This document shows, piece by piece, positions 1-64,000 of a stretch of DNA of 64,000 nt (positions are counted from its first letter, which is position 1; each line of letters begins with the position of its first letter). The notes under the pieces are model-generated. The model worked only from the letters and a program-made list of their open reading frames with translations. It did not search any database and was not told the DNA's origin. Made by a program: the position numbers and the translations under genes. Origin of the DNA: Mesostigma viride (lineage: Eukaryota > Streptophyta > Mesostigmatophyceae > Mesostigmatales > Mesostigmataceae); contig RPFO01000305.1 in NCBI GenBank assembly GCA_009746045.1, positions 22,304 to 86,303 of the forward strand, read 5' to 3'.

Positions 1-1
1 T

Positions 2-298
2 CCTAACGGGAGGAACCTAATAGCCCTGCTGCACCGCAAAATCAGCCCGCGTACGGCGGAGCATGATTCATATATATGGTTCCGACTGACCTCCGCCTTC
101 TTCAAGGAGTGTTGCCGGCTCCGGGAGGACCGGCTGGACCTGGAGGGCCAGCGGGCACCATGGTCGGCACGGACCTGGACGTCATATTGGCGTCAGCGCT
201 TGTCGGTGGCGCTGACTCGGGCCATGGCTGACATCATGCTCCGCCGTACGCGGGCTGATTTTGCGGTGCAGCAGGGCTATTAGGTTCCTCCCGTTAGG
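2..298. repeat. Perfect 66-bp inverted repeat with 165-bp loop
   Basis: Bases 2-67 are the exact reverse complement of bases 233-298; I checked the match base by base. The 165-bp loop (68-232) is GC-rich and contains no recognisable gene. Symmetry breaks at position 1 against 299 and at 68 against 232. The perfect arms imply a recent origin or ongoing gene conversion. It could be a foldback element, a palindromic duplication or a long hairpin transcript source. Confidence 0.95.
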
Positions 299-514
299 CG
301 TTTCCATTGGTCTTATCGTAGTATAGAGCTTTGACATGGCTCTGTATATAGGTTTATAGCTGGGCGTTTGCTTTGGTTTGAGTGATTTCACTCTGCTGTA
401 AGTAGTTATATTTTGAATATACATATGGTTCCTCTATTCTGATTTGGCACGCCGCAAAGGTGAAAACCATTTGCGTTCAGTGCCGGTCCGCGGAAAACGC
501 GATCTGCAAATGAA

Positions 515-575
515 TCCAGGCCAGAATCGAACTGGGGACCTCTCGCACCAACTTTTGCTGACTATAGGACGGACG
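515..575 (-). other. tRNA-like remnant (possible SINE head or pseudo-tRNA)
   Basis: On the minus strand a T-arm-like segment can be read near 520-540, with a B-box-like core AGTTCGATTCTGG whose CCAG/CTGG stem closes a TTCGATT loop. It is preceded about 30 bases upstream by an A-box-like TATAGTCAGC. I could not fold a full cloverleaf with a clear anticodon arm and acceptor stem, so this is not called a functional tRNA. A tRNA-derived SINE head or a degenerate tRNA copy are both possible. Confidence 0.25.
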
Positions 576-663
576 TCTCCGGATCCTAAGGCATCGCCAA
601 CTGACACCTACACTCATCCGCAAAAGTTCTCCTCTATCTCCATACCGCTCTCCTCCGGGTGGT

Positions 664-2530
664 GTGTGCCATGGTTTGGTCGGTCTTTCCGGGCTCTCCA
701 CCATCAAGTGCGAGGACGCGGATGGGGCCGCTCTCTACTCATCCAATTACCACCGCCCCGACATTACCGTGCTTGACTACGACGGGCAGGGTTGCCACCT
801 GCTCATCGATGTCTCCGTGGCTCGGGCGCCACGCAAGGACATGTGGTACCACCTCAACCGGCTCGGCGGCCGGCGGCAGCGCACCCCGGTGGAGCACACG
901 GGGGACGGCACGGCGCCGGTTGACCCTTGACCGTTGGTTGGCCCACAATGTTTCCTTGACAGGTGGGGCTCGCGGCCGGCCCCCCCCCGCCGCTTCACCC
1001 CGAGACGGCCGCCCATCTCGGTGTTGCCGGACCCCCCCGCGCCGCCTGCGCCCCCCTCCTCGGCCGTGGACTACCAAGTCGATCCCCGCCTTGCAGGAGG
1101 GCTGCCTTGCCACCAACGGCGTCGTCCAACCCTTCACTTTGAAGGAATTGGACGGCGCCCTTGCTCGCCTGCGGTACGACGCGGCGGTCGGTGTCGACCA
1201 CCTTTCTGCTGAGCTGCTGAAGACCCCTGCCCCGGCAGTGAGGGATCTTCTGCTGGCGTCTGCAACCGTGTCCTGCTCTCTGATGAGCCTCCGCCTGCTG
1301 AGTGCATGGCAGACGGCCATCCGAGTCATGCTGCATGTACAAGAAGGGCTCTGCTGCTGACCCCGAAAACTATCGGGGTGTCTACCTCCAGAGCGCCGGC
1401 CGCGCTGAAGGTCTTCATGCGCATGATGCTGCACAGGCTCCGCGCCGCGCTGGACCCACACCTGGGTGAGTCTCAGATGGGTTTCCGTCGTGGTCGCAAC
1501 ACTGTCATGGCTGTATTTAATTGTTGCGCGCCGGTTGATGGAGGAGGTGCGTCGCCTTTGCCCTGATGGTGTGCCGCTGGTCAGAGTGACAGACAGACTT
1601 CATTTTTGTCGACTATATCGAGGCCTTCGACACGGTCCTCTGGGAGGCTCTTTGGGCCATCCTAGCTCTGGATCGGGTACCGCCAGCGTTTATTGCTGCC
1701 ATTCGTCGACTGTATGAGGGCTCACAGGCAGTAGTGCGGACTGCGGAAGGCACCACCCCACCATTCCCTCTTCATCACCATGCACGTGCGGGGTGTGGCA
1801 AGGTTGTGTCCTGTCCCCATATCTGTTCATTATTGTCGTGGATCACGTCATGCGCCGGGCACGTGCACGCTTTACTGCTTCGAGCCCGGCTGGGACATTC
1901 TTAACGAGCGCGAGCACGGCGGGGGCGGCACTGGCTACTGCCTGGCCGACCTGATTTATGCGGATGACACCACCCTCATCACGCGCCCCGAGCACATTCA
2001 GACCTGGCTGGACTGTCTGGGCTTGGAGGCGAGGGCGGTGGGGTTGGAGATTAGTGTCAAAACTGAGGCGATCGATGGTGATTGGGGCCTCCAGTCGCCC
2101 GCCGGCTCTGCCGCGCCTGCTCGACGGGGCGGAGGCCCCGTTCCGTACGTGATCGCTTCAAACTGTTAGGGAGCATGCTCCCCGACACCGCCGACGATGT
2201 GGACATCCGCATCGGCCTGGCCTGGGCCCGGCTCCGTTCGCTCAATACCTACTGGCGCTCGAAGGGCCTGGGCGAGCACTGTAAGCGCATGCTCTTCAAG
2301 GTCCTCGTCCGGCTCACGGTGCTTACCTATGGCGACGAGGCATGGACACTCACGGACACACTGGCGGCTAAACTAGACGGCATGGTTTACAGGATGCTCC
2401 GACAGGTCCTGAATGTAGGGTTTTCCAAGCATAGGTCATTAGAGTCTTTGTATCAGGGTATGCCTCGCATTTCGGACGAGATTAGGCAGCCGGTAGGATA
2501 GCACTTGTAGGACATCTTGCTCGCACCAGT
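664..2530 (+). pseudogene. Decayed chimeric LINE ORF2 (reverse transcriptase relic)
   Basis: From about 835 onward the plus strand encodes, in several frames, the same reverse transcriptase as the minus-strand element at 46.3-49.2 kb. Visible pieces include the linker after KDMWYHL (839-930), the pre-RT helix (1090-1250), the RT palm YADD motif (YADDTTLI, near 1957-1980) and the C-terminal segment near 2160-2500. Many indels and stops break the frame. The first 150 bases (about 680-830) do not match that element: they encode an RPDI..(D)..LIDVSV segment typical of the C-terminus of another class of retroelement. No 3' stem-loop or AT-rich tail is visible at the right end, so it looks 3' truncated. 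It is not expected to be functional. Confidence 0.85.
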
Positions 2531-2965
2531 TCGGTCGCAGATGTGGGCATCAGCTGTGAGTTTCCACAGTGTGATTGTTGCTGCAATACGATTTGTTAAG
2601 AGTTAAGCGCTGTCATTTGCCACGACATGTGCATTCACGGCGTCCTTCTGCTGCCGCCTGCTGCGCTAGCTGCTCACTGCTCAGTGCTCAGGCCTCAGGA
2701 CTCCTGACTCCTGACTACTCAGGAGTCAGGCCCTCGGCCGTTCCAAATCTCTGCGGGCCATGTCCGGCGTTCAGTTCAACAACAACAACAACAGCAGCAT
2801 CCGCATAGATTTGCTGCCACGATTTGATGCCTAGTATCTCCACTTGGCGCTCGCGATGTTGCCTACAAGGTGTGTTCACCAAACATCGATCTCCGTCCAG
2901 AGTCCAAGCTCCAAGTTTACTCAAGGTACTCGTAAATTTTCGGTTGCTGTTGCTGTTGCTGTTGC

Positions 2966-3010
<45 letters not shown>

Positions 3011-3915
3011 CAGTTGTGTCCCACGCCGCACATGAGCAGCAGAGAATCTGTAGTGTAAATTTTCTGTAGCTGGCCTATAGCTTCTTGTTGTATAATATGC
3101 TTGCCACTTCACAGCGTAGATGTTCCTTGCATCGCCAGCGAACCATGACGTCAAATCGTCCACCAACTAGACTGTGCTTGACCAGCGCGATCCAGGATGG
3201 CAAATTCGCAATTATTTATGTGTCAGCAGGGCGGCCTGGCAAGTAAAGCGCACTCACGTGTAGGCTTTTCTGCTACGACGAGAGGTCTCTAGCAAACCGG
3301 GAACCACTGAGGCCCGAGTCAACCACTGGCCGCAAATATTCTCTCTCTATTTACTATGTCTCCTCCGCAAATGCTGTCGGGATGCCGCAAAGGACACCCT
3401 AATGGAGGCTCGCCCACATGGAGGGTCGTGGAGAAACAGGCGTCTCTGGCGGTGCCTATTCTTAGTGCGAGGCCAGCCGAATCATGCCAAGCTCTTGTGA
3501 TTTGGGGGGGAGGAATGTGGTGTGAAGCTTGTCAACCACGACCCACTTCAGCATAGCACGCACTAAAGTTACCCATGCGAGCGGCCCCAGGCTGAAAGGC
3601 AGTCTGAAAGATGACGCGAGCCAAGAATCGGCACCTTGCAGGTCGTTGAAGGCTTGCCACATGGCCTGCAATGTCTGCCTTTTCCCGAAACCGGAACGGG
3701 CGCATCAGGGCTACATAGAGCGCTGCCAACTTAGCATTCGCCCGGCTGCATAGTAAGATTTGCTATCTGGAAGGCGTGGAATCCAAGCGCTGTAGCACTA
3801 GCATGAATTTGATGCAGGGTTGCACAACTTGATAAATGTGCTGCTATGGACATCTCGTTTGCGAGTAGCTCGTGAGGCCCCGGCGTTGCCAGTCGATACC
3901 TCGAAGTGAAGTGCC
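2531..3915. other. Gene-poor stretch between LINE relic and sulfotransferase gene
   Basis: No coding region is recognisable. It holds a perfect 12-bp hairpin (arms 2703-2714 and 2719-2730, loop CTAC), a short CAA-type triplet run near 2775-2800 and the GTT-type microsatellite at 2941-3010. The promoter and 5' UTR of the gene starting at 3916 should lie in the right part, but I see no decisive element. Confidence 0.5.
2941..3010. repeat. CTGTTG / GTT microsatellite
   Basis: A run of about four CTGTTG-type hexamers grades into roughly 15 GTT triplets. The earlier AAC-type run near 2775-2800 is its complement, so the two could pair as a hairpin about 150 bases across. Confidence 0.95.
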
Positions 3916-6329
3916 ATGCCTCCTGCACAAAGGGTGCGGGGCGGGGGTAGCTCGCTTCTGCGCTGCCTCATGTCCGGCCATTGCAGCCGTATCTCCTTCT
4001 TCCTGATGGGAGTCGTTTTGAGCATCGGCATTGTCTTACTCTACCCTTCCAAACCACAATGTAAGTGGTGCGCGGGCGTACATGTGCTTACTTTTTGCGG
4101 GATGTCTCGCTGTCATCTCTAGAGAATGTGCTGTATAAAAGACATGGACAATTTGCGGTATGGCTCGTACCTGAAACGCCACGTGTCCCCTCTTTCTTTT
4201 ACACCTGGGCAGCACCCGTAGGCTCCTGTATGGAATTCCCGCTTGTGTAATACTTGTCCACGTCAATCGCAAGCCAAGCTTGCCATGTAGCAGTGTCCCT
4301 TACACTTGTTGAAATCAAGCATGTGGCTGCCACCAGTACGCCAGATGTTCCGGTCTTCTCGATATCCATCACAACAATGACATCATTGTGTTTGTGACAT
4401 CAGCGCCTGTCGTGACCGCAATCCTGGCAGCATTTGTTTCGGGAATGCCACATCTATACCTTGTCAACCCACTTTGTTTATTACATCTAGGTGCAAAGAA
4501 AGTCCAGAGGGCGGTCATCCCTAGCTTGTTTCATTTCAATGTCTACTTCCAAACCCTTTATTAGTACTATGTCCTCTTCGATATCCTTTATTTGCACTAT
4601 GTCCTCTTCCACATCCTTTATTTGCACCATGACCTCTTCCACATCCTTTATTTGCACTACGTCCTCTTCCACATCCTTTATTTGCACTACGTCCTCTTCC
4701 ACATCCTTTATTTGCACTACGTCCTCTTCGATACCCTTTATTTGTACTATGTCTACTTCAAAATCCTTAATTTGCACTATGTCCCCGTCCATACCCTTTA
4801 TTTTCTTTATTTGCACTATGTCCTCTTCGATATCCTTTACTTGTACTATGTCCTCTTCCACATCCTTTATTTGCACTATGTCCTCTTCCACATCCTTTAT
4901 TTGCACTATGTCCTCTTCCACATCCTTTATTTGCACTATGTCCTCTTCCACATCCTTTATTTGCACTATGTCCTCTTCCACATCCTTTATTTGCACTATG
5001 TCCTCTTCCACATCCTTTATTTGCACTATGTCCTCTTCCACATCCTTTATTTGCACTATGTCCTCTTCCATATCCTTTATTTGCACTATGTCCTCTTCCA
5101 CATCCTTTATTTGCACTATGTCCTCTTCCGCATCCTTTATTTGCACTATGTCCTCTTCGATACCCTTTATTTGTACTATGTCTACTTCAAAATCCTTAAC
5201 GTTCACTTTTTTATCCTCCTGCGAACGGCATCCACAAAAGGCCATTTCTAGCTTGTCCCCTTTCTAATGCTTCCCCTATATTTCATTCTTTTTTAAAACC
5301 ATGTTTTAGTTTATGTCCAGCGCATGTTTGTTTTTTACATGTTCTGCCTGTATTCCTGTTTCCGCTTCTATTTGGTGCCCTCCCTGCAGATGATGTCCAG
5401 AACGCGGCCTGTCTGACTTTCTTGATTCCTATGTCTATATCCCTATTTCTCCCTATATCTAATTTTATATCTATCGTGCAGACGACGTCCAGCACGCGGT
5501 CGTCCACAAGAACGTCGGCCTCTACGGGACGGGCGAACTTTCCTCCATCGCGCGCCCGCGGAGCGCCGCCCACCACCTCCTGCCCGCTGACGCATCTGGT
5601 GACAGCAGCAAGTACGCCTCAAAATTCGGTTACGACGGATTATCGCCCACCCAGGACGACCCACCCTTGGCCGATGACGCTGACGACTACCGCCCCGAGG
5701 ACGAAGAGGCGTCCTCTCTCCCCGTGTTCAAGGCCCCGCCCTCGGCGGCCAAGCGACCGCGCCGCAAGAAGGGCCAGGAAGGGGCCGAAGTTACCGCGCT
5801 GGAGGCCAGCCGGCGCGTCATCCGCGAGCAGCAGCGGCTGCTGGAGGAGATGCGGTCGAAGCTAGAGAAGCTGCAGGGGGGAGGGGGGGGAGGGGAAGGC
5901 CAGGGGGCGCTACAAGGGGGGGCAGGGAAGGGACAGGGACAGGGGGTAGGGGAGGTGGGCCAGCGGGGGCAGCGTGGCGTTTTGGGCAAGGGTAATGTCG
6001 TGGCGCAGGGCAGGGTCAAGAAACCTCTTGTGGCAGGGGCTAGCAAGAAGGGCGGGCGAGCGAGGGGCGCGCTGATCTGGTCTACCACGTCGGCGACGTC
6101 ATCACGGGGGCAGGCGTCGGAGTACGATGATGTCAGCAGGGGCGGCGCCGTGGGCGGAGGGCAAGTCAACGATGACTATGTGGAGGATGATGTTGACGAC
6201 ACGCCTTCCAGAGGCGGGCTTGCATCGGTCGGTGGGGCCAAGGGTGCGGGGCGGGGCGGCACGCCGACAGCCGTCACGTCTACTAGAGGCACGAAAATAA
6301 CCACGTTCTCCGCATCATTGCCATCATTG

Positions 6330-6365
<36 letters not shown>

Positions 6366-9300
6366 CCGTCGTCATCATTGTCACCGGCAGGTCCGGTCGT
6401 CGACGCCGCACTCCAATGGGAGAGCAAGCCGCTGCCCCCCACCGCAGGGTCCTGGTGGGCACCCTGGTGGTCGCGCGTGACCACTGCCAGCACAGGCACC
6501 AACCCCCGCAACCAGACCCCCTCCCCTTGGAGCCCCAACCGAGGGGCGCCGCAGAACCGGGGATTCACCCGCCCCTCAGCCGAACCCTCGGACGGGCTCC
6601 TCTTCTCGTGGGGCAAGGGTCTGGGCTTCCGAGTGGGCCGAGCCGGCACCGATGAGGAGCACAGCCGGCTGGGGCAGGTGACAGAGGCAGGTTTAGGGGG
6701 TGTCCAGATCGTGGCGGTGGCAGCATCGGCGTTCTCTATGGCCCTCGATGTGCATGGCCGCGTGTGGACGTTTGGTCGGAACGAGTTCTCAGAGCTCGGC
6801 CGGACGACGTCGTCCGATCGAGACGGTCTACCGGCCCTGGTCCAGGGGCCCCTTGCAGACAAGCGGGTGGTGGCGATTGCTGGCGGGAAGCATCACGCGG
6901 TCGTGGCGACCGAGGACGGCGAGGTGTTCACGTGGGGGTCCAACCAGTTTGGCCAGTGTGGCAAGGTCACGCGCCCGACCTGGAACGACCAGGGCGTCGA
7001 GGTGTTCCTGGAGCCGCAGCCAGGGACCCTGGCGGACCCTGGCCCGCTCCGGGGCAAGCGCGTGGTGATCGTGGGCGCGGGGCGCTTCTTCTCGCTGGCA
7101 GTTACGGATGGGGGGGAGGTGTACGGGTGGGGGCGGGTCGGTTTCCTGGGTCAAGGGCTGACCCCAGCCCAGATGGCGGTCCCTCGGCCGGTGTACGTGG
7201 GCACGGGGACGAGGCGGCGGCACGTGGTGGCGGTGGACGCTGGTTTCTCTCATGTGGTTATTCTCACCGCCGACGGCGCCGTGTACACAGTCCTGTCGGG
7301 GGATGATGGGACCGGGAAGGATGACACAGGCCGCAGCGAGGAGGAAAACGGGGTGCTGACAGGGCATGACGCCGACCCCTGGGAGCCCTCGCGCGTGCTG
7401 GGGTTGGAGGACGTGTTCGTGGTCGCGGTGGCGGGGGGCAGGTATCACACGCTCGCCGTCTCCGATGCGGGGGAGGTGTTCAGCTGGGGCTTTGCGACCA
7501 ACGGGGTGCTCGGGCGAGGCGTCTCGGCCGACACGTCCATCGCTGAAGTCCGTCTGGATGCCTTGGACGGGTACCCGCGTCCCCGCGCGGTCGGGGTGGC
7601 CGCGGGGGAGTACTACTCGATGGCGTGGACCGACGATGGGGCCTTGTGGGTGTGGGGCGATAACAGCTACTCGCAGCACGCGAGCGGGATACCTCCACGA
7701 GCGGAGCTCCCTCCTCACATCAGCTTCACGCCACGGAGGGTGGAGGGGACGGGCGGGATGGCACCCGCTCGGGCACGCAAGGAGGGCCCCCCTAAGCTCA
7801 TCCCGGGCCAGATCGGGGTGCTGCTCGTGGCCGCCGGGTACCAATATGGGCTGCTAATCGCCGTCAACTCGATGCAGCACCCGCAACCGCTGCACCTAGC
7901 TGAGGAGGCGCCAGTTGTGAGGTCCTGGTCACGCCCACGGCTGACCCCGCGCCAGCAACAGGCGGTCGTGAAGGAGGAGGAAGCGGAGGTGGTGTCGGAG
8001 GAGGAGACGGCGGATGCCCAGAAGGATGCGACGGGTCAGGGAGGTGGGGGGGCGGGGACAGCGACAGCGCCGCGGCCACGGCCAACGCGGCCCGTGCTAT
8101 CGCCCGCGGAGCAGCGCCCCTGGGGCCCTGGTGGCGTTACATCGCCCAACGCGCTCCTCGTGCGTTCCGCCGCGCCGGATGTTTTCCGCGACGTCCCCTG
8201 GGACGCGGGTTTTGATGCCGCGTTCAAGAACCCGTGCTGGGTCAACGCCACCGGGACACACTGCATGCCGTACTTCCATGTGCTGGGGGAGAGCAAATGT
8301 GGGACGCGGGACTTGTATAACCGGTTGCTGAGGCACCCCGACGTGGGGATGACGTGGGAGTTTGAGCCGAGGTGGTGGGATGACCCGTCGGCACGGGACT
8401 TTGGCAGCTACTTGCTCAACTTCAACGCGGACAGGGACAAGATTTACGCGCGACCCGACAGGGTGGTGTTTGGGGACGCGAGCAGCAGCACATTCTCCTA
8501 CAACGGGGTCGGGCTGAGGGGCGCGCCGTTGGGGCCGGGTCGGCCGTCGCTGGCCCAGGTCATGGCAGCTGTGCAGCCGGGCCTGCGCATGGTGGTAATG
8601 CTGCGCAACCCTCTGGAGAGGTAATTGGTTGTTTCTTAGTTGTAGTTTATTCCGCAGGGCGTGCAGTGTTTGCGGTTGCGCTAGGAGTGGTGAACTGGCG
8701 ATGTTGCGCATCCCTCCGGACAGGCAGGGAGTTACGTTTTTGGTTGTTGGTTGATTCACTTGGGGCTGCGCTGTTGGTTGCTTTACCCACTGTCTGCTGC
8801 TAATCACAAGCACGTAGACCCGCACGTGGATCCGCTATTGAACCCGTTGTCCGCTCACCTATCCACACGGTCCTTCCACTAGGAACCTCAGCACCTGCTC
8901 ATCGCTGCCCTGCTGCGCTCTCTGGATGTGCCCATCCGCCCACACGGTGCGCAAACACCCCCCGACCAAATCCCCACCTCCCCCAGGCTGTACTCCAGCT
9001 TCTACTACTACAACAACTACACGCTGAGCCCGACCATTGGCCCTGATGAATTCCACGCGGCCGTGACGGATGCCATCGCCGACGTGAAGCGCTGCATGGC
9101 CTCCGCCAGCAGTAGCAACAACAACAATAACAACAACAACAATGCAAGGAGCAGGAGGGGCGGGGCTGCCCCTGCCGCAAAGGACAGCGACGATTCCAAT
9201 CATTTTGAATGCGTGACAAAACTGTACAATACGGCCGCACAGCAGCTGGTCAAGGGCATCTACGTGGCCCCACTGAAGAGATGGTACGCATCCTTCCCAC

Positions 9301-9632
9301 GCGACCAGATCATGCTCGTCGAGCATGAGCATTACGTCATGCACACGCGCCGCGTGCTGCGGCAGGTGTTTGAGTTCCTGGGCCTCCAGGCTGAGCTTAA
9401 ACAGGCACAGTGGGACGTGATCCTTGACGACGGTCAGCCCGCGTTCAGCCCCACGCTGCGCAAGGGCAGCGTCGGCTCGGCCGCGCCCATGTATCCGGAC
9501 ACGCGTGCGGCGCTGGAGGCATTCTACAGGCCGTGGAACGAGATGCTGGCCGATGTCACGGGGGACCCCCAGTTTTCATGGGGGGCGGACGTGGCGCCGG
9601 TGGACCGCGACTCGCTCATCTCGCTCGGGTAG
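3916..9632 (+). CDS. Type II membrane RCC1-propeller / carbohydrate sulfotransferase fusion (3 exons)
   Basis: Model: join 3916-4060, 5482-8620, 8987-9632, about 1309 residues. Exon phases fit exactly (1 then 2), and donors GTAAGT and GTAATT are good. The start ATG gives a short basic tail then a hydrophobic segment (residues ~20-43), i.e. a Golgi signal anchor. Next come a coiled coil with basic, Gly- and Ser-rich linkers (poly-Ser ~332-346), an RCC1-like seven-bladed propeller (~420-840, repeated G.V..WG pattern), then a sulfotransferase domain (~925-1309). PAPS-binding motifs are visible: GESKCGT (5' phosphosulfate loop, ~982) and RNPLERLYSS (3' phosphate loop, split by intron 2). The family resembles CHST15-type Golgi enzymes that sulfate glycans, so the likely role is lumenal polysaccharide sulfation. 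The acceptor is unknown. A poly-Asn run (~1138-1148) lies in the catalytic domain. Fusion of RCC1 to a sulfotransferase is unusual. The domains are sure; the link to exon 1 rests on phase and topology. Confidence 0.85.
4497..5230. repeat. 30-bp minisatellite inside intron 1 of the sulfotransferase gene
   Basis: About 24 tandem copies of a 30-bp unit containing TATGTCCTCTTCCACATCC. Because 30 is a multiple of three and the unit lacks stops in several frames, long open frames appear on both strands (252 and 258 codons, repeating ten-residue units such as DVEEDIVQIK on the minus strand). These frames are best read as by-products of the repeat. The variant units near 4732-4775 recur near 5158-5200, so the array seems to contain a larger duplicated block. 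Confidence 0.9.
5381..5417 (+). repeat. Echo of the exon 2 acceptor edge (sulfotransferase gene)
   Basis: The segment CTGCAGATGATGTCCAGAA followed by CGCGG is a diverged copy of the real acceptor and exon start at 5475-5505 (GTGCAGACGACGTCCAGCA then CGCGG). The AG dinucleotides are 92 bases apart. It lies in intron 1, immediately upstream of the used acceptor. Confidence 0.75.
8701..8736 (+). repeat. Echo of the exon 2 donor edge (sulfotransferase gene)
   Basis: ATGTTGCGCATCCCTCCGG ACAGG in intron 2 repeats the exon end ATGCTGCGCAACCCTCTGG AGAGG (8598-8621) 103 bases downstream. The copy covers the codons of the 3' phosphate-binding loop. The GT of the donor has become GC in the copy. Confidence 0.75.
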
Positions 9633-9701
9633 GAGGACGGGGATGGGCCTTGCGAGGCAGCCATTAGAAGAGAAGTGTGGTGACGAGTGGACTGGGGTTC
9701 C

Positions 9702-9925
9702 CTCGTCTCGCTCGGGTAGACCTTTGATGAGGGGAGCTGATGATGCAAGCGCTTGTGTGGATGCAAGCTGGAACTGTGACGGCGGGTGGGCCGCGACTGA
9801 CTCATCTCGCCAGGTAGATGGGGGTTAGCATGGTCGGGACTCCATAGACCGCACGTGGCTCACCTCGCTCAGATTTCTTTTCAAGATGAAGCGAGGGTGA
9901 TGGCATCGGCTCTCCTCACGTTGTT
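9702..9925 (+). repeat. Decayed copies of the sulfotransferase stop-codon edge
   Basis: The end of the gene, CTCATCTCGCTCGGGTAG (9615-9632), recurs as CTCGTCTCGCTCGGGTAG (9702-9719), CTCATCTCGCCAGGTAG (9801-9817) and a weaker CTCACCTCGCTCAGA (9859-9873). Upstream bases (GACCGCGACT-like) are also shared. Spacing is 87, 99 and 58 bases. The copies decay with distance from the gene. Confidence 0.8.
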
Positions 9926-11025
9926 CGCCGAGACGCGGGATGGGATGGTCGTAGCGAGGCTTGCAGGCGTGGATTGGTGAGATACTTGTCATCCCTTGCT
10001 TGGCCACAAGTGTGATGGCACACGAGGGCATCACGAGACAGACAGAAATGGCCTGGTGGTAGGGATGTGGTGTGCATCCTGAAGCATGCAAGCGTTTGTG
10101 AGAGCAGGTTGCAGGAATGCAGCCGGTGCCGTCGTGCAACCCGGAGAAAGGGCCGCTCATCTCCCTGGATCCCAGGCAGGGTGGTAGCGAAACCTACCAG
10201 CAATGGAAGTGTGCGCTGTGAGACATGTACACAACCTTGTGGAGGGTTCTTGCAGCACTATCTCCTTGAAACCTGCGCCGCATAGTCAGAAGCAACGGGA
10301 TGCCAAGTCGTTTTCGCCGTCTTTTTCCGAAGTGGCCCACGTTTCCTAGACCAGCTTATAATGGCAACAAGAACGGTCACTCCTAAGAAGCTGTGCGCTT
10401 GCGAATCCAATGCCATGACAAGGGTGGTGGGTTTCCATATCTTTAAATGGGCTTATCCCGGTGGCGTGCCCTGCTACCCCTCGTGGCCTTCAGTGCGCCT
10501 TTTTCTAGTGGGGGTATTAGGGTCGCTTGGTGGAAACTTGTGCATGTGTCTTTTTAGCTAGCAGAACATTTCGCTCAGCTTGAGCACAGGACCTGCAGAG
10601 CATGAGCTGCCTTGCTAAATAATTAGTTAAATTTATTCATTTATTAACTAATTGCACGTGAGCAACTACTAATTGCACGTGCGAGCATGATCAGGATGCA
10701 AGGTCGCCAGGCACGCCACGGTCAACCTTCCCGCCAATTTACCAGCCTCACACGCCTCCTAGCCCGCCTCGAGCGGGATGAGGCCCAGTCGACACGCCGG
10801 CGACCCCAGCCAGGACGGAGGCGACGCATATCCGCCCTGAAAGAAAGATTCCATGCGTTGACAAGCATTAACCCCAATCGCCACCCTCACCCTCACCCCC
10901 CCCCCACCCCCACCCCCACCTCCAGCACTACCCTTCTCCACCCCCACCCCCACCCCCACCCCCCCGCTAATAGGGCAACGGCCCATTCTTCATTTAGCCA
11001 TGCTATGCCATGCAGAGAGATGCTC
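9926..11025. other. Intergenic, no gene seen; C-rich tract
   Basis: Nothing coding is recognisable. An AT-rich stretch with repeated AATTGCACGTG (about 10647-10685) and a CCCCCACCC-type tract (about 10885-10975) are the only structured parts. The minus strand of the tract has many closely spaced G runs and could form G-quadruplexes. Confidence 0.5.
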
Positions 11026-11060
11026 TCTGTCGAGAAAAATTAAATTAAATTAAATTATAA

Positions 11061-11083
11061 CATGTCTCCGTTGGGAGATCATG
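11061..11083 (-). other. LINE 3'-terminal stem-loop (copy A)
   Basis: In element sense: CATG, an unpaired A, TCTCC, loop CAAC, GGAGA, CATG. It sits just before the TTTAA-type tail. Copies B (27366-27388) and C (46296-46318) have CCTCC/GGAGG instead, so the closing pair changed T-A to C-G while pairing stayed intact. Such stem-loops are recognised by the RT in some LINE families (for example eel UnaL2). Confidence 0.8.
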
Positions 11084-11171
11084 TAGCACATATTCCAGGT
11101 TGGATGGGTGGTGTGGAGGAAGCCGCGTAATCGAACTAACCTAACTTCTAGTCTAGAAAAGCCTATCTACG

Positions 11172-11945
11172 CTACTCATCAAAACGGCTCCTCCGTTTGG
11201 GGGGAGGCGGCTTGCCCACAGGGGCTGGCGTGTGCGCCTTGACAATCTTCTTCCACCGCGTCTTGTCCTGCATGGCAGTCCAAAGACGGGAGAGAGAGTG
11301 GATGCGGTACTCAAACTGGGCTGGGACCACTAGGTCGTCCAGCAACATCTGGGTATAGGTCATGGCATGTTTCCCTACCTTTTTAGGAATGTTCTTGGGG
11401 CCAGGCCAGGTCAAAATGTGCCGCCCCGGTTGGCCGAGCCGCTGGGGACCGGCCAGACCAAGGGCGGTGTCGACCTGGCTGGTGCGAGCAAGATGTCCTA
11501 CAAATGCTATCCTACGCTGTCTAATCTCGTCCGAAATACGCGGCATACCGTGATACAAAGACTCTAAGGACCTACGCTGAGAAAACCCGACATTCAGGAC
11601 CTGTCGGAGCATCCGGGTTACCGTGCCGTCTAGCTTGGCTGCCAGTGTTGCCGTGAGTGTCCATGCCTCGGCGCCATACGTGAGCACCGTGAGGACGAGG
11701 ACCTTGAAGAGCATGCGCTTGCGGTGCTCGTCCAGGCCCTTGGAGCGCCAGTAGGTGTTGAGCGAACGGAGCTTGGCCCAGGAAAGGCCGATGCGGGTGT
11801 CCACATCGTCGGCAGTGTCCGGAAGCCAACTCCCCAACAGCTTGAAGCGGTCGCGGAGTGGGACCTCCGTCCCGTCTAGCAGGCGCGGCAGCGGGGGGCG
11901 ACTGGAGGCCCCAATCACCATCGCCTCAGTTTTGACACTATAGAC
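11172..11945 (-). pseudogene. LINE copy A: RT C-terminal remnant
   Basis: About 250 codons are open and match the C-terminal half of the RT ORF in the copies at 27.4 and 46.4 kb: the FKLLGSWLPDT element, the thumb region with LTVLTYGAEAWTL, and the end region with IAFVGHLARTSQVD. The catalytic palm (FVDYIKAFD, YADD) is absent because of the deletion junction at about 11945, where the tract AGTGTCAAAACTGAG is preserved across the junction. Confidence 0.9.
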
Positions 11946-12402
11946 ACACGATGCTCAATGCAGAATGCGACTAGCTCCTCTACCCGGCAGCTATGGTCGT
12001 CATCTAGCAATGTGCGGGTGTTAAAAGTGGCAAGGGCCAAGGATGCCTGCTGGCCCACCAGGGGAGGACGACGATGGGTGATGGGGGTGGATGCGGCGGG
12101 GGTGGAGGTGGGGGTGAAACGGAGGGGGGAAGGGAAGCGGTAGAAATAGTGCTTTTCATCGCATTTATTTTGTCCTGCAAGCGTAGGATGCGAGCCTGCC
12201 GCTTGCTCGGGGTATTCGGGGTTGGGGCTGATTGCACAACGCCGAGGCGTAGGTAATCTAGCAAACGTTGGGTTTTACGAATCTGACATTTGACAGATGA
12301 GGTTGTGGCCCGAAATACCGGCACCACCATGGCTTTCACCCGACGGTTAGGTCGAGGCATGGTAGTGGAACGGGACTGTTTAGAGGCTGTCTCCGAAGCC
12401 TG

Positions 12403-13616
12403 TTAGCCGCGAGCCGACGAGGAAGGTTGTCTACCTACGGGCACCACCGGAGGCAGCACCTTTCTGCTAGACACCTCACGAGACTCCGCTCCGGGGGTGT
12501 TAATCTGAACACCTTTAAGCTGCTTTCCCTCAAAGAATGCGGCAAAGGAGCCATCCTGAAGCAGACGCAGCTTAATGCGCTTACCCGGGGCCTCTTGCTC
12601 CTTGGTTGCCTGGACGATGGGGCTGTTCCACACCGCGCTCCTCGCCTTCAGTTGAGCCGTCGTGTAGTCCTCGTCGAGGCTGAACTCACCGCGCTGGAGC
12701 AGACGACGTGCTCCCAGAACGAGGCGTTTGTCGTGCATGGAGGCCATGGTGACGACGACCAGGCCCATAGGGCCTGGCAGCCGAATGGCACGTTCAATGG
12801 CAACACGGTTCTGGAGCTGCAACCTTCCCAGAAACGCTGGGCCGCGCAGCACCTCGGTAAGTGAGTGTGCTGTCTCATGGGCCTCGCCTTTCGGGAAGTT
12901 CTTGATTACCATATTGCGTTGGCGTTGCTGCACTGCATTCTGGGTGACCGCAGCGGTAGCGGCAGACTTGGCCGCCTGTTGAACAATGGTGGTCAACTGC
13001 TTGCCGGTAACGTCGGCAAACGTGGTCGTTTTGGCGGGGGCTGCCATGGCTTTCTTCAGCTCCAGCAATTGTGCTGTCGCAGCTGCAGACGCCTCTGTCA
13101 GGACCTTAATTTCGCCCTGCACGGTCGTAAAAGACTGTGCAAGGTTCTGCAGTTGCCCGGTAATATCGGACGCGGGGGCTGGCCCGGCGATGGCTGTCGC
13201 CGGCAGCTCGACAAGCGCAGGGCAGCACGAAATAAGACAGGCAAGCCGACGCTGGTCCGGCTCAAACCCACCCCACTCATCCTCAGGAGCGGCCATAATC
13301 TTGCCTGTGGTAGGGTGGCGAACCGAGGCGTCGTTGTCTCTGCGGAGCTTCAGCACGCTGGTTACGGCGGCGTCGTCGTAGGCGAGTAAGGTAGCGATGT
13401 TGGTCAGGCTCAAACGCTGTTCGGGAATGTAGAATGCTGAGGGAATGGCTTCCGGCAAGGAGGTTTCAGTATCTATCGGAGTTGCTTCCGAAGTCTTGGG
13501 CCGCTTTTGGCGGCGTTCTCGGCGGCGACATGGCTGTCGTTGGCGATTTTGTTTGCAGCAAGCTGGGCATCGGTAGACTCGGCGACAGAAGCTGAAGACG
13601 ATGCGGGGGCCTCCAT
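12403..13616 (-). CDS. LINE ORF1 protein (coiled coil plus RRM-like nucleic acid-binding domain)
   Basis: A minus-strand frame of nearly 400 codons. The middle (AQSFTTVQGEIKVLTEASAA and after) is heptad-like and suggests coiled-coil trimerisation. It is followed by QRNMVIKNFPKG, the usual first strand of an L1-type ORF1p RRM, then AIRLPG and VVVTMASMHDKRLVLGARR as expected for the rest of that domain. The likely start is the ATG at 13616, giving a 5' part in a different frame from the main body, so one frameshift lies near 13490-13510. The family role is binding element RNA in a ribonucleoprotein particle. Identification is by motif pattern only. Confidence 0.75.
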
Positions 13617-14045
13617 ATCTACGTTTAATCACACCTAGACGAGGGCAGGGGGCGCAGGCACACGGTTCACGTGCGTGGTGCCGCCATATCGTGCAGAAAA
13701 TAGCGATATCTGCTGGGCAGGCCGCTGGCGATAACTTGCGAAATCCTGGGCGATGGCTGCCAAAAATTAGATCAGCGTGTTCGTCATCAAAAAGCGAGTC
13801 TGTTGCAATTTACCCGACCAAATTTCACGCCCGGAGTCAAAAGTTATGAGCATTCTCGGCATCCATAGCTCGGCACACCGTAAACCGGAATTTTGCGAAA
13901 CACTCTGGGCTTCCACATGAGCCCAGATGGTCTGTCGAGAAGCCATGCCCTAGCCCTTGTATAGCCATGATGATCTTCCTCCCCCGTGCCAGGATCCCCT
14001 TCGCTGGGTTGAACCTGAGACAGCATGGTGGTGCAGGTGCCCTTG

Positions 14046-14305
14046 CGGCACCAAGAGCAAGTGTTGCTTACATTCCCACCCTTGCATGAAGTAGCCTAGG
14101 ATGTATTGAAAGCCATATGCCCCTTCTCAGGGATATGTGCTACATTGACTCCCAACGGAGTGATTGAATTGAATTGTAACATAACTCCGGACGTTGGGAG
14201 TATATGTAGCACATAGCCCTTGAGAGGGGGCATATGGCCTATCATACATCCTAAGCTACTTCCTGCAAGGGTGGGGATGTAAAGGACCCTTGCTCTAGGT
14301 GCACC
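14046..14305. mobile_element. Two SINE-like elements tail to tail (imperfect 112-bp inverted repeat)
   Basis: The left arm (about 14046-14157, plus) and right arm (about 14193-14305, minus) align over ~112 bases at roughly 85 percent by eye. Both run from GGTGCACC/GGCACC-like ends through CACCCTTGCA, TAGGATGTAT and CCATATGCCCC to GTGCTACAT and the LINE-type 3' stem-loop (14148-14161 and 14184-14201). A shared GATTGAATTGAATTG tail lies at the centre. Each unit is ~130-150 bases, has no coding capacity and shares only its final ~45 bases with the LINEs, as expected for a non-autonomous partner that uses the LINE machinery. I see no convincing Pol III boxes. Confidence 0.7.
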
Positions 14306-14315
14306 AGGAGTGATG

Positions 14316-15710
14316 TTGATAATTAATTAATTAATTAACAAAGGAAAAGGGGGGCCATCGCTTTTAATTTGTCGGCCAAACGGTTTGGAGTTGTGATGGG
14401 TCGCCGGGCAGACGACCTCGCCCACGACACGATGGGCTCAAGCTTCACATCTGCCGGCGCCAACGAAGAAGCGCAGATTAGGCGAGGTAAGCGAGCTAGA
14501 GGGCCCAGAATCGCTGCTAACACAAGGCAGCGCTTCTCACAGGGTAGAGAGCTGATTATTAAGAGTCCGCCATGAGCAGCACGGGTGCCGGGCCAGCCTT
14601 ACCCCGCGCGCGGGGAAGGCGGATCGACAGCCGACATCCGCAGCTCACCAGTAATGTCAGTGCATGGGGGCAAGAATGTCGCACTTAAGGCCGTGAGAAG
14701 AGTCGTCGAGGTCTCATCTTCCGGCTGGTCGAAGTGCTTGACGATGACGTTGTGGCTGCGCTGGGTGCGGTGACTGCGGTCGGCCTCCTCACGGAGGTCG
14801 AGGGCTTGTTGCTTAAGCTGTGCCGCGATGGTGGAGGTGGTGGAGGTGGCGTGGTGCTTGATCAGGTCCGCCCAGGTCTGGGTGGGAGGCGGGGCGTCGT
14901 CGCCTGGGCCAGCGGGGGCTGGCTTGGCGGCAATGTCCTTCACCGCCTGGGCGGTGATGCCGGCGGTGTTCTGCATGCACTCGATGGCGATGGCGGTGTC
15001 CTTGAGGCGCTGGTCGATGTCGAGAAGCTGGGCCATGAGGTCGGCGGTGGAGGTGGCAGTGGCAGTGAAGGTGGAGGCGAGGAGGGTGGAGGTGGAGGTG
15101 TTGGTGGTGGAAATGTGAGGGAGCTCAGCAGCCAGCGTGCCGCCCATTTCCGCCACATCTGTGGCAAGGGGGGTCACGTGCTGCTCGAAAGCTTCATTTA
15201 AGGAGGGTGCGGACGATGGCTTCGGTCGCGACGGTTGGAGGGGGGGCCCAGAGCTCGGCGTCAGAGCGCCCAAGGAGGGAGCAGAGGCCGGGCGAAGCGC
15301 TGGAGCCGGGGGCGTTTCATGCGCGGAATGAGATCAAGATCATCGGTGACGCCAGGAAGGCCGTTGGGCCAGCGGCCGCGGTTGTGGGAGATGAGGTGCA
15401 AGCACAGGGCTACAAGCGAGGCGTGCGTGCCGAAAAACGCGTCTTCCATGAAGGCTCCCGGGGTTCGAGTCCAGAAGCCAGGTGCGTTGATGTCAAAGGC
15501 GATCTCGTCCCAGTGCGGCTCGGCAGGGCGACTGCGCTTAGGTTCAGGCGATGCAGATGGCGAGGCAAGCCCGGGGGAGGGCTGGGCAACCACCAGTGCG
15601 CGACTAGTGTCACCGCTGCCTTCTGGACCTGAGGGCGAAGCTGCAGATGTATTTTCATTGCTTAACACAGCCGCCAGGCTGCGATGCGTAGATGAGCGTT
15701 TGCTCGTCAT
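14316..15710 (-). pseudogene. Second LINE ORF1 relic with TTAA tail
   Basis: Minus-strand frames 15710-15261 and 15273-14599 together give an N-terminal Pro/Ser-rich region, a coiled-coil-like stretch (LLDIDQRLKDTAIAIECMQ) and HNVIVKHFDQPEDET, the same RRM start as in the ORF1 at 12.4-13.6 kb. A frameshift separates the two frames near 15265, and more indels and stops follow from 14599 down to ~14340 (AHRVVGE-like remnant). The left end is a run of TTAA repeats (14318-14338), an AT-rich tail. No RT sequence follows, so this is either an ORF1-only relic or a copy deleted for ORF2. It is from a different subfamily than copy A. Confidence 0.75.
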
Positions 15711-15898
15711 ATATTGCGTAACAGCTTCGGAAAATTATATCAGTTTGTGCGTCTTAGAAAGACGAAGCGATTTTGATATTCACAGCCGAATTCGGTGCCC
15801 AAACGTGAAAGTCATGAGCTACATATGAGCCGCCGTCAGCCATGGCTACCTCGTGGCTCGTGGTAGCGGCTATCCTGCATGCATGCAGATGCCGGGAT

Positions 15899-15951
15899 AT
15901 GTGCTCCGGGATATGTGCTACATATACTCCCAACGAACGGAGTTATGTTCC
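15899..15951 (+). mobile_element. Isolated SINE/LINE-type 3' end
   Basis: The plus strand carries GGGATATGTGCTACATATAC and the terminal stem-loop: ACATA, unpaired T, ACTCC, loop CAACGAAC, GGAGT, TATGT (15920-15948). GGGATATGTGCT occurs twice in a row. No body of an element is recognisable upstream, so this is probably a severely truncated insertion. Confidence 0.65.
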
Positions 15952-16293
15952 TAGCTAATTAACTGCAAAGCAAGCCAACTTTGGAGGCTCAGCACACAGC
16001 CAAGAGACCCTTTCCACCTTCATCTCATGTTAATGCAGCTCAACGAGTCAGCAACATGGCTAGTAGATTGGTCATCTCCCTTTGTCTAGAGGCATGCCGG
16101 ATCGGATACTCATCGGTACGCATCCTCGCGCACTCATGTGCCAGTGCTTCAGTTGTTTCATGGCCTAGAGGCGTGGGTATGAAGACACGCAACGTCCCCC
16201 AGTAACATGTCTGACGATGCTATCATAACGATGCCAGTTTAATGATGCAGCCGCGATGATCATGCTGGCATGACCCACGCGTGCAGGTAATCC
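15952..16293. other. Short intergenic stretch, nothing recognised
   Basis: No coding region or repeat of note. It lies just downstream of the coiled-coil gene, which is on the minus strand and ends at 16294, so its 3' UTR should fall here. Confidence 0.4.
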
Positions 16294-19200
16294 CTACTGC
16301 ATCTGGCAGTCGCTCACGTTGTCGGCAAAGTGCTGCATGAGCGTCTCGCGCAGCGACTCCACCTGCTGGCTCATGCGACCCAGCGCGTCGTAGCTATTAT
16401 CAGTGCAGCTGACGCGGATATTGTGGCTGAAGCTTCCCTCCATGTCACCCCCCTTGCCATCCACTCCCCCTCCACCCCCATCCCCATCCGCGTTCCCGAG
16501 CAAACTGCCTCCCCCCTCCTCACCCGCCGCGATCCCCCGCGATAGCCAGCTCGACGGCGTGTGGGGCGACGCCGGTTGCTGCCCTGCCCCCATGCCCAGC
16601 GCCGACGGCCTCCGGCCCTTGACCCCCTTATCCCCCCAGCCATGCCCACTGCCTTTCTTCACCGTGGGCGAGTTGAGGTAGTCGCCCAGCACGGCGACCT
16701 CACTGTGGACCAGCAGCGAGGGGTCCAGCGTGCGGCCCTCGAGCTTTGCCTGGATGAGCCCCGTCAGCCGGCCCAGCTCGGCTGCGCAGGCCTCCATGCG
16801 GGCCTCCGAGGAGAGCACGGCCGCGTCCGACTCGCCCATCTGGCGCTCCGCGGCCTCCAGGCGGTGGAGCAGGTCGCTGGGGGTGAGGGGAGCGGGGAAT
16901 GGGAGGGAATGAAACGAGGAACCGAAGAGGAAATAAATGGAATTGGGGTCGATTCATAGAGATGCATGGGTGGGAGAAATGCATGGCATTAAGATGAAGG
17001 AATCGCAAGGGATGCGATCGATGGAATGGCCAAGGGGGAGGAAGGCAAGGGGGGGAATGGACAAGGGAAGGAACGGCAAGTGGTGGTGGTGGTAGTGGTG
17101 GGGGGGGCGAACAAGGGAGGGAAATGCCAAGTGGGTGAGAGAGAGGCGAGGAGTCAGTGGCAAGCGGCCGCAAGTACATGCAGTGAATTGTGTGATGGCT
17201 TGCAAGAGAGGAAAGGGCAGACCGCTGGAGGGAAAAACAACAATAGTCATTGATAAGAGCAGCACGCGGCGACTCCCCACCCGCCACATGTCTTGGTGAT
17301 GCTAGGGGCACCAGCAGTAGCAGTGGTAGCAGACAAGGGAGTAGCAGTGGTGGTAGTAGTTACTGTGCGCAGGGTAACGGTAGTGATAATAGTAGGTGTA
17401 AGTACCACAATCCGCAGCAACAAACACCTCCCCCCGCAGAGTCGCCCCCATGTACTGTTGCGCAATCTCCCGCACGGCCACCCCGTCCCCCCCCCCCCCC
17501 CTCCAGCCCACGTATCGGTCCTACTCGACTCACTGTTGCGCAATCTCCCGCACGACTCATTGTTGCGCAATCTCCCGCACGGCCACCTTGTCCCTCGCCC
17601 CCTCCCCCTGTTGCATCGCATGCCAGCCCACGCATCGGTCCTACTCGACTCACTGTTGCGCCATCTCCCGCACGGCCACCTTGTCCCTCGCCCCCTCCCC
17701 CTGTTGCATCGCATACCAGCCCACGTATCGGTCCTACTCGACTCACTGTTTCGCAATCTCCCGCACGGCCACCTTGTCCCTCGCCCCCTCCCCCTGTTGC
17801 ATCGCATGCCAGCCCACGTATCGGTCCTACTCGACTCACTGTTGCGCAATCTCCCGCACGGCCACCTTGTCCCTCGCCCCCTCCCCCCCTGTTGCATCGC
17901 ATGCCAGCCCACGTATCGGTCCTACTCGACTCACTGCTGCGCCATCTCCAGCACGGCCGCCTCGTCCCGCAGCCGCGCATTCTCCCCTTCCAGCGAAGCC
18001 GCCAGAGAGGCGAGCCGCTCCACTTCGGCGTTCAGCCGCTCTGCCTCTGCATTTGATCGGTCCACCTCCGCCTGGAGCCGTTCCACCGCCTCTGCGTTCG
18101 CCTCCGCTACCTTGCCCCCATCATCCGTCACGCCCCCATCTGGCCCATCCACCGAGGCACGCGAAGGAGTCAAGGGATCCACGGTAGCCTCCCCCTTGCT
18201 CCTCAGCGCTCGGAGCTCGTGCTGCTTGGACGCGGCCTCGGCCGTCGCCGTGGCCGCCCGCCCCTTGAGCTCCGCCACCTGTCGCGCGTGCTCCGCCAGC
18301 TGGCGGGCCAGCTCGGCCCGCTCGAGGGCCAACGCGGCCTGCTCCTCCCGCAACCGTTCCAGCTCGGTGCTGGCGTGCACGATCGCCTGCTCCCCTTGCG
18401 CCACCTGTGCCTCCGCCGCCTCCACTCGCTCCGCCAGCTGTTCCCTCTCCTCTTGAACCTCCTCATACTTATGCTTCACCTCCTCATGCTCATGTTTCAG
18501 CTCCTCGTGCTCGCGCGTCAAGCTGTCATGGGCCCGCTTCAACTCATCATGAGCCTGTTTCAACCCCGCCCCCTCCCCACCCGCCCCCCCTTGCCCCTGG
18601 CCCCCTCCAGCGCCCGCACCTCCTCCTCCAACAGCCATGCCCGGTCCCTCACCTCCCGCAACGTCAACAGCTCCGCTTCCGTCTCCTTGGCTGCCTGCGT
18701 GAGCTGCCGCACGCTAGCCTCCAGCTCCCGTACCCTTGCCTCCGTTGTCTCCACCTGCCCCCCCAGTCGGCTTGTGCGCCCTTTCTCTGCGGCCAGCGCC
18801 TCGCGCGCAAGCCTCAACTCGGCATCCTTCTCAAACGATGCCTCCTTCAGCCTCATCAGCTCCTCCTCCATCTCCCGGGCAGCGTCACGGGAGCTTGCCC
18901 TCACGCTGACATCAGGCAACGGGATCTTGCTACCTTCCCTAACGCCAGCACCCGCACCCCGCTCCCGTTCCCTCTCGGCGCTGCCCCCTTGCAGCCCTAC
19001 CGTGCCCACCCCTAGCACCCCTCCTTGGACTCCGCCCCCTTGAGCCCCCCCGTTGGCCCGCAGTTGAGCCCTCAAGGCCTCATTCTCGGCCCGCAGCGCA
19101 TCCTCTGTCGCCCGCAACGCCTCCCCTTCCTTCCCCTGTCCCTTGCCCGCCTGCCCGTCCCTCGCCTGCCCCTTGCTCGCCTCCAGCTCCTTGATCTGTG

Positions 19201-22200
19201 CGTCCTTGATCCTCAAAATGCTCCTCAACCCATCCATCTCACCCAGCCTCGCGTCCTTCCCCTTGATCTCCCGCCGCAGCGCGTCCGCCTCCCTCCGCAG
19301 CGCCTCCACCTCCCGCAGCGCGCTCTTGCTGCTGGCGCCCGCCTCGGCCTCCCTCTCCCTCTCCGCCACCGCCTTCTGCAGCGCCTTCTGAAGCTCGCCG
19401 ATCCTCCCGTCGCGCGCCGCCAAGTCCTTGTGCAGCTCCGCCAGCACGGCCGCGTTGCGCTCCCTCGACACCTCAATCGTGGCCTCGGCTTCTTTTAACC
19501 TGGCCTCGGCCGCTCGCGCACGCGCACGCCACCGGTCCACCTCCCCCTGCGTGGTGCCACTGCTCCCCCTTGTGCCCCCCCCAGCAACCACCATGCCTCT
19601 CTCCCCACCACCACCAACCATCCCTCCCCGATCCCCACCCACCTCATCACTGCCGTCTACTCCAAAACTGGCATCCATGCCAAGGATCTCGTCCCCATAC
19701 TCCCCGCCCATGAGACCCCGCGGACGGGACGGGCTGCTCGTATCCCCAACCCCCGCTTGCCGGTTCCCTGCTGGCCCCCCTTTCCCCCCCTGCAGAAGCA
19801 GCCGCTGCGTCTCGCCCAGCTCCTTGGAGATGCAAGTAGCCACCGCGCCCTGCAGCTTGGCCATCTCGCGCTCCTTGGCCGCCGTGCGCCGCGCCCGTTG
19901 CTCCGACGCGGCGGACGCGGCCACCTGGGCCTCCAGCGCGGCGATCTGCTCCTGCAGCACCTTGCGCACGCGCTCGTGGTCGGACGCCCACTGCGCCTGC
20001 AGGCGGGAGAGCGACGCGTTGGACTCGGAGCGGTCGGCCACGAGGCGCGCGACACGGGACTCGAGCTCCGCGGCGGTGGCGCGCGCCGCACTGATGGGAG
20101 GGGGAGGGGCAGGGCAGAGGTGGTCGAGAAAGGTGTTGATTGAAAAGGCTTAGGTGTAGCAAGGCCTCAAGGCCACAACGGTAGGGAATGTGGGGCAGCT
20201 GGGTGGGGAATGCGGGGCAGCTGGGTGGGGAATGCAAGGCTGGTGGGTGGGATGGACAGGGCCGACGAGGGCGGGGCACCGCGGTGGGGCCGGGCCATGA
20301 AGAATGTAATGTCAGTGGGACTCATGGAGAATGTAATGTCAGTGGGACTCATGGAGAATGTAATGTCAGTGGGACTCATGGAGAATGTAATGTCAGTGGG
20401 ACTCATGGAGAATGTAATGTCAGTGGGACTCATGGAGAATGTAATGTCAGTGGGACTCATGGCGAATCTTCGCTGGGGATCCGGTCCCATCTCTCGATAA
20501 ACTCGGCCACGTTGGCGCGTGCCACAATGGTGGGGTTGGGGCACAGGTGGTGGGGAAGCGCGATGAAGAATGTTAGTGGCAGGGTGTTCGATGTCTCCAA
20601 TATGAGAAGATTTCAGATCTCAAATCAACAAGATCCCGGCCATGGCTGTGCACGCCGCGGTGGTGGGGCTGGGGGGACAAGCAAAGCAGTGTTTCTAGTA
20701 ACGTCACGCATGCGTCAGAGGCATGGGTGAAGGGGACGGGGAGCAACACAGGCGGGGCCCAAGCGATGGGAGGGGTGATCGGGAACGTTCGTGGCAGGTT
20801 AGCCATGACTCAGCGCCCAGCGGTGGTGGCACGCGCAACACTGGGGGTGATGGGTGGGAGCGATGGTGTAGGTGGCGGGGGATGTGGGGCAGGTTGGGGG
20901 GAGGAATGGCACAGGGGGTGACAGGGCACAAAGAGCGGTGAGGGACGGGTGATGGAAGACATCAGCAGGCACAAAGAGCGGTGAGGGACGGGTGATGGAA
21001 GACATCAGCAGGCACAAAGAGCCGTGAGGGACGGGTGATGGAAGACATCAACAGGCACAAAGAGCCGTGAGGGACGGGTGATGGAAGACATCAACAGGCA
21101 CAAAGAGCGGCGAGGGAGGGTGATAGAAGACATCAGCAGGCAGAAAGAGCGGCGAGGGACGGGTGATAGAAGACATTAGCAGGCACGGAACCGGTGCGGG
21201 GCGGTGGGGGCTTCATGGGGCAGGGGAGGACATGGCCAAGGTTACACAAATAGCCCATGGGAGGGCTGTGCACATGTGGGGGGCACAGGGCGGCGCAGGT
21301 GGTGTCGACGGGTGATACTAGCGCAGTAGAGGATACGAGCAGGCGTCAAACTGGTTCAGGTGGGTGGGAAATAGCCACCGTGGCACGGACAGGGTGATAG
21401 GCAGAGCATGTGAAAGTGGCAGACGTGTCTTGACATGCATGTCACCAAATAAGAAAGGGATGGTGGGTGACAAGGTGACAAGGGCCTGGCCCCCCCACCC
21501 CCACCCCCACCCCCTACCACCACCACCATGCACATTACCCGGCGCTCCTTGAAAGAGCCCAGCTATACACTAAGGCCCCGCAATAGTGAGCAACCCCCAA
21601 GCCCCCACTTTTCTGACAAGTCCAAAGACCAAGTACCCTTTCCCCCCTCCAGACAAGTTGTTCCTCTGCGTTTTCCTTTATATACCACGATAAACCCTCA
21701 ACTGAAGAATTTGAGTGACCCCAACACACAGTTTGAAAAATCATGAAAGTTTAAACACAAGTGCGAAGGCACACCCCACTACCCCACTATCCCAGCTCCT
21801 TGGCCAAAACTCCTTGAGTTCTAGACAATTTGGTACAACCCCCCAACATGCCCCAGCTCCTCAGCCAGCTCCTTGACACACAAGTAGGTTGCCCCAAACA
21901 CCCCAACTCGTCAGCCAGCTCTTTGATCTGCTGGTCCTTGTCCTCCAACACACACACACACACCACTATACTACAGTGACCACACACGCATCACACACAC
22001 ACGTACCCCAACTCTTCAGCCAACTCCTTAACCTGCCGGTCCTTGTCCTCCAATGCCTCTTGCGACGCGTGCAACCTCACGCGCAGCACCATGGCGCTGT
22101 TAGCGAGGTTGTTCACCCCCTCTGCCCCCAGGGACGAGTCGCCCACATCCCCCCCGGTGGAGGACAAGAACAAGTTGCCCGGGACAGAGGACTGGACCGC

Positions 22201-22908
22201 CGACTCGCCGCCGCTGCTGGACAGGCCCACCAAGTCGTGGAATGCCGCCACCTGGCGCTGCAGCCGCGCGATCTCCACCTCCTGCCGCCGCGTGCGTGAG
22301 ACTAGCTCGATAATCCCGCCGACATCACCCACTGCGTGGATGGCCGGGAGGCCCTCCCTGGATGGGAGCACCAGGGACTCGGAGGACTGCAGCCGCTGCT
22401 GCAGCGACGCGATCAGCTGGCGCTGCGCTGCCATGTCCTGGCGGAGCTGCAGCAGCGCGCTCTGGTGGCCGGCGGCGTCCGCCTGCTTCATCTTGAGCAG
22501 CTGATCGTACTCCATGCGCATGGCGGTGTAGACTCCGGCGGCGCGCATCTCCTGATGGAGGAGCGCCGCATCCTCCCGCTCCTTGGCGTTCACCTTCTCT
22601 TGCAGCGCGGCAAGGCTTCGAAATGCGCGGACGCTCTTCTGCTCGAGAGTCTGGCCGCTGGCGTCGCCCAGGTCGCCCACGGAGGCGTCCGCCTTTTGCT
22701 TCAGGAGGGCCGTCTGCTTGAAGCGCGCGAGTAGACGGGCGGACTCGGTCTCCGGCATCTCGCTCGCTGGCCTAGCGGCTAAATTGTTCTGACCCATCGC
22801 TCGCGCTGCCGACCATGACACCCGATTTTGGCCGGGGGAATTACTCGCCCCTCCCAAACTTTGGGATGCCGACTCCCCCGGTGGCATACCCGCCGTGCCG
22901 GTAGCCAT
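16294..22908 (-). CDS. Large coiled-coil protein (3 exons; one homopolymer frameshift)
   Basis: Model: complement of 22007-22908, 17935-20090 and 16294-16876, about 1213 residues. The phases agree at both introns: GG plus T, then CA plus C. The ATG at 22908 opens a Gly/Ser-rich N-terminus followed by long heptad-rich, Glu/Arg/Ala/Leu-rich segments in all three exons, e.g. EALEDKDRQVKELAEELG ending exon 1. Gly-rich linkers interrupt the helices. No motor, membrane segment or enzyme motif is visible; a structural, cytoskeletal, Golgi or centrosomal scaffold is possible. Exon 2 is open except for one shift in a C7 run (plus strand 18584-18590); eight C would restore one frame. This could be a sequencing slip, a true contraction or a pseudogene mark. 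The gene is divergent from the TPR gene. I do not recognise the family. Confidence 0.8.
17456..17934 (-). repeat. Tandem copies of exon 2 donor edge of the coiled-coil gene (93 bp period)
   Basis: The exon 2 end plus its donor (minus strand CTGGAGATGGCGCAGCA then GTGAGTCGAGTAGG) recurs in the intron. The shared core starts at 17935 (real), 17840, 17747, 17654, 17561, 17534 and 17456 on the plus strand, so spacing is 95, 93, 93, 93, then 27 and 78. The copies keep GTGAGTCGAGTAGGACCGAT, so several intact donor sequences follow the real one. Confidence 0.9.
20100..20870 (-). repeat. Intron 1 repeats of the coiled-coil gene: acceptor echoes and 28-bp array
   Basis: Two segments, about 20500-20550 and 20809-20857, resemble the exon 2 start with its acceptor (plus-strand pattern CGGCGGTGGCGCGCGCCGCACT at 20070-20091 region). 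Example: GGCCACGTTGGCGCGTGCC. Between them lie three ~22-bp units (GGGGCAGCTGGGTGGGGAAT type, 20188-20245) and six copies of a 28-bp unit (AATGTAATGTCAGTGGGACT core, 20301-20466). The 28-bp array has no clear relation to an exon edge. Confidence 0.65.
20925..21190. repeat. 43-bp tandem repeat in intron 1 of the coiled-coil gene
   Basis: Six copies of a 43-bp unit containing GAGGGACGGGTGATGGAAGA and CATCAGCAGGCACAAAGAGC, with a few substitutions and one deletion toward the right end. Confidence 0.9.
21785..21954 (-). repeat. Three decayed copies of exon 1 donor edge of the coiled-coil gene
   Basis: The real exon end reads, on the plus strand, ACCCCAACTCTTCAGCCAAC... to TCCTTGTCCTCC (22006-22055). 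It recurs at 21896-21954 (nearly complete), 21846-21876 (shorter) and 21785-21815 (weakest). In minus sense the nearest copy keeps GT at the donor position, the next has GC and the last has AT, so decay increases with distance. Confidence 0.85.
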
Positions 22909-23796
22909 TTACCTACTTAAAACAATGCACCCAGCCAGTAAGGTAAACCAACAGCGATGAGCTCATTCCTCCCATGGTTGAAACATAAACACCCCCCAAA
23001 CAATTTCAAAAAGTTACCATTTCTATGCTACAATCTAGTACATATGCTAGTGCCGTGGCGAATTGCCGATCAAAAGCATGATGATGCACCGTCTGGAATC
23101 CCAACTCAGATTTATTTCTCTTTAAAGCCTGAGAATGACCTATGAATACTTGCTTAGGCATTCGATGGGCTCTAGGAAAGCCAAATTATTCTGGTTTTTG
23201 GTAGTGAACTTGTGGCGTGTCAGGTGTCTCCTCACTCCTGCCATCAGGTTTCACCGTTTCAGTCAAATTTGAGCTCAAATTTGAACGGGCCCGTTGCTCC
23301 CCGTCCTTCGTCCTAGGCCTTCTGCTTGCATCTTTGCGATAACTTCCGGCTAGGCATTTAGTACAGTTCCATTAAACTCGTTGCTCTATTTATACTCGTA
23401 GTATAAGGCCTTCCTGGACACTTCCCGGCAAAACCCGCCGGAGCGGCTGTTGGGCTCGCTGTAGAATCAGCTGCTGGCGGGCTCTGCAATATACATGGGT
23501 TCTGTTAATTCCCGGTTGGCGCGCGGAGATGAAAAAATATCGACTGCGGCGTGCGCGCTAATTAATTAGCACACTGCTATCGTCGACTTCGTCGCCAAGC
23601 AACGCTTAACGCAAAAGGTTCGCGCCATCAACAGTTTTGTGTTAGCTACAGGATTCCTGGGGATGAACGTTAGTCTTGGCTGGTATTTGTTTGGCCTATA
23701 GTTCCGCAAACGTCTTCGACTGTTAGAATGGGTGGACTTACTGGCTTCAACTGAGCGGAAGTTAAATAACACGTTTTGGTCGGCTGCAGCGTTCAA
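22909..23796. promoter_or_regulatory. Divergent promoter region with 22-bp perfect palindrome
   Basis: The start codons of the coiled-coil gene (minus, 22908) and the TPR gene (plus, 23797) are 888 bases apart and face away from each other, so this must hold both promoters. A perfect palindrome of 22 bases lies at 23263-23284 (half site TCAAATTTGAG), a candidate site for a dimeric DNA-binding protein. No TATA box is certain. Confidence 0.5.
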
Positions 23797-26700
23797 ATGG
23801 CCTCGGAAACCCTGCGGGAGCAGGGCAATACCCTTTTCAAAGAGGGTCATTTTCTCAAAGCTGCAGCCGTGTACACCAAAGCGATACAAGAGGACCCCGA
23901 GAATGCCACGCTGTACAGGTTCGTCACACATACGTGTTTCCGAGCATATATACATGCATGTTTCCCATGTTGCCACGCTGTTCCGTTGCAGCTCACATGC
24001 ACGTTTCCGAGGCATATACACATGCATGTTTCCCATGTTGCAGCGCTGTACAGGTGCGGCGCACATACATGTTCCGAGGCATATATGCATGCTAGTTTCC
24101 CATGTTGCCACGCTGTACAGGTGCAGCACACATACATGTTTCCGAGGCTTTGCATGTGCCATGTGACTAGGCAGGTGGAAGATGAGAAGGATATGGCGCT
24201 CTCATGCTGTCCATCTGAGGACACGAACGCTGGCCAGCATGCACGTGTTAAAATTCCACAGCGAGCCGTTTGCACGGGGGCTGTCGATAGGGGCTATCAA
24301 TAGGGGCGCTATCGGTCCAAATTGTTTTGATGGGTACGTCTGGCAGAGGGCAGGGTGGGAACGTTACAGAGGCTGTGCGTGAAGTATTGGTGGCTTCGAA
24401 TATGTCATTCAGTTAGCAGAAAGGGATCGCTGTAGTCAGCTCTATTACCTCCATTACATATGACAGGACCTGGCCCTTTGGACCCAGCGCCTTCTTTCCC
24501 TCCTGCCTTCCACTGCTCTTGCTTCGGGTGTCTCCCTTCTTCCGCAACTCTTGGTTTTCAAGCTGCTTCGTCTTCAGAGGGGAAAGGGGAGGGGGCATAG
24601 TAGGCTCATGCATGCGCCTTCTTTTGATGAGGGGTACAAAGAGTTTCACTAGGCACCTCAAAGCCGGGGGGCTGACAGAAGAGGGAGAATGGGTGATGGG
24701 TGCAGGGTAGGAGGAAGGGAAAATGAGGGGTGAGCACACGCTGAGGCACCTGGGGGGAGGGAGAGCAGAGGAGGGAGCAGCCTAGACGAGCCGGGGAAGG
24801 GGCAGGGGGGAAAGGGCAGGAGAAGGGAGAGCGAACGGGCACGTTGGTCGGCAGCAAGACACAGACTTTGCCTGCAGCAAGCGCAGTGCTGCGCTCACCA
24901 CTTGGCCCCCCAGTTCCTTCCCCCCCTGCCCCCTGTACCTGTGGCCCCAGTACCCTTACCCACCCCTTTAGATATACCTTCCCCCTCCACCATCCTTCCC
25001 CCCGTTCCTTTACTGTGACCCCAGGGCTTGATGCGCAGCGCAACACTACTCCCCTTACCTCTCTCCCTGCCGACCTCTACCTTCAACCGAGACAAGCAAC
25101 TCCCCCTGCCCGCCTCCATTTGTTGTCTCCCCTCTATGCCCCCCTCTACCTGCACCAACCATTGCGGGGTGTTCATCGGCTAGTGCTCCATCACGCGCAT
25201 TTCCTCTTCTACTGCCCTCATGCCCATGTTGCCCTTCCCTCTCCTCCTCGCCCTGTGTATACCCTCTGCTACGGGTGCGCCGCACTCACCAATCTCAACA
25301 CGCTGACCCCTTGCGCACAATTGCCCTAGATACCTCCCCACACCCCATCATCTGTTTCCTTTGCCCACAGCAACCAATTTGCCGCACTCATCAGGCTGAT
25401 CTCTTGTACCCTTACTCATGTTTGCCGTCTACCTTCTATACCTCCCCGCATCTCATCCGCCCTTCCCCTCTACCCACAGCAACCGATGCGCCGCGCTCAT
25501 CAAGCTGAACAAGCTGACCAAGGCGATGACGGACGCTGACAAGTGCATCGAGCTCAAGCCACAGTGGGAGAAGGTGGGTGGGAGGGAATGGAGAACAGGG
25601 TTGGCGGGTGGGAGAAGGTGGGTTAAGAGGGCGGGGAAAGGTGGATGGATCGGCAAAGGGGGTAACTTGGGTAGAACAAGTTTGGTAGAGAAGGTGGGAC
25701 AGGGGGGTGGCGGGTGGGAGAAGGTGTGTGGTTTGTTAGGGGGGAAGGTGGTGTGTGGTTTGTTAGGGGGGGAGGTGGTGTGTGGTTTGTTAGGGGGGGA
25801 GGTGGTGGGTGGTATCACCCAGGTGGGAGAAAGGGTAGAATGAGTGGCGGATAGGACGAGGGGGTTTGGAGGTCGGGCGGTGGGAGAGGATGGGGGGCTT
25901 GCGGTGGTGGACGGTTGCGGATTGCAGAAGATGGGTTGGTAGTGAAAGGTATGAGGCGAGAGGAACAGGGGGAATGGGGTGATGGAAAGTGGGGGAGATG
26001 GAAAGTGATGGAAGCCCTCTTTTGTTGTCTGGCCAGCACCCACTGTGTAAATGAGGAGTTAGTCGGCATGTGGGGAGGAGGGAACGCGATATTAATGTTT
26101 AGTAATAAACATATGTAGTAATATATATATTTTTAATTTTGCGAAAAGTGTGTGTTTTCCTGGTATGAGCATGCATGATGTGTGACAGTGCGCGGGAAGC
26201 TCAATGGGTTGCATGGATGGCATGCTTGCTGGGGGAAATGAGGATGGGGGGGGGGGGGGGGGGGGGGGAAGGGGACAGTTGCCAGTAGTAGCTAAGAAAA
26301 GATGCAGAGGGCGGGCAGGCCTCCACTAGGTTAGTAGTGTATATTTAGGTTCCTGTGGACCTCATGCCTTTCGTACGCCTCAGCAATAGATGCGAGGTGG
26401 CCTTACGACATCTCATGGAAGTGTGGTTCTGTGGGTATCTCTTTTATTGCCAGGTGGCATGGCCCACCTGTTCGTTCTGTCATATTCTGCGTTATTCTTT
26501 CCAGGTTCCCACTTGATTTTAGTCCCACTTGATCGTTCCAGGTTTCTTGGTTGTTTGGCACCCATGTTACCAAGCGTATGCCCCTTACCTCTTCTGTCAT
26601 AGGTAGCCCTATGCTTACAGCACGACGCTGGGAGCATGGCTTTTGCGGTGCATGCTAGCTTGTAGGTGCGGAGAGTGTGGTAGGCATGGCAGGAGCTGAG

Positions 26701-29700
26701 GTAGGCAAACGCAATATTATCGTGGGCTGCTAGATCTTTTCTCGCGCTGCTGCTTGAGTAGACAGTAGTTGTGGCTCGGGACCGATTAGGTCCCTGCTCT
26801 TGTGGCATGCCATGTGGTTTTTGTATTTACATTTCTTTGGTGGGACCCATCTTCTTGTTTGCTGCATGCCCTGTGTGTATTCCAAATATCCTGTGTCCGT
26901 TCAGGGTTATTTCAGGAAGGGATGCATCTTGGAGGCGCTTGGCAAGAATGACGAGGTGGGCCTATGTAGAGTATGTGGGGGTGGCAACCCTATTTCCTTA
27001 AAATGGTGACCTGAACAAGAAACAAGTCAATGCATGCGAAAACTTTGCATGCCCTGTCACGGTTCAAGAAGCTGTTGGCCGCGATGCTCGGCGGCAGGGG
27101 GTTGGACATGAAGGGACTGAAGATTGTCGTGATCTTTATGGTGGATTCACACACGCACACATGCACACATGCACACATGCACACATGCACACATGCACAC
27201 ATGCACACATGCACACATGCACACATGCACACATGCACACATGCACACATGCACACATGCACACGAAAGAGTTGAGATCCCTGCCGAGCTGAAATACGAT
27301 GCAGTGCTGGCTTGACGCGTTAGACCAGGTTATCCATTAAAAAATTAAATTAAATTAAATTATAACATGCCTCCGTGGGGAGGTCATGTAGCACATATTC
27401 CATGATGGATGGGGTGGAGGAAGCCGCGTAATCGAACTATACTAACGCTAGGCTATCTAGAAAATCCTAACTACACTACTCATCAAAACGCCTCCTCCGC
27501 TTGGGGGGAGGTGGCTTGCCCACAGGGTCGGGCGTGTGCGCCTTGACAATCTTCTTCCACCGCGTCTTGTCCTGCATGACAGTCCAAAGACGGGAGAGAG
27601 AGAGTGTATGCGGTGCTCAAACTGGGCTGGGACCACTAGGTCGTCCAGCAACATCTGAACGTAGTTGGTGACAGGTTTCCCTACCCTTTTGGGAATGTCC
27701 GCGGGGCCAGGCCAGGTCAGAATATGCCGCCCTGGCTGGCCAAGCCGCTGGGGGCCGGCCAGACCAAGGGTGGTGTCGACCTGGCTAGTGCGGGCAAGGT
27801 GTCCTACAAATGCTATCCTACGCTGCCTAATCTCGTCCGAAACACGAGGCATGCCATGATACAAAGACTCTGATGACGGACGCTCGGAAAAACCTACGTT
27901 AAGGACCTGCCGGAGCATCCTGTAAACTGTGCCGTCGAGCCGAGCTGCCAGTTTGGGTGGGAGGGTCCACGCCTCAGCGCCATACGTGAGCACCGTGAGG
28001 ACGAGGACCTTGAAGAGCATGCGTTTGCGGTGCCCGTCCAGGCCCTTCGAGCGCCAGTAAGGTGTGAGCGAACGGAGCTTGGCCCAGGCGAGGGCGATGC
28101 GGGTGTCCACATCGTCGTCGGTGTCAGGAAGCCAGCTCCCCAACAGCTTGAAGCGGTCGCGGAACGGGACCTCCGTCCCGTCGAGCAGGCGCGGCAGCGG
28201 TGGTTTACTGGAGGCCCCTATCACCATCGCCTCAGTCTTGACACTAATCTCCAACCCCACCGCCCGCGCCTCCAGGCCCAGGCAGTCCAGCCAGGTCTGA
28301 ATGTGCTCGGGGCTCTCGATGAGGGTGGTATCATCCGCATAAATCAGGTCGGCAAGGCGGTACCCCGGTCTAACCCCGCCGTGCTCTTTCACGTTAAGGA
28401 TGTCCAAGCCTGGCTCGAACCCCTTAAGAGCAGTAAAGCGCGCACGTGCCCGGCGCATGACGTGATCCACGACAATAATGAACAGGTATGGGGACAGGAC
28501 ACAACCTTGCCACACCCCGTGGTGAAGGGGGAATGGTGGAGTGGTGCCCTCCGCAGTCCGCACTACTGCCTGTGAGCCCTCATACAGACGGCGAATGGCA
28601 GCAATAAACGCAGGTGGCACTCGATCCAGAGCTAGGATGGCCCAAAGAGCCTCCCAGAGAACCGTGTCAAAGGCCTTGATATAGTCAACAAAAATGAAGA
28701 CCAGCGGCAAACTGTCAGGGGGAAGTCGACGCACCTCCTCCATCAACCGGCGCGCGACAAACACAGCCATGACAGTGTTACGACCACTACGGAAACCCAT
28801 CTGAGACTCACCCAGGTGTGGGTCCAGCGCGGCGCGGAGCCTGTGCAGCATCATGCGCATGAAGACCTTCAGCGCGGCGCTCTGGAGGCAGACACCCCGG
28901 TAGTTGCCGGGGTCAGCAGCAGAGCCCTTCTTGTACAGCATGACGCGGATGGCCGTCTGCCACTCAGCAGGCGGAGGCTCGTCAGAGAGCAGGACACGGT
29001 TGCAGAACGCCAGCAGAAGATCCCTAACCGCCAGATCAGGGGTCTTCAGCAGCTCAGCAGAAAGGTGGTCGGCACCGGGTTATCCATGCCCGGGTGTAAT
29101 GTATGAGGCGTTGTAAGCACACGGCGGGCAACAACCCCCACGATGCAGTGCTGGCTTGACGCGTAAGACCAGGTTATCCATGCCCAGGTGTAATGTATGA
29201 GGCGTTGTAACCACACGGCGGGCAACAACCCCCACGATGAAGTGCTGGGTTGACGCGTTAGACCAGGTTATCCATGCCCGGGTGTAATGTATGAGGCGTT
29301 GTAAGCACACGGCGGGCAACAACCCCCACGATGCAGTGACACAAATCGTTGCGGTTGACCACCACCAAGCCCGCGCATCTCAGGCGCTGCAAGCGTTTCA
29401 GGCGTGCTCTGAGACCAAACCCACCTCTCTCATGACAACTATGGTGACCATGTATGACCACCCAACCCACCCACCTCAGGCGCTGCAAGCGTTTAAACTC
29501 GCCGCCGACACCAATCCCGAGAACGCCGAAGTCGCCGGCAAGGTGAAGAACCTCAAGCGGCTTCTCACCAAGTCCGCACAGCAATCCGGGACGAGCGGCG
29601 GCGGAGGGAGCGCCGCCACTGCCTCGACCACCACCGCCGATGGCAAGGCTGCAGCGAGCGACAAGGACAAGGACAAGGGCAGGGATGCGTTGGCTGCGGG

Positions 29701-32700
29701 TGACGGTGCCAGTGACGAGAGGACTGCGGAGCGGACGCTTGCGCTGCGGTTCATGGACGCGCAGGTCAAGTTTGTGCTGGCGTCCCTGCAGGGCGGGGTG
29801 GAGTCGCCGAAACCGCTGGCGGTGTTCCTCGTGGCGGGCGAGGGGGGCCAGACGGAGGAGAAGGGGGCGAATCTTGAGATGGTGCGTTTGATAGTATAAT
29901 AAATACACTGTTCATAGTCATACCTACTATTATCGCCATGGCATGAAGGGGCGAACCTGGAGATGGTGCGTGTAGTAACTACTATTATCATTGTTTTCCT
30001 GTCGGTCTGCAATAACTTTAGTAGTACTGCTATGGTTCCGATTCTCTAGATTTCTGGCCTGCGCTGGTTGTCTCATTGACAATTCCATTATCATCATTGT
30101 ATACCACTTGCGGTCTGACCCCCTTCGGTCTTCTTTATCTGTGCCAGGCGGTGGAGACGGGTGCGAATTTGGAGATAGTGCATGCGGCTAGTGATAACTT
30201 CAATAAGTGTGTCGCTCGCTTCTTTATCTGTGCGGTCTGCTTTATTTGGGCCAGAAGTAGGAGAAAGGCGCAAATCTGGAGGTGTTGACCCGGCTAGCGG
30301 TGGCAGTATGTCAACGAGACAACCAACGCAGGCATGGCATTACTGTATTATAGTGACCATGATGTCAACGAGACAACCAGCACATGTCACTATATCCCTG
30401 TGACATCTCGTTAGAGCGGGCTCATTCCTTATAATAAGCACATGATGATAATCTGTAAGTTGTGACCATGTTATACCTCCTCGAAGCACACGCATTAGAG
30501 CGGGATCAGCTACTGCCTAGCACGGGCAGCGGGCTTCGTTCATGTTTAGACCACTCTTGATGATGGTTGAAGGCACTGTTTGCCTTGACATGGCGGTTGC
30601 AAATTATTGTATAATGGGCTGCTGCGGTAGCTAGGCATTAATGGGTAGTGCGCTCAGGGCTGTTTTTGCCAGGTTACACCCCCGACAGCTTTCCCTCCCG
30701 TGGCTCGCCTTGTCGCTAAGCAAGAAACTGTATTGTTTCAAGCTAGCAAGTGCAGCTGTGCTACTACTAGTACAGCATAAGGGATCTATCGAATTGACCT
30801 GTGGAATCGTCGACCTATCGTGTATGTTTTTCTTAGTGTGTCTTTGCATCATGATACATGCCTTTGATTTGCGCGACGCTTGCCAAACACGTTCCCTTTG
30901 CCCGAGTGACTGGTCTCGTTGTCATCGCCTCATGGCCTCAAAGCCGATTTAAAGCGGGGCATGGTGGACGACCTAACGTGGGGCATGCCATGGGAGTTCT
31001 TCTCGTTCGCATTCTCCTTCATCCCTGTTCGGTCCCATCTGGAGCCTGGCGGCCCTTACTGTTTCTGCAGTGGTCAAAGTTGCAGCTCTGATTCTTTTCC
31101 CCGTTGCATGTGTGTGTGTTTGCTGATTTTTCCCCCCATTTTGCGTTCCCTTTTACCCTCTGATCTCCTTACACCTGCGGGCATGTTTGTGGTCCCCAGG
31201 CGTTTGAGTCGCCCGACACCCAGGCGGAGTGCCAGGCATTCCTGCGGAACCACGCCGAGGTGGGTGCCCACACTTAATGTTGACCTGCCCAGTGGTCCGT
31301 CTGCCGGATTCAAAGTTCCTCTGAACAGGCCCCTCATTCCATGGTGTTATGGCCCCACTGTTCCGACAGCCTGTTTGCCGCGGAACGTGTTTGTTTGCTC
31401 GTTGCTGGGCTTGTGCCTGTTTCAAGGTTTGGACGATGTGTCCATGGGAGCAGGCAAACACCCCATTCAGTGAAATTAATGTCACGTTGTACTGGTGTCT
31501 TTCGTACATGTCTTCCTCTCCGCCTCTGCCTTGCGATGATGCCACATTTCCATTTATTTCGCTTTCCAATGATGCATGGACCTTCCTCGTCTCTCTCCCC
31601 CCCTGGGACCCTCCCGTACTCTGCGTGCCTGTATTCTGGCACACTCGCTCACACGACAGAGCATCAAGGCGTGTGCAGGGTGCCTGATTGCTCCCAGGGC
31701 GTCCGTCAGCTTCCCCCAGGTGCGTCCCCGCGTGTAGTTACCAATAAAGTCTGGACCCTGACCCTTGCGATGTTCACCATCGTATTCAATGGTATGCTAT
31801 TGTATCTAATGGCACGCTGTTGTAGTGTAGGCTCACGCGGTTAGAGTGTAGGCGCGCTCACTGGGCACCCTGCTCCCGTCTTTGCCCGTGCGGAGTGCGA
31901 GGAGCCATGCCGCGCATCAGGTAGGGACGCCAGTTGCAAGCAAACATTGTTTAAAAAATGTTTAAATTGTATTGGGGCTAGGACTGATCGTTGCGTCGTG
32001 GGTGTCCGAGGTAAGCTGTCTTTATGCTTTGCGGAGGTCATCGTGTCATCCTACTGCTAGTAACGGGTTTGCCAAAAGATTTCACACCGTTGGCGTTTTC
32101 CCGCTGGATGCCGTCGTGGGTCTGTACTGGGTTTGATAACGAAAGAACCATGCATAGCACTGAATAGAGAGCCATTTGGCATTTTCCCACTGGATGCCGT
32201 CGTGGGTCTGTTCTGGGTTTGTCAAGGACGACGCATGGCGGAAACCATAGGCTCGCCACGGCTACGCAAGGCAGCCCCCCTTGAAAAAATTGGGGGTTGG
32301 ATTCTGAAAATGTGGTGTTCTTGGGCTTTTCTGACAGGCAGGGATGTCAGGAAAGGATGTCAGGAGAAAGGATGGGGATGCATGTCGCCCGCACGAAGTG
32401 CATTAACTTACATATGCGAGAGCACTCTAGGTGAGAGTTCACTGTATGTGAGAGCTCACTGTATGTGAGAGTTCACTCTATGCGAGGGTTCACTCTATGT
32501 GAGAGTTCGCTCTATGTGACAGGCAGGTCAGCGTCCTCATCTCAACGCTCGCGCCTGCGTGGCTTCCCCGATCATGTCTGCGTGGTGTCGCGGGTGACGG
32601 CCCACGGCCTGGCTTCCCCTCGCGTCCATGTCATGGTTCACCCATTCAACCGTGGTGTTGGTGCTGGCGTAGCGGGCCCAATATTTTCACAATCCACCCC

Positions 32701-34211
32701 CGTTGCGAAGCCGTAGCCTTTCTCAGGTTTGAAAGCGGCCCTGGGCCATTCTCAGGTGATGATCGAAGCGCCCCACGTGCCGAGTTCGTTGATCATCGAA
32801 GCGCCCTCGCATCCGCGTGCCGTGCCTGTTGATGATCCGCGTGCCGTGCCTGTTGCGCTTGGCCCATTGTCCACCCGTGCAACCGCAATGTGGATTGCCA
32901 ACGGAACCTGACACAATTCTCGATAATTTGATGACAATGATTTTACTGTTCTCAGGTCTGGAAGCGCCCCGGCTGGCAGCATGGCGCCGGAGAGGGGGTG
33001 TTTGTCCAGCTGGAATCGCCCATCGTGCGCAAGATGGTGTACCTGACCAAGGGCAAGAAGGGCTGGTGAGTGAGCCATGCTGTATCGGGCCGGGCTGGGC
33101 TCTTTTCCCCGGCCAACATTCCAATGCAGGCAGGAAGACAACTGCCGCCTCTGCGCTCAACCCCGATTTTATTTTTGCTTTCCTTTGCTTCCTTTCCCTC
33201 CTTGGTCTTGTCCAAGGTTCTTGCATTTGTCATTGTTGAGATGATTCGCAGCCATCAGCTTCAAGCTGGCGCGCGTAGTTCTCTTGGCGTATGCTGGTTG
33301 ATGGAGGCTCGAGCAGCATCGGTCGCCCGTACTTATAGTGATATAACACTGGACAGCGTGGTGCCATAGTGACCATAAAGTCGTGGTGAACAAACCGGTC
33401 CAGGGCAAATGTGACAGTGGGGGATTGCATTGTGTCGAAGAGGTCCAGGACCGCAGCATCTAGCATTTATGCTTCATGGTGGTTTGGTCGGGGACTGCCA
33501 AGGTTAGAGACTTGCGATCGGGAAGGCAGTACGTAAGGATTCCCCCCTGTAGACCTCTATCCCAATGTCCATGGCACTAGTGGGCTGGCTCCACCCGTAG
33601 TTGTTGGCACTTCTATTTGCTGGTGTTGACTTTTTACTTGGAGGAGGAGGGTCCCTGGGCTGCAAGGGCTGCATTCTCTGCCGTTATTGCTCTTGTGCCC
33701 TATAGCACATCGTGGTTTGTTGCCCTTGCACAGCTTCAGCTGGCAACGTTCGGCACCTCCAGCTTTTGCATTATAGAGCAAACCTTTTGCCTCGTTTGCA
33801 ATGGCTGGTCAGGAGGATAGTTTCACTTTGTTTTGTTGTCACGATTCACATTTGTCATCGAGGTTCACATCCTTGTGGTCTCTCTACTTCCCTAACCCTT
33901 ACCCTGCATCTCCATACCGATTGACGTCGGTGCACGGCTGTTGGCCTTGTATGGCCAGAGTGCCCCGGTTCTTGGGTGCCCCGGTGTGTTGGAAGAGTGG
34001 CCTGACGGGATGACCAGGATGCTTTGCTGGCATAGCCTTTCGCGCAGCATCGTGGGAATGGCCTAGCACTGTCGGCAATTTATCTAGTCGCACCTTAATG
34101 GAATGATTCTGTCCCTGTGATCTGTCTACTGTGTGCAGGTCTACCTACGACATCTCCATTGATGAGTACCAGCTCATGGCGCCGCTGTTCCGGACCCCAG
34201 AGAAGGCATGA
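23797..34211 (+). CDS. TPR protein with conserved C-terminal domain (8 exons)
   Basis: Model: join 23797-23918, 25480-25573, 26905-26955, 29480-29881, 31200-31259, 31660-31719, 32956-33065, 34139-34211; 323 residues. All phases agree and all introns are GT-AG. Exons 1-4 encode three tetratricopeptide repeats (ASETLREQGNTLFKEGHF, NRCAALIKLNKLTKAMTDAD, GYFRKGCILEALGKNDE with ALQAFKLAADTNPENAEV). TPRs bind peptide tails, often of Hsp70/Hsp90. A Gly/Ala/Lys/Asp-rich linker follows, then a C-terminal domain (FMDAQVKFVLASLQGG, AFESPDTQAECQAFLRNHAE, VWKRPGWQHGAGEGVFVQ, DISIDEYQLMAPLFR) of the kind seen in small plant TPR proteins. Exon 6 (31660-31719) was placed by phase and by its fit in that domain. 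A LINE lies antisense in intron 3. Many exon edges have decayed copies in the introns. The exact function is unknown. Confidence 0.87.
23974..24165 (+). repeat. 67-bp copies of exon 1 donor edge of the TPR gene
   Basis: The exon 1 end CCACGCTGTACAG with donor GTTCG (23906-23923) is followed by three more copies whose CACGCTG/CAGCGCTG cores start near 23974, 24041 and 24109, i.e. 67, 67 and 68 bases apart. The second and third copies preserve CTGTACAGGTGC, so they contain usable donors. The unit continues as CACATACATGTTTCCGAGGC and CATGTTTCCCATGTTG. Confidence 0.9.
25150..25412 (+). repeat. Copies of exon 2 acceptor edge of the TPR gene
   Basis: The real edge CCCACAGCAACCGATGCGCC then GCGCTCATCAAGCTG (25474-25510) has a clear copy at 25365-25400 (CCCACAGCAACCAATTTGCC then GCACTCATCAGGCTG, AG 109 bases upstream). 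Weaker copies lie near 25264-25310 (GGGTGCGCCGCACTCACCAA) and 25150-25185 (CACCAACCATTGCGG). Spacing is about 109, 102 and 110. Intron sequence upstream of the AG is copied too. Confidence 0.8.
25597..25845 (+). repeat. Copies of exon 2 donor edge and a 27-bp array
   Basis: CAGTGGGAGAAGGTGGGT at the real donor (25562-25579) recurs as GGGTGGGAGAAGGTGGGT (25605-25622), GGGTGGGAGAAGGTGTGTGG (25711-25730) and CAGGTGGGAGAAAGGGT (25820-25836). The second copy grades into three units of a ~27-bp repeat with GTGTGTGGTTTGTTAGGGGG (25723-25805). Confidence 0.75.
26246..26272. repeat. Long poly-G run
   Basis: About 26 consecutive G bases inside TPR intron 2. Length in such runs is unreliable in any assembly. 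It could form stacked G structures in DNA or pre-mRNA. Confidence 0.95.
27147..27264. repeat. ACACATGC octamer microsatellite
   Basis: About 14 uninterrupted copies of an 8-bp unit, in TPR intron 3. The unit is alternating purine-pyrimidine, so the tract is a candidate for Z-DNA. Confidence 0.95.
27338..29077 (-). mobile_element. LINE copy B: 5'-truncated, in antisense inside TPR intron 3
   Basis: A minus-strand LINE with the complete 3' end: AATTT/TTTAA-type tail at 27338-27362 and stem-loop 27366-27388. A 10-bp direct repeat GGTTATCCAT flanks it (27328-27337 and 29078-29087). The RT frame is open from about 29075 to 27605, with motifs FVDYIKAFD (A), HHGVWQGCVLSPYLF (B), YADD (C) and FKLLGSWLPDT (E). 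Near 27600 an extra GA dinucleotide in the GAGAGA run shifts the last ~45 codons out of frame relative to copies A and C. It is truncated at the 5' side in the linker before RT and lacks the endonuclease and ORF1. It is intronic and antisense to the host gene. Confidence 0.93.
27366..27388 (-). other. LINE 3'-terminal stem-loop (copy B)
   Basis: Element sense: CATG, unpaired A, CCTCC, loop CCAC, GGAGG, CATG. Identical in copy C at 46296-46318. Compared with copy A the outer inner-stem pair is C-G rather than T-A. Confidence 0.8.
29078..29400 (+). repeat. 94-bp repeats at the exon 4 acceptor of the TPR gene
   Basis: A unit with GATGCAGTGCTGGCTTGACG, CCAGGTTATCCATGCCCGGG, GTGTAATGTATGAGGCGTTG and CACGGCGGGCAACAACCCCC is repeated; a first partial copy (27297-27337) was separated from the rest by LINE copy B. 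The GAGGCGTTGTAAGC part resembles the exon 4 acceptor edge CTCAGGCGCTGCAAGCGTTT. Cores start at 29105, 29199, 29293, 29381 and 29477 (real), i.e. steps of 94, 94, 88 and 96. The copy at 29381 matches the exon start through GCGCTGCAAGCGTTT exactly. Confidence 0.85.
29943..30300 (+). repeat. Copies of exon 4 donor edge of the TPR gene
   Basis: The exon end GGGGGCGAATCTTGAGATG with donor GTGCGT (29864-29887) recurs as GGGGCGAACCTGGAGATGG TGCGT (29948-29972), GGGTGCGAATTTGGAGATAG TGC (30158-30181) and GGCGCAAATCTGGAGGTG TTG (30267-30287). Steps are 84, 212 and 107. The nearest copy keeps the donor exactly. Confidence 0.85.
32412..32525. repeat. 17-18-bp repeat in TPR intron 6
   Basis: Five to six copies of a unit like TGAGAGTTCACTCTATG with single-base differences. 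Confidence 0.85.
32722..32775 (+). repeat. Copies of exon 7 acceptor edge of the TPR gene
   Basis: The real edge TTCTCAGGTCTGGAAGCGCC (32949-32968) has relatives TTCTCAGGTTTGAAAGCGGC (32720-32739) and TTCTCAGGTGATGATCGAAG followed by CGCCCC (32749-32774). They lie 229 and 200 bases upstream in the intron. Confidence 0.7.
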
Positions 34212-34900
34212 ATAACGAATAACTCGTGCTTCACAAGTCAACCCCTTTGGGCTTGCGATATAGTGTTGCCTACGGGTCATTGTTCCGGACCCCAGAGAAG
34301 GCATGAATAACGAATAACTCGTGCTTCACAAGTCAACCCCTTTGGGCTTGCGATATAGTGTTGCCTACGGGTCCTTGTTCCGGACCCCAGAGAAGGCATG
34401 AATAACGAATAGCTCGTGCTTCACAAGTCAACCCCTTTGGGCTTGCGATATAGTGTTGCCTACGGGTCATTGTTCCGGACCCCAGAGAAGGCATGAATAA
34501 CGAATAGCTCGTGCTTCACAAGTCAACCCCTTTGGGCTTGCGATATAGTGTTGCCTACGGGTCATTGTTCCGGACCCCAGAGAAGGCATGAATAACGAAT
34601 AACTCGTGCTTCACAAGTCAACCCCTTTGGGCTTGCGATATAGTGTTGCCTACGGGTCCTTGTTCCGGACCCCAGAGAAGGCATGAATAACGAATAGCTC
34701 GTGCTTCACAAGTCAACCCCTTTGGGCTTGCGATATAGTGTTGCCTACGGGTCATTGTTCCGGACCCCAGAGAAGGCATGAATAACGAATAACTCGTGCT
34801 TCACAAGTCAACCCCTTTGGGCTTGCGATATAGTGTTGCCTACGGGTCATTGTTCCGGACCCCAGAGAAGGCATGAATAACGAACTTCGTGCTTGGCAAG
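34186..34900 (+). repeat. 95-bp tandem array seeded in the last codons and stop of the TPR gene
   Basis: Units start at 34186, 34281, 34376, 34471, 34566, 34661, 34756 and 34851, exactly 95 bases apart. The first 26 bases of unit 1 are the last eight codons and stop of the TPR gene (LFRTPEKA), and every later unit repeats this coding end and its TGA without the rest of the gene. Units differ at two or three sites (AATAACTCG or AATAGCTCG; GGGTCAT or GGGTCCT). The eighth unit decays after 34885. Near-identity of the units points to a recent origin or homogenisation. Confidence 0.97.
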
Positions 34901-35604
34901 GCAAACCCTATGGGCTTGCGGTACTGTTGCATAAGGTTAATCCTGCAGACGCGTTCCCTACGGCTTAGCAAGGCGGCCCCTTAGGTTTCCGATCCTGTGG
35001 AGGGAGGAGATGTTCCCATGACCAAGTCGCACCCTCGGCAGTGAGAGGCATGTCCCAGTCGTGAAGTATGAAACCAGGAGGGCTTTGATTGGCAGTGTCA
35101 GAGGATTTCGTCAGATGGGCTCACATGGACCACCATGCCTGGGCAACATGGGTGGCAATCATGAGCGCCTGGTGTGTTGCATGACTTTGGGTCAGAACTC
35201 CTGCGAAAACTGCGGCATGGTGTCAGTACAAATGGAGAGGGCCAACGGGTCACCTCGTCACTAGGATGAGGTCTGACTGTATGATATCTGCAGTAGAAAG
35301 CCATGGAGTGGAACGTTGGAATTTCCCACCACTCAATTTGTATCGACTCTGTCATGTAGGAAGTGTGTGGCGTAGCACTGCAAGGGAATAGTATGTGTCT
35401 GTATGTGAATGTGCATGGAGGTACGCCACTGACTATGAATTAATGAATCAAACTCGTGCTCCCGCTGGGGAGTCACGGAGCATTAACCCCCATGGATGGA
35501 CGGATGGGAACATGCAATCCTACGGGTCTTTTCTATCTAGCTACAGACAATCCTTCTGGTCTCTATCTAGTGTGTGCCAGACCCTAGGGGTCTTGCCTAG
35601 CTAG
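34901..35604. other. Intergenic, no gene seen
   Basis: No coding region is recognisable between the 95-bp array and the LINE relic; only weak short similarities to the array unit are seen near 34900-34990. Confidence 0.4.
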
Positions 35605-36182
35605 CATGCTTCGCGCGTTTGCAAGCACGCGGCCCTCCGCCGCCTCGACAGGTTCTGGACATGTCGCTACCTGTATGAGCGACGCAAGCGCATTCTGTTC
35701 AAGGCCCTTGTCCTCGATCAGCATCCTCCTTAATACGGCTGCGAGGCGTGGACCCTGGACAAGGCGCTGAGCAAGCAGCTTGACGGCACTGTCACTCGAA
35801 TGCTCCGTCACATCCTTGGCGTCTGCTACCAAGAGCGCCGCACCCGGGCCGAACTCTACTGCAAGCTCCCTCTCGACGTCACCCATATAATCCGACACCG
35901 CCGCCTCCTCTTCGCCGGCCATCTTGCCTGCACAGACCAGGTGAATACCGAAGTGGGCCCTGCGCGCGGGCGGGCTTAGGACTGGCCAACCAGGTACATA
36001 GACACCTCCTCCTATGGCAGGGTCCCCTTGTCCCGTCGCAACCCACTGGCAAACTTGCGCGCTCCCCGCACCAACGCGGCGCGACCCGGACCTATATGAC
36101 ACAATTGCTTGAAAATGCAAGGGCTTCTGGGATTATCTGTACTCCACGCCCGCATGATTAATTAAACAATTAATCAATTAAT
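35605..36182 (+). pseudogene. LINE relic of another family (RT C-terminus) with AATTA-type tail
   Basis: A plus-strand frame, with interruptions, reads RKRILFKALVL, YGCEAWTLDKALSKQLDGT, VTRMLRHILGV and HIIRHRRLLFAGHLA, the C-terminal region of an APE-type LINE RT. It is clearly related to but distinct from the LINE copies at 11, 27 and 46 kb. Stop codons interrupt it near 35734 and 35978. The 3' end is an AATTAATC-rich tail (36155-36182). It is 5' truncated, as usual for LINEs. Confidence 0.8.
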
Positions 36183-36856
36183 AGACACGTGACTGCGTCA
36201 CGTGAGCATAAGTCCTCAGTGGGAGAATGTTCTCAAGAAATCTTTACACTGAATATTACTGATATACTCAGCTCAATCACAAAACTCTACCCATGTGTAC
36301 AGTTTGGAGAAAACCCCATCCTTTCCCGTGGGAGAAATTGCTCTGTGGCAATCCAACCCTTTCTCATTAGCAGACGCCAAGTGAAGCACCGCCAAGAAAC
36401 ACTCTGTGGGGGCACAGGAGCATAGGTGATCATCCTAGCTGAAATCGGACCGCATGACAGGCAAACTAGTCAAAGTTGGGTAGTCTGCCATACTGTAGGC
36501 ATCGGGGAACCATCACCCCTCTTCGCCGACACAGGCTACATGGTAGAAACAAGAGTTGTCATGGGTTATGATGTTGACAGTTGCCCAGCGCGCATAGAGG
36601 ACGGTACCAATGGATGTCCCAAACCAGCTTGAGAGATACGCGACAGGGCAGTGCAACCGATAATCACGTCCACTATGCACCTCAGGTGTTCCCTCAGGAC
36701 ATGGTAGGCCTCTGCAGATGCCCACAACCTTGCTCAGGAAACAGGGACAGAGACGTCCCCTATACCTTAAATTGCTCAGGAGCGGTGAAAAGGGCTCAGG
36801 AAACGTCGCTTGTCTCTCAGCAGGGCCCCGGTGTTATCCCCCATCAGTCACAAGGC
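36183..36856. other. Intergenic, downstream of HPPD
   Basis: No coding region is recognised. CACGTG palindromes occur at 36186-36191 and 36199-36204. The 3' UTR of HPPD (minus strand) should lie in the right part. Confidence 0.4.
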
Positions 36857-38173
36857 TCACGAGATGTCCAGGGTGCGCTCAAAGTCCTCAATCGACTTGA
36901 ACAGCTCTGAGAAGTTCCCCTTGCCAAACCCGCCGCAGCCGCCCGTCTGGTATTCCTTCCCAGTGGCCGCGTCCTTGACCATGCACCCGACACGCTGGAT
37001 GATCTCGATAAATACCGTCGGCCGGTCGCCCAACGGCTTCGTGAATATCTGAAAGAGCGTCCCCTGGTCATCCTTGTCGGCCAGGATGCCTAATTCTTGC
37101 AGCCGCGTGTACTGCTCCTCGGTCAGCTCGGACCCAAATTTCTCCCTCAGAGCCTTCTTGTAGTAGTGGTTGGATGGCTGGGGCATGAAATCAAACCCGC
37201 CACAGTGCGTGCGCTTGCGCATCTCGCCCACCGTCTCGAATATGTCCACGCACATGAGCGCCAGGTGCTGCACGCCCGGTCCCTCGTTATGCTCCAGGTA
37301 CGTCTGGATCTGGGACTTGCGTGGTGTGCCAAACGTGGGCTCGTTCACGGGCAACAGGACCATCTCGTTGTTGCACGCGAGGACCATGCTGTTCAGGCCC
37401 GAGTCGACCGTCCCCACGTCTTCCGAGATGAACTCGGCAAACTCATGGAAGCCAGTCATGTTACAAATATAGTCCACGGCCTCGATCAGCTTCGGGACGT
37501 TGCCCACGATGTGGTCGATACGGGTGATTCCGTAGCTCAGGGGGGGGCTGTTCACGGGCACGTAGCCGGGAAGGAAGGGGCCGGTGAACGCGGCGTCGCC
37601 GGAGGGGCTGCTCAGGAAACGCAGCGCGACGTCGCCGTACAGCTTGACCTCCGCGATCGTCACCGAGACGCCGTTGTCCTTGTCGACGAGCGTGCGGGGC
37701 TTTTCCATGCCGATCCCGCCGTTGGCGGTGGCAGCCTCGTACGCTGCCGCCGCGTCTTCGACGCGAATCCCGACCGCCCGCGCCGCCATGCCGTGCACCC
37801 GCTGGAAGCGGAACGCTTCCTCATGCGAGAAGTACGGGAGTGGGACTTTCACATCACCGTTGACAGCGTGCCCGTTTGGGATTTTTTCGTTCGACGATAC
37901 CGCTGCCGAATATGGTGCAGTAAAGACGAACGTAAGATCGTTCGACTGGAGAACATACGACGCGTACGAATGATTGCCGGTAGACAGGTCGCTCTTCGCT
38001 ACCAGCCGCAGCCCAAGGCCCCACGAAAAACGCTGGCTGACATTCGTGGCATCCTGTACCCAGAATTCTACATGGTGAAAGCCGTGGACCTTAAACCTGT
38101 CGCTCATAGTATTATTGCGCACAAAATTGGCATGGCCGACCAGTTTTCTGCCCGAACTCACCGTGCCCTCCAT
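36857..38173 (-). CDS. HPD: 4-hydroxyphenylpyruvate dioxygenase
   Basis: A single uninterrupted frame from the ATG at 38173 gives 438 residues, the normal plant length. The enzyme converts 4-hydroxyphenylpyruvate to homogentisate, the entry to plastoquinone and tocopherol synthesis and to tyrosine breakdown. Both halves of the vicinal-oxygen-chelate fold are present: the N-terminal half from FKVHGFHHVEFWVQDATNVS and the catalytic half from ITRIDHIVGNV. The three Fe(II) ligands are visible as His in DHIVGNV, His in VQHLAL and Glu in FIEIIQR. The C-terminal lid helix GGCGGFGKGNFSELFKSIE is intact. No plastid transit peptide is evident. Just upstream a pyrimidine-rich tract ending TTTTTTACAG (acceptor at about 38185) suggests an intron in the 5' UTR. 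The coding region has no introns. It is divergent from the transporter. Confidence 0.97.
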   Translation of the reverse strand: MEGTVSSGRKLVGHANFVRNNTMSDRFKVHGFHHVEFWVQDATNVSQRFSWGLGLRLVAKSDLSTGNHSYASYVLQSNDLTFVFTAPYSAAVSSNEKIPNGHAVNGDVKVPLPYFSHEEAFRFQRVHGMAARAVGIRVEDAAAAYEAATANGGIGMEKPRTLVDKDNGVSVTIAEVKLYGDVALRFLSSPSGDAAFTGPFLPGYVPVNSPPLSYGITRIDHIVGNVPKLIEAVDYICNMTGFHEFAEFISEDVGTVDSGLNSMVLACNNEMVLLPVNEPTFGTPRKSQIQTYLEHNEGPGVQHLALMCVDIFETVGEMRKRTHCGGFDFMPQPSNHYYKKALREKFGSELTEEQYTRLQELGILADKDDQGTLFQIFTKPLGDRPTVFIEIIQRVGCMVKDAATGKEYQTGGCGGFGKGNFSELFKSIEDFERTLDIS

Positions 38174-39555
38174 GGTCGCCGTCGCTGTAAAAAACAAAAG
38201 AGTGAAGCAGCCGCGATGCGGCAGGTCACGGGTAAATCCTGCGCACCTTGGTCGGCATTCCCAGTGAAATCAACCTAGCTTGGATAGTAAGTTGGTCAGA
38301 TGCCATGCCGCGGATTGCCACGAAGACGGGGCTTCGTCAGCATGGCAGACGTCAGCCTCCATTATTGACAAAGCCCAATCAGTAACCTAATGCTAGCCAC
38401 GATTTCACGGTACATAACGTGGCAACACGATACGATGTGAGGTCTGTTTGCCAGCCACGTGGCCCAGTACCGGTCCAGCTGTTGGCCAAATTACGGGCCA
38501 TCGCAACACTGAGGGCCGAGATGATCACGATTTGTAAAAGGCCAACGGGCCGGGTCGTGTTGGCTTCCCGGCCCTCAGCGGTTGTCGGCGCGCCATGTTT
38601 CGTTAGTGGGTTCGTTAGTAGGTAATAACATCATAACAGCCCCTTTTCGTTAGTAAGCTCTTTTACTGCAGTTGTTGAATCCCACGCCTTTTCATCGTAA
38701 CAGCCTGGTAAAGTGGTAGCACCTTAAGTGCCTTTTCGTCGGGACGAGCCAGTGCTGACCGCCGATCTCCGCTGATCATGATGAGTCTCCGAAGCTCTCC
38801 CTAGTTTCGGCCAGTAGTTTCCAGTTTCTACCGCCTTGTCCAGCGCCTCGTGACGGATGAGTCAGCATCAGGCTGACAAACTGTGGTTTCCAAGTAACTA
38901 TTCGTACAAATTAGCTGAACTGATAGACTGATCAGTGGCGGCAGTGCTTGACCAAGCAATTATGTTCCAACATTGACGAATCGCCGAATCGGGTCGGCGC
39001 GAAAATTACCGGCAAGTATATTGGTAACCGCACGATAAAGAGATAAAGATCATGAAAAAAAATCACAGATAATGAAATGACCTGCGCAAAGTTCCGTACA
39101 ATTTGGCACCCACAATCCATCCTGCCTTGTGCTATTGTGCAGTAGCGGGGCTACCGAAGCACTCAAGGGCACCAGAAGATTGAGATCTTAATATTGGACG
39201 CTGTACTCTATATTTCACTATGGCAGAACAACAATGAAATATCTCTGACTCCCAGCTACACACAATTAATGCCGGGGGCCCACGTGTGCGTTTCGGCGGC
39301 TCTGGCGGCCGGACCAATGCGGCCTGCGCCTCATCATCAGGCCTGTGTCGGCAAAAGCGAGCGAACATCTTACCCGGGCACTTGCGGGTTCGGGCGCACG
39401 AGCCCCACGCGATAAGGCTTTACAGGACGCGATCGACACCTTGTTACCTTTTGACAGAGTTTTTCTGCGTCGGCGGGACTTGCATCGTCCTGCATTTGCT
39501 CTCCGCTGCGTGAACACCTCCGTTTTTCGCGGCCGAGGTCGCCCGTTTGCCTACC
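38174..39555. promoter_or_regulatory. Divergent promoter region of HPPD and the transporter
   Basis: The start codons face away from each other with 1382 bases between. The left end probably contains a 5' UTR intron of HPPD (acceptor AG at 38185-38186). TTCGTTAGTA-type short repeats occur at 38598-38660. No promoter element is certain and no gene is seen. Confidence 0.45.
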
Positions 39556-42323
39556 ATGAACGGGGCGGGAATCGCGACGTATGTGGTGTGCATCTTCGCC
39601 CTGGTCTTCTGCGCGGTGGTGTCCGTGTGGTACACCAAATTCCGGTCGAAGAAGGTGGTAACTGCCGATGACTTCGTAACGGCTCGAGGCACAGCGAGTA
39701 CATGGTACATTGGATGGTCCTTCTTCGCGACGGCGGTCGGCTCGTGGATTATCGTAGGCCCCGCCTCGTATGCCCCCTGGGCCGGCATCATCGGCGTTGT
39801 GTTCTACGCCGTCGCGACCGGTATCCCCGTGCTGCTGATTGCCGCGCTGGGAGCCGTCATCCAGCGTCGCCACCCGCACATCGTCTCCCTGAGCGACTTC
39901 ATCGGCAAGCGGTGGGGCTACTCTGCGCAGACGGGGGTCGTCATCCTGACCCTGTTCAACATGGGCGTCGGCATGACAGCCGAGTACACGACCATCGGCG
40001 CGCTGTTCAAGGACTTCGTCGGCGGGAAGGCGACCCCGATCATCATCATCGTCGGCGTCCTCACGATGGCCTACTCGGCGTACGGCGGCCTCGCGGTCTC
40101 GATCTTCACCGACCAGATTCAGGCCATCGCCTCGCTCCTCCTCTTGTTCATCCTCGTCCTGTACGTGGCCATCACCCTGCCCGGCGAGAAGCTCGGGAAA
40201 CTCCCCGAGTACCTCGAGGGCACGAACGAAGTCGGCTACTCGTCCATGTTTGTGATGCCCGCGTCACTGTGCGCGGCAACTATCTTTAGCGAGATGTTCT
40301 GGCAGCGCGTGTGGGCGTCGCAGGATGCGCATGCGCTCAAGTGGGGCTCCATCATTGGCTGCACCGCGCTCATCATCATGACCTTTTTGCTCGGGTTTGG
40401 CGGGTTCCTCGCCGCGTGGGCCGGGTTCATCAGCTGGGAGACGACCAACCCGAATCTGTACCTTTTCCAAGTCTTCAACCAAGAGCGCGACATGGACGGC
40501 AACGCGCGCGTGAGCAGCTGGGTGGGCGTGCTCACCATGCTCATGGCAGTGATCATGAACGAGAGCGCGCTCGACAGCATCCAGAATGGGCTGGTGGCGG
40601 CGGTCTCGGGCCAGTTCCTTTCTAAGTACCACGTCAACTGGTCGCGAGCGGTGTGCGTGCTGTTCAACATCCCGCTCATGATCATCGGGACGCAGCAGAC
40701 GCTCAAGGTGGGTGGGTCTCTGTACGGGTGAGCGGTGGGTACAGTGACCTATGCTCCTCTCTTGGTCATGGGAACGCAGCATACACTCAGGGTCGGTGTG
40801 GAGGTATTGCTGGGGGTATTGAATACACAGGTTTACTATGTTTACTATGTAGCCATGTAACTTGGTATGGAATGTATTCCTACTGTTATCATGCTATGTT
40901 ATGGCTAGTTGTGACGGAAAGCTATTTAAAAACAAATTCCTGCCACATTTTCGTGCACGCCACCCCAGTGCGCGTGTGGGTCCCTTGTCACCAAGCCTCA
41001 CGCATGCCCGCTGCCTCTCACAATTTGCCCCCACCCCTTGCCCTCACCCCTTTTGTTGCCCTCCTCCCTCGCGCAGGTGCTGAGCCTGTTCCTCATCACC
41101 AACATGCTGACCTCGTGCGCGGCCATCCCCGTCGCGTTCGCCCTCTACAAGGGCCGCGGCCATGAGTATATCACGGGCGGGGGCACCATCTTCTCCTTCT
41201 TCTGCGGCTTCATCTGCGTGTCCGCGTACGGCATCTCGCAGACGGAGGGGGACTTCTGGGACGGGTACGTGCTGCGCCCTGCCCCACGCTCCGCTCGCTC
41301 GTATGTTCTTTTTTGTGCTGGCACGGGTCCACGCGTATGTAGCCTGAAGGATATGGCATGCTCGTGACTGTCATAGCCAACGCCCGTCACGGGTACGCTC
41401 CCCTCTCGCCTCCTGTCCTTTTGCACCCACGCCGGTCACGGGTACGCTCCCCTCTCGCCTCCTGTCCTTTTGCACCCGGTGGGATGTATTCATGTCGTGT
41501 GCGTCGCGGACAACCGAGGGCACTTCCGGGATGGGTATGTCCTGTGCTCTACTGCTGAAGCACCGCCGCCATCTTATACGTGCTTGCCCCCCCCTTACGT
41601 GCCACCCTCCTCTCCCGCACCGTGAACCTCGCATGGTACGCGAATGGACAAAACTGACCTGGTTTTTCGCTGCATGCCCTTTCGTGGTCACCCATCCACC
41701 CCCCTGTTTCTCCCCAAACAACATCATATAAATGGCAATATTTTGTTGCCGCCTGAACCTGGCCTGGTATGCCAGCTGCTAAAGCTGACCACCGCGGTTT
41801 CCTTGATGCCCTTCTCTGCAATCGATTGCCCGCCCGCCCGCTCCCCTTGGCCCCGCCCCCCCCCCCCCCCACACGCAGCATGAACCTGGCCTGGTACGCG
41901 AACGGCTACATGTGGGACTACTTCCTCATCGCCTTCTGCACCTCGCTCGGCGGCATGTTCGTCTGGGCGGCCTTCCTGCTGCTGCTGGGGCTGGTCAGCC
42001 CGCGCGCCGGCGACTACATGAAGTGCCCCTGGCGGGAGGACCTGCTGGGGGCGACCAGCCGAGACGTGGGCAAGACGGGTGCGGAGGCGGCGGAGTTGAA
42101 GGCGCTGGAGGCAGAGGGCAAGGGGTTCAGCGCGGACAGCAATGGCGATGTCAAGGGCAACGGCGTGGATGCCAGCGATTTGTATGTGGAGACGCAAACG
42201 AATGGGAATGGGGTCACCAGCAAGGGGCAGGAGCCTGGCGTCTCGTTTGCAGGTGCGGAGAATGGTGCTGGGGACGGCATGAAGGAGGGTGTGGAGCTGC
42301 CCCTGTACCCCACGCAGATGTGA
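39556..42323 (+). CDS. Sodium:solute symporter, DUR3/urea-transporter-like (3 exons)
   Basis: Model: join 39556-40707, 41077-41264, 41879-42323, about 594 residues; phases 0 and 2 fit. The first ATG (39556) is followed directly by a hydrophobic helix (GIATYVVCIFALVFCAVVSV) and then about a dozen or more membrane segments. Family marks include TADDFVTARGT after helix 1, SWIIVGPASYAPWAG, LSDFIGKRWGY, FNMGVGMTAEYTT and AYSAYGGLAVSIFTDQIQ, matching the SSS family branch of fungal and plant DUR3 high-affinity urea/polyamine symporters. The plasma membrane is the likely site and a cation gradient the driving force. The last exon adds a final helix pair and a ~100-residue hydrophilic Gly/Asn/Glu-rich tail, probably cytosolic. 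The substrate is not proven by sequence. Confidence 0.9.
40766..40802 (+). repeat. Echo of exon 1 donor edge (transporter)
   Basis: GTCATGGGAACGCAGCATAC then ACTCAGGGTCGGTG copies the exon end ATCATCGGGACGCAGCAGAC then GCTCAAGGTGGGTG (40681-40714) 84 bases downstream, inside intron 1. The GT at the splice position is kept. Confidence 0.8.
41355..41786 (+). repeat. Echoes of exon 2 donor and exon 3 acceptor edges (transporter intron 2)
   Basis: The donor edge GACTTCTGGGACGGGTACGT (41251-41270) has a copy CACTTCCGGGATGGGTATGT (41520-41539) and two related CACGGGTACGCTCCCCTCTC units 51 bases apart (near 41387 and 41438). The acceptor edge GCAGCATGAACCTGGCCTGG then TACGCGAACGG (41875-41905) has copies GCACCGTGAACCTCGCATGG then TACGCGAATGG (41617-41647) and CCGCCTGAACCTGGCCTGG then TATGCCAGC (41750-41777). 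One intron therefore has copies of both of its exon edges. Confidence 0.85.
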
Positions 42324-45300
42324 CCGGGTCCCCAGAAGGAGTAAAAGGGGGAGAGGGAGGGCAAGGGGGGGTGAACCGGGTATGTTACGGGAGGCATGCT
42401 AGCCCGGGGGGGGGGGGGGGGTAAGCAGCAGCAGTATGTCGTTTGGCGTGGCGACCCGCAGTGAGACGCCGGATGGGGAGTGCCCGCAGAAGCGTGCTGC
42501 GCTCTCCGTTACTTGGTACTTGGGAGGACCCTAACCCAGGGTCTTCTTACGCCCCCAACGGCGGCATGGGAAAAACAGGTGCTGATCGCCCCCACATAGT
42601 TAAGGGGGAGAAGAAAACATGGGTTGAGCCCGGCATGCTGGAGGTGGTTCCAGGCCTTCCCAGCGGAGGTGCACGACGTTGTCATCATGCTGGCCTGCAC
42701 GAGGGGCGCCGCCATGATCCGCTCTCTCGGGTGGGATCCCGCACGTGCACGGCAGTTGTGATGTACACATTGTATCACGGATATTATAACATTTTGTATC
42801 ACGGATACTGTATATTACAACTACGGCCACACGCGATGGTCGTCGGCACAGTCGGATTCCATGCATGCGGGTCACGGTGCATGCATTAGCCCACGGGTAC
42901 CGTCGTACATGTTCGCGCCGTCAATGCGCGTTGGACGCCGGTGCCGATGCCGTTGGACGCTGGTGCCGATGCCATTGGACGCGACCCCATGGGCGTGGCC
43001 TTGCATGCGCATGCAGCGCTCGGGGGGCGTGGCGTTGCATGCGCATGCAGCGCTCGGTGGGCGTGGCGGGTTCCAGGATTAGCCGCCGATACCTGTCAAG
43101 CGACGATCCATCCATCACGCAGGCCATGTGGCAAGCCGTTGTGCATTACTTAACTGCATCGTCACTTAGCTGCATCACCGCTTCTCTGCATCACCGCATC
43201 TCTGCATGGTTAGTTAACTGCATTGCTGCACTGGATCACCACGTCACTGCACGGTCGTTGCCTGGCCGTGCGGCTGCCTGGCGGTATGGCTGCCGGCTTC
43301 GTGAGGGTGGTGCATGGAGGGTCAGTCTCTCCCCACGTTGTGGCCTCTGGTGCCGCCACGCGCTGCCAGGCCACTCGCTGTGATCCTGTGGTGCCCCTCC
43401 TCGATGCACAGCCCCCTCTGCTGGGTTCATCTTTCTTGGCCTGCTGTGTGGGGATGCGGCGGCAGGGGCGGTTCGTGTCATGGACGGCGATCAGGGCCAG
43501 CAAACGTCACAGCCTGATGGTTGCCAGCAAACTCTACAACATGAATTGCGCCAGCAAATTTCACAACCGGATGCGTGCCACAGCAAGCCACAGGGGGCAA
43601 TGGCTGGAGACAGGGGCGCTCTTCCTGCAGTACATTGCGTGGGGACGAAGCAAAACTGTTTGGCGGGTCTCCTGGCCATGCGGACTGAGGAACCTGAGGC
43701 CTCTATTGGGGCAGATCTGAATTCATGATTCCCCGCTGGCTCCAGGCAGGTCCAGCCGACATGACACGCATCGACATGACATAATGCTGCGGCCGCCCTT
43801 TGCTGCTGCCCTCGTTCCGGGCATACTCTGCGCCCTCTCGGCGAGGGCGTTGTACATGAGGCCGCCAGCATGGGTCTGTTCGGGCAGCATGCGTTTTTAC
43901 AGCCAGCGTGCGTTTGTACAGGCAGAGCAGGCGTGCGTTGGCTGGGGCTTGTAGCTGGTCAAGAGCTAGCCAAAAACCACATGGACCCTATGCCCAGCAA
44001 CGTGGAAGCACCAGCTTTTGGTCGGCCCAGCCTGCGTTGCTTCTGTCCAGCAAGGGTCTGCTTTGTTCTGGATGGGTTACGAGGGTCTGCTTCGTTCCGA
44101 ATGGGTCACGAGCCCTGGGCCGGGGCGTGCGAAGGCAGGGGGCCAGGATAGCACGGGTTTCTTTTTTTTCAGGATGAGCTGGGAGCCGATCCCGTGTACT
44201 TGTGTTGCTGTGAATACAGCGATACTGGTGCTGCGGATTCGCAGGTTTGGTCTGCAAACGCCAGGGTGGGGACATGTTGGCAGGGCCAGGGGTTTTTGGG
44301 TGTCGTGCGGCAGGCGTCGGCGGGAGCGCTCTGTGACGACTCGGAGAGAGCATTTTCCGCTTGAGCGGAGACTTGTTGGTGGATCGGAGACACTTGGGAT
44401 GACCCTTTTCGAAGTTGCACTTTTGGCCGCCACACCTGTGGTGGCTGGGATATGCCCACTGGCTGCGCCATTGGCTGTTTCTTGGGTAGGGATATCTCCC
44501 AGGAGGTAAACTTTCTGGTAGGGATAGTGTAGGTCAAGCTGTGCAGATACGTCGTCCACAGCTGCACGGCTAGGTTGCAGGCGGCGAGGCCCTGTGCTTT
44601 CAGGGCTTTTGCATGTATATTTATTTCTGGCGCACGCTCCCTGTAGTTGTAGTTGTAGTTGTATGAGGGGGCTAGCTTCGTTCACCTCAGTGTCACCGTC
44701 TATGTCTTTCCTTTTGGCTTTCCCATTTTATGAGTAAAGATACGATGCATGCGAACGCTGGCTGGGGGTGCGGGAGGCTGCTCTGCCCTCTGTGGCAGCG
44801 CGGGCGTCCGGCTGAGAGCAAACCCTTATGACCGGACCTGGACAATGCCAGCGTCGGGAATGCCAGCAAACACTTAGAGCTAGATGGGATGAGTGACGGA
44901 TGCTAACAAACAGCTAGAGCTAGACTGGATGAGTGGGCAGGTGGTGACTGCCAGCAGGCACTTGCCAGGCATGTACGCAAGCGGCACCTTTTGTATTCCC
45001 TGCCCAACGCGTGCAACGTTGTGAGCCCTGTTGTGTCTGGTGTAAGCCCCTTCTCCTTTTCTTCTGTGTTGCTTTCCCGGGGGTGACAGCCCGTGATGAC
45101 TGGGCAATGCAGTGGTGAGCGAGTGCGAGAGGGGTGGTGACCGGGTTGCTTTGGCATGCTGGTTAATGGATGTTTGGTGGTGTTCCAGTTTCTCGTTCCT
45201 GTTTACCTGTAGGGTTGGCCATCCCACTCAGGTAGGGATTGGCAACACCCCGTTGTGGGTGGTATGTAGCATCTTCAGGTATTGCCTGCGGAGCTGATTC

Positions 45301-46264
45301 CATGAGTAAGTGACATGCGCACAGAAATGCCGTGAAGATGTGGTAAATTGTGGGCCCGCCAGCTCCTTGTCTGTGTGCCGTGAGGGGCCTGGGTGTATCC
45401 ATTCGACCGTAGACCTTCCAGCTTGCATGTCGTGAAGGGTACGGTGTGGGACAGGTCGATCTGCTGTATGCTGTCGCCGGGTCCTGCCACTTGTGCTCCC
45501 TAGCTTACCTGTCGAGGATGCTGTCACTCACACCCCATAAAGACCACTGCAGCGACCAAGCAGCTCTGGCTTTGCGGTGTGGGGGGCAGCATCCTCAACA
45601 GGTAAGCTAGGGCACACATATCTGGCTTTGCGGTGCGTGTGGCATCATCATCATCAGCCATGTGCCTCCAACCCGTTTGTGTCATGGACAGGTTGGGGTG
45701 GGGGGTGTTTTGGGGGCCATTCTCCCCCACATTGTGTTGGTTCTGGACATGTCGTGGGCAGGGCTCTTGCGTCGCATGGGATGGTGTTGTGCGCCGCTGT
45801 GGGTGCCCGACAAGATAACTGCATGTCTTTCCTGCTTCCTTCTGGCCTTTGTAACGGACAGTTTTCTCTTGGGTGTACTCACGTATAAGCATCCTTGTAT
45901 GGGTGTGCCGGTTTGCTGCGCATGTATGTGTGTGTATTGGTGCATGTGTGTGGGGTGGATGGTGAGTACACGTGTGCATTTGTAAATGTGGGTGCGCATA
46001 TGCACGAGTCTTATCGTTGTGTGTACGCGCGTGCATGCGTATGCCTGCTTGCAGGTGAACGGGCAGGCAGGCAGACCTTTGTTTTTCGTGTGTTTGTGTT
46101 TTTGTGTGTTGCAGGCGTGTCTGCTTGGGTGCGTGCATGGTACCATATGTGCATGCGGGCCTGTGCTTCTTTTACTGTTGTTGTTTTGGTGGGGTCAACC
46201 TGGGATGACTGCATGTATGGGGAAGGCATGCGATGCTCGGCTTTGGTGCATGGTTTGTGGGTAC
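42324..46264. other. Nearly 4 kb without a recognised gene
   Basis: No coding region I can support. Contents: a G run at 42407-42422, a 24-bp pair of repeats with GGTGCCGATGCC (42940-42980), a ~37-bp pair around the palindrome TTGCATGCGCATGCAGCGCT (42989-43065), repeated CCAGCAAAC units (43496-43560), an inverted repeat (45498-45612) and GT-rich sequence before the LINE. RNA genes or poorly conserved genes cannot be excluded. Confidence 0.45.
45498..45612. repeat. 26-bp inverted repeat
   Basis: Arm 45498-45523 (CCCTAGCTTACCTGTCGAGG then ATGCTG) pairs with 45587-45612 with one mismatch, with a 63-base loop. The right arm reads AACAGGTAAGCTAG, so each arm has a donor-like GGTAAG on one strand. 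Confidence 0.9.
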
Positions 46265-46273
46265 GTGAGCAGG

Positions 46274-49155
46274 TTAAAATTAAATTAAATTATAACATGC
46301 CTCCGTGGGGAGGTCATGGAGCACATATTTCATGATGGATGGAGGAAGCCGCGTGATCGAACTGTCCTAACTCTATCTAGAAAATCCTTCCTGCACTACT
46401 CATCAAAACGCCTCCTCCGCTGGGGGGGAGGTGGCTTGCCCACAGGGTCGGGCGTGTGCGCCTTGACAATCTTCTTCCACCGCGTCTTGTCCTGCATGGC
46501 AGTCCAAAGACGGGAGAGAGAGTGGATGCGGTGCTCAAACTGGGCTGGGACCACTAGGTCGTCCAGCAACATCTGAACGTAGTTGGTGACAGGTTTCCCT
46601 ACCCTTTTGGGAATGTCCGCGGGGCCAGGCCAGGTCAGAATGTGCCGCCCTGGCTGTCCAAGCCGCTGGGGGCCGGCCAGACCAAGGGTGGTGTCGACCT
46701 GGCTGGTGCGGGCAAGGTGTCCTACAAATGCTATCCTACGCTGCCTAATCTCGTCCGAAACACGAGGCATGCCATGATACAAAGACTCTGATGACGGACG
46801 CTCGGAAAAACCTACATTAAGGACCTGCCGGAGCATCCTGTAAACTGTGCCGTCGAGCCGAGCTGCCAGTTTGGGTGGGAGGGTCCACGCCTCGGCGCCA
46901 TACGTGAGCACCGTGAGGACGAGGACCTTGAAGAGCATGCGCTTGCGGTGCCCGTCCAGGCCCTTGGAGCGCCAGTAGGGTGTGAGCGAACGGAGCTTGG
47001 CCCAGGCAAGGCCGATGCGGGTGTCCACATCGTTGGCGGTGTCAGGAAGCCAGCTCCCCAACAGCTTGAAGCGGTCGCGGAACGGGACCTCCGTCCCGTC
47101 GAGCAGGCGCGGCAGCGGTGGTTTACTGGATGCCCCTATCACCATCGCCTCAGTTTTGACACTAATCTCCAGCCCCACCGCCCGTGCCTCCAGGCCCAGG
47201 CAGTCCAGCCAGGTCTGAATGTGCTCGGGGCTCTCGATGAGGGTGGTATCATCCGCATAAATCAGGTCGGCAAGGCGGTAACCAGGTCTAACCCCGCCGT
47301 GCTCTTTCACGTTAAGGATGTCCAAGCCTGGCTCGAACCCCTTAATTAAGAGCAGTAAAGCGCGCACGTGCCCGGCGCATGACGTGATCCACGACAATAA
47401 TGAACAGGTATGGGGACAGGACACAACCTTGCCACACCCCGTGGTGAAGGGGGAATGGTGGAGTGGTGCCCTCCGCAGTCCGCACTACTGCCTGTGAGCC
47501 CTCATACAGACGGCGAATGGCAGCAATAAACGCAGGTGGTACCCGATCCAGAGCTAGGATGGCCCAAAGAGCCTCCCAGAGAACCGTGTCAAAGGCCTTG
47601 ATATAGTCAACAAAAATGAAGACCAGCGGCAAACTGTCAGGGGGAAGTCGACGCACCTCCTCCATCAACCGGCGCGCGACAAACACAGCCATGACAGTGT
47701 TACGACCACGACGGAAACCCATCTGAGACTCACCCAGGTGTGGGTCCAGCGCGGCGCGGAGCCTGTGCAGCATCATGCGCATGAAGACCTTCAGCGCGGC
47801 GCTCTGGAGGCAGACACCCCGGTAGTTACCGGGGTCAGCAGCAGAGTCCTTCTTGTACAGCATGACGCGGATGGCCGTCTGCCACTCAGCAGGCGGAGGC
47901 TCGTCAGAGAGCAGGACACGGTTACAGAACGCCAGCAGAAGATCCCGAACCGCCAGATCAGGGGTCTTCAGCAGCTCAGCAGAAAGGTGGTCGGCACCGA
48001 CCGCCGCATCGTACCGCAGGCGAGCAAGGGCGCCGTCCAATTCCTTCAAAGTGAAGGGGGGGACGACGTCGTCAGTGGCAAGGCAGCCCTCCTGCAAGGC
48101 GGGGACTTGGTAGTCCGCGGCCGAGGAGGGGGGCGCTGGCGGCGGCGGGGGTCCGGCGACCCCGAGGCGGGCGGCCGTCTCGGGGTGAAGCGGCGGGGGG
48201 GGGCGCGAGCCCCACCGGTCAAGGAAACATTGTGGGCCAACCAGCGGTCAAGGCTGACCGGCGCCGTGCCGTCCCCCGTGTGCTCCACCGGGGTGCGCTG
48301 CCGCCGGCCGCCGAGCCGGTCGAGGTGGTACCACATGTCCTTGCCCTGGTTGCGAGCCTGGCAGGCCTTGGCATCCGCGATGCACTGGGCCGCCTCCGCG
48401 TCCTGAGCGTGCTCGTAGGCCTCCACAAGGGCGGCCTTGAGCAATGGTTTCTGCAGCGGGTCCCGGTTACGCTTGAGGCGGTGCCGGGCGGCCAAGACCT
48501 TGGGGTCCTGGCGGTAGAGCGGGCCGGGGCGATGGCGGGGCATGACCGGCAGGTGCCGGGCCGCCAGCAACGGGGCACGGGCCGCAAAGCCCGCAAAAAT
48601 GGCTGCGTTGGGGGCACCATTGTCCAGCTCGTCGACGTCCGCCCGGGCGTCCAGGGCCGACAGGTACTCCTGACGGCACTGGTTCCGCTCGTGCTCGGCG
48701 TCCGTCCAGTCCTCAGGATCTCCCTTGACCGGACGTAGAGCAGACCAGTCAGGGCGGACCACTGGGGCGCGGCGCGCGGGGACGTGGAACCGGAGCCGAA
48801 GGGTCGCGCGCACCAACCGGTGGTCAGAGCACACCGTCGGCGTGTCAAACACTCGGGTGTCCAGGACCGAGGTGCACCTGGACTGCCGTACCACCACGTA
48901 GTCCAAACAGGCCTGACGGCCGTTAGGGCCACAAAAAGTGACCAAGTCCTGTGAGGGACGTTGGAAGTGGCAGTTGACAGCAACCATCCCGCTATCCCGC
49001 AAAAAGGCAGAAAACAGGGGAGTGTTGTCGTTAGCAGTAGTGTCAGCAGGCGCAAAGCGGCTGCCAGCAGTGCCCACGGGGAGCGTGGCATTGGCGTCGA
49101 GCAGCATAACCAAAAAGTGGCGGGCCGGGGTGACCCTCTCAAGGTCATGCAAGGA
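46274..49155 (-). mobile_element. LINE copy C: ORF2 with endonuclease C-terminus and full RT, 5' truncated
   Basis: The most complete copy. Its 3' end has an AATTT/TTTAA tail (46274-46290) and the stem-loop (46296-46318). A 9-bp direct repeat GTGAGCAGG at 46265-46273 and 49156-49164 is a likely target-site duplication. The right part encodes the C-terminal half of an APE-type endonuclease (LLDANATLP, LDYVVV, SDHRLV with the catalytic Asp-His). Then come a linker, RT motifs FVDYIKAFD, GVWQGCVLSPYLF, YADD and ISVKTEAM, and the C-terminal GHLART region. Two 4-bp indels break the frame: a TTAA duplication near 47343-47350 and loss of a GATC-like tetramer near 48103 relative to the relic at 1.08 kb. 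The copy is dead but young. Confidence 0.93.
46296..46318 (-). other. LINE 3'-terminal stem-loop (copy C)
   Basis: Same sequence as in copy B: CATG, unpaired A, CCTCC, CCAC loop, GGAGG, CATG in element sense, next to the pentamer tail. Confidence 0.8.
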
Positions 49156-49164
49156 GTGAGCAGG

Positions 49165-49851
49165 TGTGTGGGTAATATTACTGGTGCACAGTGGTGGGCG
49201 TCCCCAACATCTACTGCTCCAATTTTGGTACTTTTGAAATTCCATGCCTGGAGCGCAAAGTTTGCAATATATGTGCCGTTTGTAGCTCTAGCTCTATAAT
49301 AACCTGACCAACCCCGCATTCCTCAAAGTACTTAGCACTTGTTGCCTATTCTCATTATGCGAATCACATGATTAGGATGTGCTTCATGATTGCTATTGCT
49401 CGAGATTCAATTAAGAATGATTGACATCAATAAATGATGAACCAAATAAACCAAATTAGGCCACTTGACAAGTTCATGATCCATTTAAATTGTACAATTA
49501 AGCGATTAATTAATTCATAAATCATACATTACATGGGATACCCCCGTCGACGAGCTAGTGGTACGTACAATGAAACATTTGAGTTTGTAACATGTCTCCA
49601 TGGATATATACATGTATGCTGGACCTCGCGCATCTCAGCCCTCTAAGAAATGTTATTTGAACTCAGGTCTAGATCTAAATATATACATGATCTGGATAAT
49701 ATTATACACTTCCTTAAAAGAGCATGAATCGAGCTTTACAATTCAGGACAAGGAACTCGTTTGCAAATCACGGCTGAAAGGCAAGTGCTCACAACGAAGC
49801 ACGTGCTCTCAAGGCTGTCCACCTCGTCCAACCAAGCCCGGGCGAGCTGGC
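49165..49851. other. AT-rich intergenic stretch, no gene seen
   Basis: Between the LINE target repeat and the DDE gene end. It becomes AT-rich from about 49320 with no coding region; the 3' UTR of the gene at 49852-53215 (minus) should begin at the right end. Confidence 0.4.
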
Positions 49852-52800
49852 CTACTCAACAGGTCTCTTCTTGGCCAAGTTCGTGAGCCGTTTCTCGACG
49901 TCTGTCGGAATGGTCAAGATGGCCTGGCGATTGTTAGCTGGGTTGACAACAATGGTGTGTTCGAACCCCGCGTCCATGCACAGGTAGCAATTGACCAAGT
50001 TTGGCTGTTCAGCTTGCGCATCGGCGTCCATTTTGAACATCGTCGCCATACCCGGAAATCTGTCCCAGTAGCGCACCCCCACCACCCATTGTCCCTTACG
50101 GAACAACTCCCTATCGACCTTGCCGTTTCTGTCGGCCACTCGCCTCACGAAAGTAGCGGCCACCTGATAAGGCTCCTGCAAGACTTCCGCTAGCCAATAT
50201 GGATGATCTGGATCGTGGGACTCATCACCAGAGTAGGACTCGACGGCAAAAATGTCTCGCAGCTTCAGTCTCCTTCCCATCATCGTCCTCTCTGCCTGTA
50301 GTCTGTTCAGTCGCGTCCCTGCGTGCCCCCCTTGTCCGTTTGGGTTCCTTTGCACTGGCTCCCCCAGTTTGTGGAGCTTCATCCGAGCACCTCCCACATT
50401 CCAGCCGTCCATGTCGGTCCACTCCTTTCGACAATCCCACCACCTTTCCTCGGCGCACGCACCGCCACAATAGCAGGAATACTGGCGCAGCATTAAGCGC
50501 GTCACATTCGACTTGTCCATGCGCCACCAGTGCGCCTTCTTCACTCCTTTGATTTCGCCGCGCCCTGGGCTGTAAGGAAGCACCTGCGCGTCGAAGACAA
50601 GATTTGCACAAGGGAAAGTTGAAGTTACGAGACCATCGAGCTAGTTGTGTTTTATTAAGCACTCCTGATCGCCAGGACTCCAAGAACGCCCTAGAAACGA
50701 CGGCCGGCGTAACTATTCCCTGAACGAGGACTGTACACTTAATTACCTCGGGGAACTCGAAGAAGTTACGCCTGGTCGTTGTGGTCCCGCCCACCGCCCC
50801 CGACGCCAGATTCTCCACCAACTGGGCGGCCGTCTGTTTGTCCTGGTTCTCTTCCCTGATGTGCCACCTCCTCAACATGCACTTCACAGTCCCACCAGCT
50901 CCATCCACCTCCCCCTTTCCGTGCTGCTCCCCAAAGTAATTCCACTCAAATGACTCCAGGTGCGGATCCTCCGTCAGCAGCCGGGCCACTTCCGCGATCA
51001 CATTCCTTGACTTGAACTGCATGGAGCAATTGTCCGACCACCCAATGAAGCGCTTCACCTCTACCCCTTCTGACCGTAGTGTCGCCAGGATTTTGAGGAT
51101 AGCAAAACGGAGGGCCCGCCCGTCCCTTTTCATTCCGCCCTGTCCGATGAAGTGAAACTCCCTTCTCACGACCTTTCCCGACGCTGGATCCAAGTAGCGC
51201 ACGATCCAGGGCATAAGGACGAATGTGACTGGATGCCAATACTGTGCTTGGAGATTGTGATAGGTGTAAGACTGGTAGTTCTCGGCGTAATCTGTGTGGC
51301 ATACAAGGTCCCCCACCCGCATCCTTGAGAGACATTCCTTGGAGGCGTCCGCTTGCCACCACGCGTTGAAGCAATGCTGGATGAAGTCCGGCCACTTGTC
51401 CACAATTGCCTCCTTTAGCTCCGTTGGTGTGGACTTGACGTCGACTTGCGTCAATCGCTGCCCACCAGCCTTTGCGATCTCGTCACAGTCGTCCTGCATA
51501 TGCGCAGTGTGCACATACAGAAAAGACATCAACTTCGACCCACCAATGACCTGTAGAAAGAAAAAAGACAGGACCTCAGGAAAAATTGAAAAAGAAACGC
51601 CTTGGGGCGCAACCACTCCACTAAAAATTACCTCTGGCCCAAGAACTTCAGGAAACATTGCAAAAGAAACGCCTTGGGGCGCAACCACTCCACTAAAAAT
51701 TACCTCTGGCCCAAGAACCGCACCCGGCGGCACATCCTGCATCTCGTATCTGGTCCATGAAATCAGGTGGTTGGAAGCCTCCTCCCGTTCGCATAACATG
51801 AAGTTCCGAATTCCACACTTGGGAGCCAGGCAAGTGCCCAACACACAAGCCTTACGCCGGATCGAGCAAACCCCCAACTCCTCGCCCAGGTCATGATCGG
51901 GCACCCCTTCCTCGTCGTCCAGCACCCTCCCATGCATGGGCAGATCCTCAAGTTCGCCCTGAAAAGGCTGAACCTGCGGCCGCGACGACCCCACAGACGA
52001 CCTCGAACCTCCCCCCTCCCTCATCCCCTCCACCTCACAAGTAAACTTGTTCACCCACTCTGTCGTGTGAGTGGCTTTGAAAATGGAACATGTGGGCACG
52101 GACGACCCCACGTCGAGCTGGCTACCATGATCGCACGCGTGGCATTCAGGTCCGCACTCGCATCTGGCATGAAAAGTTGCACGAAATTTGGCCAACCCCC
52201 CAACCATGGACTGCATGGTAGTGTGGTGCTGGCATGCGCACAAGTTCCGCATTTTCCACCGCCCCTTGACGCATGCGGGCATATGCTTGCAAAAAGTAGT
52301 GTATCCCACATGAACTGTGCTCTTCTGATTCGTGCGTAGCATTGACATCCCTGCCTCCGTCTCCAAAATCACCTGATTTCCCCCCCTCACACCCTCCTCT
52401 CCCTCCCCCCCCCCCCCCCCCCCCCCCCCCTCCCTACTGTCCATCCGCCGCGGTGGCTTCAACTCCGGATGGCGGGAAATGAACACTTCGTAAATCTTCG
52501 ACTTGGAGACAGTATAGTAGCGCGCACCCTCCGAAAACGCTAGTGTATGTTTGTAATCCTTTCTGGTCCATTCACAATGAACATCCTTCATGTTCGGAGA
52601 CGCCCGCGTCAAGTTATCATCCCTCCAGCACGCTTGTATCAGGGCAATGACTTCCGTCGGAAGCTCGTCTTTCCTCCTCCTCCTCTCTGGCGCACTCATC
52701 AAAAGGTCGTCCTCCCCTTCTTCCATTCCATCCCTGTGACCCCGAACAGTTGCGACAAAGCGCCTGTCAATCCCGAACGCGCGCTCCACAATCCTGTCCG

Positions 52801-53215
52801 GGACGCCCTCCATTGCCTTCGTAACAAGTCCACACAAGGCCCACCTAAGCCCACGATCCTTCTCAGATGTTCCCAAGTCGCCAAAAGCCTTCTTGATGTT
52901 ATCCCGAAGAGATTCCGCCCAATTTTCAGGAAGCCCGCCGTCACAGTTCTTCCTCTTCTTAATGCCGTTGCTCTCCGCCACCATGGCATTTAGTCTTGAA
53001 GCTGCGCAAGACAGAACCTCCGCGCTCATCTCTGGCGTCCTGTGGTTGTTTGCTTTCACGCGTTCCGCCATGATAGGAAAGATGTCATTGGCAATTTTGT
53101 ACCCCTTGTTCTCGATGTACTTGTCGCTCCAGAGACCGCGAAGTGCAGGCTCCCGGTCGTCATTGGACAAGGGACGCGAACCGTCGGAAACGGCCCCCCG
53201 CCCCGATCGCGCCAT
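49852..53215 (-). CDS. DDE-transposase-like protein with introns
   Basis: Model: complement of 51704-53215, 50747-51550 and 49852-50583, 1015 residues, both introns phase 0 (153 and 163 bp; donors GTAATT). The frame stays open through both introns, so an unspliced product is also possible. A Cys/His-rich zone (CACQHH, CECGPECHACDHG, ~350-400) suggests zinc binding. The core carries HTDYAENY (Asp ~591), WSDNCSMQFKS (Asp ~677) and HGKGEVDGAGGTVK (~711-724), an RNase H-like acidic triad pattern seen in a large family of eukaryotic transposase-derived proteins. The C-terminal exon has further Cys pairs (CYCGGACAEERWWDC; CYLCMDAG). A poly-Gly run in exon 1 (plus strand C run 52406-52430) may instead mark a further intron. 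No terminal inverted repeats were found, so mobility is unproven. I cannot name the superfamily. Confidence 0.72.
51631..51702 (-). repeat. Echo of exon 1 donor edge in the DDE-like gene
   Basis: On the minus strand the exon end CTTGGGCCAGAG with donor GTAATTTTTAG (boundary 51704/51703) is repeated with its following 50 bases; the second copy has its boundary at 51632/51631, exactly 72 bases inside the intron. Both copies keep the donor. The repeat shows as a duplicated 24-residue segment if the intron is translated. Confidence 0.9.
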
Positions 53216-53360
53216 CAGACTTTGGTCAGACGGCAGCTGATTTTTTTCGCCTCTTAATCCCGCGGCACCGAAAGCCCTGAGGATGAGTAATGATAAATAA
53301 TCACCATTAAAGACACGACGAAAACGATGGGCATCAAACAAGAACGACAAGCGTCATTAA

Positions 53361-53915
53361 TAACGCCGGCCGGCGCAACTGGATACATGTAAACCATACA
53401 AAAGTGATTTTATGAAACACATACAGTTTGTCATTAATAACGACGGCCGGCGTAACTCGGGCGCAATTAAAAACCATTAAGAAGCAACTCAGGATATGCA
53501 GGCAGAAATCCTTCAGGTGTAAAAAAGATGTACAAACACACTTTTGGTAATGGGGCCTGATTGCGCAACTGCAAGATACCATTGGAAACGCCGGCCGGCG
53601 CAACTGGATGCATGTACATAAACCATACAAAAGTGATTTGCACAAAACCCCTACAATTTGTCATGAGTAACGACGGCCGGCGTAACTCGGTTGCATTTGA
53701 AAACCACAAAGAAGCAACTCAGGTAGTGAAGGCGGAAATCCCAGAGGTGATAAAATGTTTACCAACACAAAATGTTGATAAGCGTGCAAGCTTTTGCAAG
53801 TGCGCGCAAGATACCATTGGAAACGCCGGCCGGCGCAACTGGAACACCAAAACAAAAAACTTGATTTGCACGAAACCCATTCAGTTCGTCATGGATAACG
53901 ACGGCCGGCGCAACT
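53361..53915. repeat. Three ~230-bp units each with two CGGCCGGCG motifs, upstream of the DDE-like gene
   Basis: The palindromic core CGCCGGCCGGCGCAACTGG or CGACGGCCGGCGTAACTCGG occurs near 53364, 53441, 53587, 53670, 53824 and 53898, in alternating type. This gives three units about 227 and 236 bases apart, with shared CATACAAAAGTGATTT and AAGAAGCAACTCAGG. A seventh motif, CGACGGCCGGCGTAACT, is in intron 2 of the DDE-like gene (50697-50713). They may be transposase-binding or regulatory repeats. Confidence 0.85.
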
Positions 53916-56227
53916 TCATGGCACTCACCACTTTCACCAAATGCCATGTCGCCATTATATTGAGGAAAGCGAAGTATGCCCACTTGAAGCTGTGGTCTGC
54001 AGAACATTGACACAAAATATGCATGGTATTTCAAGCAATGAATGCTATGTGTCAGGCATCAATGTCTTTATTGTATCCAAATGTGGTTAGGACGGAGGTT
54101 TACATTGGTTGCTATTTTAAGACAATGGCGTATAACCAAACATTGCACACACTCAAGAGTGTACTTATGCTGAACTGGAAAGGAACATTAAACCCCAATA
54201 AGGTAGATATTTTTCTTTTACATTTTAATTTTTTATATACTACTTTATATAATATTATATTATATTATATTATATTATGCTATATTATGTTATATGAAAT
54301 AACATTAAAATTAACATAAAATTAAAATTATATATTAATTATAGTATATTATATAATTTATATTATATATTATATTCACGATGCTCTGTGTATTAATGAC
54401 ATATCAGACACACCTACATCACATCGCCTTGATGTTTCCGTTGTATGGGTCCGGTCGGGCGTTGGTAGCTGGTCGACAACAATTCTACATTTCCTAAAAA
54501 AAAATGCGACCGTGCCTACATTCGAAGGCGCGCTGTGGCTGACCTGAACTATCGGTGAACACCTCGGCGTCACTTGACCGGCCTAGGTTGACATTTCGGC
54601 AGAGTAACGCTGCTTAAAGGATCCTTGCGTAGTTCGCGCGATTTGGCTCTTTATATATGTTTTTGGAGACGACGAGCAAGCATCCGATTGGTCAGCCAAT
54701 TCCTGTCCAGTCCTCGGACAGTGTCCAATCCGGTGCTTGGGATCCAGAAAACGTGCTCGAGCCTGGCCACTCTGTCGCGGGCGCCGCGCTAGTGGCGTCG
54801 CGCCCAAACCTGACCAGGCCATAGGAAAGGGCGGGGGCGAATGCAAGAATTATTGTTATATCCTGACCTGTCCTGGGGAAGGTCCGGGGCGAATGCAAGA
54901 ATTAATATACCTGCGTATGCAACCAACACGGCCGATCCACATACATAATCCGACTGAGCTGGACGGTACGGACCAAATTTCGGTGCAAATTGAGGCCCAA
55001 AAGCTATGTCGGCATGGTGCGCGCACCCCTTGCGGTAGGGGCCATGGCGACTGCCTTTAGACGAAACGTGACAAATCTGGCACGCGGAAAGCAGAAATGC
55101 TCGATTGTTGGAGAAAATTAGTTACTGATTCTAATTTATGGCGGGATGGTTGCGATCTATAATGTCGCGGGCTTTTTTTCTTTGCCATCGGCAGGGGGGG
55201 TCCGGCCTGAATTTCTGTCGGGATGAATAAAGTATATTGGATGCCTGCCGGGTTGATTGTCGATTGTTGCCAGTTTTGATGGTCGTAAGGAAAGCTAGTT
55301 TAATGATGTTTCTAAAGCCGTAAAAATTCCCGCTGCTATCTTTACCTTTCCCGTCATTTTGCGGTAAGATAACATTAGCCCTGCGCGATGCGTACTGCCC
55401 AACCACTCCATGAAAGGGTGGACTTTCTTGTGCGCCTGGGCACGAATAAATGCCCGTTATGGTACGTTCTTGTGTTAAACGTCTTAAGCTTGCGTTTTCC
55501 TGCTTTCTTACCTCGTTGAGCGTAAGCTTTTTGCCTTCTTTCCGGCCAGATGCAGCCAGAAAGTTGCGGGTCCTGGCGCTGCATCGCTGGATTCCTGGGT
55601 GTCTTTTAGCTAGTTAATCGTCTGTGACGTGGCTGGCTTTCTGCAGCGCGTGGCCCGCAACCTGTCGGGAAGGTGTAATGCTTTTATTTCCATGCTTCTC
55701 TGAAATTTCTTTTGCTTTATAGACAGTTGTGTTCGAGGAAATTCACGCGGTCTTCCTAAGCAGCGGCATCATTTTCCCCAGACACTGACGAGCTGGCACC
55801 TGTCTCCTAAAGAGAGCGGCTCGTGCTTGTTAGAAAGGAGGCAGTGTGCATTTTGCGGGACACAATGCTTTGGTGGCACATGCGTCAGGTAGGCTGTTCC
55901 AATGGTCTCTTCACCTTTCCCACTGAGTAAATGTTAGCATTTGTCATGCTAACCAGAGCAGCTAGCCACAGGTTGGCTGGATAAAAAGTCAGCTTATTTT
56001 CTCTTTATATACTGCGTGTGTGGTCCTCCACGTGTCCGGCTTGTTGGGCATTTTGGAAGAGGGTTTATAATGTGTTGTTGGGTGGAACAACTTGGTTGTT
56101 GGCACAAAATCACACATTATTAGCCTGAGATAGGCATGACATATGCTGCTCAGGCGTGTCGTCCTACCAGCCTTGTTGTTAAGGGTAGACTCACAAGGCT
56201 GGCTGTGCCGATGGAGGGGTGGGGCGT
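53916..56227. other. Intergenic, partly very AT-rich, no gene seen
   Basis: 54215-54375 is made of ATATTAT-like repeats. 54830-54900 contains a short duplication (GGGGCGAATGCAAGAATTA twice, 64 bases apart). No coding region is supported. Confidence 0.45.
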
Positions 56228-57000
56228 GCTAGCCCCCCCCACACCCACGCATGCATGCTAGCCCACCCCCACACCCACGCATGCATGCTAGCCCCGGCCC
56301 CGGCCCCCCCACACCCACGCATGCATGCTAGCCCCCCCCACACCCACGCATGCATGCTAGCCCACACTCACACCCACGCATGCATGCTAGCCCACCCCCA
56401 CACCCACGCATGCATGCTAGCCCCCCCACACACCCACGCATGCATGCCAGCCCCCCCACACACCCACGCATGCATGACCGCCCCCCCCACACCCACGCAT
56501 GCATGCTAGCCCACCCCCACACCCACGCATGCATGCTAGCCCCCCCACACACCCACGCATGGATGCCAGCCCCCACACACACCCACGCATGCATGACAGC
56601 CCCCCCACACACCCACGCATGCATGCTAGCCCCCCACACACACCCACGCATGCATGCCAGCCCCCATACACACCCACGCATGCATGCCAGCCCCCCCCCA
56701 CACTTACGCATGCATGCTAGCCCCCCACACACACCCACGCATGCATGCCAGCCCCCCCCACACCCACGCATGCATGCCAGCCCCCCCCCACACTTACGCA
56801 TGCATGCTAGCCCCCCACACACACCCACGCATGCATGCCAGCCCCCCCCACACCCACGCATGCAGGCTAGCCCAACCCCACACCCACGCATGCATGCCAG
56901 CCCACCCCCACACCCACACGTGCATGCCAGCCCACCCCCACACCCACGCATGCATGCCAGCCCACCCCCACACCCACGCGTGCATGCCAGCCCACCCCTA
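56228..57000. repeat. ~30-bp satellite with GCATGCATGC palindrome
   Basis: About 26 copies of ACACCCACGCATGCATGCTA followed by GCCCCCCCC, with length variation of the C/A tract from 28 to 32 bases and T or C in TAGCC/CAGCC. Open frames on both strands (HPRMHASPP repeats plus, LACMRGCGGG repeats minus) are by-products. Longer composite units recur, such as the block with CACTTACGCATG at 56702 and 56789. Confidence 0.97.
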
Positions 57001-57239
57001 GCTTGAGCGTGCTTGTAAAGTTTTTGCATGGTTTATTAAAATGAGTGGAATATGTATTTATTGCATTAAATGTTAATTTTATTGATCATGAATGAAAATG
57101 GTCAACATTGCCGAAGTGCCCCTAAATTGCTCAATATTGTGTGCTCAAGAATTCAATGAGGATTGTCATCATGGAAACCCGCACAAATTCACGATTCCGG
57201 GCATGCATGTGAAAGTATCAAGAACAATTTTCAATTAAG
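57001..57239. other. Spacer between two satellites
   Basis: AT-rich unique sequence with no gene seen. Confidence 0.5.
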
Positions 57240-60200
57240 AATGGTATCTCATTGTTCCATGAATCAATATGACTCCATGTACGTAGACAAGCCATGATGA
57301 CCCCATGGGAGCCTGAATCCTCATCATTAAATACATAAATGCCACCCATGTACGTAGACGGGCCATGATGACACCAATGGAGCCTGAATCCTCATCATTA
57401 ATTACATAAATGCCAACCATGTACATACACGGGCAATGATGACACCATGGGAGCCTGAATCCTCATCATTAATTACATAAATGCCAACCATGTACGTAGG
57501 CCAGCCATGATGACACTGTGGGAGCCTGAATCCTCATCATTAATTTCATACATGCCAACAACACGTAGACGGGCCATAATGACACCACGGGAGCCTGAAT
57601 CCTGATCATTTTTTTTCTTTGACATCCATGTACGTAGGCCAGCCATGATGACACCATGGGAGCCTGAATCCTCATCATTTTTTTTCTTAGACATCCATGT
57701 ACGTAGGCCAGCCATGATGACACCATGGGAGCCTGAATCCTCATCATTTTTTTTCTGAGACATCCATGTACGTAGGCCAGCCATGATGACACCATGGGAG
57801 CCTGAATCCTCATCATTAAATACATACATGCCATCCATGTACGTAGACGGGCCATGATGACACCAATGGAGCCTGAATCCTCATCATTAATTACATAAAT
57901 GCCAACCATGTACATACACGGGCAATGATGACACCATGGGAGCCTGAATCCTCATCATTAATTACATAAATGCCAACCATGTACGTAGGCCAGCCATGAT
58001 GACACTATGGGAGCCTGAATCCTCATCATTCATTTCATACATGCCAACAACACGTAGACGGGCCATAATGACACCACGGGAGCCTGAATCCTCATCATTT
58101 TTTTTTCTTTGACATCCATGTACGTAGGCCAGCCATGATGACACCATGGGAGCCTGAATCCTCATCATTTTTTTTCTGAGACATCCATGTACGTAGGCCA
58201 GCCATGATGACACCATGGGAGCCTGAATCCTCATCATTAAATACATACATGCCATCCATGTACGTAGACAGGCCATGATGACACCATGGGAGCCTGAATC
58301 CTCATCATTTACTATTCCTTGACATCCATGTACGTAGACGGGCCATGATGACACCATGGGAGCCTGAATCCTCATCATTTTTTTTTCTTTGACATCCATG
58401 TACATACGTAGGCCAGCCATGATGACACCAATGGAGCCTGAATTCTCATCATTAATTACATACATGCCATCCATGTACGTAGACAGGCCATGACATCTGA
58501 CACCATGGGAGCCTGAATCCTCATCATTTACTATTCCTTGACATCCATGTACGTAGACGGGCCATGATGACACCATGGGAGCCTGAATCCTCATCATTTT
58601 TTTTTCTTTGACATCCATGTACATACGTAGGCCAGCCATGATGACACCAATGGAGCCTGAATCCTCATCATTAATTACATACATAAATGCCAACCATGTA
58701 CATACACGGGCAATGATGACACCAATGGAGCCTGAATCCTCATCATTAATTACATAAATGGCAACCATGTACATACACGGGCAATGATGACACCATGGGA
58801 GCCTGAATCCTCATCATTTTTTTTTTCTTTGACATCCATGTACATACGTAGGCCAGCCATGATGACACCATGGGAGCCTGAATCCTCATCATTAATTACA
58901 TACATGCCATCCATGTACGTAGACAAGCCATGATGACCCCATGGGAGCCTGAATCCTCATCATTAATTACATACATGCCATCCATGTACGTAGACAGGCC
59001 ATGATGACACCATGGGAGCCTGAATCCTCATCATTTACTATTCCTTGACATCCATGTACGTAGGCCAGCCATGGAGACACCATGGGAGCCTGAATCCTCC
59101 TCATTAATTACATAAATGCCAACCATGTACGTAGACAAGCCATGATGACCCCATGGGAGCCTGAATCCTCATCATTAATTACATAAATGCCATCCATGTA
59201 CGTAGACGGGCCATGATGACACCATGGGAGCCTGAATCCTCATCATTTACTATTCCTTGACATCCATGTACGTAGGCCAGCCATGGAGACACCATGGGAG
59301 CCTGAATCCTCCTCATTAATTACATAAATGCCAACCATGTACGTAGACAAGCCATGATGACCCCATGGGAGCCTGAATCCTCATCATTAATTACATAAAT
59401 GCCATCCATGTAAGTAGACGGGCCATGATGACACCATGGGAGCCTGAATCCTCCTCATTAATTACATAAATGCCAACCATGTACGTAGACAAGCCATGAT
59501 GACACCATGGGAGCCTGAATCCTCATCATTAATTACATAAATGCCATCCATGTACGTAGACGGGCCATGATGACACCATGGGAGCCTGAATCCTCATCAT
59601 TAATTACATAAATGCCAACCATGTACGTAGGCCAGCCATGGAGACACCATGGGAGCCTGAATCCTCATCATTAATTACATACATGCCAACAATGTAGGTA
59701 GACAAGCCATGATGACACCATGGGAGCCTGAATCCTCATCATTTATTTTATGAGACATCCATGTACGTAGGCCAGCCATGATGACACCATGGGAGCCTGA
59801 ATCCTCATCATTTCTTTTTCTTTGACATCCATGTACGTAGGCCAGCCATGATGACACCATGGGAGCCTGAATCCTCCTCATTAATTACATACATGCCATC
59901 CATGTACGTACACGGGCCATGATGACACCATGGGAGCCTGAATCCTCATCATTTACTATTCCTTGACATCCATGTACGTAGGCCAGCCATGGAGACACCA
60001 TGGGAGCCTGAATCCTCATCATTAATTACATAAATGCCAACCATGTACGTAGACAAGCCATGATGACACCATGGGAGCCTGAATCCTCCTCATTAATTAC
60101 ATAAATGCCAACCATGTACGTAGACAAGCCATGATGACACCATGGGAGCCTGAATCCTCATCATTAATTACATACATGCCATCCATGTACGTAGACAGGC

Positions 60201-63200
60201 CATGATGACACCATGGGAGCCTGAATCCTCATCATTTACTATTCCTTGACATCCATGTACGTAGGCCAGCCATGGAGACACCATGGGAGCCTGAATCCTC
60301 CTCATTAATTACATAAATGCCAACCATGTACGTAGACAAGCCATGATGACCCATGGGAGCCTGAATCCTCATCATTAATTACATAAATGCCATCCATGTA
60401 CGTAGACGGGCCATGATGACACCATGGGAGCCTGAATCCTTATCATTTACTATTCCTTGACATCCATGTACGTAGGCCAGCCATGGAGACACCATGGGAG
60501 CCTGAATCCTCATCATTAATTACATAAATGCCAACCATGTACGTAGACAAGCCATGATGACACCATGGGAGCCTGAATCCTCCTCATTAATTACATAAAT
60601 GCCAACCATGTACGTAGACAAGCCATGATGACACCATGGGAGCCTGAATCCTCATCATTAATTACATACATGCCATCCATGTACGTAGACAGGCCATGAT
60701 GACACCATGGGAGCCTGAATCCTCATCATTTACTATTCCTTGACATCCATGTACGTAGGCCAGCCATGGAGACACCATGGGAGCCTGAATCCTCATCATT
60801 AATTACATAAATGCCAACCATGTACGTAGACAAGCCATGATGACACCATGGGAGCCTGAATCCTCATCATTTACTATTCCTTGACATCCATGTACGTAGG
60901 CCAGCCATGATGACACCAATGGAGCCTGAATCCTCCTCGTTAATTACATAAATGCCAACCATGTACGTAGACAAGCCATGATGACCCCATGGGAGCCTGA
61001 ATCCTCATCATTTACTATTCCTTGACATCCATGTACGTAGACGGGCCATGATGACACCATGGGAGCCTGAATCCTCATCATTTACTATTCCTTGACATCC
61101 ATGTACGTAGGCCAGCCATGATGACACCAATGGAGCCTGAATCCTCTTCATTTTCTTAATGAGAGGATTCAGGTTACATAAATGCCAACCATGTAGGTAG
61201 ACAAGCCATGATGACACCATGGGAGCCTGAATCCTCATCATTTACTATTCCTTGACATCCATGTACGTAGGCCAGCCATGGAGACACCATGGGAGCCTGA
61301 ATCCTCCTCATTAATTACATAAATGCCAACCATGTACGTAGACAAGCCATGATGACCCCATGGGAGCCTGAATCCTCATCATTAATTACATAAATGCCAT
61401 CCATGTAAGTAGACGGGCCATGATGACACCATGGGAGCCTGAATCCTCCTCATTAATTACATAAATGCCAACCATGTACGTAGACAAGCCATGATGACAC
61501 CATGGGAGCCTGAATCCTCATCATTAATTACATAAATGCCATCCATGTACGTAGACGGGCCATGATGACACCATGGGAGCCTGAATCCTCATCATTAATT
61601 ACATAAATGCCATTCATGTACGTAGGCCAGCCATGGAGACACCATGGGAGCCTGAATCCTCATCATTAATTACATACATGCCAACAATGTAGGTAGACAA
61701 GCCATGATGACACCATGGGAGCCTGAATCCTCATCATTTATTTTATGAGACATCCATGTACGTAGGCCAGCCATGATGACACCATGGGAGCCTGAATCCT
61801 CATCATTTCTTTTTCTTTGACATCCATGTACGTAGGCCAGCCATGATGACACCATGGGAGCCTGAATCCTCCTCATTAATTACATACATGCCATCCATGT
61901 ACGTACACGGGCCATGATGACACCATGGGAGCCTGAATCCTCCTCATTTACTATTCCTTGACATCCATGTACGTAGACGGGCCATGATGACACCATGGGA
62001 GCCTGAATCCTCATCATTTTTTTTTCTTTGACATCCATGTACATACGTAGGCCAGCCATGATGACACCAATGGAGCCTGAATCCTCATCATTAATTACAT
62101 ACATAAATGCCATGATCATCAATGACCCCATGGGAGCCTGAATCCTCATCATTAAATACATAAATGCCACGGTCCATGTACGTAGACGGGCCATGATGAC
62201 ACCAATGGAGCCTGAATCCTCATCATTAATTACATAAATGCCAACCATGTACATACACGGGCAATGATGACACCATGGGAGCCTGAATCCTCATCATTAA
62301 TTACATAAATGCCAACCATGTACGTAGGCCAGCCATGATGACACTATGGGAGCCTGAATCCTCATCATTAATTTCATACATGCCAACAACACGTAGACGG
62401 GCCATAATGACACCACGGGAGCCTGAATCCTCATCATTAATTACATACATAAATGCCAACCATGTACATACACGGGCAATGATGACACCAATGGAGCCTG
62501 AATCCTCATCATTAATTACATAAATGGCAACCATGTACATACACGGGCAATGATGACACCATGGGAGCCTGAATCCTCATCATTTTTTTTTCTTTGACAT
62601 CCATGTACATACGTAGGCCAGCCATGATGACACCAATGGAGCCTGAATCCTCATCATTAATTACATACATGCCATCCATGTACGTAGACAGCCATGATGA
62701 CCCATGGGAGCCTGAATCCTCATCATTAATTACATACATGCCATCCATGTACGTAGACAGGCCATGATGACACCATGGGAGCCTGAATCCTCATCATTTA
62801 CTATTCCTTGACATCCATGTACGTAGGCCAGCCATGGAGACACCATGGGAGCCTGAATCCTCCTCATTAATTACATAAATGCCAACCATGTACGTAGACA
62901 AGCCATGATGACCCATGGGAGCCTGAATCCTCATCATTAATTACATAAATGCCATCCATGTACGTAGACGGGCCATGATGACACCATGGGAGCCTGAATC
63001 CTCATCATTTACTATTCCTTGACATCCATGTACGTAGGCCAGCCATGGAGACACCATGGGAGCCTGAATCCTCCTCATTAATTACATAAATGCCAACCAT
63101 GTACGTAGACAAGCCATGATGACCCATGGGAGCCTGAATCCTCATCATTAATTACATAAATGCCATCCATGTAAGTAGACGGGCCATGATGACACCATGG

Positions 63201-64000
63201 GAGCCTGAATCCTCTCATTAATTACATAAATGCCACCATGTACGTAGACAAGCCATGATGACACCATGGGAGCCTGAATCCTCATCATTAATTACATAAA
63301 TGCCATCCATGTACGTAGACGGGCCATGATGACACCATGGGAGCCTGAATCCTCATCATTAATTACATAAATGCCATTCATGTACGTAGGCCAGCCATGA
63401 TGACACCATGGGAGCCTGAATCCTCATCATTAATTACATACATGCCAACATGTAGGTAGACAAGCCATGATGACACCATGGGAGCCTGAATCCTCATCAT
63501 TATTTTATGAGACATCCATGTACGTAGGCCAGCCATGATGACACCATGGGAGCCTGAATCCTCATCATTTCTTTTTCTTGACATCCATGTACGTAGGCCA
63601 GCCATGATGACACCATGGGAGCCTGAATCCTCCTCATTAATTACTACATGACATCCATGTACGTAGGGCCATGATGACACCATGGGAGCCTGAATCCTCA
63701 TCATTTACTATTCCTTGACATCCATGTACGTAGGCCAGCCATGAGACACCATGGAGCGAGCTGAATTCATATTCTTTACATATGCAACTGGTACGTAGAA
63801 CCGATATGATGAACCTGGGAGCCTGATCCTCCTCAATTAATTATAAATGCCAAACTGTACGTAGAAAGCCATGAATAATACACCATGGGAGCTGAATTCA
63901 TATATTTCTACTGCATGCATGGTACGTAGACCGGCCATGATGACACCAATGGGAGCTGATCTTCATCATTTATATTCTTGAGCATCATTGTGTAGGGCAG
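57240..64000. repeat. 69-71-bp satellite array with ~2-kb higher-order repeat
   Basis: About 95 monomers fill the rest of the window. The conserved core is GACACCATGGGAGCCTGAAT then CCTCATCATT. The other half comes in types: AATTACATAAATGCCAACC (71 bp), TTTTTTCTTTGACATCC (69 bp) and TACTATTCCTTGACATCC. Most contain CCATGTACGTAG. Monomer starts measured at 57311-57800 step by 71, 71, 71, 69, 69, 69, 69. Marker variants show a higher-order period: ATGTAAGTAGACG at 59409, 61404 and 63170 and ATGTAGGTAGACAAG at 59693 and 61688, i.e. 1995 bp, then about 1766 bp. The minus strand is open for many units because 69 is a multiple of three. The last ~260 bases are full of indels. Confidence 0.97.
61136..61173. 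repeat. Fold-back inside the satellite
   Basis: CCTGAATCCTCTTCATT and AATGAGAGGATTCAGG are inverted copies (one bulged base) around TTCTT. This is the only place where the array core appears in reverse orientation, pointing to a template switch or an inversion breakpoint. Confidence 0.85.

Follow-up and report, generated by a model that had tools for sequence, protein, structure and literature searches.

Exon-edge copies in introns and 3′ flanks of Mesostigma viride genes as probable products of local tandem duplication

Described systems closest to the exon-edge copies

Intron lengthening is usually ascribed to transposons. Small tandem duplications have reportedly been obtained from staggered breaks in a plant study using paired nicks. 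In the tandem genomic duplication model of intron gain, a duplicated AGGT supplies the two ends of an intron newly formed within an exon (PMC3443670). A survey also reports, for Chlamydomonas reinhardtii and Volvox carteri, that tandem repeats become more frequent near the ends of introns (PMC3887541).

Copies of exon ends in adjacent non-coding DNA, here called echoes, were noticed in a 64,000-nucleotide stretch of M. viride (assembly GCA_009746045.1, contig RPFO01000305.1), hereafter the window. As in the AGGT model, a short segment bearing a splice site is duplicated in tandem and the protein is unchanged; unlike in that model, existing introns and 3′ flanks gain extra units of one edge, and use of the copies is putative (PMC3443670). 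Within the 400–700 bp searched, copies of donor edges lie on the donor side of the intron and those of acceptor edges on the acceptor side, which is not the arrangement of the AGGT model. In the survey covering C. reinhardtii and V. carteri, tandem repeats are likewise concentrated near intron–exon junctions, especially in green algae, but it treats units of 1–50 bp in binned positions, and its accessible part does not mention exon sequence, splice sites or stops within the units (PMC3887541). Because this density of repeats at intron ends was already known, the initial annotation went too far in stating that no described system resembles the pattern; among open-access papers, none was recognised that describes it.

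Staggered-break duplications (Pol alpha-primase/CST; PMC8355091) are likewise short, tandem and of a similar size class, but were nuclease-induced in experiments, with no link to exon edges mentioned in the accessible part of that paper. Introners, which are mobile intron-generating elements (PMC9860276), also alter introns in many genes, but they copy themselves into many genes, whereas the echoes are local and gene-specific. Probes from the edges of other genes gave 0/308 matches in the window and 41/3442 in the chaperonin genes described below, which does not fit introners or transposable elements. The arrays found have the form of minisatellites and local tandem duplications, with head-to-tail units of about 10–100 bp or slightly more.

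Echoes at predicted gene edges in the window

Gene models in the window were rebuilt manually with frame continuity as the criterion, so that all edges are predicted. The models comprise an RCC1-sulfotransferase gene (three exons), a TPR protein gene (seven), an SSF symporter gene (three), a coiled-coil gene (three, with a frameshift within a poly-G run), a DDE-like gene (first two introns only) and a single-exon HPPD-like gene; the TPR stop edge was placed 2 nt past the TGA. Each probe was made up solely of the 36 exon bases at one edge (the last or the first 36) and was aligned with the adjoining non-coding sequence over at most 400 bp; significance was set by 500 dinucleotide shuffles per probe (p ≤ 0.004 and a score of at least 13). 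A significant adjacent copy was found at 14/33 donor, acceptor and stop edges, where about 0.1 would be expected at that p, which bears out the claim of echoes at many exon edges. Donors (8/14), acceptors (4/14) and stops (2/5) are all affected, as had been proposed. By the same 36-nt test, none of the five start edges in the window has a significant copy (the HPPD ‘start’ is merely the end of an open frame, and the coiled-coil start is uncertain). The nearest copy lies 67–109 bp away at 12/14 edges if coiled-coil donor 1 is taken without its weak 43-bp match, in agreement with the spacing first given. That copies never lie in exons, as was also claimed, is a near-tautology: a copy that keeps the frame gets called exon, which all but forces the echoes onto the non-coding side.

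On the plus strand, the sulfotransferase exon-2 acceptor edge (5482) has a decayed copy at 5385..5413 (offset 92, p = 0.002), and the exon-2 donor edge (8620) a copy at 8696..8747 (offset 103, p = 0.002). The C-terminal codons of the same gene, with the stop at 9630–9632, are followed by three successive copies at 9677..9870, two of which include the stop (offsets 86, 185 and 240; p = 0.002). At the exon-1 donor edge (23918) of the TPR gene (plus strand), a 67-bp array at 23904..24148 starts 15 nt inside the exon (TRF, 3.6 copies, 82%; p = 0.002). Its exon-2 acceptor edge (25480) is preceded by three decayed copies at 25141..25399 (offsets 109, 211 and 324; p = 0.002), and the exon-2 donor edge (25573) is followed by a short copy of 10 exon nt at 25608..25631 that is not significant alone (offset 44, p = 0.072). 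Exon 4 has a copy of its acceptor edge (29480) at 29356..29422 (offset 96–99, p = 0.002) and three of its donor edge (29881) at 29945..30287 (offsets 85, 296 and 403; p = 0.002). At the TPR 3′ end, a 95-bp array of 7.8 copies occupies 34186..34920, and its first unit holds the last 26 coding nt including the stop at 34209–34211 (TRF, 97%; p = 0.002).

The SSF gene, also on the plus strand, carries a copy of the exon-1 donor edge (40707) at 40756..40798 (offset 84, p = 0.002), one of the exon-2 donor edge (41264) at 41489..41550 (offset 270–280, p = 0.004) and two of the exon-3 acceptor edge (41879) at 41602..41781 (offsets 258 and 127; p = 0.002). On the minus strand, the coiled-coil exon-1 donor edge (22007) has decayed copies at 21770..21948 (offsets 105, 155 and 214; p = 0.002), and a 93-bp array at 17553..17968 starts inside exon 2 (donor edge 17935), with GTGAGT recurring in its units (TRF, 4.5 copies, 95%; p = 0.002). 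The 67-, 93- and 95-bp arrays are minisatellite-type and straddle gene edges; since they begin inside exons, the proposal that minisatellites are seeded at exon edges is supported. At DDE-like donor 1 (edge 51704, minus strand), 51576..51718 contains either a 72-bp duplication or an in-frame coding repeat (TRF, 2.0 copies, 97%; p = 0.002; open frame throughout). The putative 153-bp intron here keeps the frame and has no stop, so that it may be a coding repeat and the case is doubtful; if it is dropped, the window count becomes 13/32.

Chance or composition as the source of the echoes was ruled out by the shuffles together with reverse-complement, cross-gene and displaced probes, and splice-consensus matching by the use of exon bases only. 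Reverse-complement probes gave 0/38 matches at a score of at least 13 in the window. Probes shifted into the exon by 12, 24 and 36 nt matched in 7/33, 2/31 and 2/29 cases, those shifted by 48–160 nt in 0/137 (window) and those shifted by 200–400 nt in 1/74. If the echoes were remnants of whole exons duplicated in tandem, the copied pieces would be protein-coding exon ends, as they are; however, the edge-proximal part alone is copied, displaced probes fail beyond about 48 nt save for that single match, and stop edges do not fit, so that this origin is extremely improbable. The comparison of edges with interior positions suggested in the initial annotation, run on the window, gave in part the opposite indication: 36-nt probes from intron interiors, at least 30 nt from an edge, matched in 14–28% per direction at a score of at least 13 (unfiltered, with low-complexity and short-period arrays included). 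Exon probes also matched the downstream exon in 12.5% of cases at a score of at least 13, and in none at 20 or more. Duplications are thus not limited to edges.

Replication and form of the copies

As a replication set, chaperonin genes were picked by Pfam family, and their edges were fixed by protein homology. An echo was found at 15/107 splice edges in seven genes, a rate of 14% compared with 42% in the window. Six of the genes account for 14/91 edges (donors 10/46, acceptors 4/45) and CCT8 adds 1/16; the last CCT7 intron, which borders a dubious 6-bp exon, was left out of the event table used below, its donor being kept and its acceptor dropped in the edge count. Cross-gene probes matched at 1.2% in this set, reverse-complement probes at 1/91, and probes displaced 36–130 nt into the exon not at all; no echo was found at its five stops (0/5). 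A TBL1-like gene has echoes at 4/10 splice edges and a 16-nt copy near its stop, and was excluded from the replication count because its arrays led to its finding.

The young cases are plain head-to-tail tandem duplications, as at CCT8 donor 3 (31 exon and 9 intron nt, exon part identical), CCT3 donor 7 (48 bp, 10 copies) and TBL1 donor 5 (40 bp, 12 copies); tandem cases outside the window have units of 40–102 bp. In old copies the alignment often covers little more than the exon part, extending just a few bases into the intron, and inspection of the sequence suggests that they are decayed units. Of seven edges for which decay with distance was computed, three show it clearly (rho −0.80 to −0.90, n = 5 each), and it is weaker or reversed at the other four (rho −0.35 to −0.50 at three, n = 3, 3 and 7; +1.0 at TPR donor 1, n = 3); this set omits the weak 43-bp match, and the multi-copy edges coiled-coil donor 2, TPR donor 2 and TPR acceptor 3 are outside it.

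Many near copies retain a GT or AG, as first noted, which could indicate decoy or alternative splice sites under selection. However, with DDE and TBL1 excluded, GT is kept in 13/18 copies compared with 13.1 expected under neutral decay, and AG in 4/8 compared with 5.2, and stop codons are copied too. Retention is thus at the neutral level, the copies look neutral, and a function in splicing is very improbable.

The exon part of the copies measures 15–47 nt at 16 edges (mean 29.1, none above 50), whereas simulation gives a mean of 43.3 with 32% above 50 (P = 0.0012 and 0.0020; one detector for data and simulation, smallest unit at least 80 bp, TBL1 left out). The 50-nt limit is not sharp because gapped alignments reach further at some window edges, namely to +76 at SSF acceptor 2, −69 at coiled-coil donor 2 and −56 at SSF donor 2. 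A hand-picked edge list, with shorter values for SSF acceptor 2 and coiled-coil donor 2 and with SSF donor 2 omitted, gave P values of 0.0014 and 0.0033.

Edge excess and origin of the duplications

Duplication events were collected with a detector that searched units of 35–200 bp and found units of 40–175 bp; DDE introns, all stops and low-complexity or short-period matches were left out. Shuffled sets gave 0.0 straddling and at most 0.2 interior false positives each. The simulated null includes the longer visibility conferred by conserved exon anchors, and assumes a constant rate, units drawn from the observed ones and equal tolerance of all placements. Events straddling an edge number 12/26 in the chaperonin set compared with 22.4% expected (P = 0.0063), and 8/15 in the window compared with 12.5% (P = 0.00017). 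The remaining events are interior (14/26 in chaperonin introns, 7/15 in the window), and intergenic DNA likewise carries local duplications. The suggestion that a local duplication process recurs at boundaries therefore stands in part: copies are repeated at the same edges and occur in unrelated genes, but boundaries are not its only sites. What emerges is a general local-duplication process with a roughly 2–4-fold edge excess beyond the modelled null. The excess rests on 41 events in total, the window part being the set where the pattern was first noticed, and they are not fully independent because some introns carry more than one.

Edges seem enriched in part because conserved exon anchors keep old copies visible for longer, and the simulation that includes this effect already yields a 22% straddling share. 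Random tandem duplication, surviving where the frame is spared and seen longer beside a conserved exon copy, would need no edge preference, and it accords with the duplications in intron interiors and intergenic DNA. Recent TRF arrays are by themselves no proof of an edge excess: only 3/11 rows of period at least 30 in the six chaperonin genes straddle an edge (two rows being one array), not clearly above chance. In 200 kb of random genome, arrays of period 35–130 have a coding flank in 8/22 cases compared with 6.0 expected, and other period classes fall below expectation (2/25 compared with 6.7, 9/55 with 14.0 and 0/6 with 1.8), but at the cut-off used the model sensitivity was only 22%, too low for these counts to bear on either view. 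Even with visibility included, however, the excess persists in both the independent set and the window, and uniform placement would give longer exon parts than those found; an account without edge preference is somewhat unlikely.

The predominance of donors over acceptors in both sets, and an exon part of about 15–47 nt within units of 84–163 bp, would suit lesions coupled to splicing or transcription and repaired by tandem duplication, whether they come from R-loops formed at G-rich donors or from DNA synthesis primed by the free 3′ end of an exon. Conversely, stop edges, which are not splice sites, are also affected in the window and near the TBL1 stop, although not among the chaperonin stops, and over the first 40 nt of the intron, donors with and without echoes do not differ in G content or GC skew. 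G-rich donors were rejected as a cause on this ground, and neither these measures nor GC of the intron start, GC of the exon end or intron length separates the 18 donors with echoes from the 48 without. Such lesions are an unlikely source. Template switching at homology boundaries, in which repair between diverged homologues begins in conserved exons and slips back at the edge, would cover donor, acceptor and stop edges as well as the short exon part, and CCT8 is present in the assembly as two near-identical copies, read as haplotypes. In an alignment of 3.2 kb, however, intron divergence between them is just 3.0% (2.5 kb of intron aligned, with 72 gap columns in addition) and exon divergence 0.4%; homology is therefore kept across edges, and the proposal is quite improbable. 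At CCT8 donor 3, the single array-bearing donor compared between the haplotypes, self-matches suggest two units per copy.

Each echo probably represents the non-functional unit left by a local tandem duplication of small size that straddled a coding/non-coding edge, with an excess at edges. Small tandem duplications with units of 40–175 bp would arise throughout the non-coding DNA examined. At an edge, such a duplication would survive because one intact edge remains and the protein is unchanged, the other unit becoming intron or 3′ flank. The extra unit would then decay neutrally while its exon partner stays legible as an anchor, and repeated rounds may push older copies outwards, lengthen introns and in places expand into minisatellites. 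Edges are struck 2–4 times above random placement with an exon part of mostly 15–47 nt, which suggests either that the initiating lesion falls preferentially at exon edges or that splicing selection eliminates duplications reaching far into the exon. Joining may proceed through staggered breaks that are filled in and then end-joined.

A second route of intron growth is visible here, with layers that can be ordered. Each edge serves as a conserved reference for telling how old duplications are and in which direction they ran, and the pattern offers a way to study intron growth. It is possible, at somewhat below even confidence, that exon–noncoding boundaries are recurrent mutational sources with an exon reach of about 15–50 nt, and that introns grow from their ends with a readable stratigraphy. 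Should the preference for edges extend across the genome, it would amount to a mutational hotspot set by gene structure, and the cause of breaks at edges would become a countable question.

Copies at exon edges in the window

The six gene models of the window, which lies in an assembly of 439.9 Mb and 2243 contigs, were reconstructed from frame continuity and GT–AG ends; GC3 of the rebuilt models is 0.82. Once joined, the exons of the TPR, SSF symporter and sulfotransferase genes stay in frame across recognisable motifs. RCC1 and SSF were matched by Pfam in single frames, and one TPR repeat fell under the cut-off. An RCC1-type propeller and a carboxy-terminal part form one gene (3916–9632), for which Pfam returned RCC1-type families only; we take the carboxy-terminal part to be a sulfotransferase from its motif. 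The coiled-coil gene carries a frame shift within a poly-G run (about 18563–18600), probably an assembly indel.

Each edge was probed by aligning its 36 adjoining exon bases with as much as 400 bp of the neighbouring non-coding DNA, and a copy was scored at p ≤ 0.004 plus a score ≥13. Of the 33 edges at donors, acceptors and stops, 14 had a copy, compared with 0/38 for reverse-complement probes (at score 13) and 0/308 for probes from other genes' edges, bearing out the initial annotation, which had described such copies at the boundaries of these genes. The same test detected none at the five start edges, and none of 137 probes shifted 48–160 nt into the exon passed. TPR donor 2 is an additional weak case (p = 0.072), and the DDE-like donor is doubtful because its putative first intron (153 bp) is open and in frame. 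Unfiltered intron-interior probes reached score 13 in 14–28% per direction, which counts against an exclusive edge effect.

Recurrence in chaperonin genes

Further genes of the genome were picked by a Pfam search (PF00118), with repeats playing no part in the choice. The sample comprised six of the loci found (CCT2, CCT7, CCT4, CCT3, CCT5 and Cpn60, with edges from 46 introns) plus a CCT8 pair. Edges were set by a purpose-written spliced protein-to-DNA alignment guided by PDB relatives and further protein stretches; the top PDB match of Cpn60 is Chaperonin 60B1 (5cdi), which we take to be the Chlamydomonas plastid protein. This match, together with the GC3 of the window models, points to a green alga as the likely source. 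The six genes have copies at 14/91 edges (donors 10/46, acceptors 4/45) and CCT8 at 1/16, so that the pattern recurs at 15/107 chaperonin edges. Cross-gene probes gave 41/3442 and reverse complements 1/91. Probes displaced by 12 and 24 nt gave 5/91 and 2/91, falling to 0/91, 0/80 and 0/75 at 36, 48 and 60 nt. Stop edges of five chaperonin genes had no copy (0/5); the stop of a TBL1-like gene has a 16-nt copy nearby.

Form, decay and placement of the copies

Young copies are units arranged head-to-tail. In the window they comprise a tandem array at TPR donor 1 (67-bp units), an array at the TPR stop (95 bp × 7.8) and one at coiled-coil donor 2 (93-bp units); outside it, they include a duplication of 31 exon and 9 intron nt at CCT8 donor 3, an array at CCT3 donor 7 (48 bp × 10) and arrays at three of five donors of the TBL1-like gene (L010, C1:1.045–1.048 Mb; units of 40, 46 and 61 bp), where one acceptor edge is also copied. 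Old copies retain chiefly the exon part with a few intron bases, as expected if one partner is conserved. The proposed decay with distance holds in part: identity to the exon declines at three of seven computed edges (rho −0.8 to −0.9, n = 5 each) and weakly at three more, but rises at TPR donor 1. GT is retained in 13/18 donor copies and AG in 4/8 acceptor copies, against 13.1 and 5.2 expected from copy identity; thus, no function is indicated.

Two effects yield this pattern without any edge preference. A unit that keeps the frame is exon by definition, so copies are always non-coding, and the claim that they never lie in exons is nearly a tautology; and edge duplications stay visible longer than interior ones because their exon partner is conserved. 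Against a null simulation with randomly placed duplications and a fully conserved exon copy, duplications straddling an edge made up 12/26 events in the chaperonin genes (53 introns; 22.4% expected, P = 0.0063) and 8/15 in the window (12 introns; 12.5% expected, P = 0.00017). On shuffled sets, the detector's false positives came to 0.0 straddling and ≤0.2 interior events per set. Thus, an edge excess of about 2–4-fold remains, on small numbers. The suggested duplication at exon boundaries stands as this excess, but about half of all events are interior, and many duplications also occur in intergenic DNA.

With one detector for data and simulation, the exon part at 16 edges (smallest unit ≥80 bp) measures 15–47 nt (mean 29.1, 0/16 above 50), below the random-placement length (mean 43.3, P = 0.0012; 32% above 50, P = 0.0020). 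The 50-nt limit is not sharp, since at three edges of the window gapped alignments run beyond it. The short exon part could reflect either a lesion with short reach or selection removing long exonic copies, which would compete in splicing.

Possible origin and related repeats

Fill-in of staggered breaks is known to yield short tandem duplications in the same size class (PMC8355091). Such breaks may be commoner at exon edges; no tested sequence feature marks the affected donors. The near-identical CCT8 copies on contigs C1641 (L033) and C887 (L034) are probably haplotypes, with exons 99.6% and introns 97.0% identical over 3.2 kb and one intron about 3 kb longer on C1641. As haplotypes, they are too alike to fit a simple homology-boundary model.

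The window also holds a 71-bp satellite (57274–63970) with about 95 units at 83%. A 301-bp segment taken from it has 100% identical matches at at least 40 genome places, many on ~30-kb contigs. A palindrome-like element, AACGCCGGCCGGCGCAACT (53353–53933), is repeated at irregular ~74–153 bp spacing. LINE-like reverse-transcriptase remnants lie at 1–2500, 11172–13809, 27457–29079 and 46396–49322 (two matched RVT_1; two were assigned by shared sequence, by eye), one of them within TPR intron 3, adjoining a 94-bp array (29074–29338).

The edge duplications are related to the AGGT model of intron gain as it is set out in PMC3443670, yet not identical to it. In a survey of 31 genomes, the density of tandem repeats (units 1–50 bp) rose towards the ends of introns, most notably in C. 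reinhardtii and V. carteri (PMC3887541). Exon-edge duplications may lie partly behind the density in these two algae.
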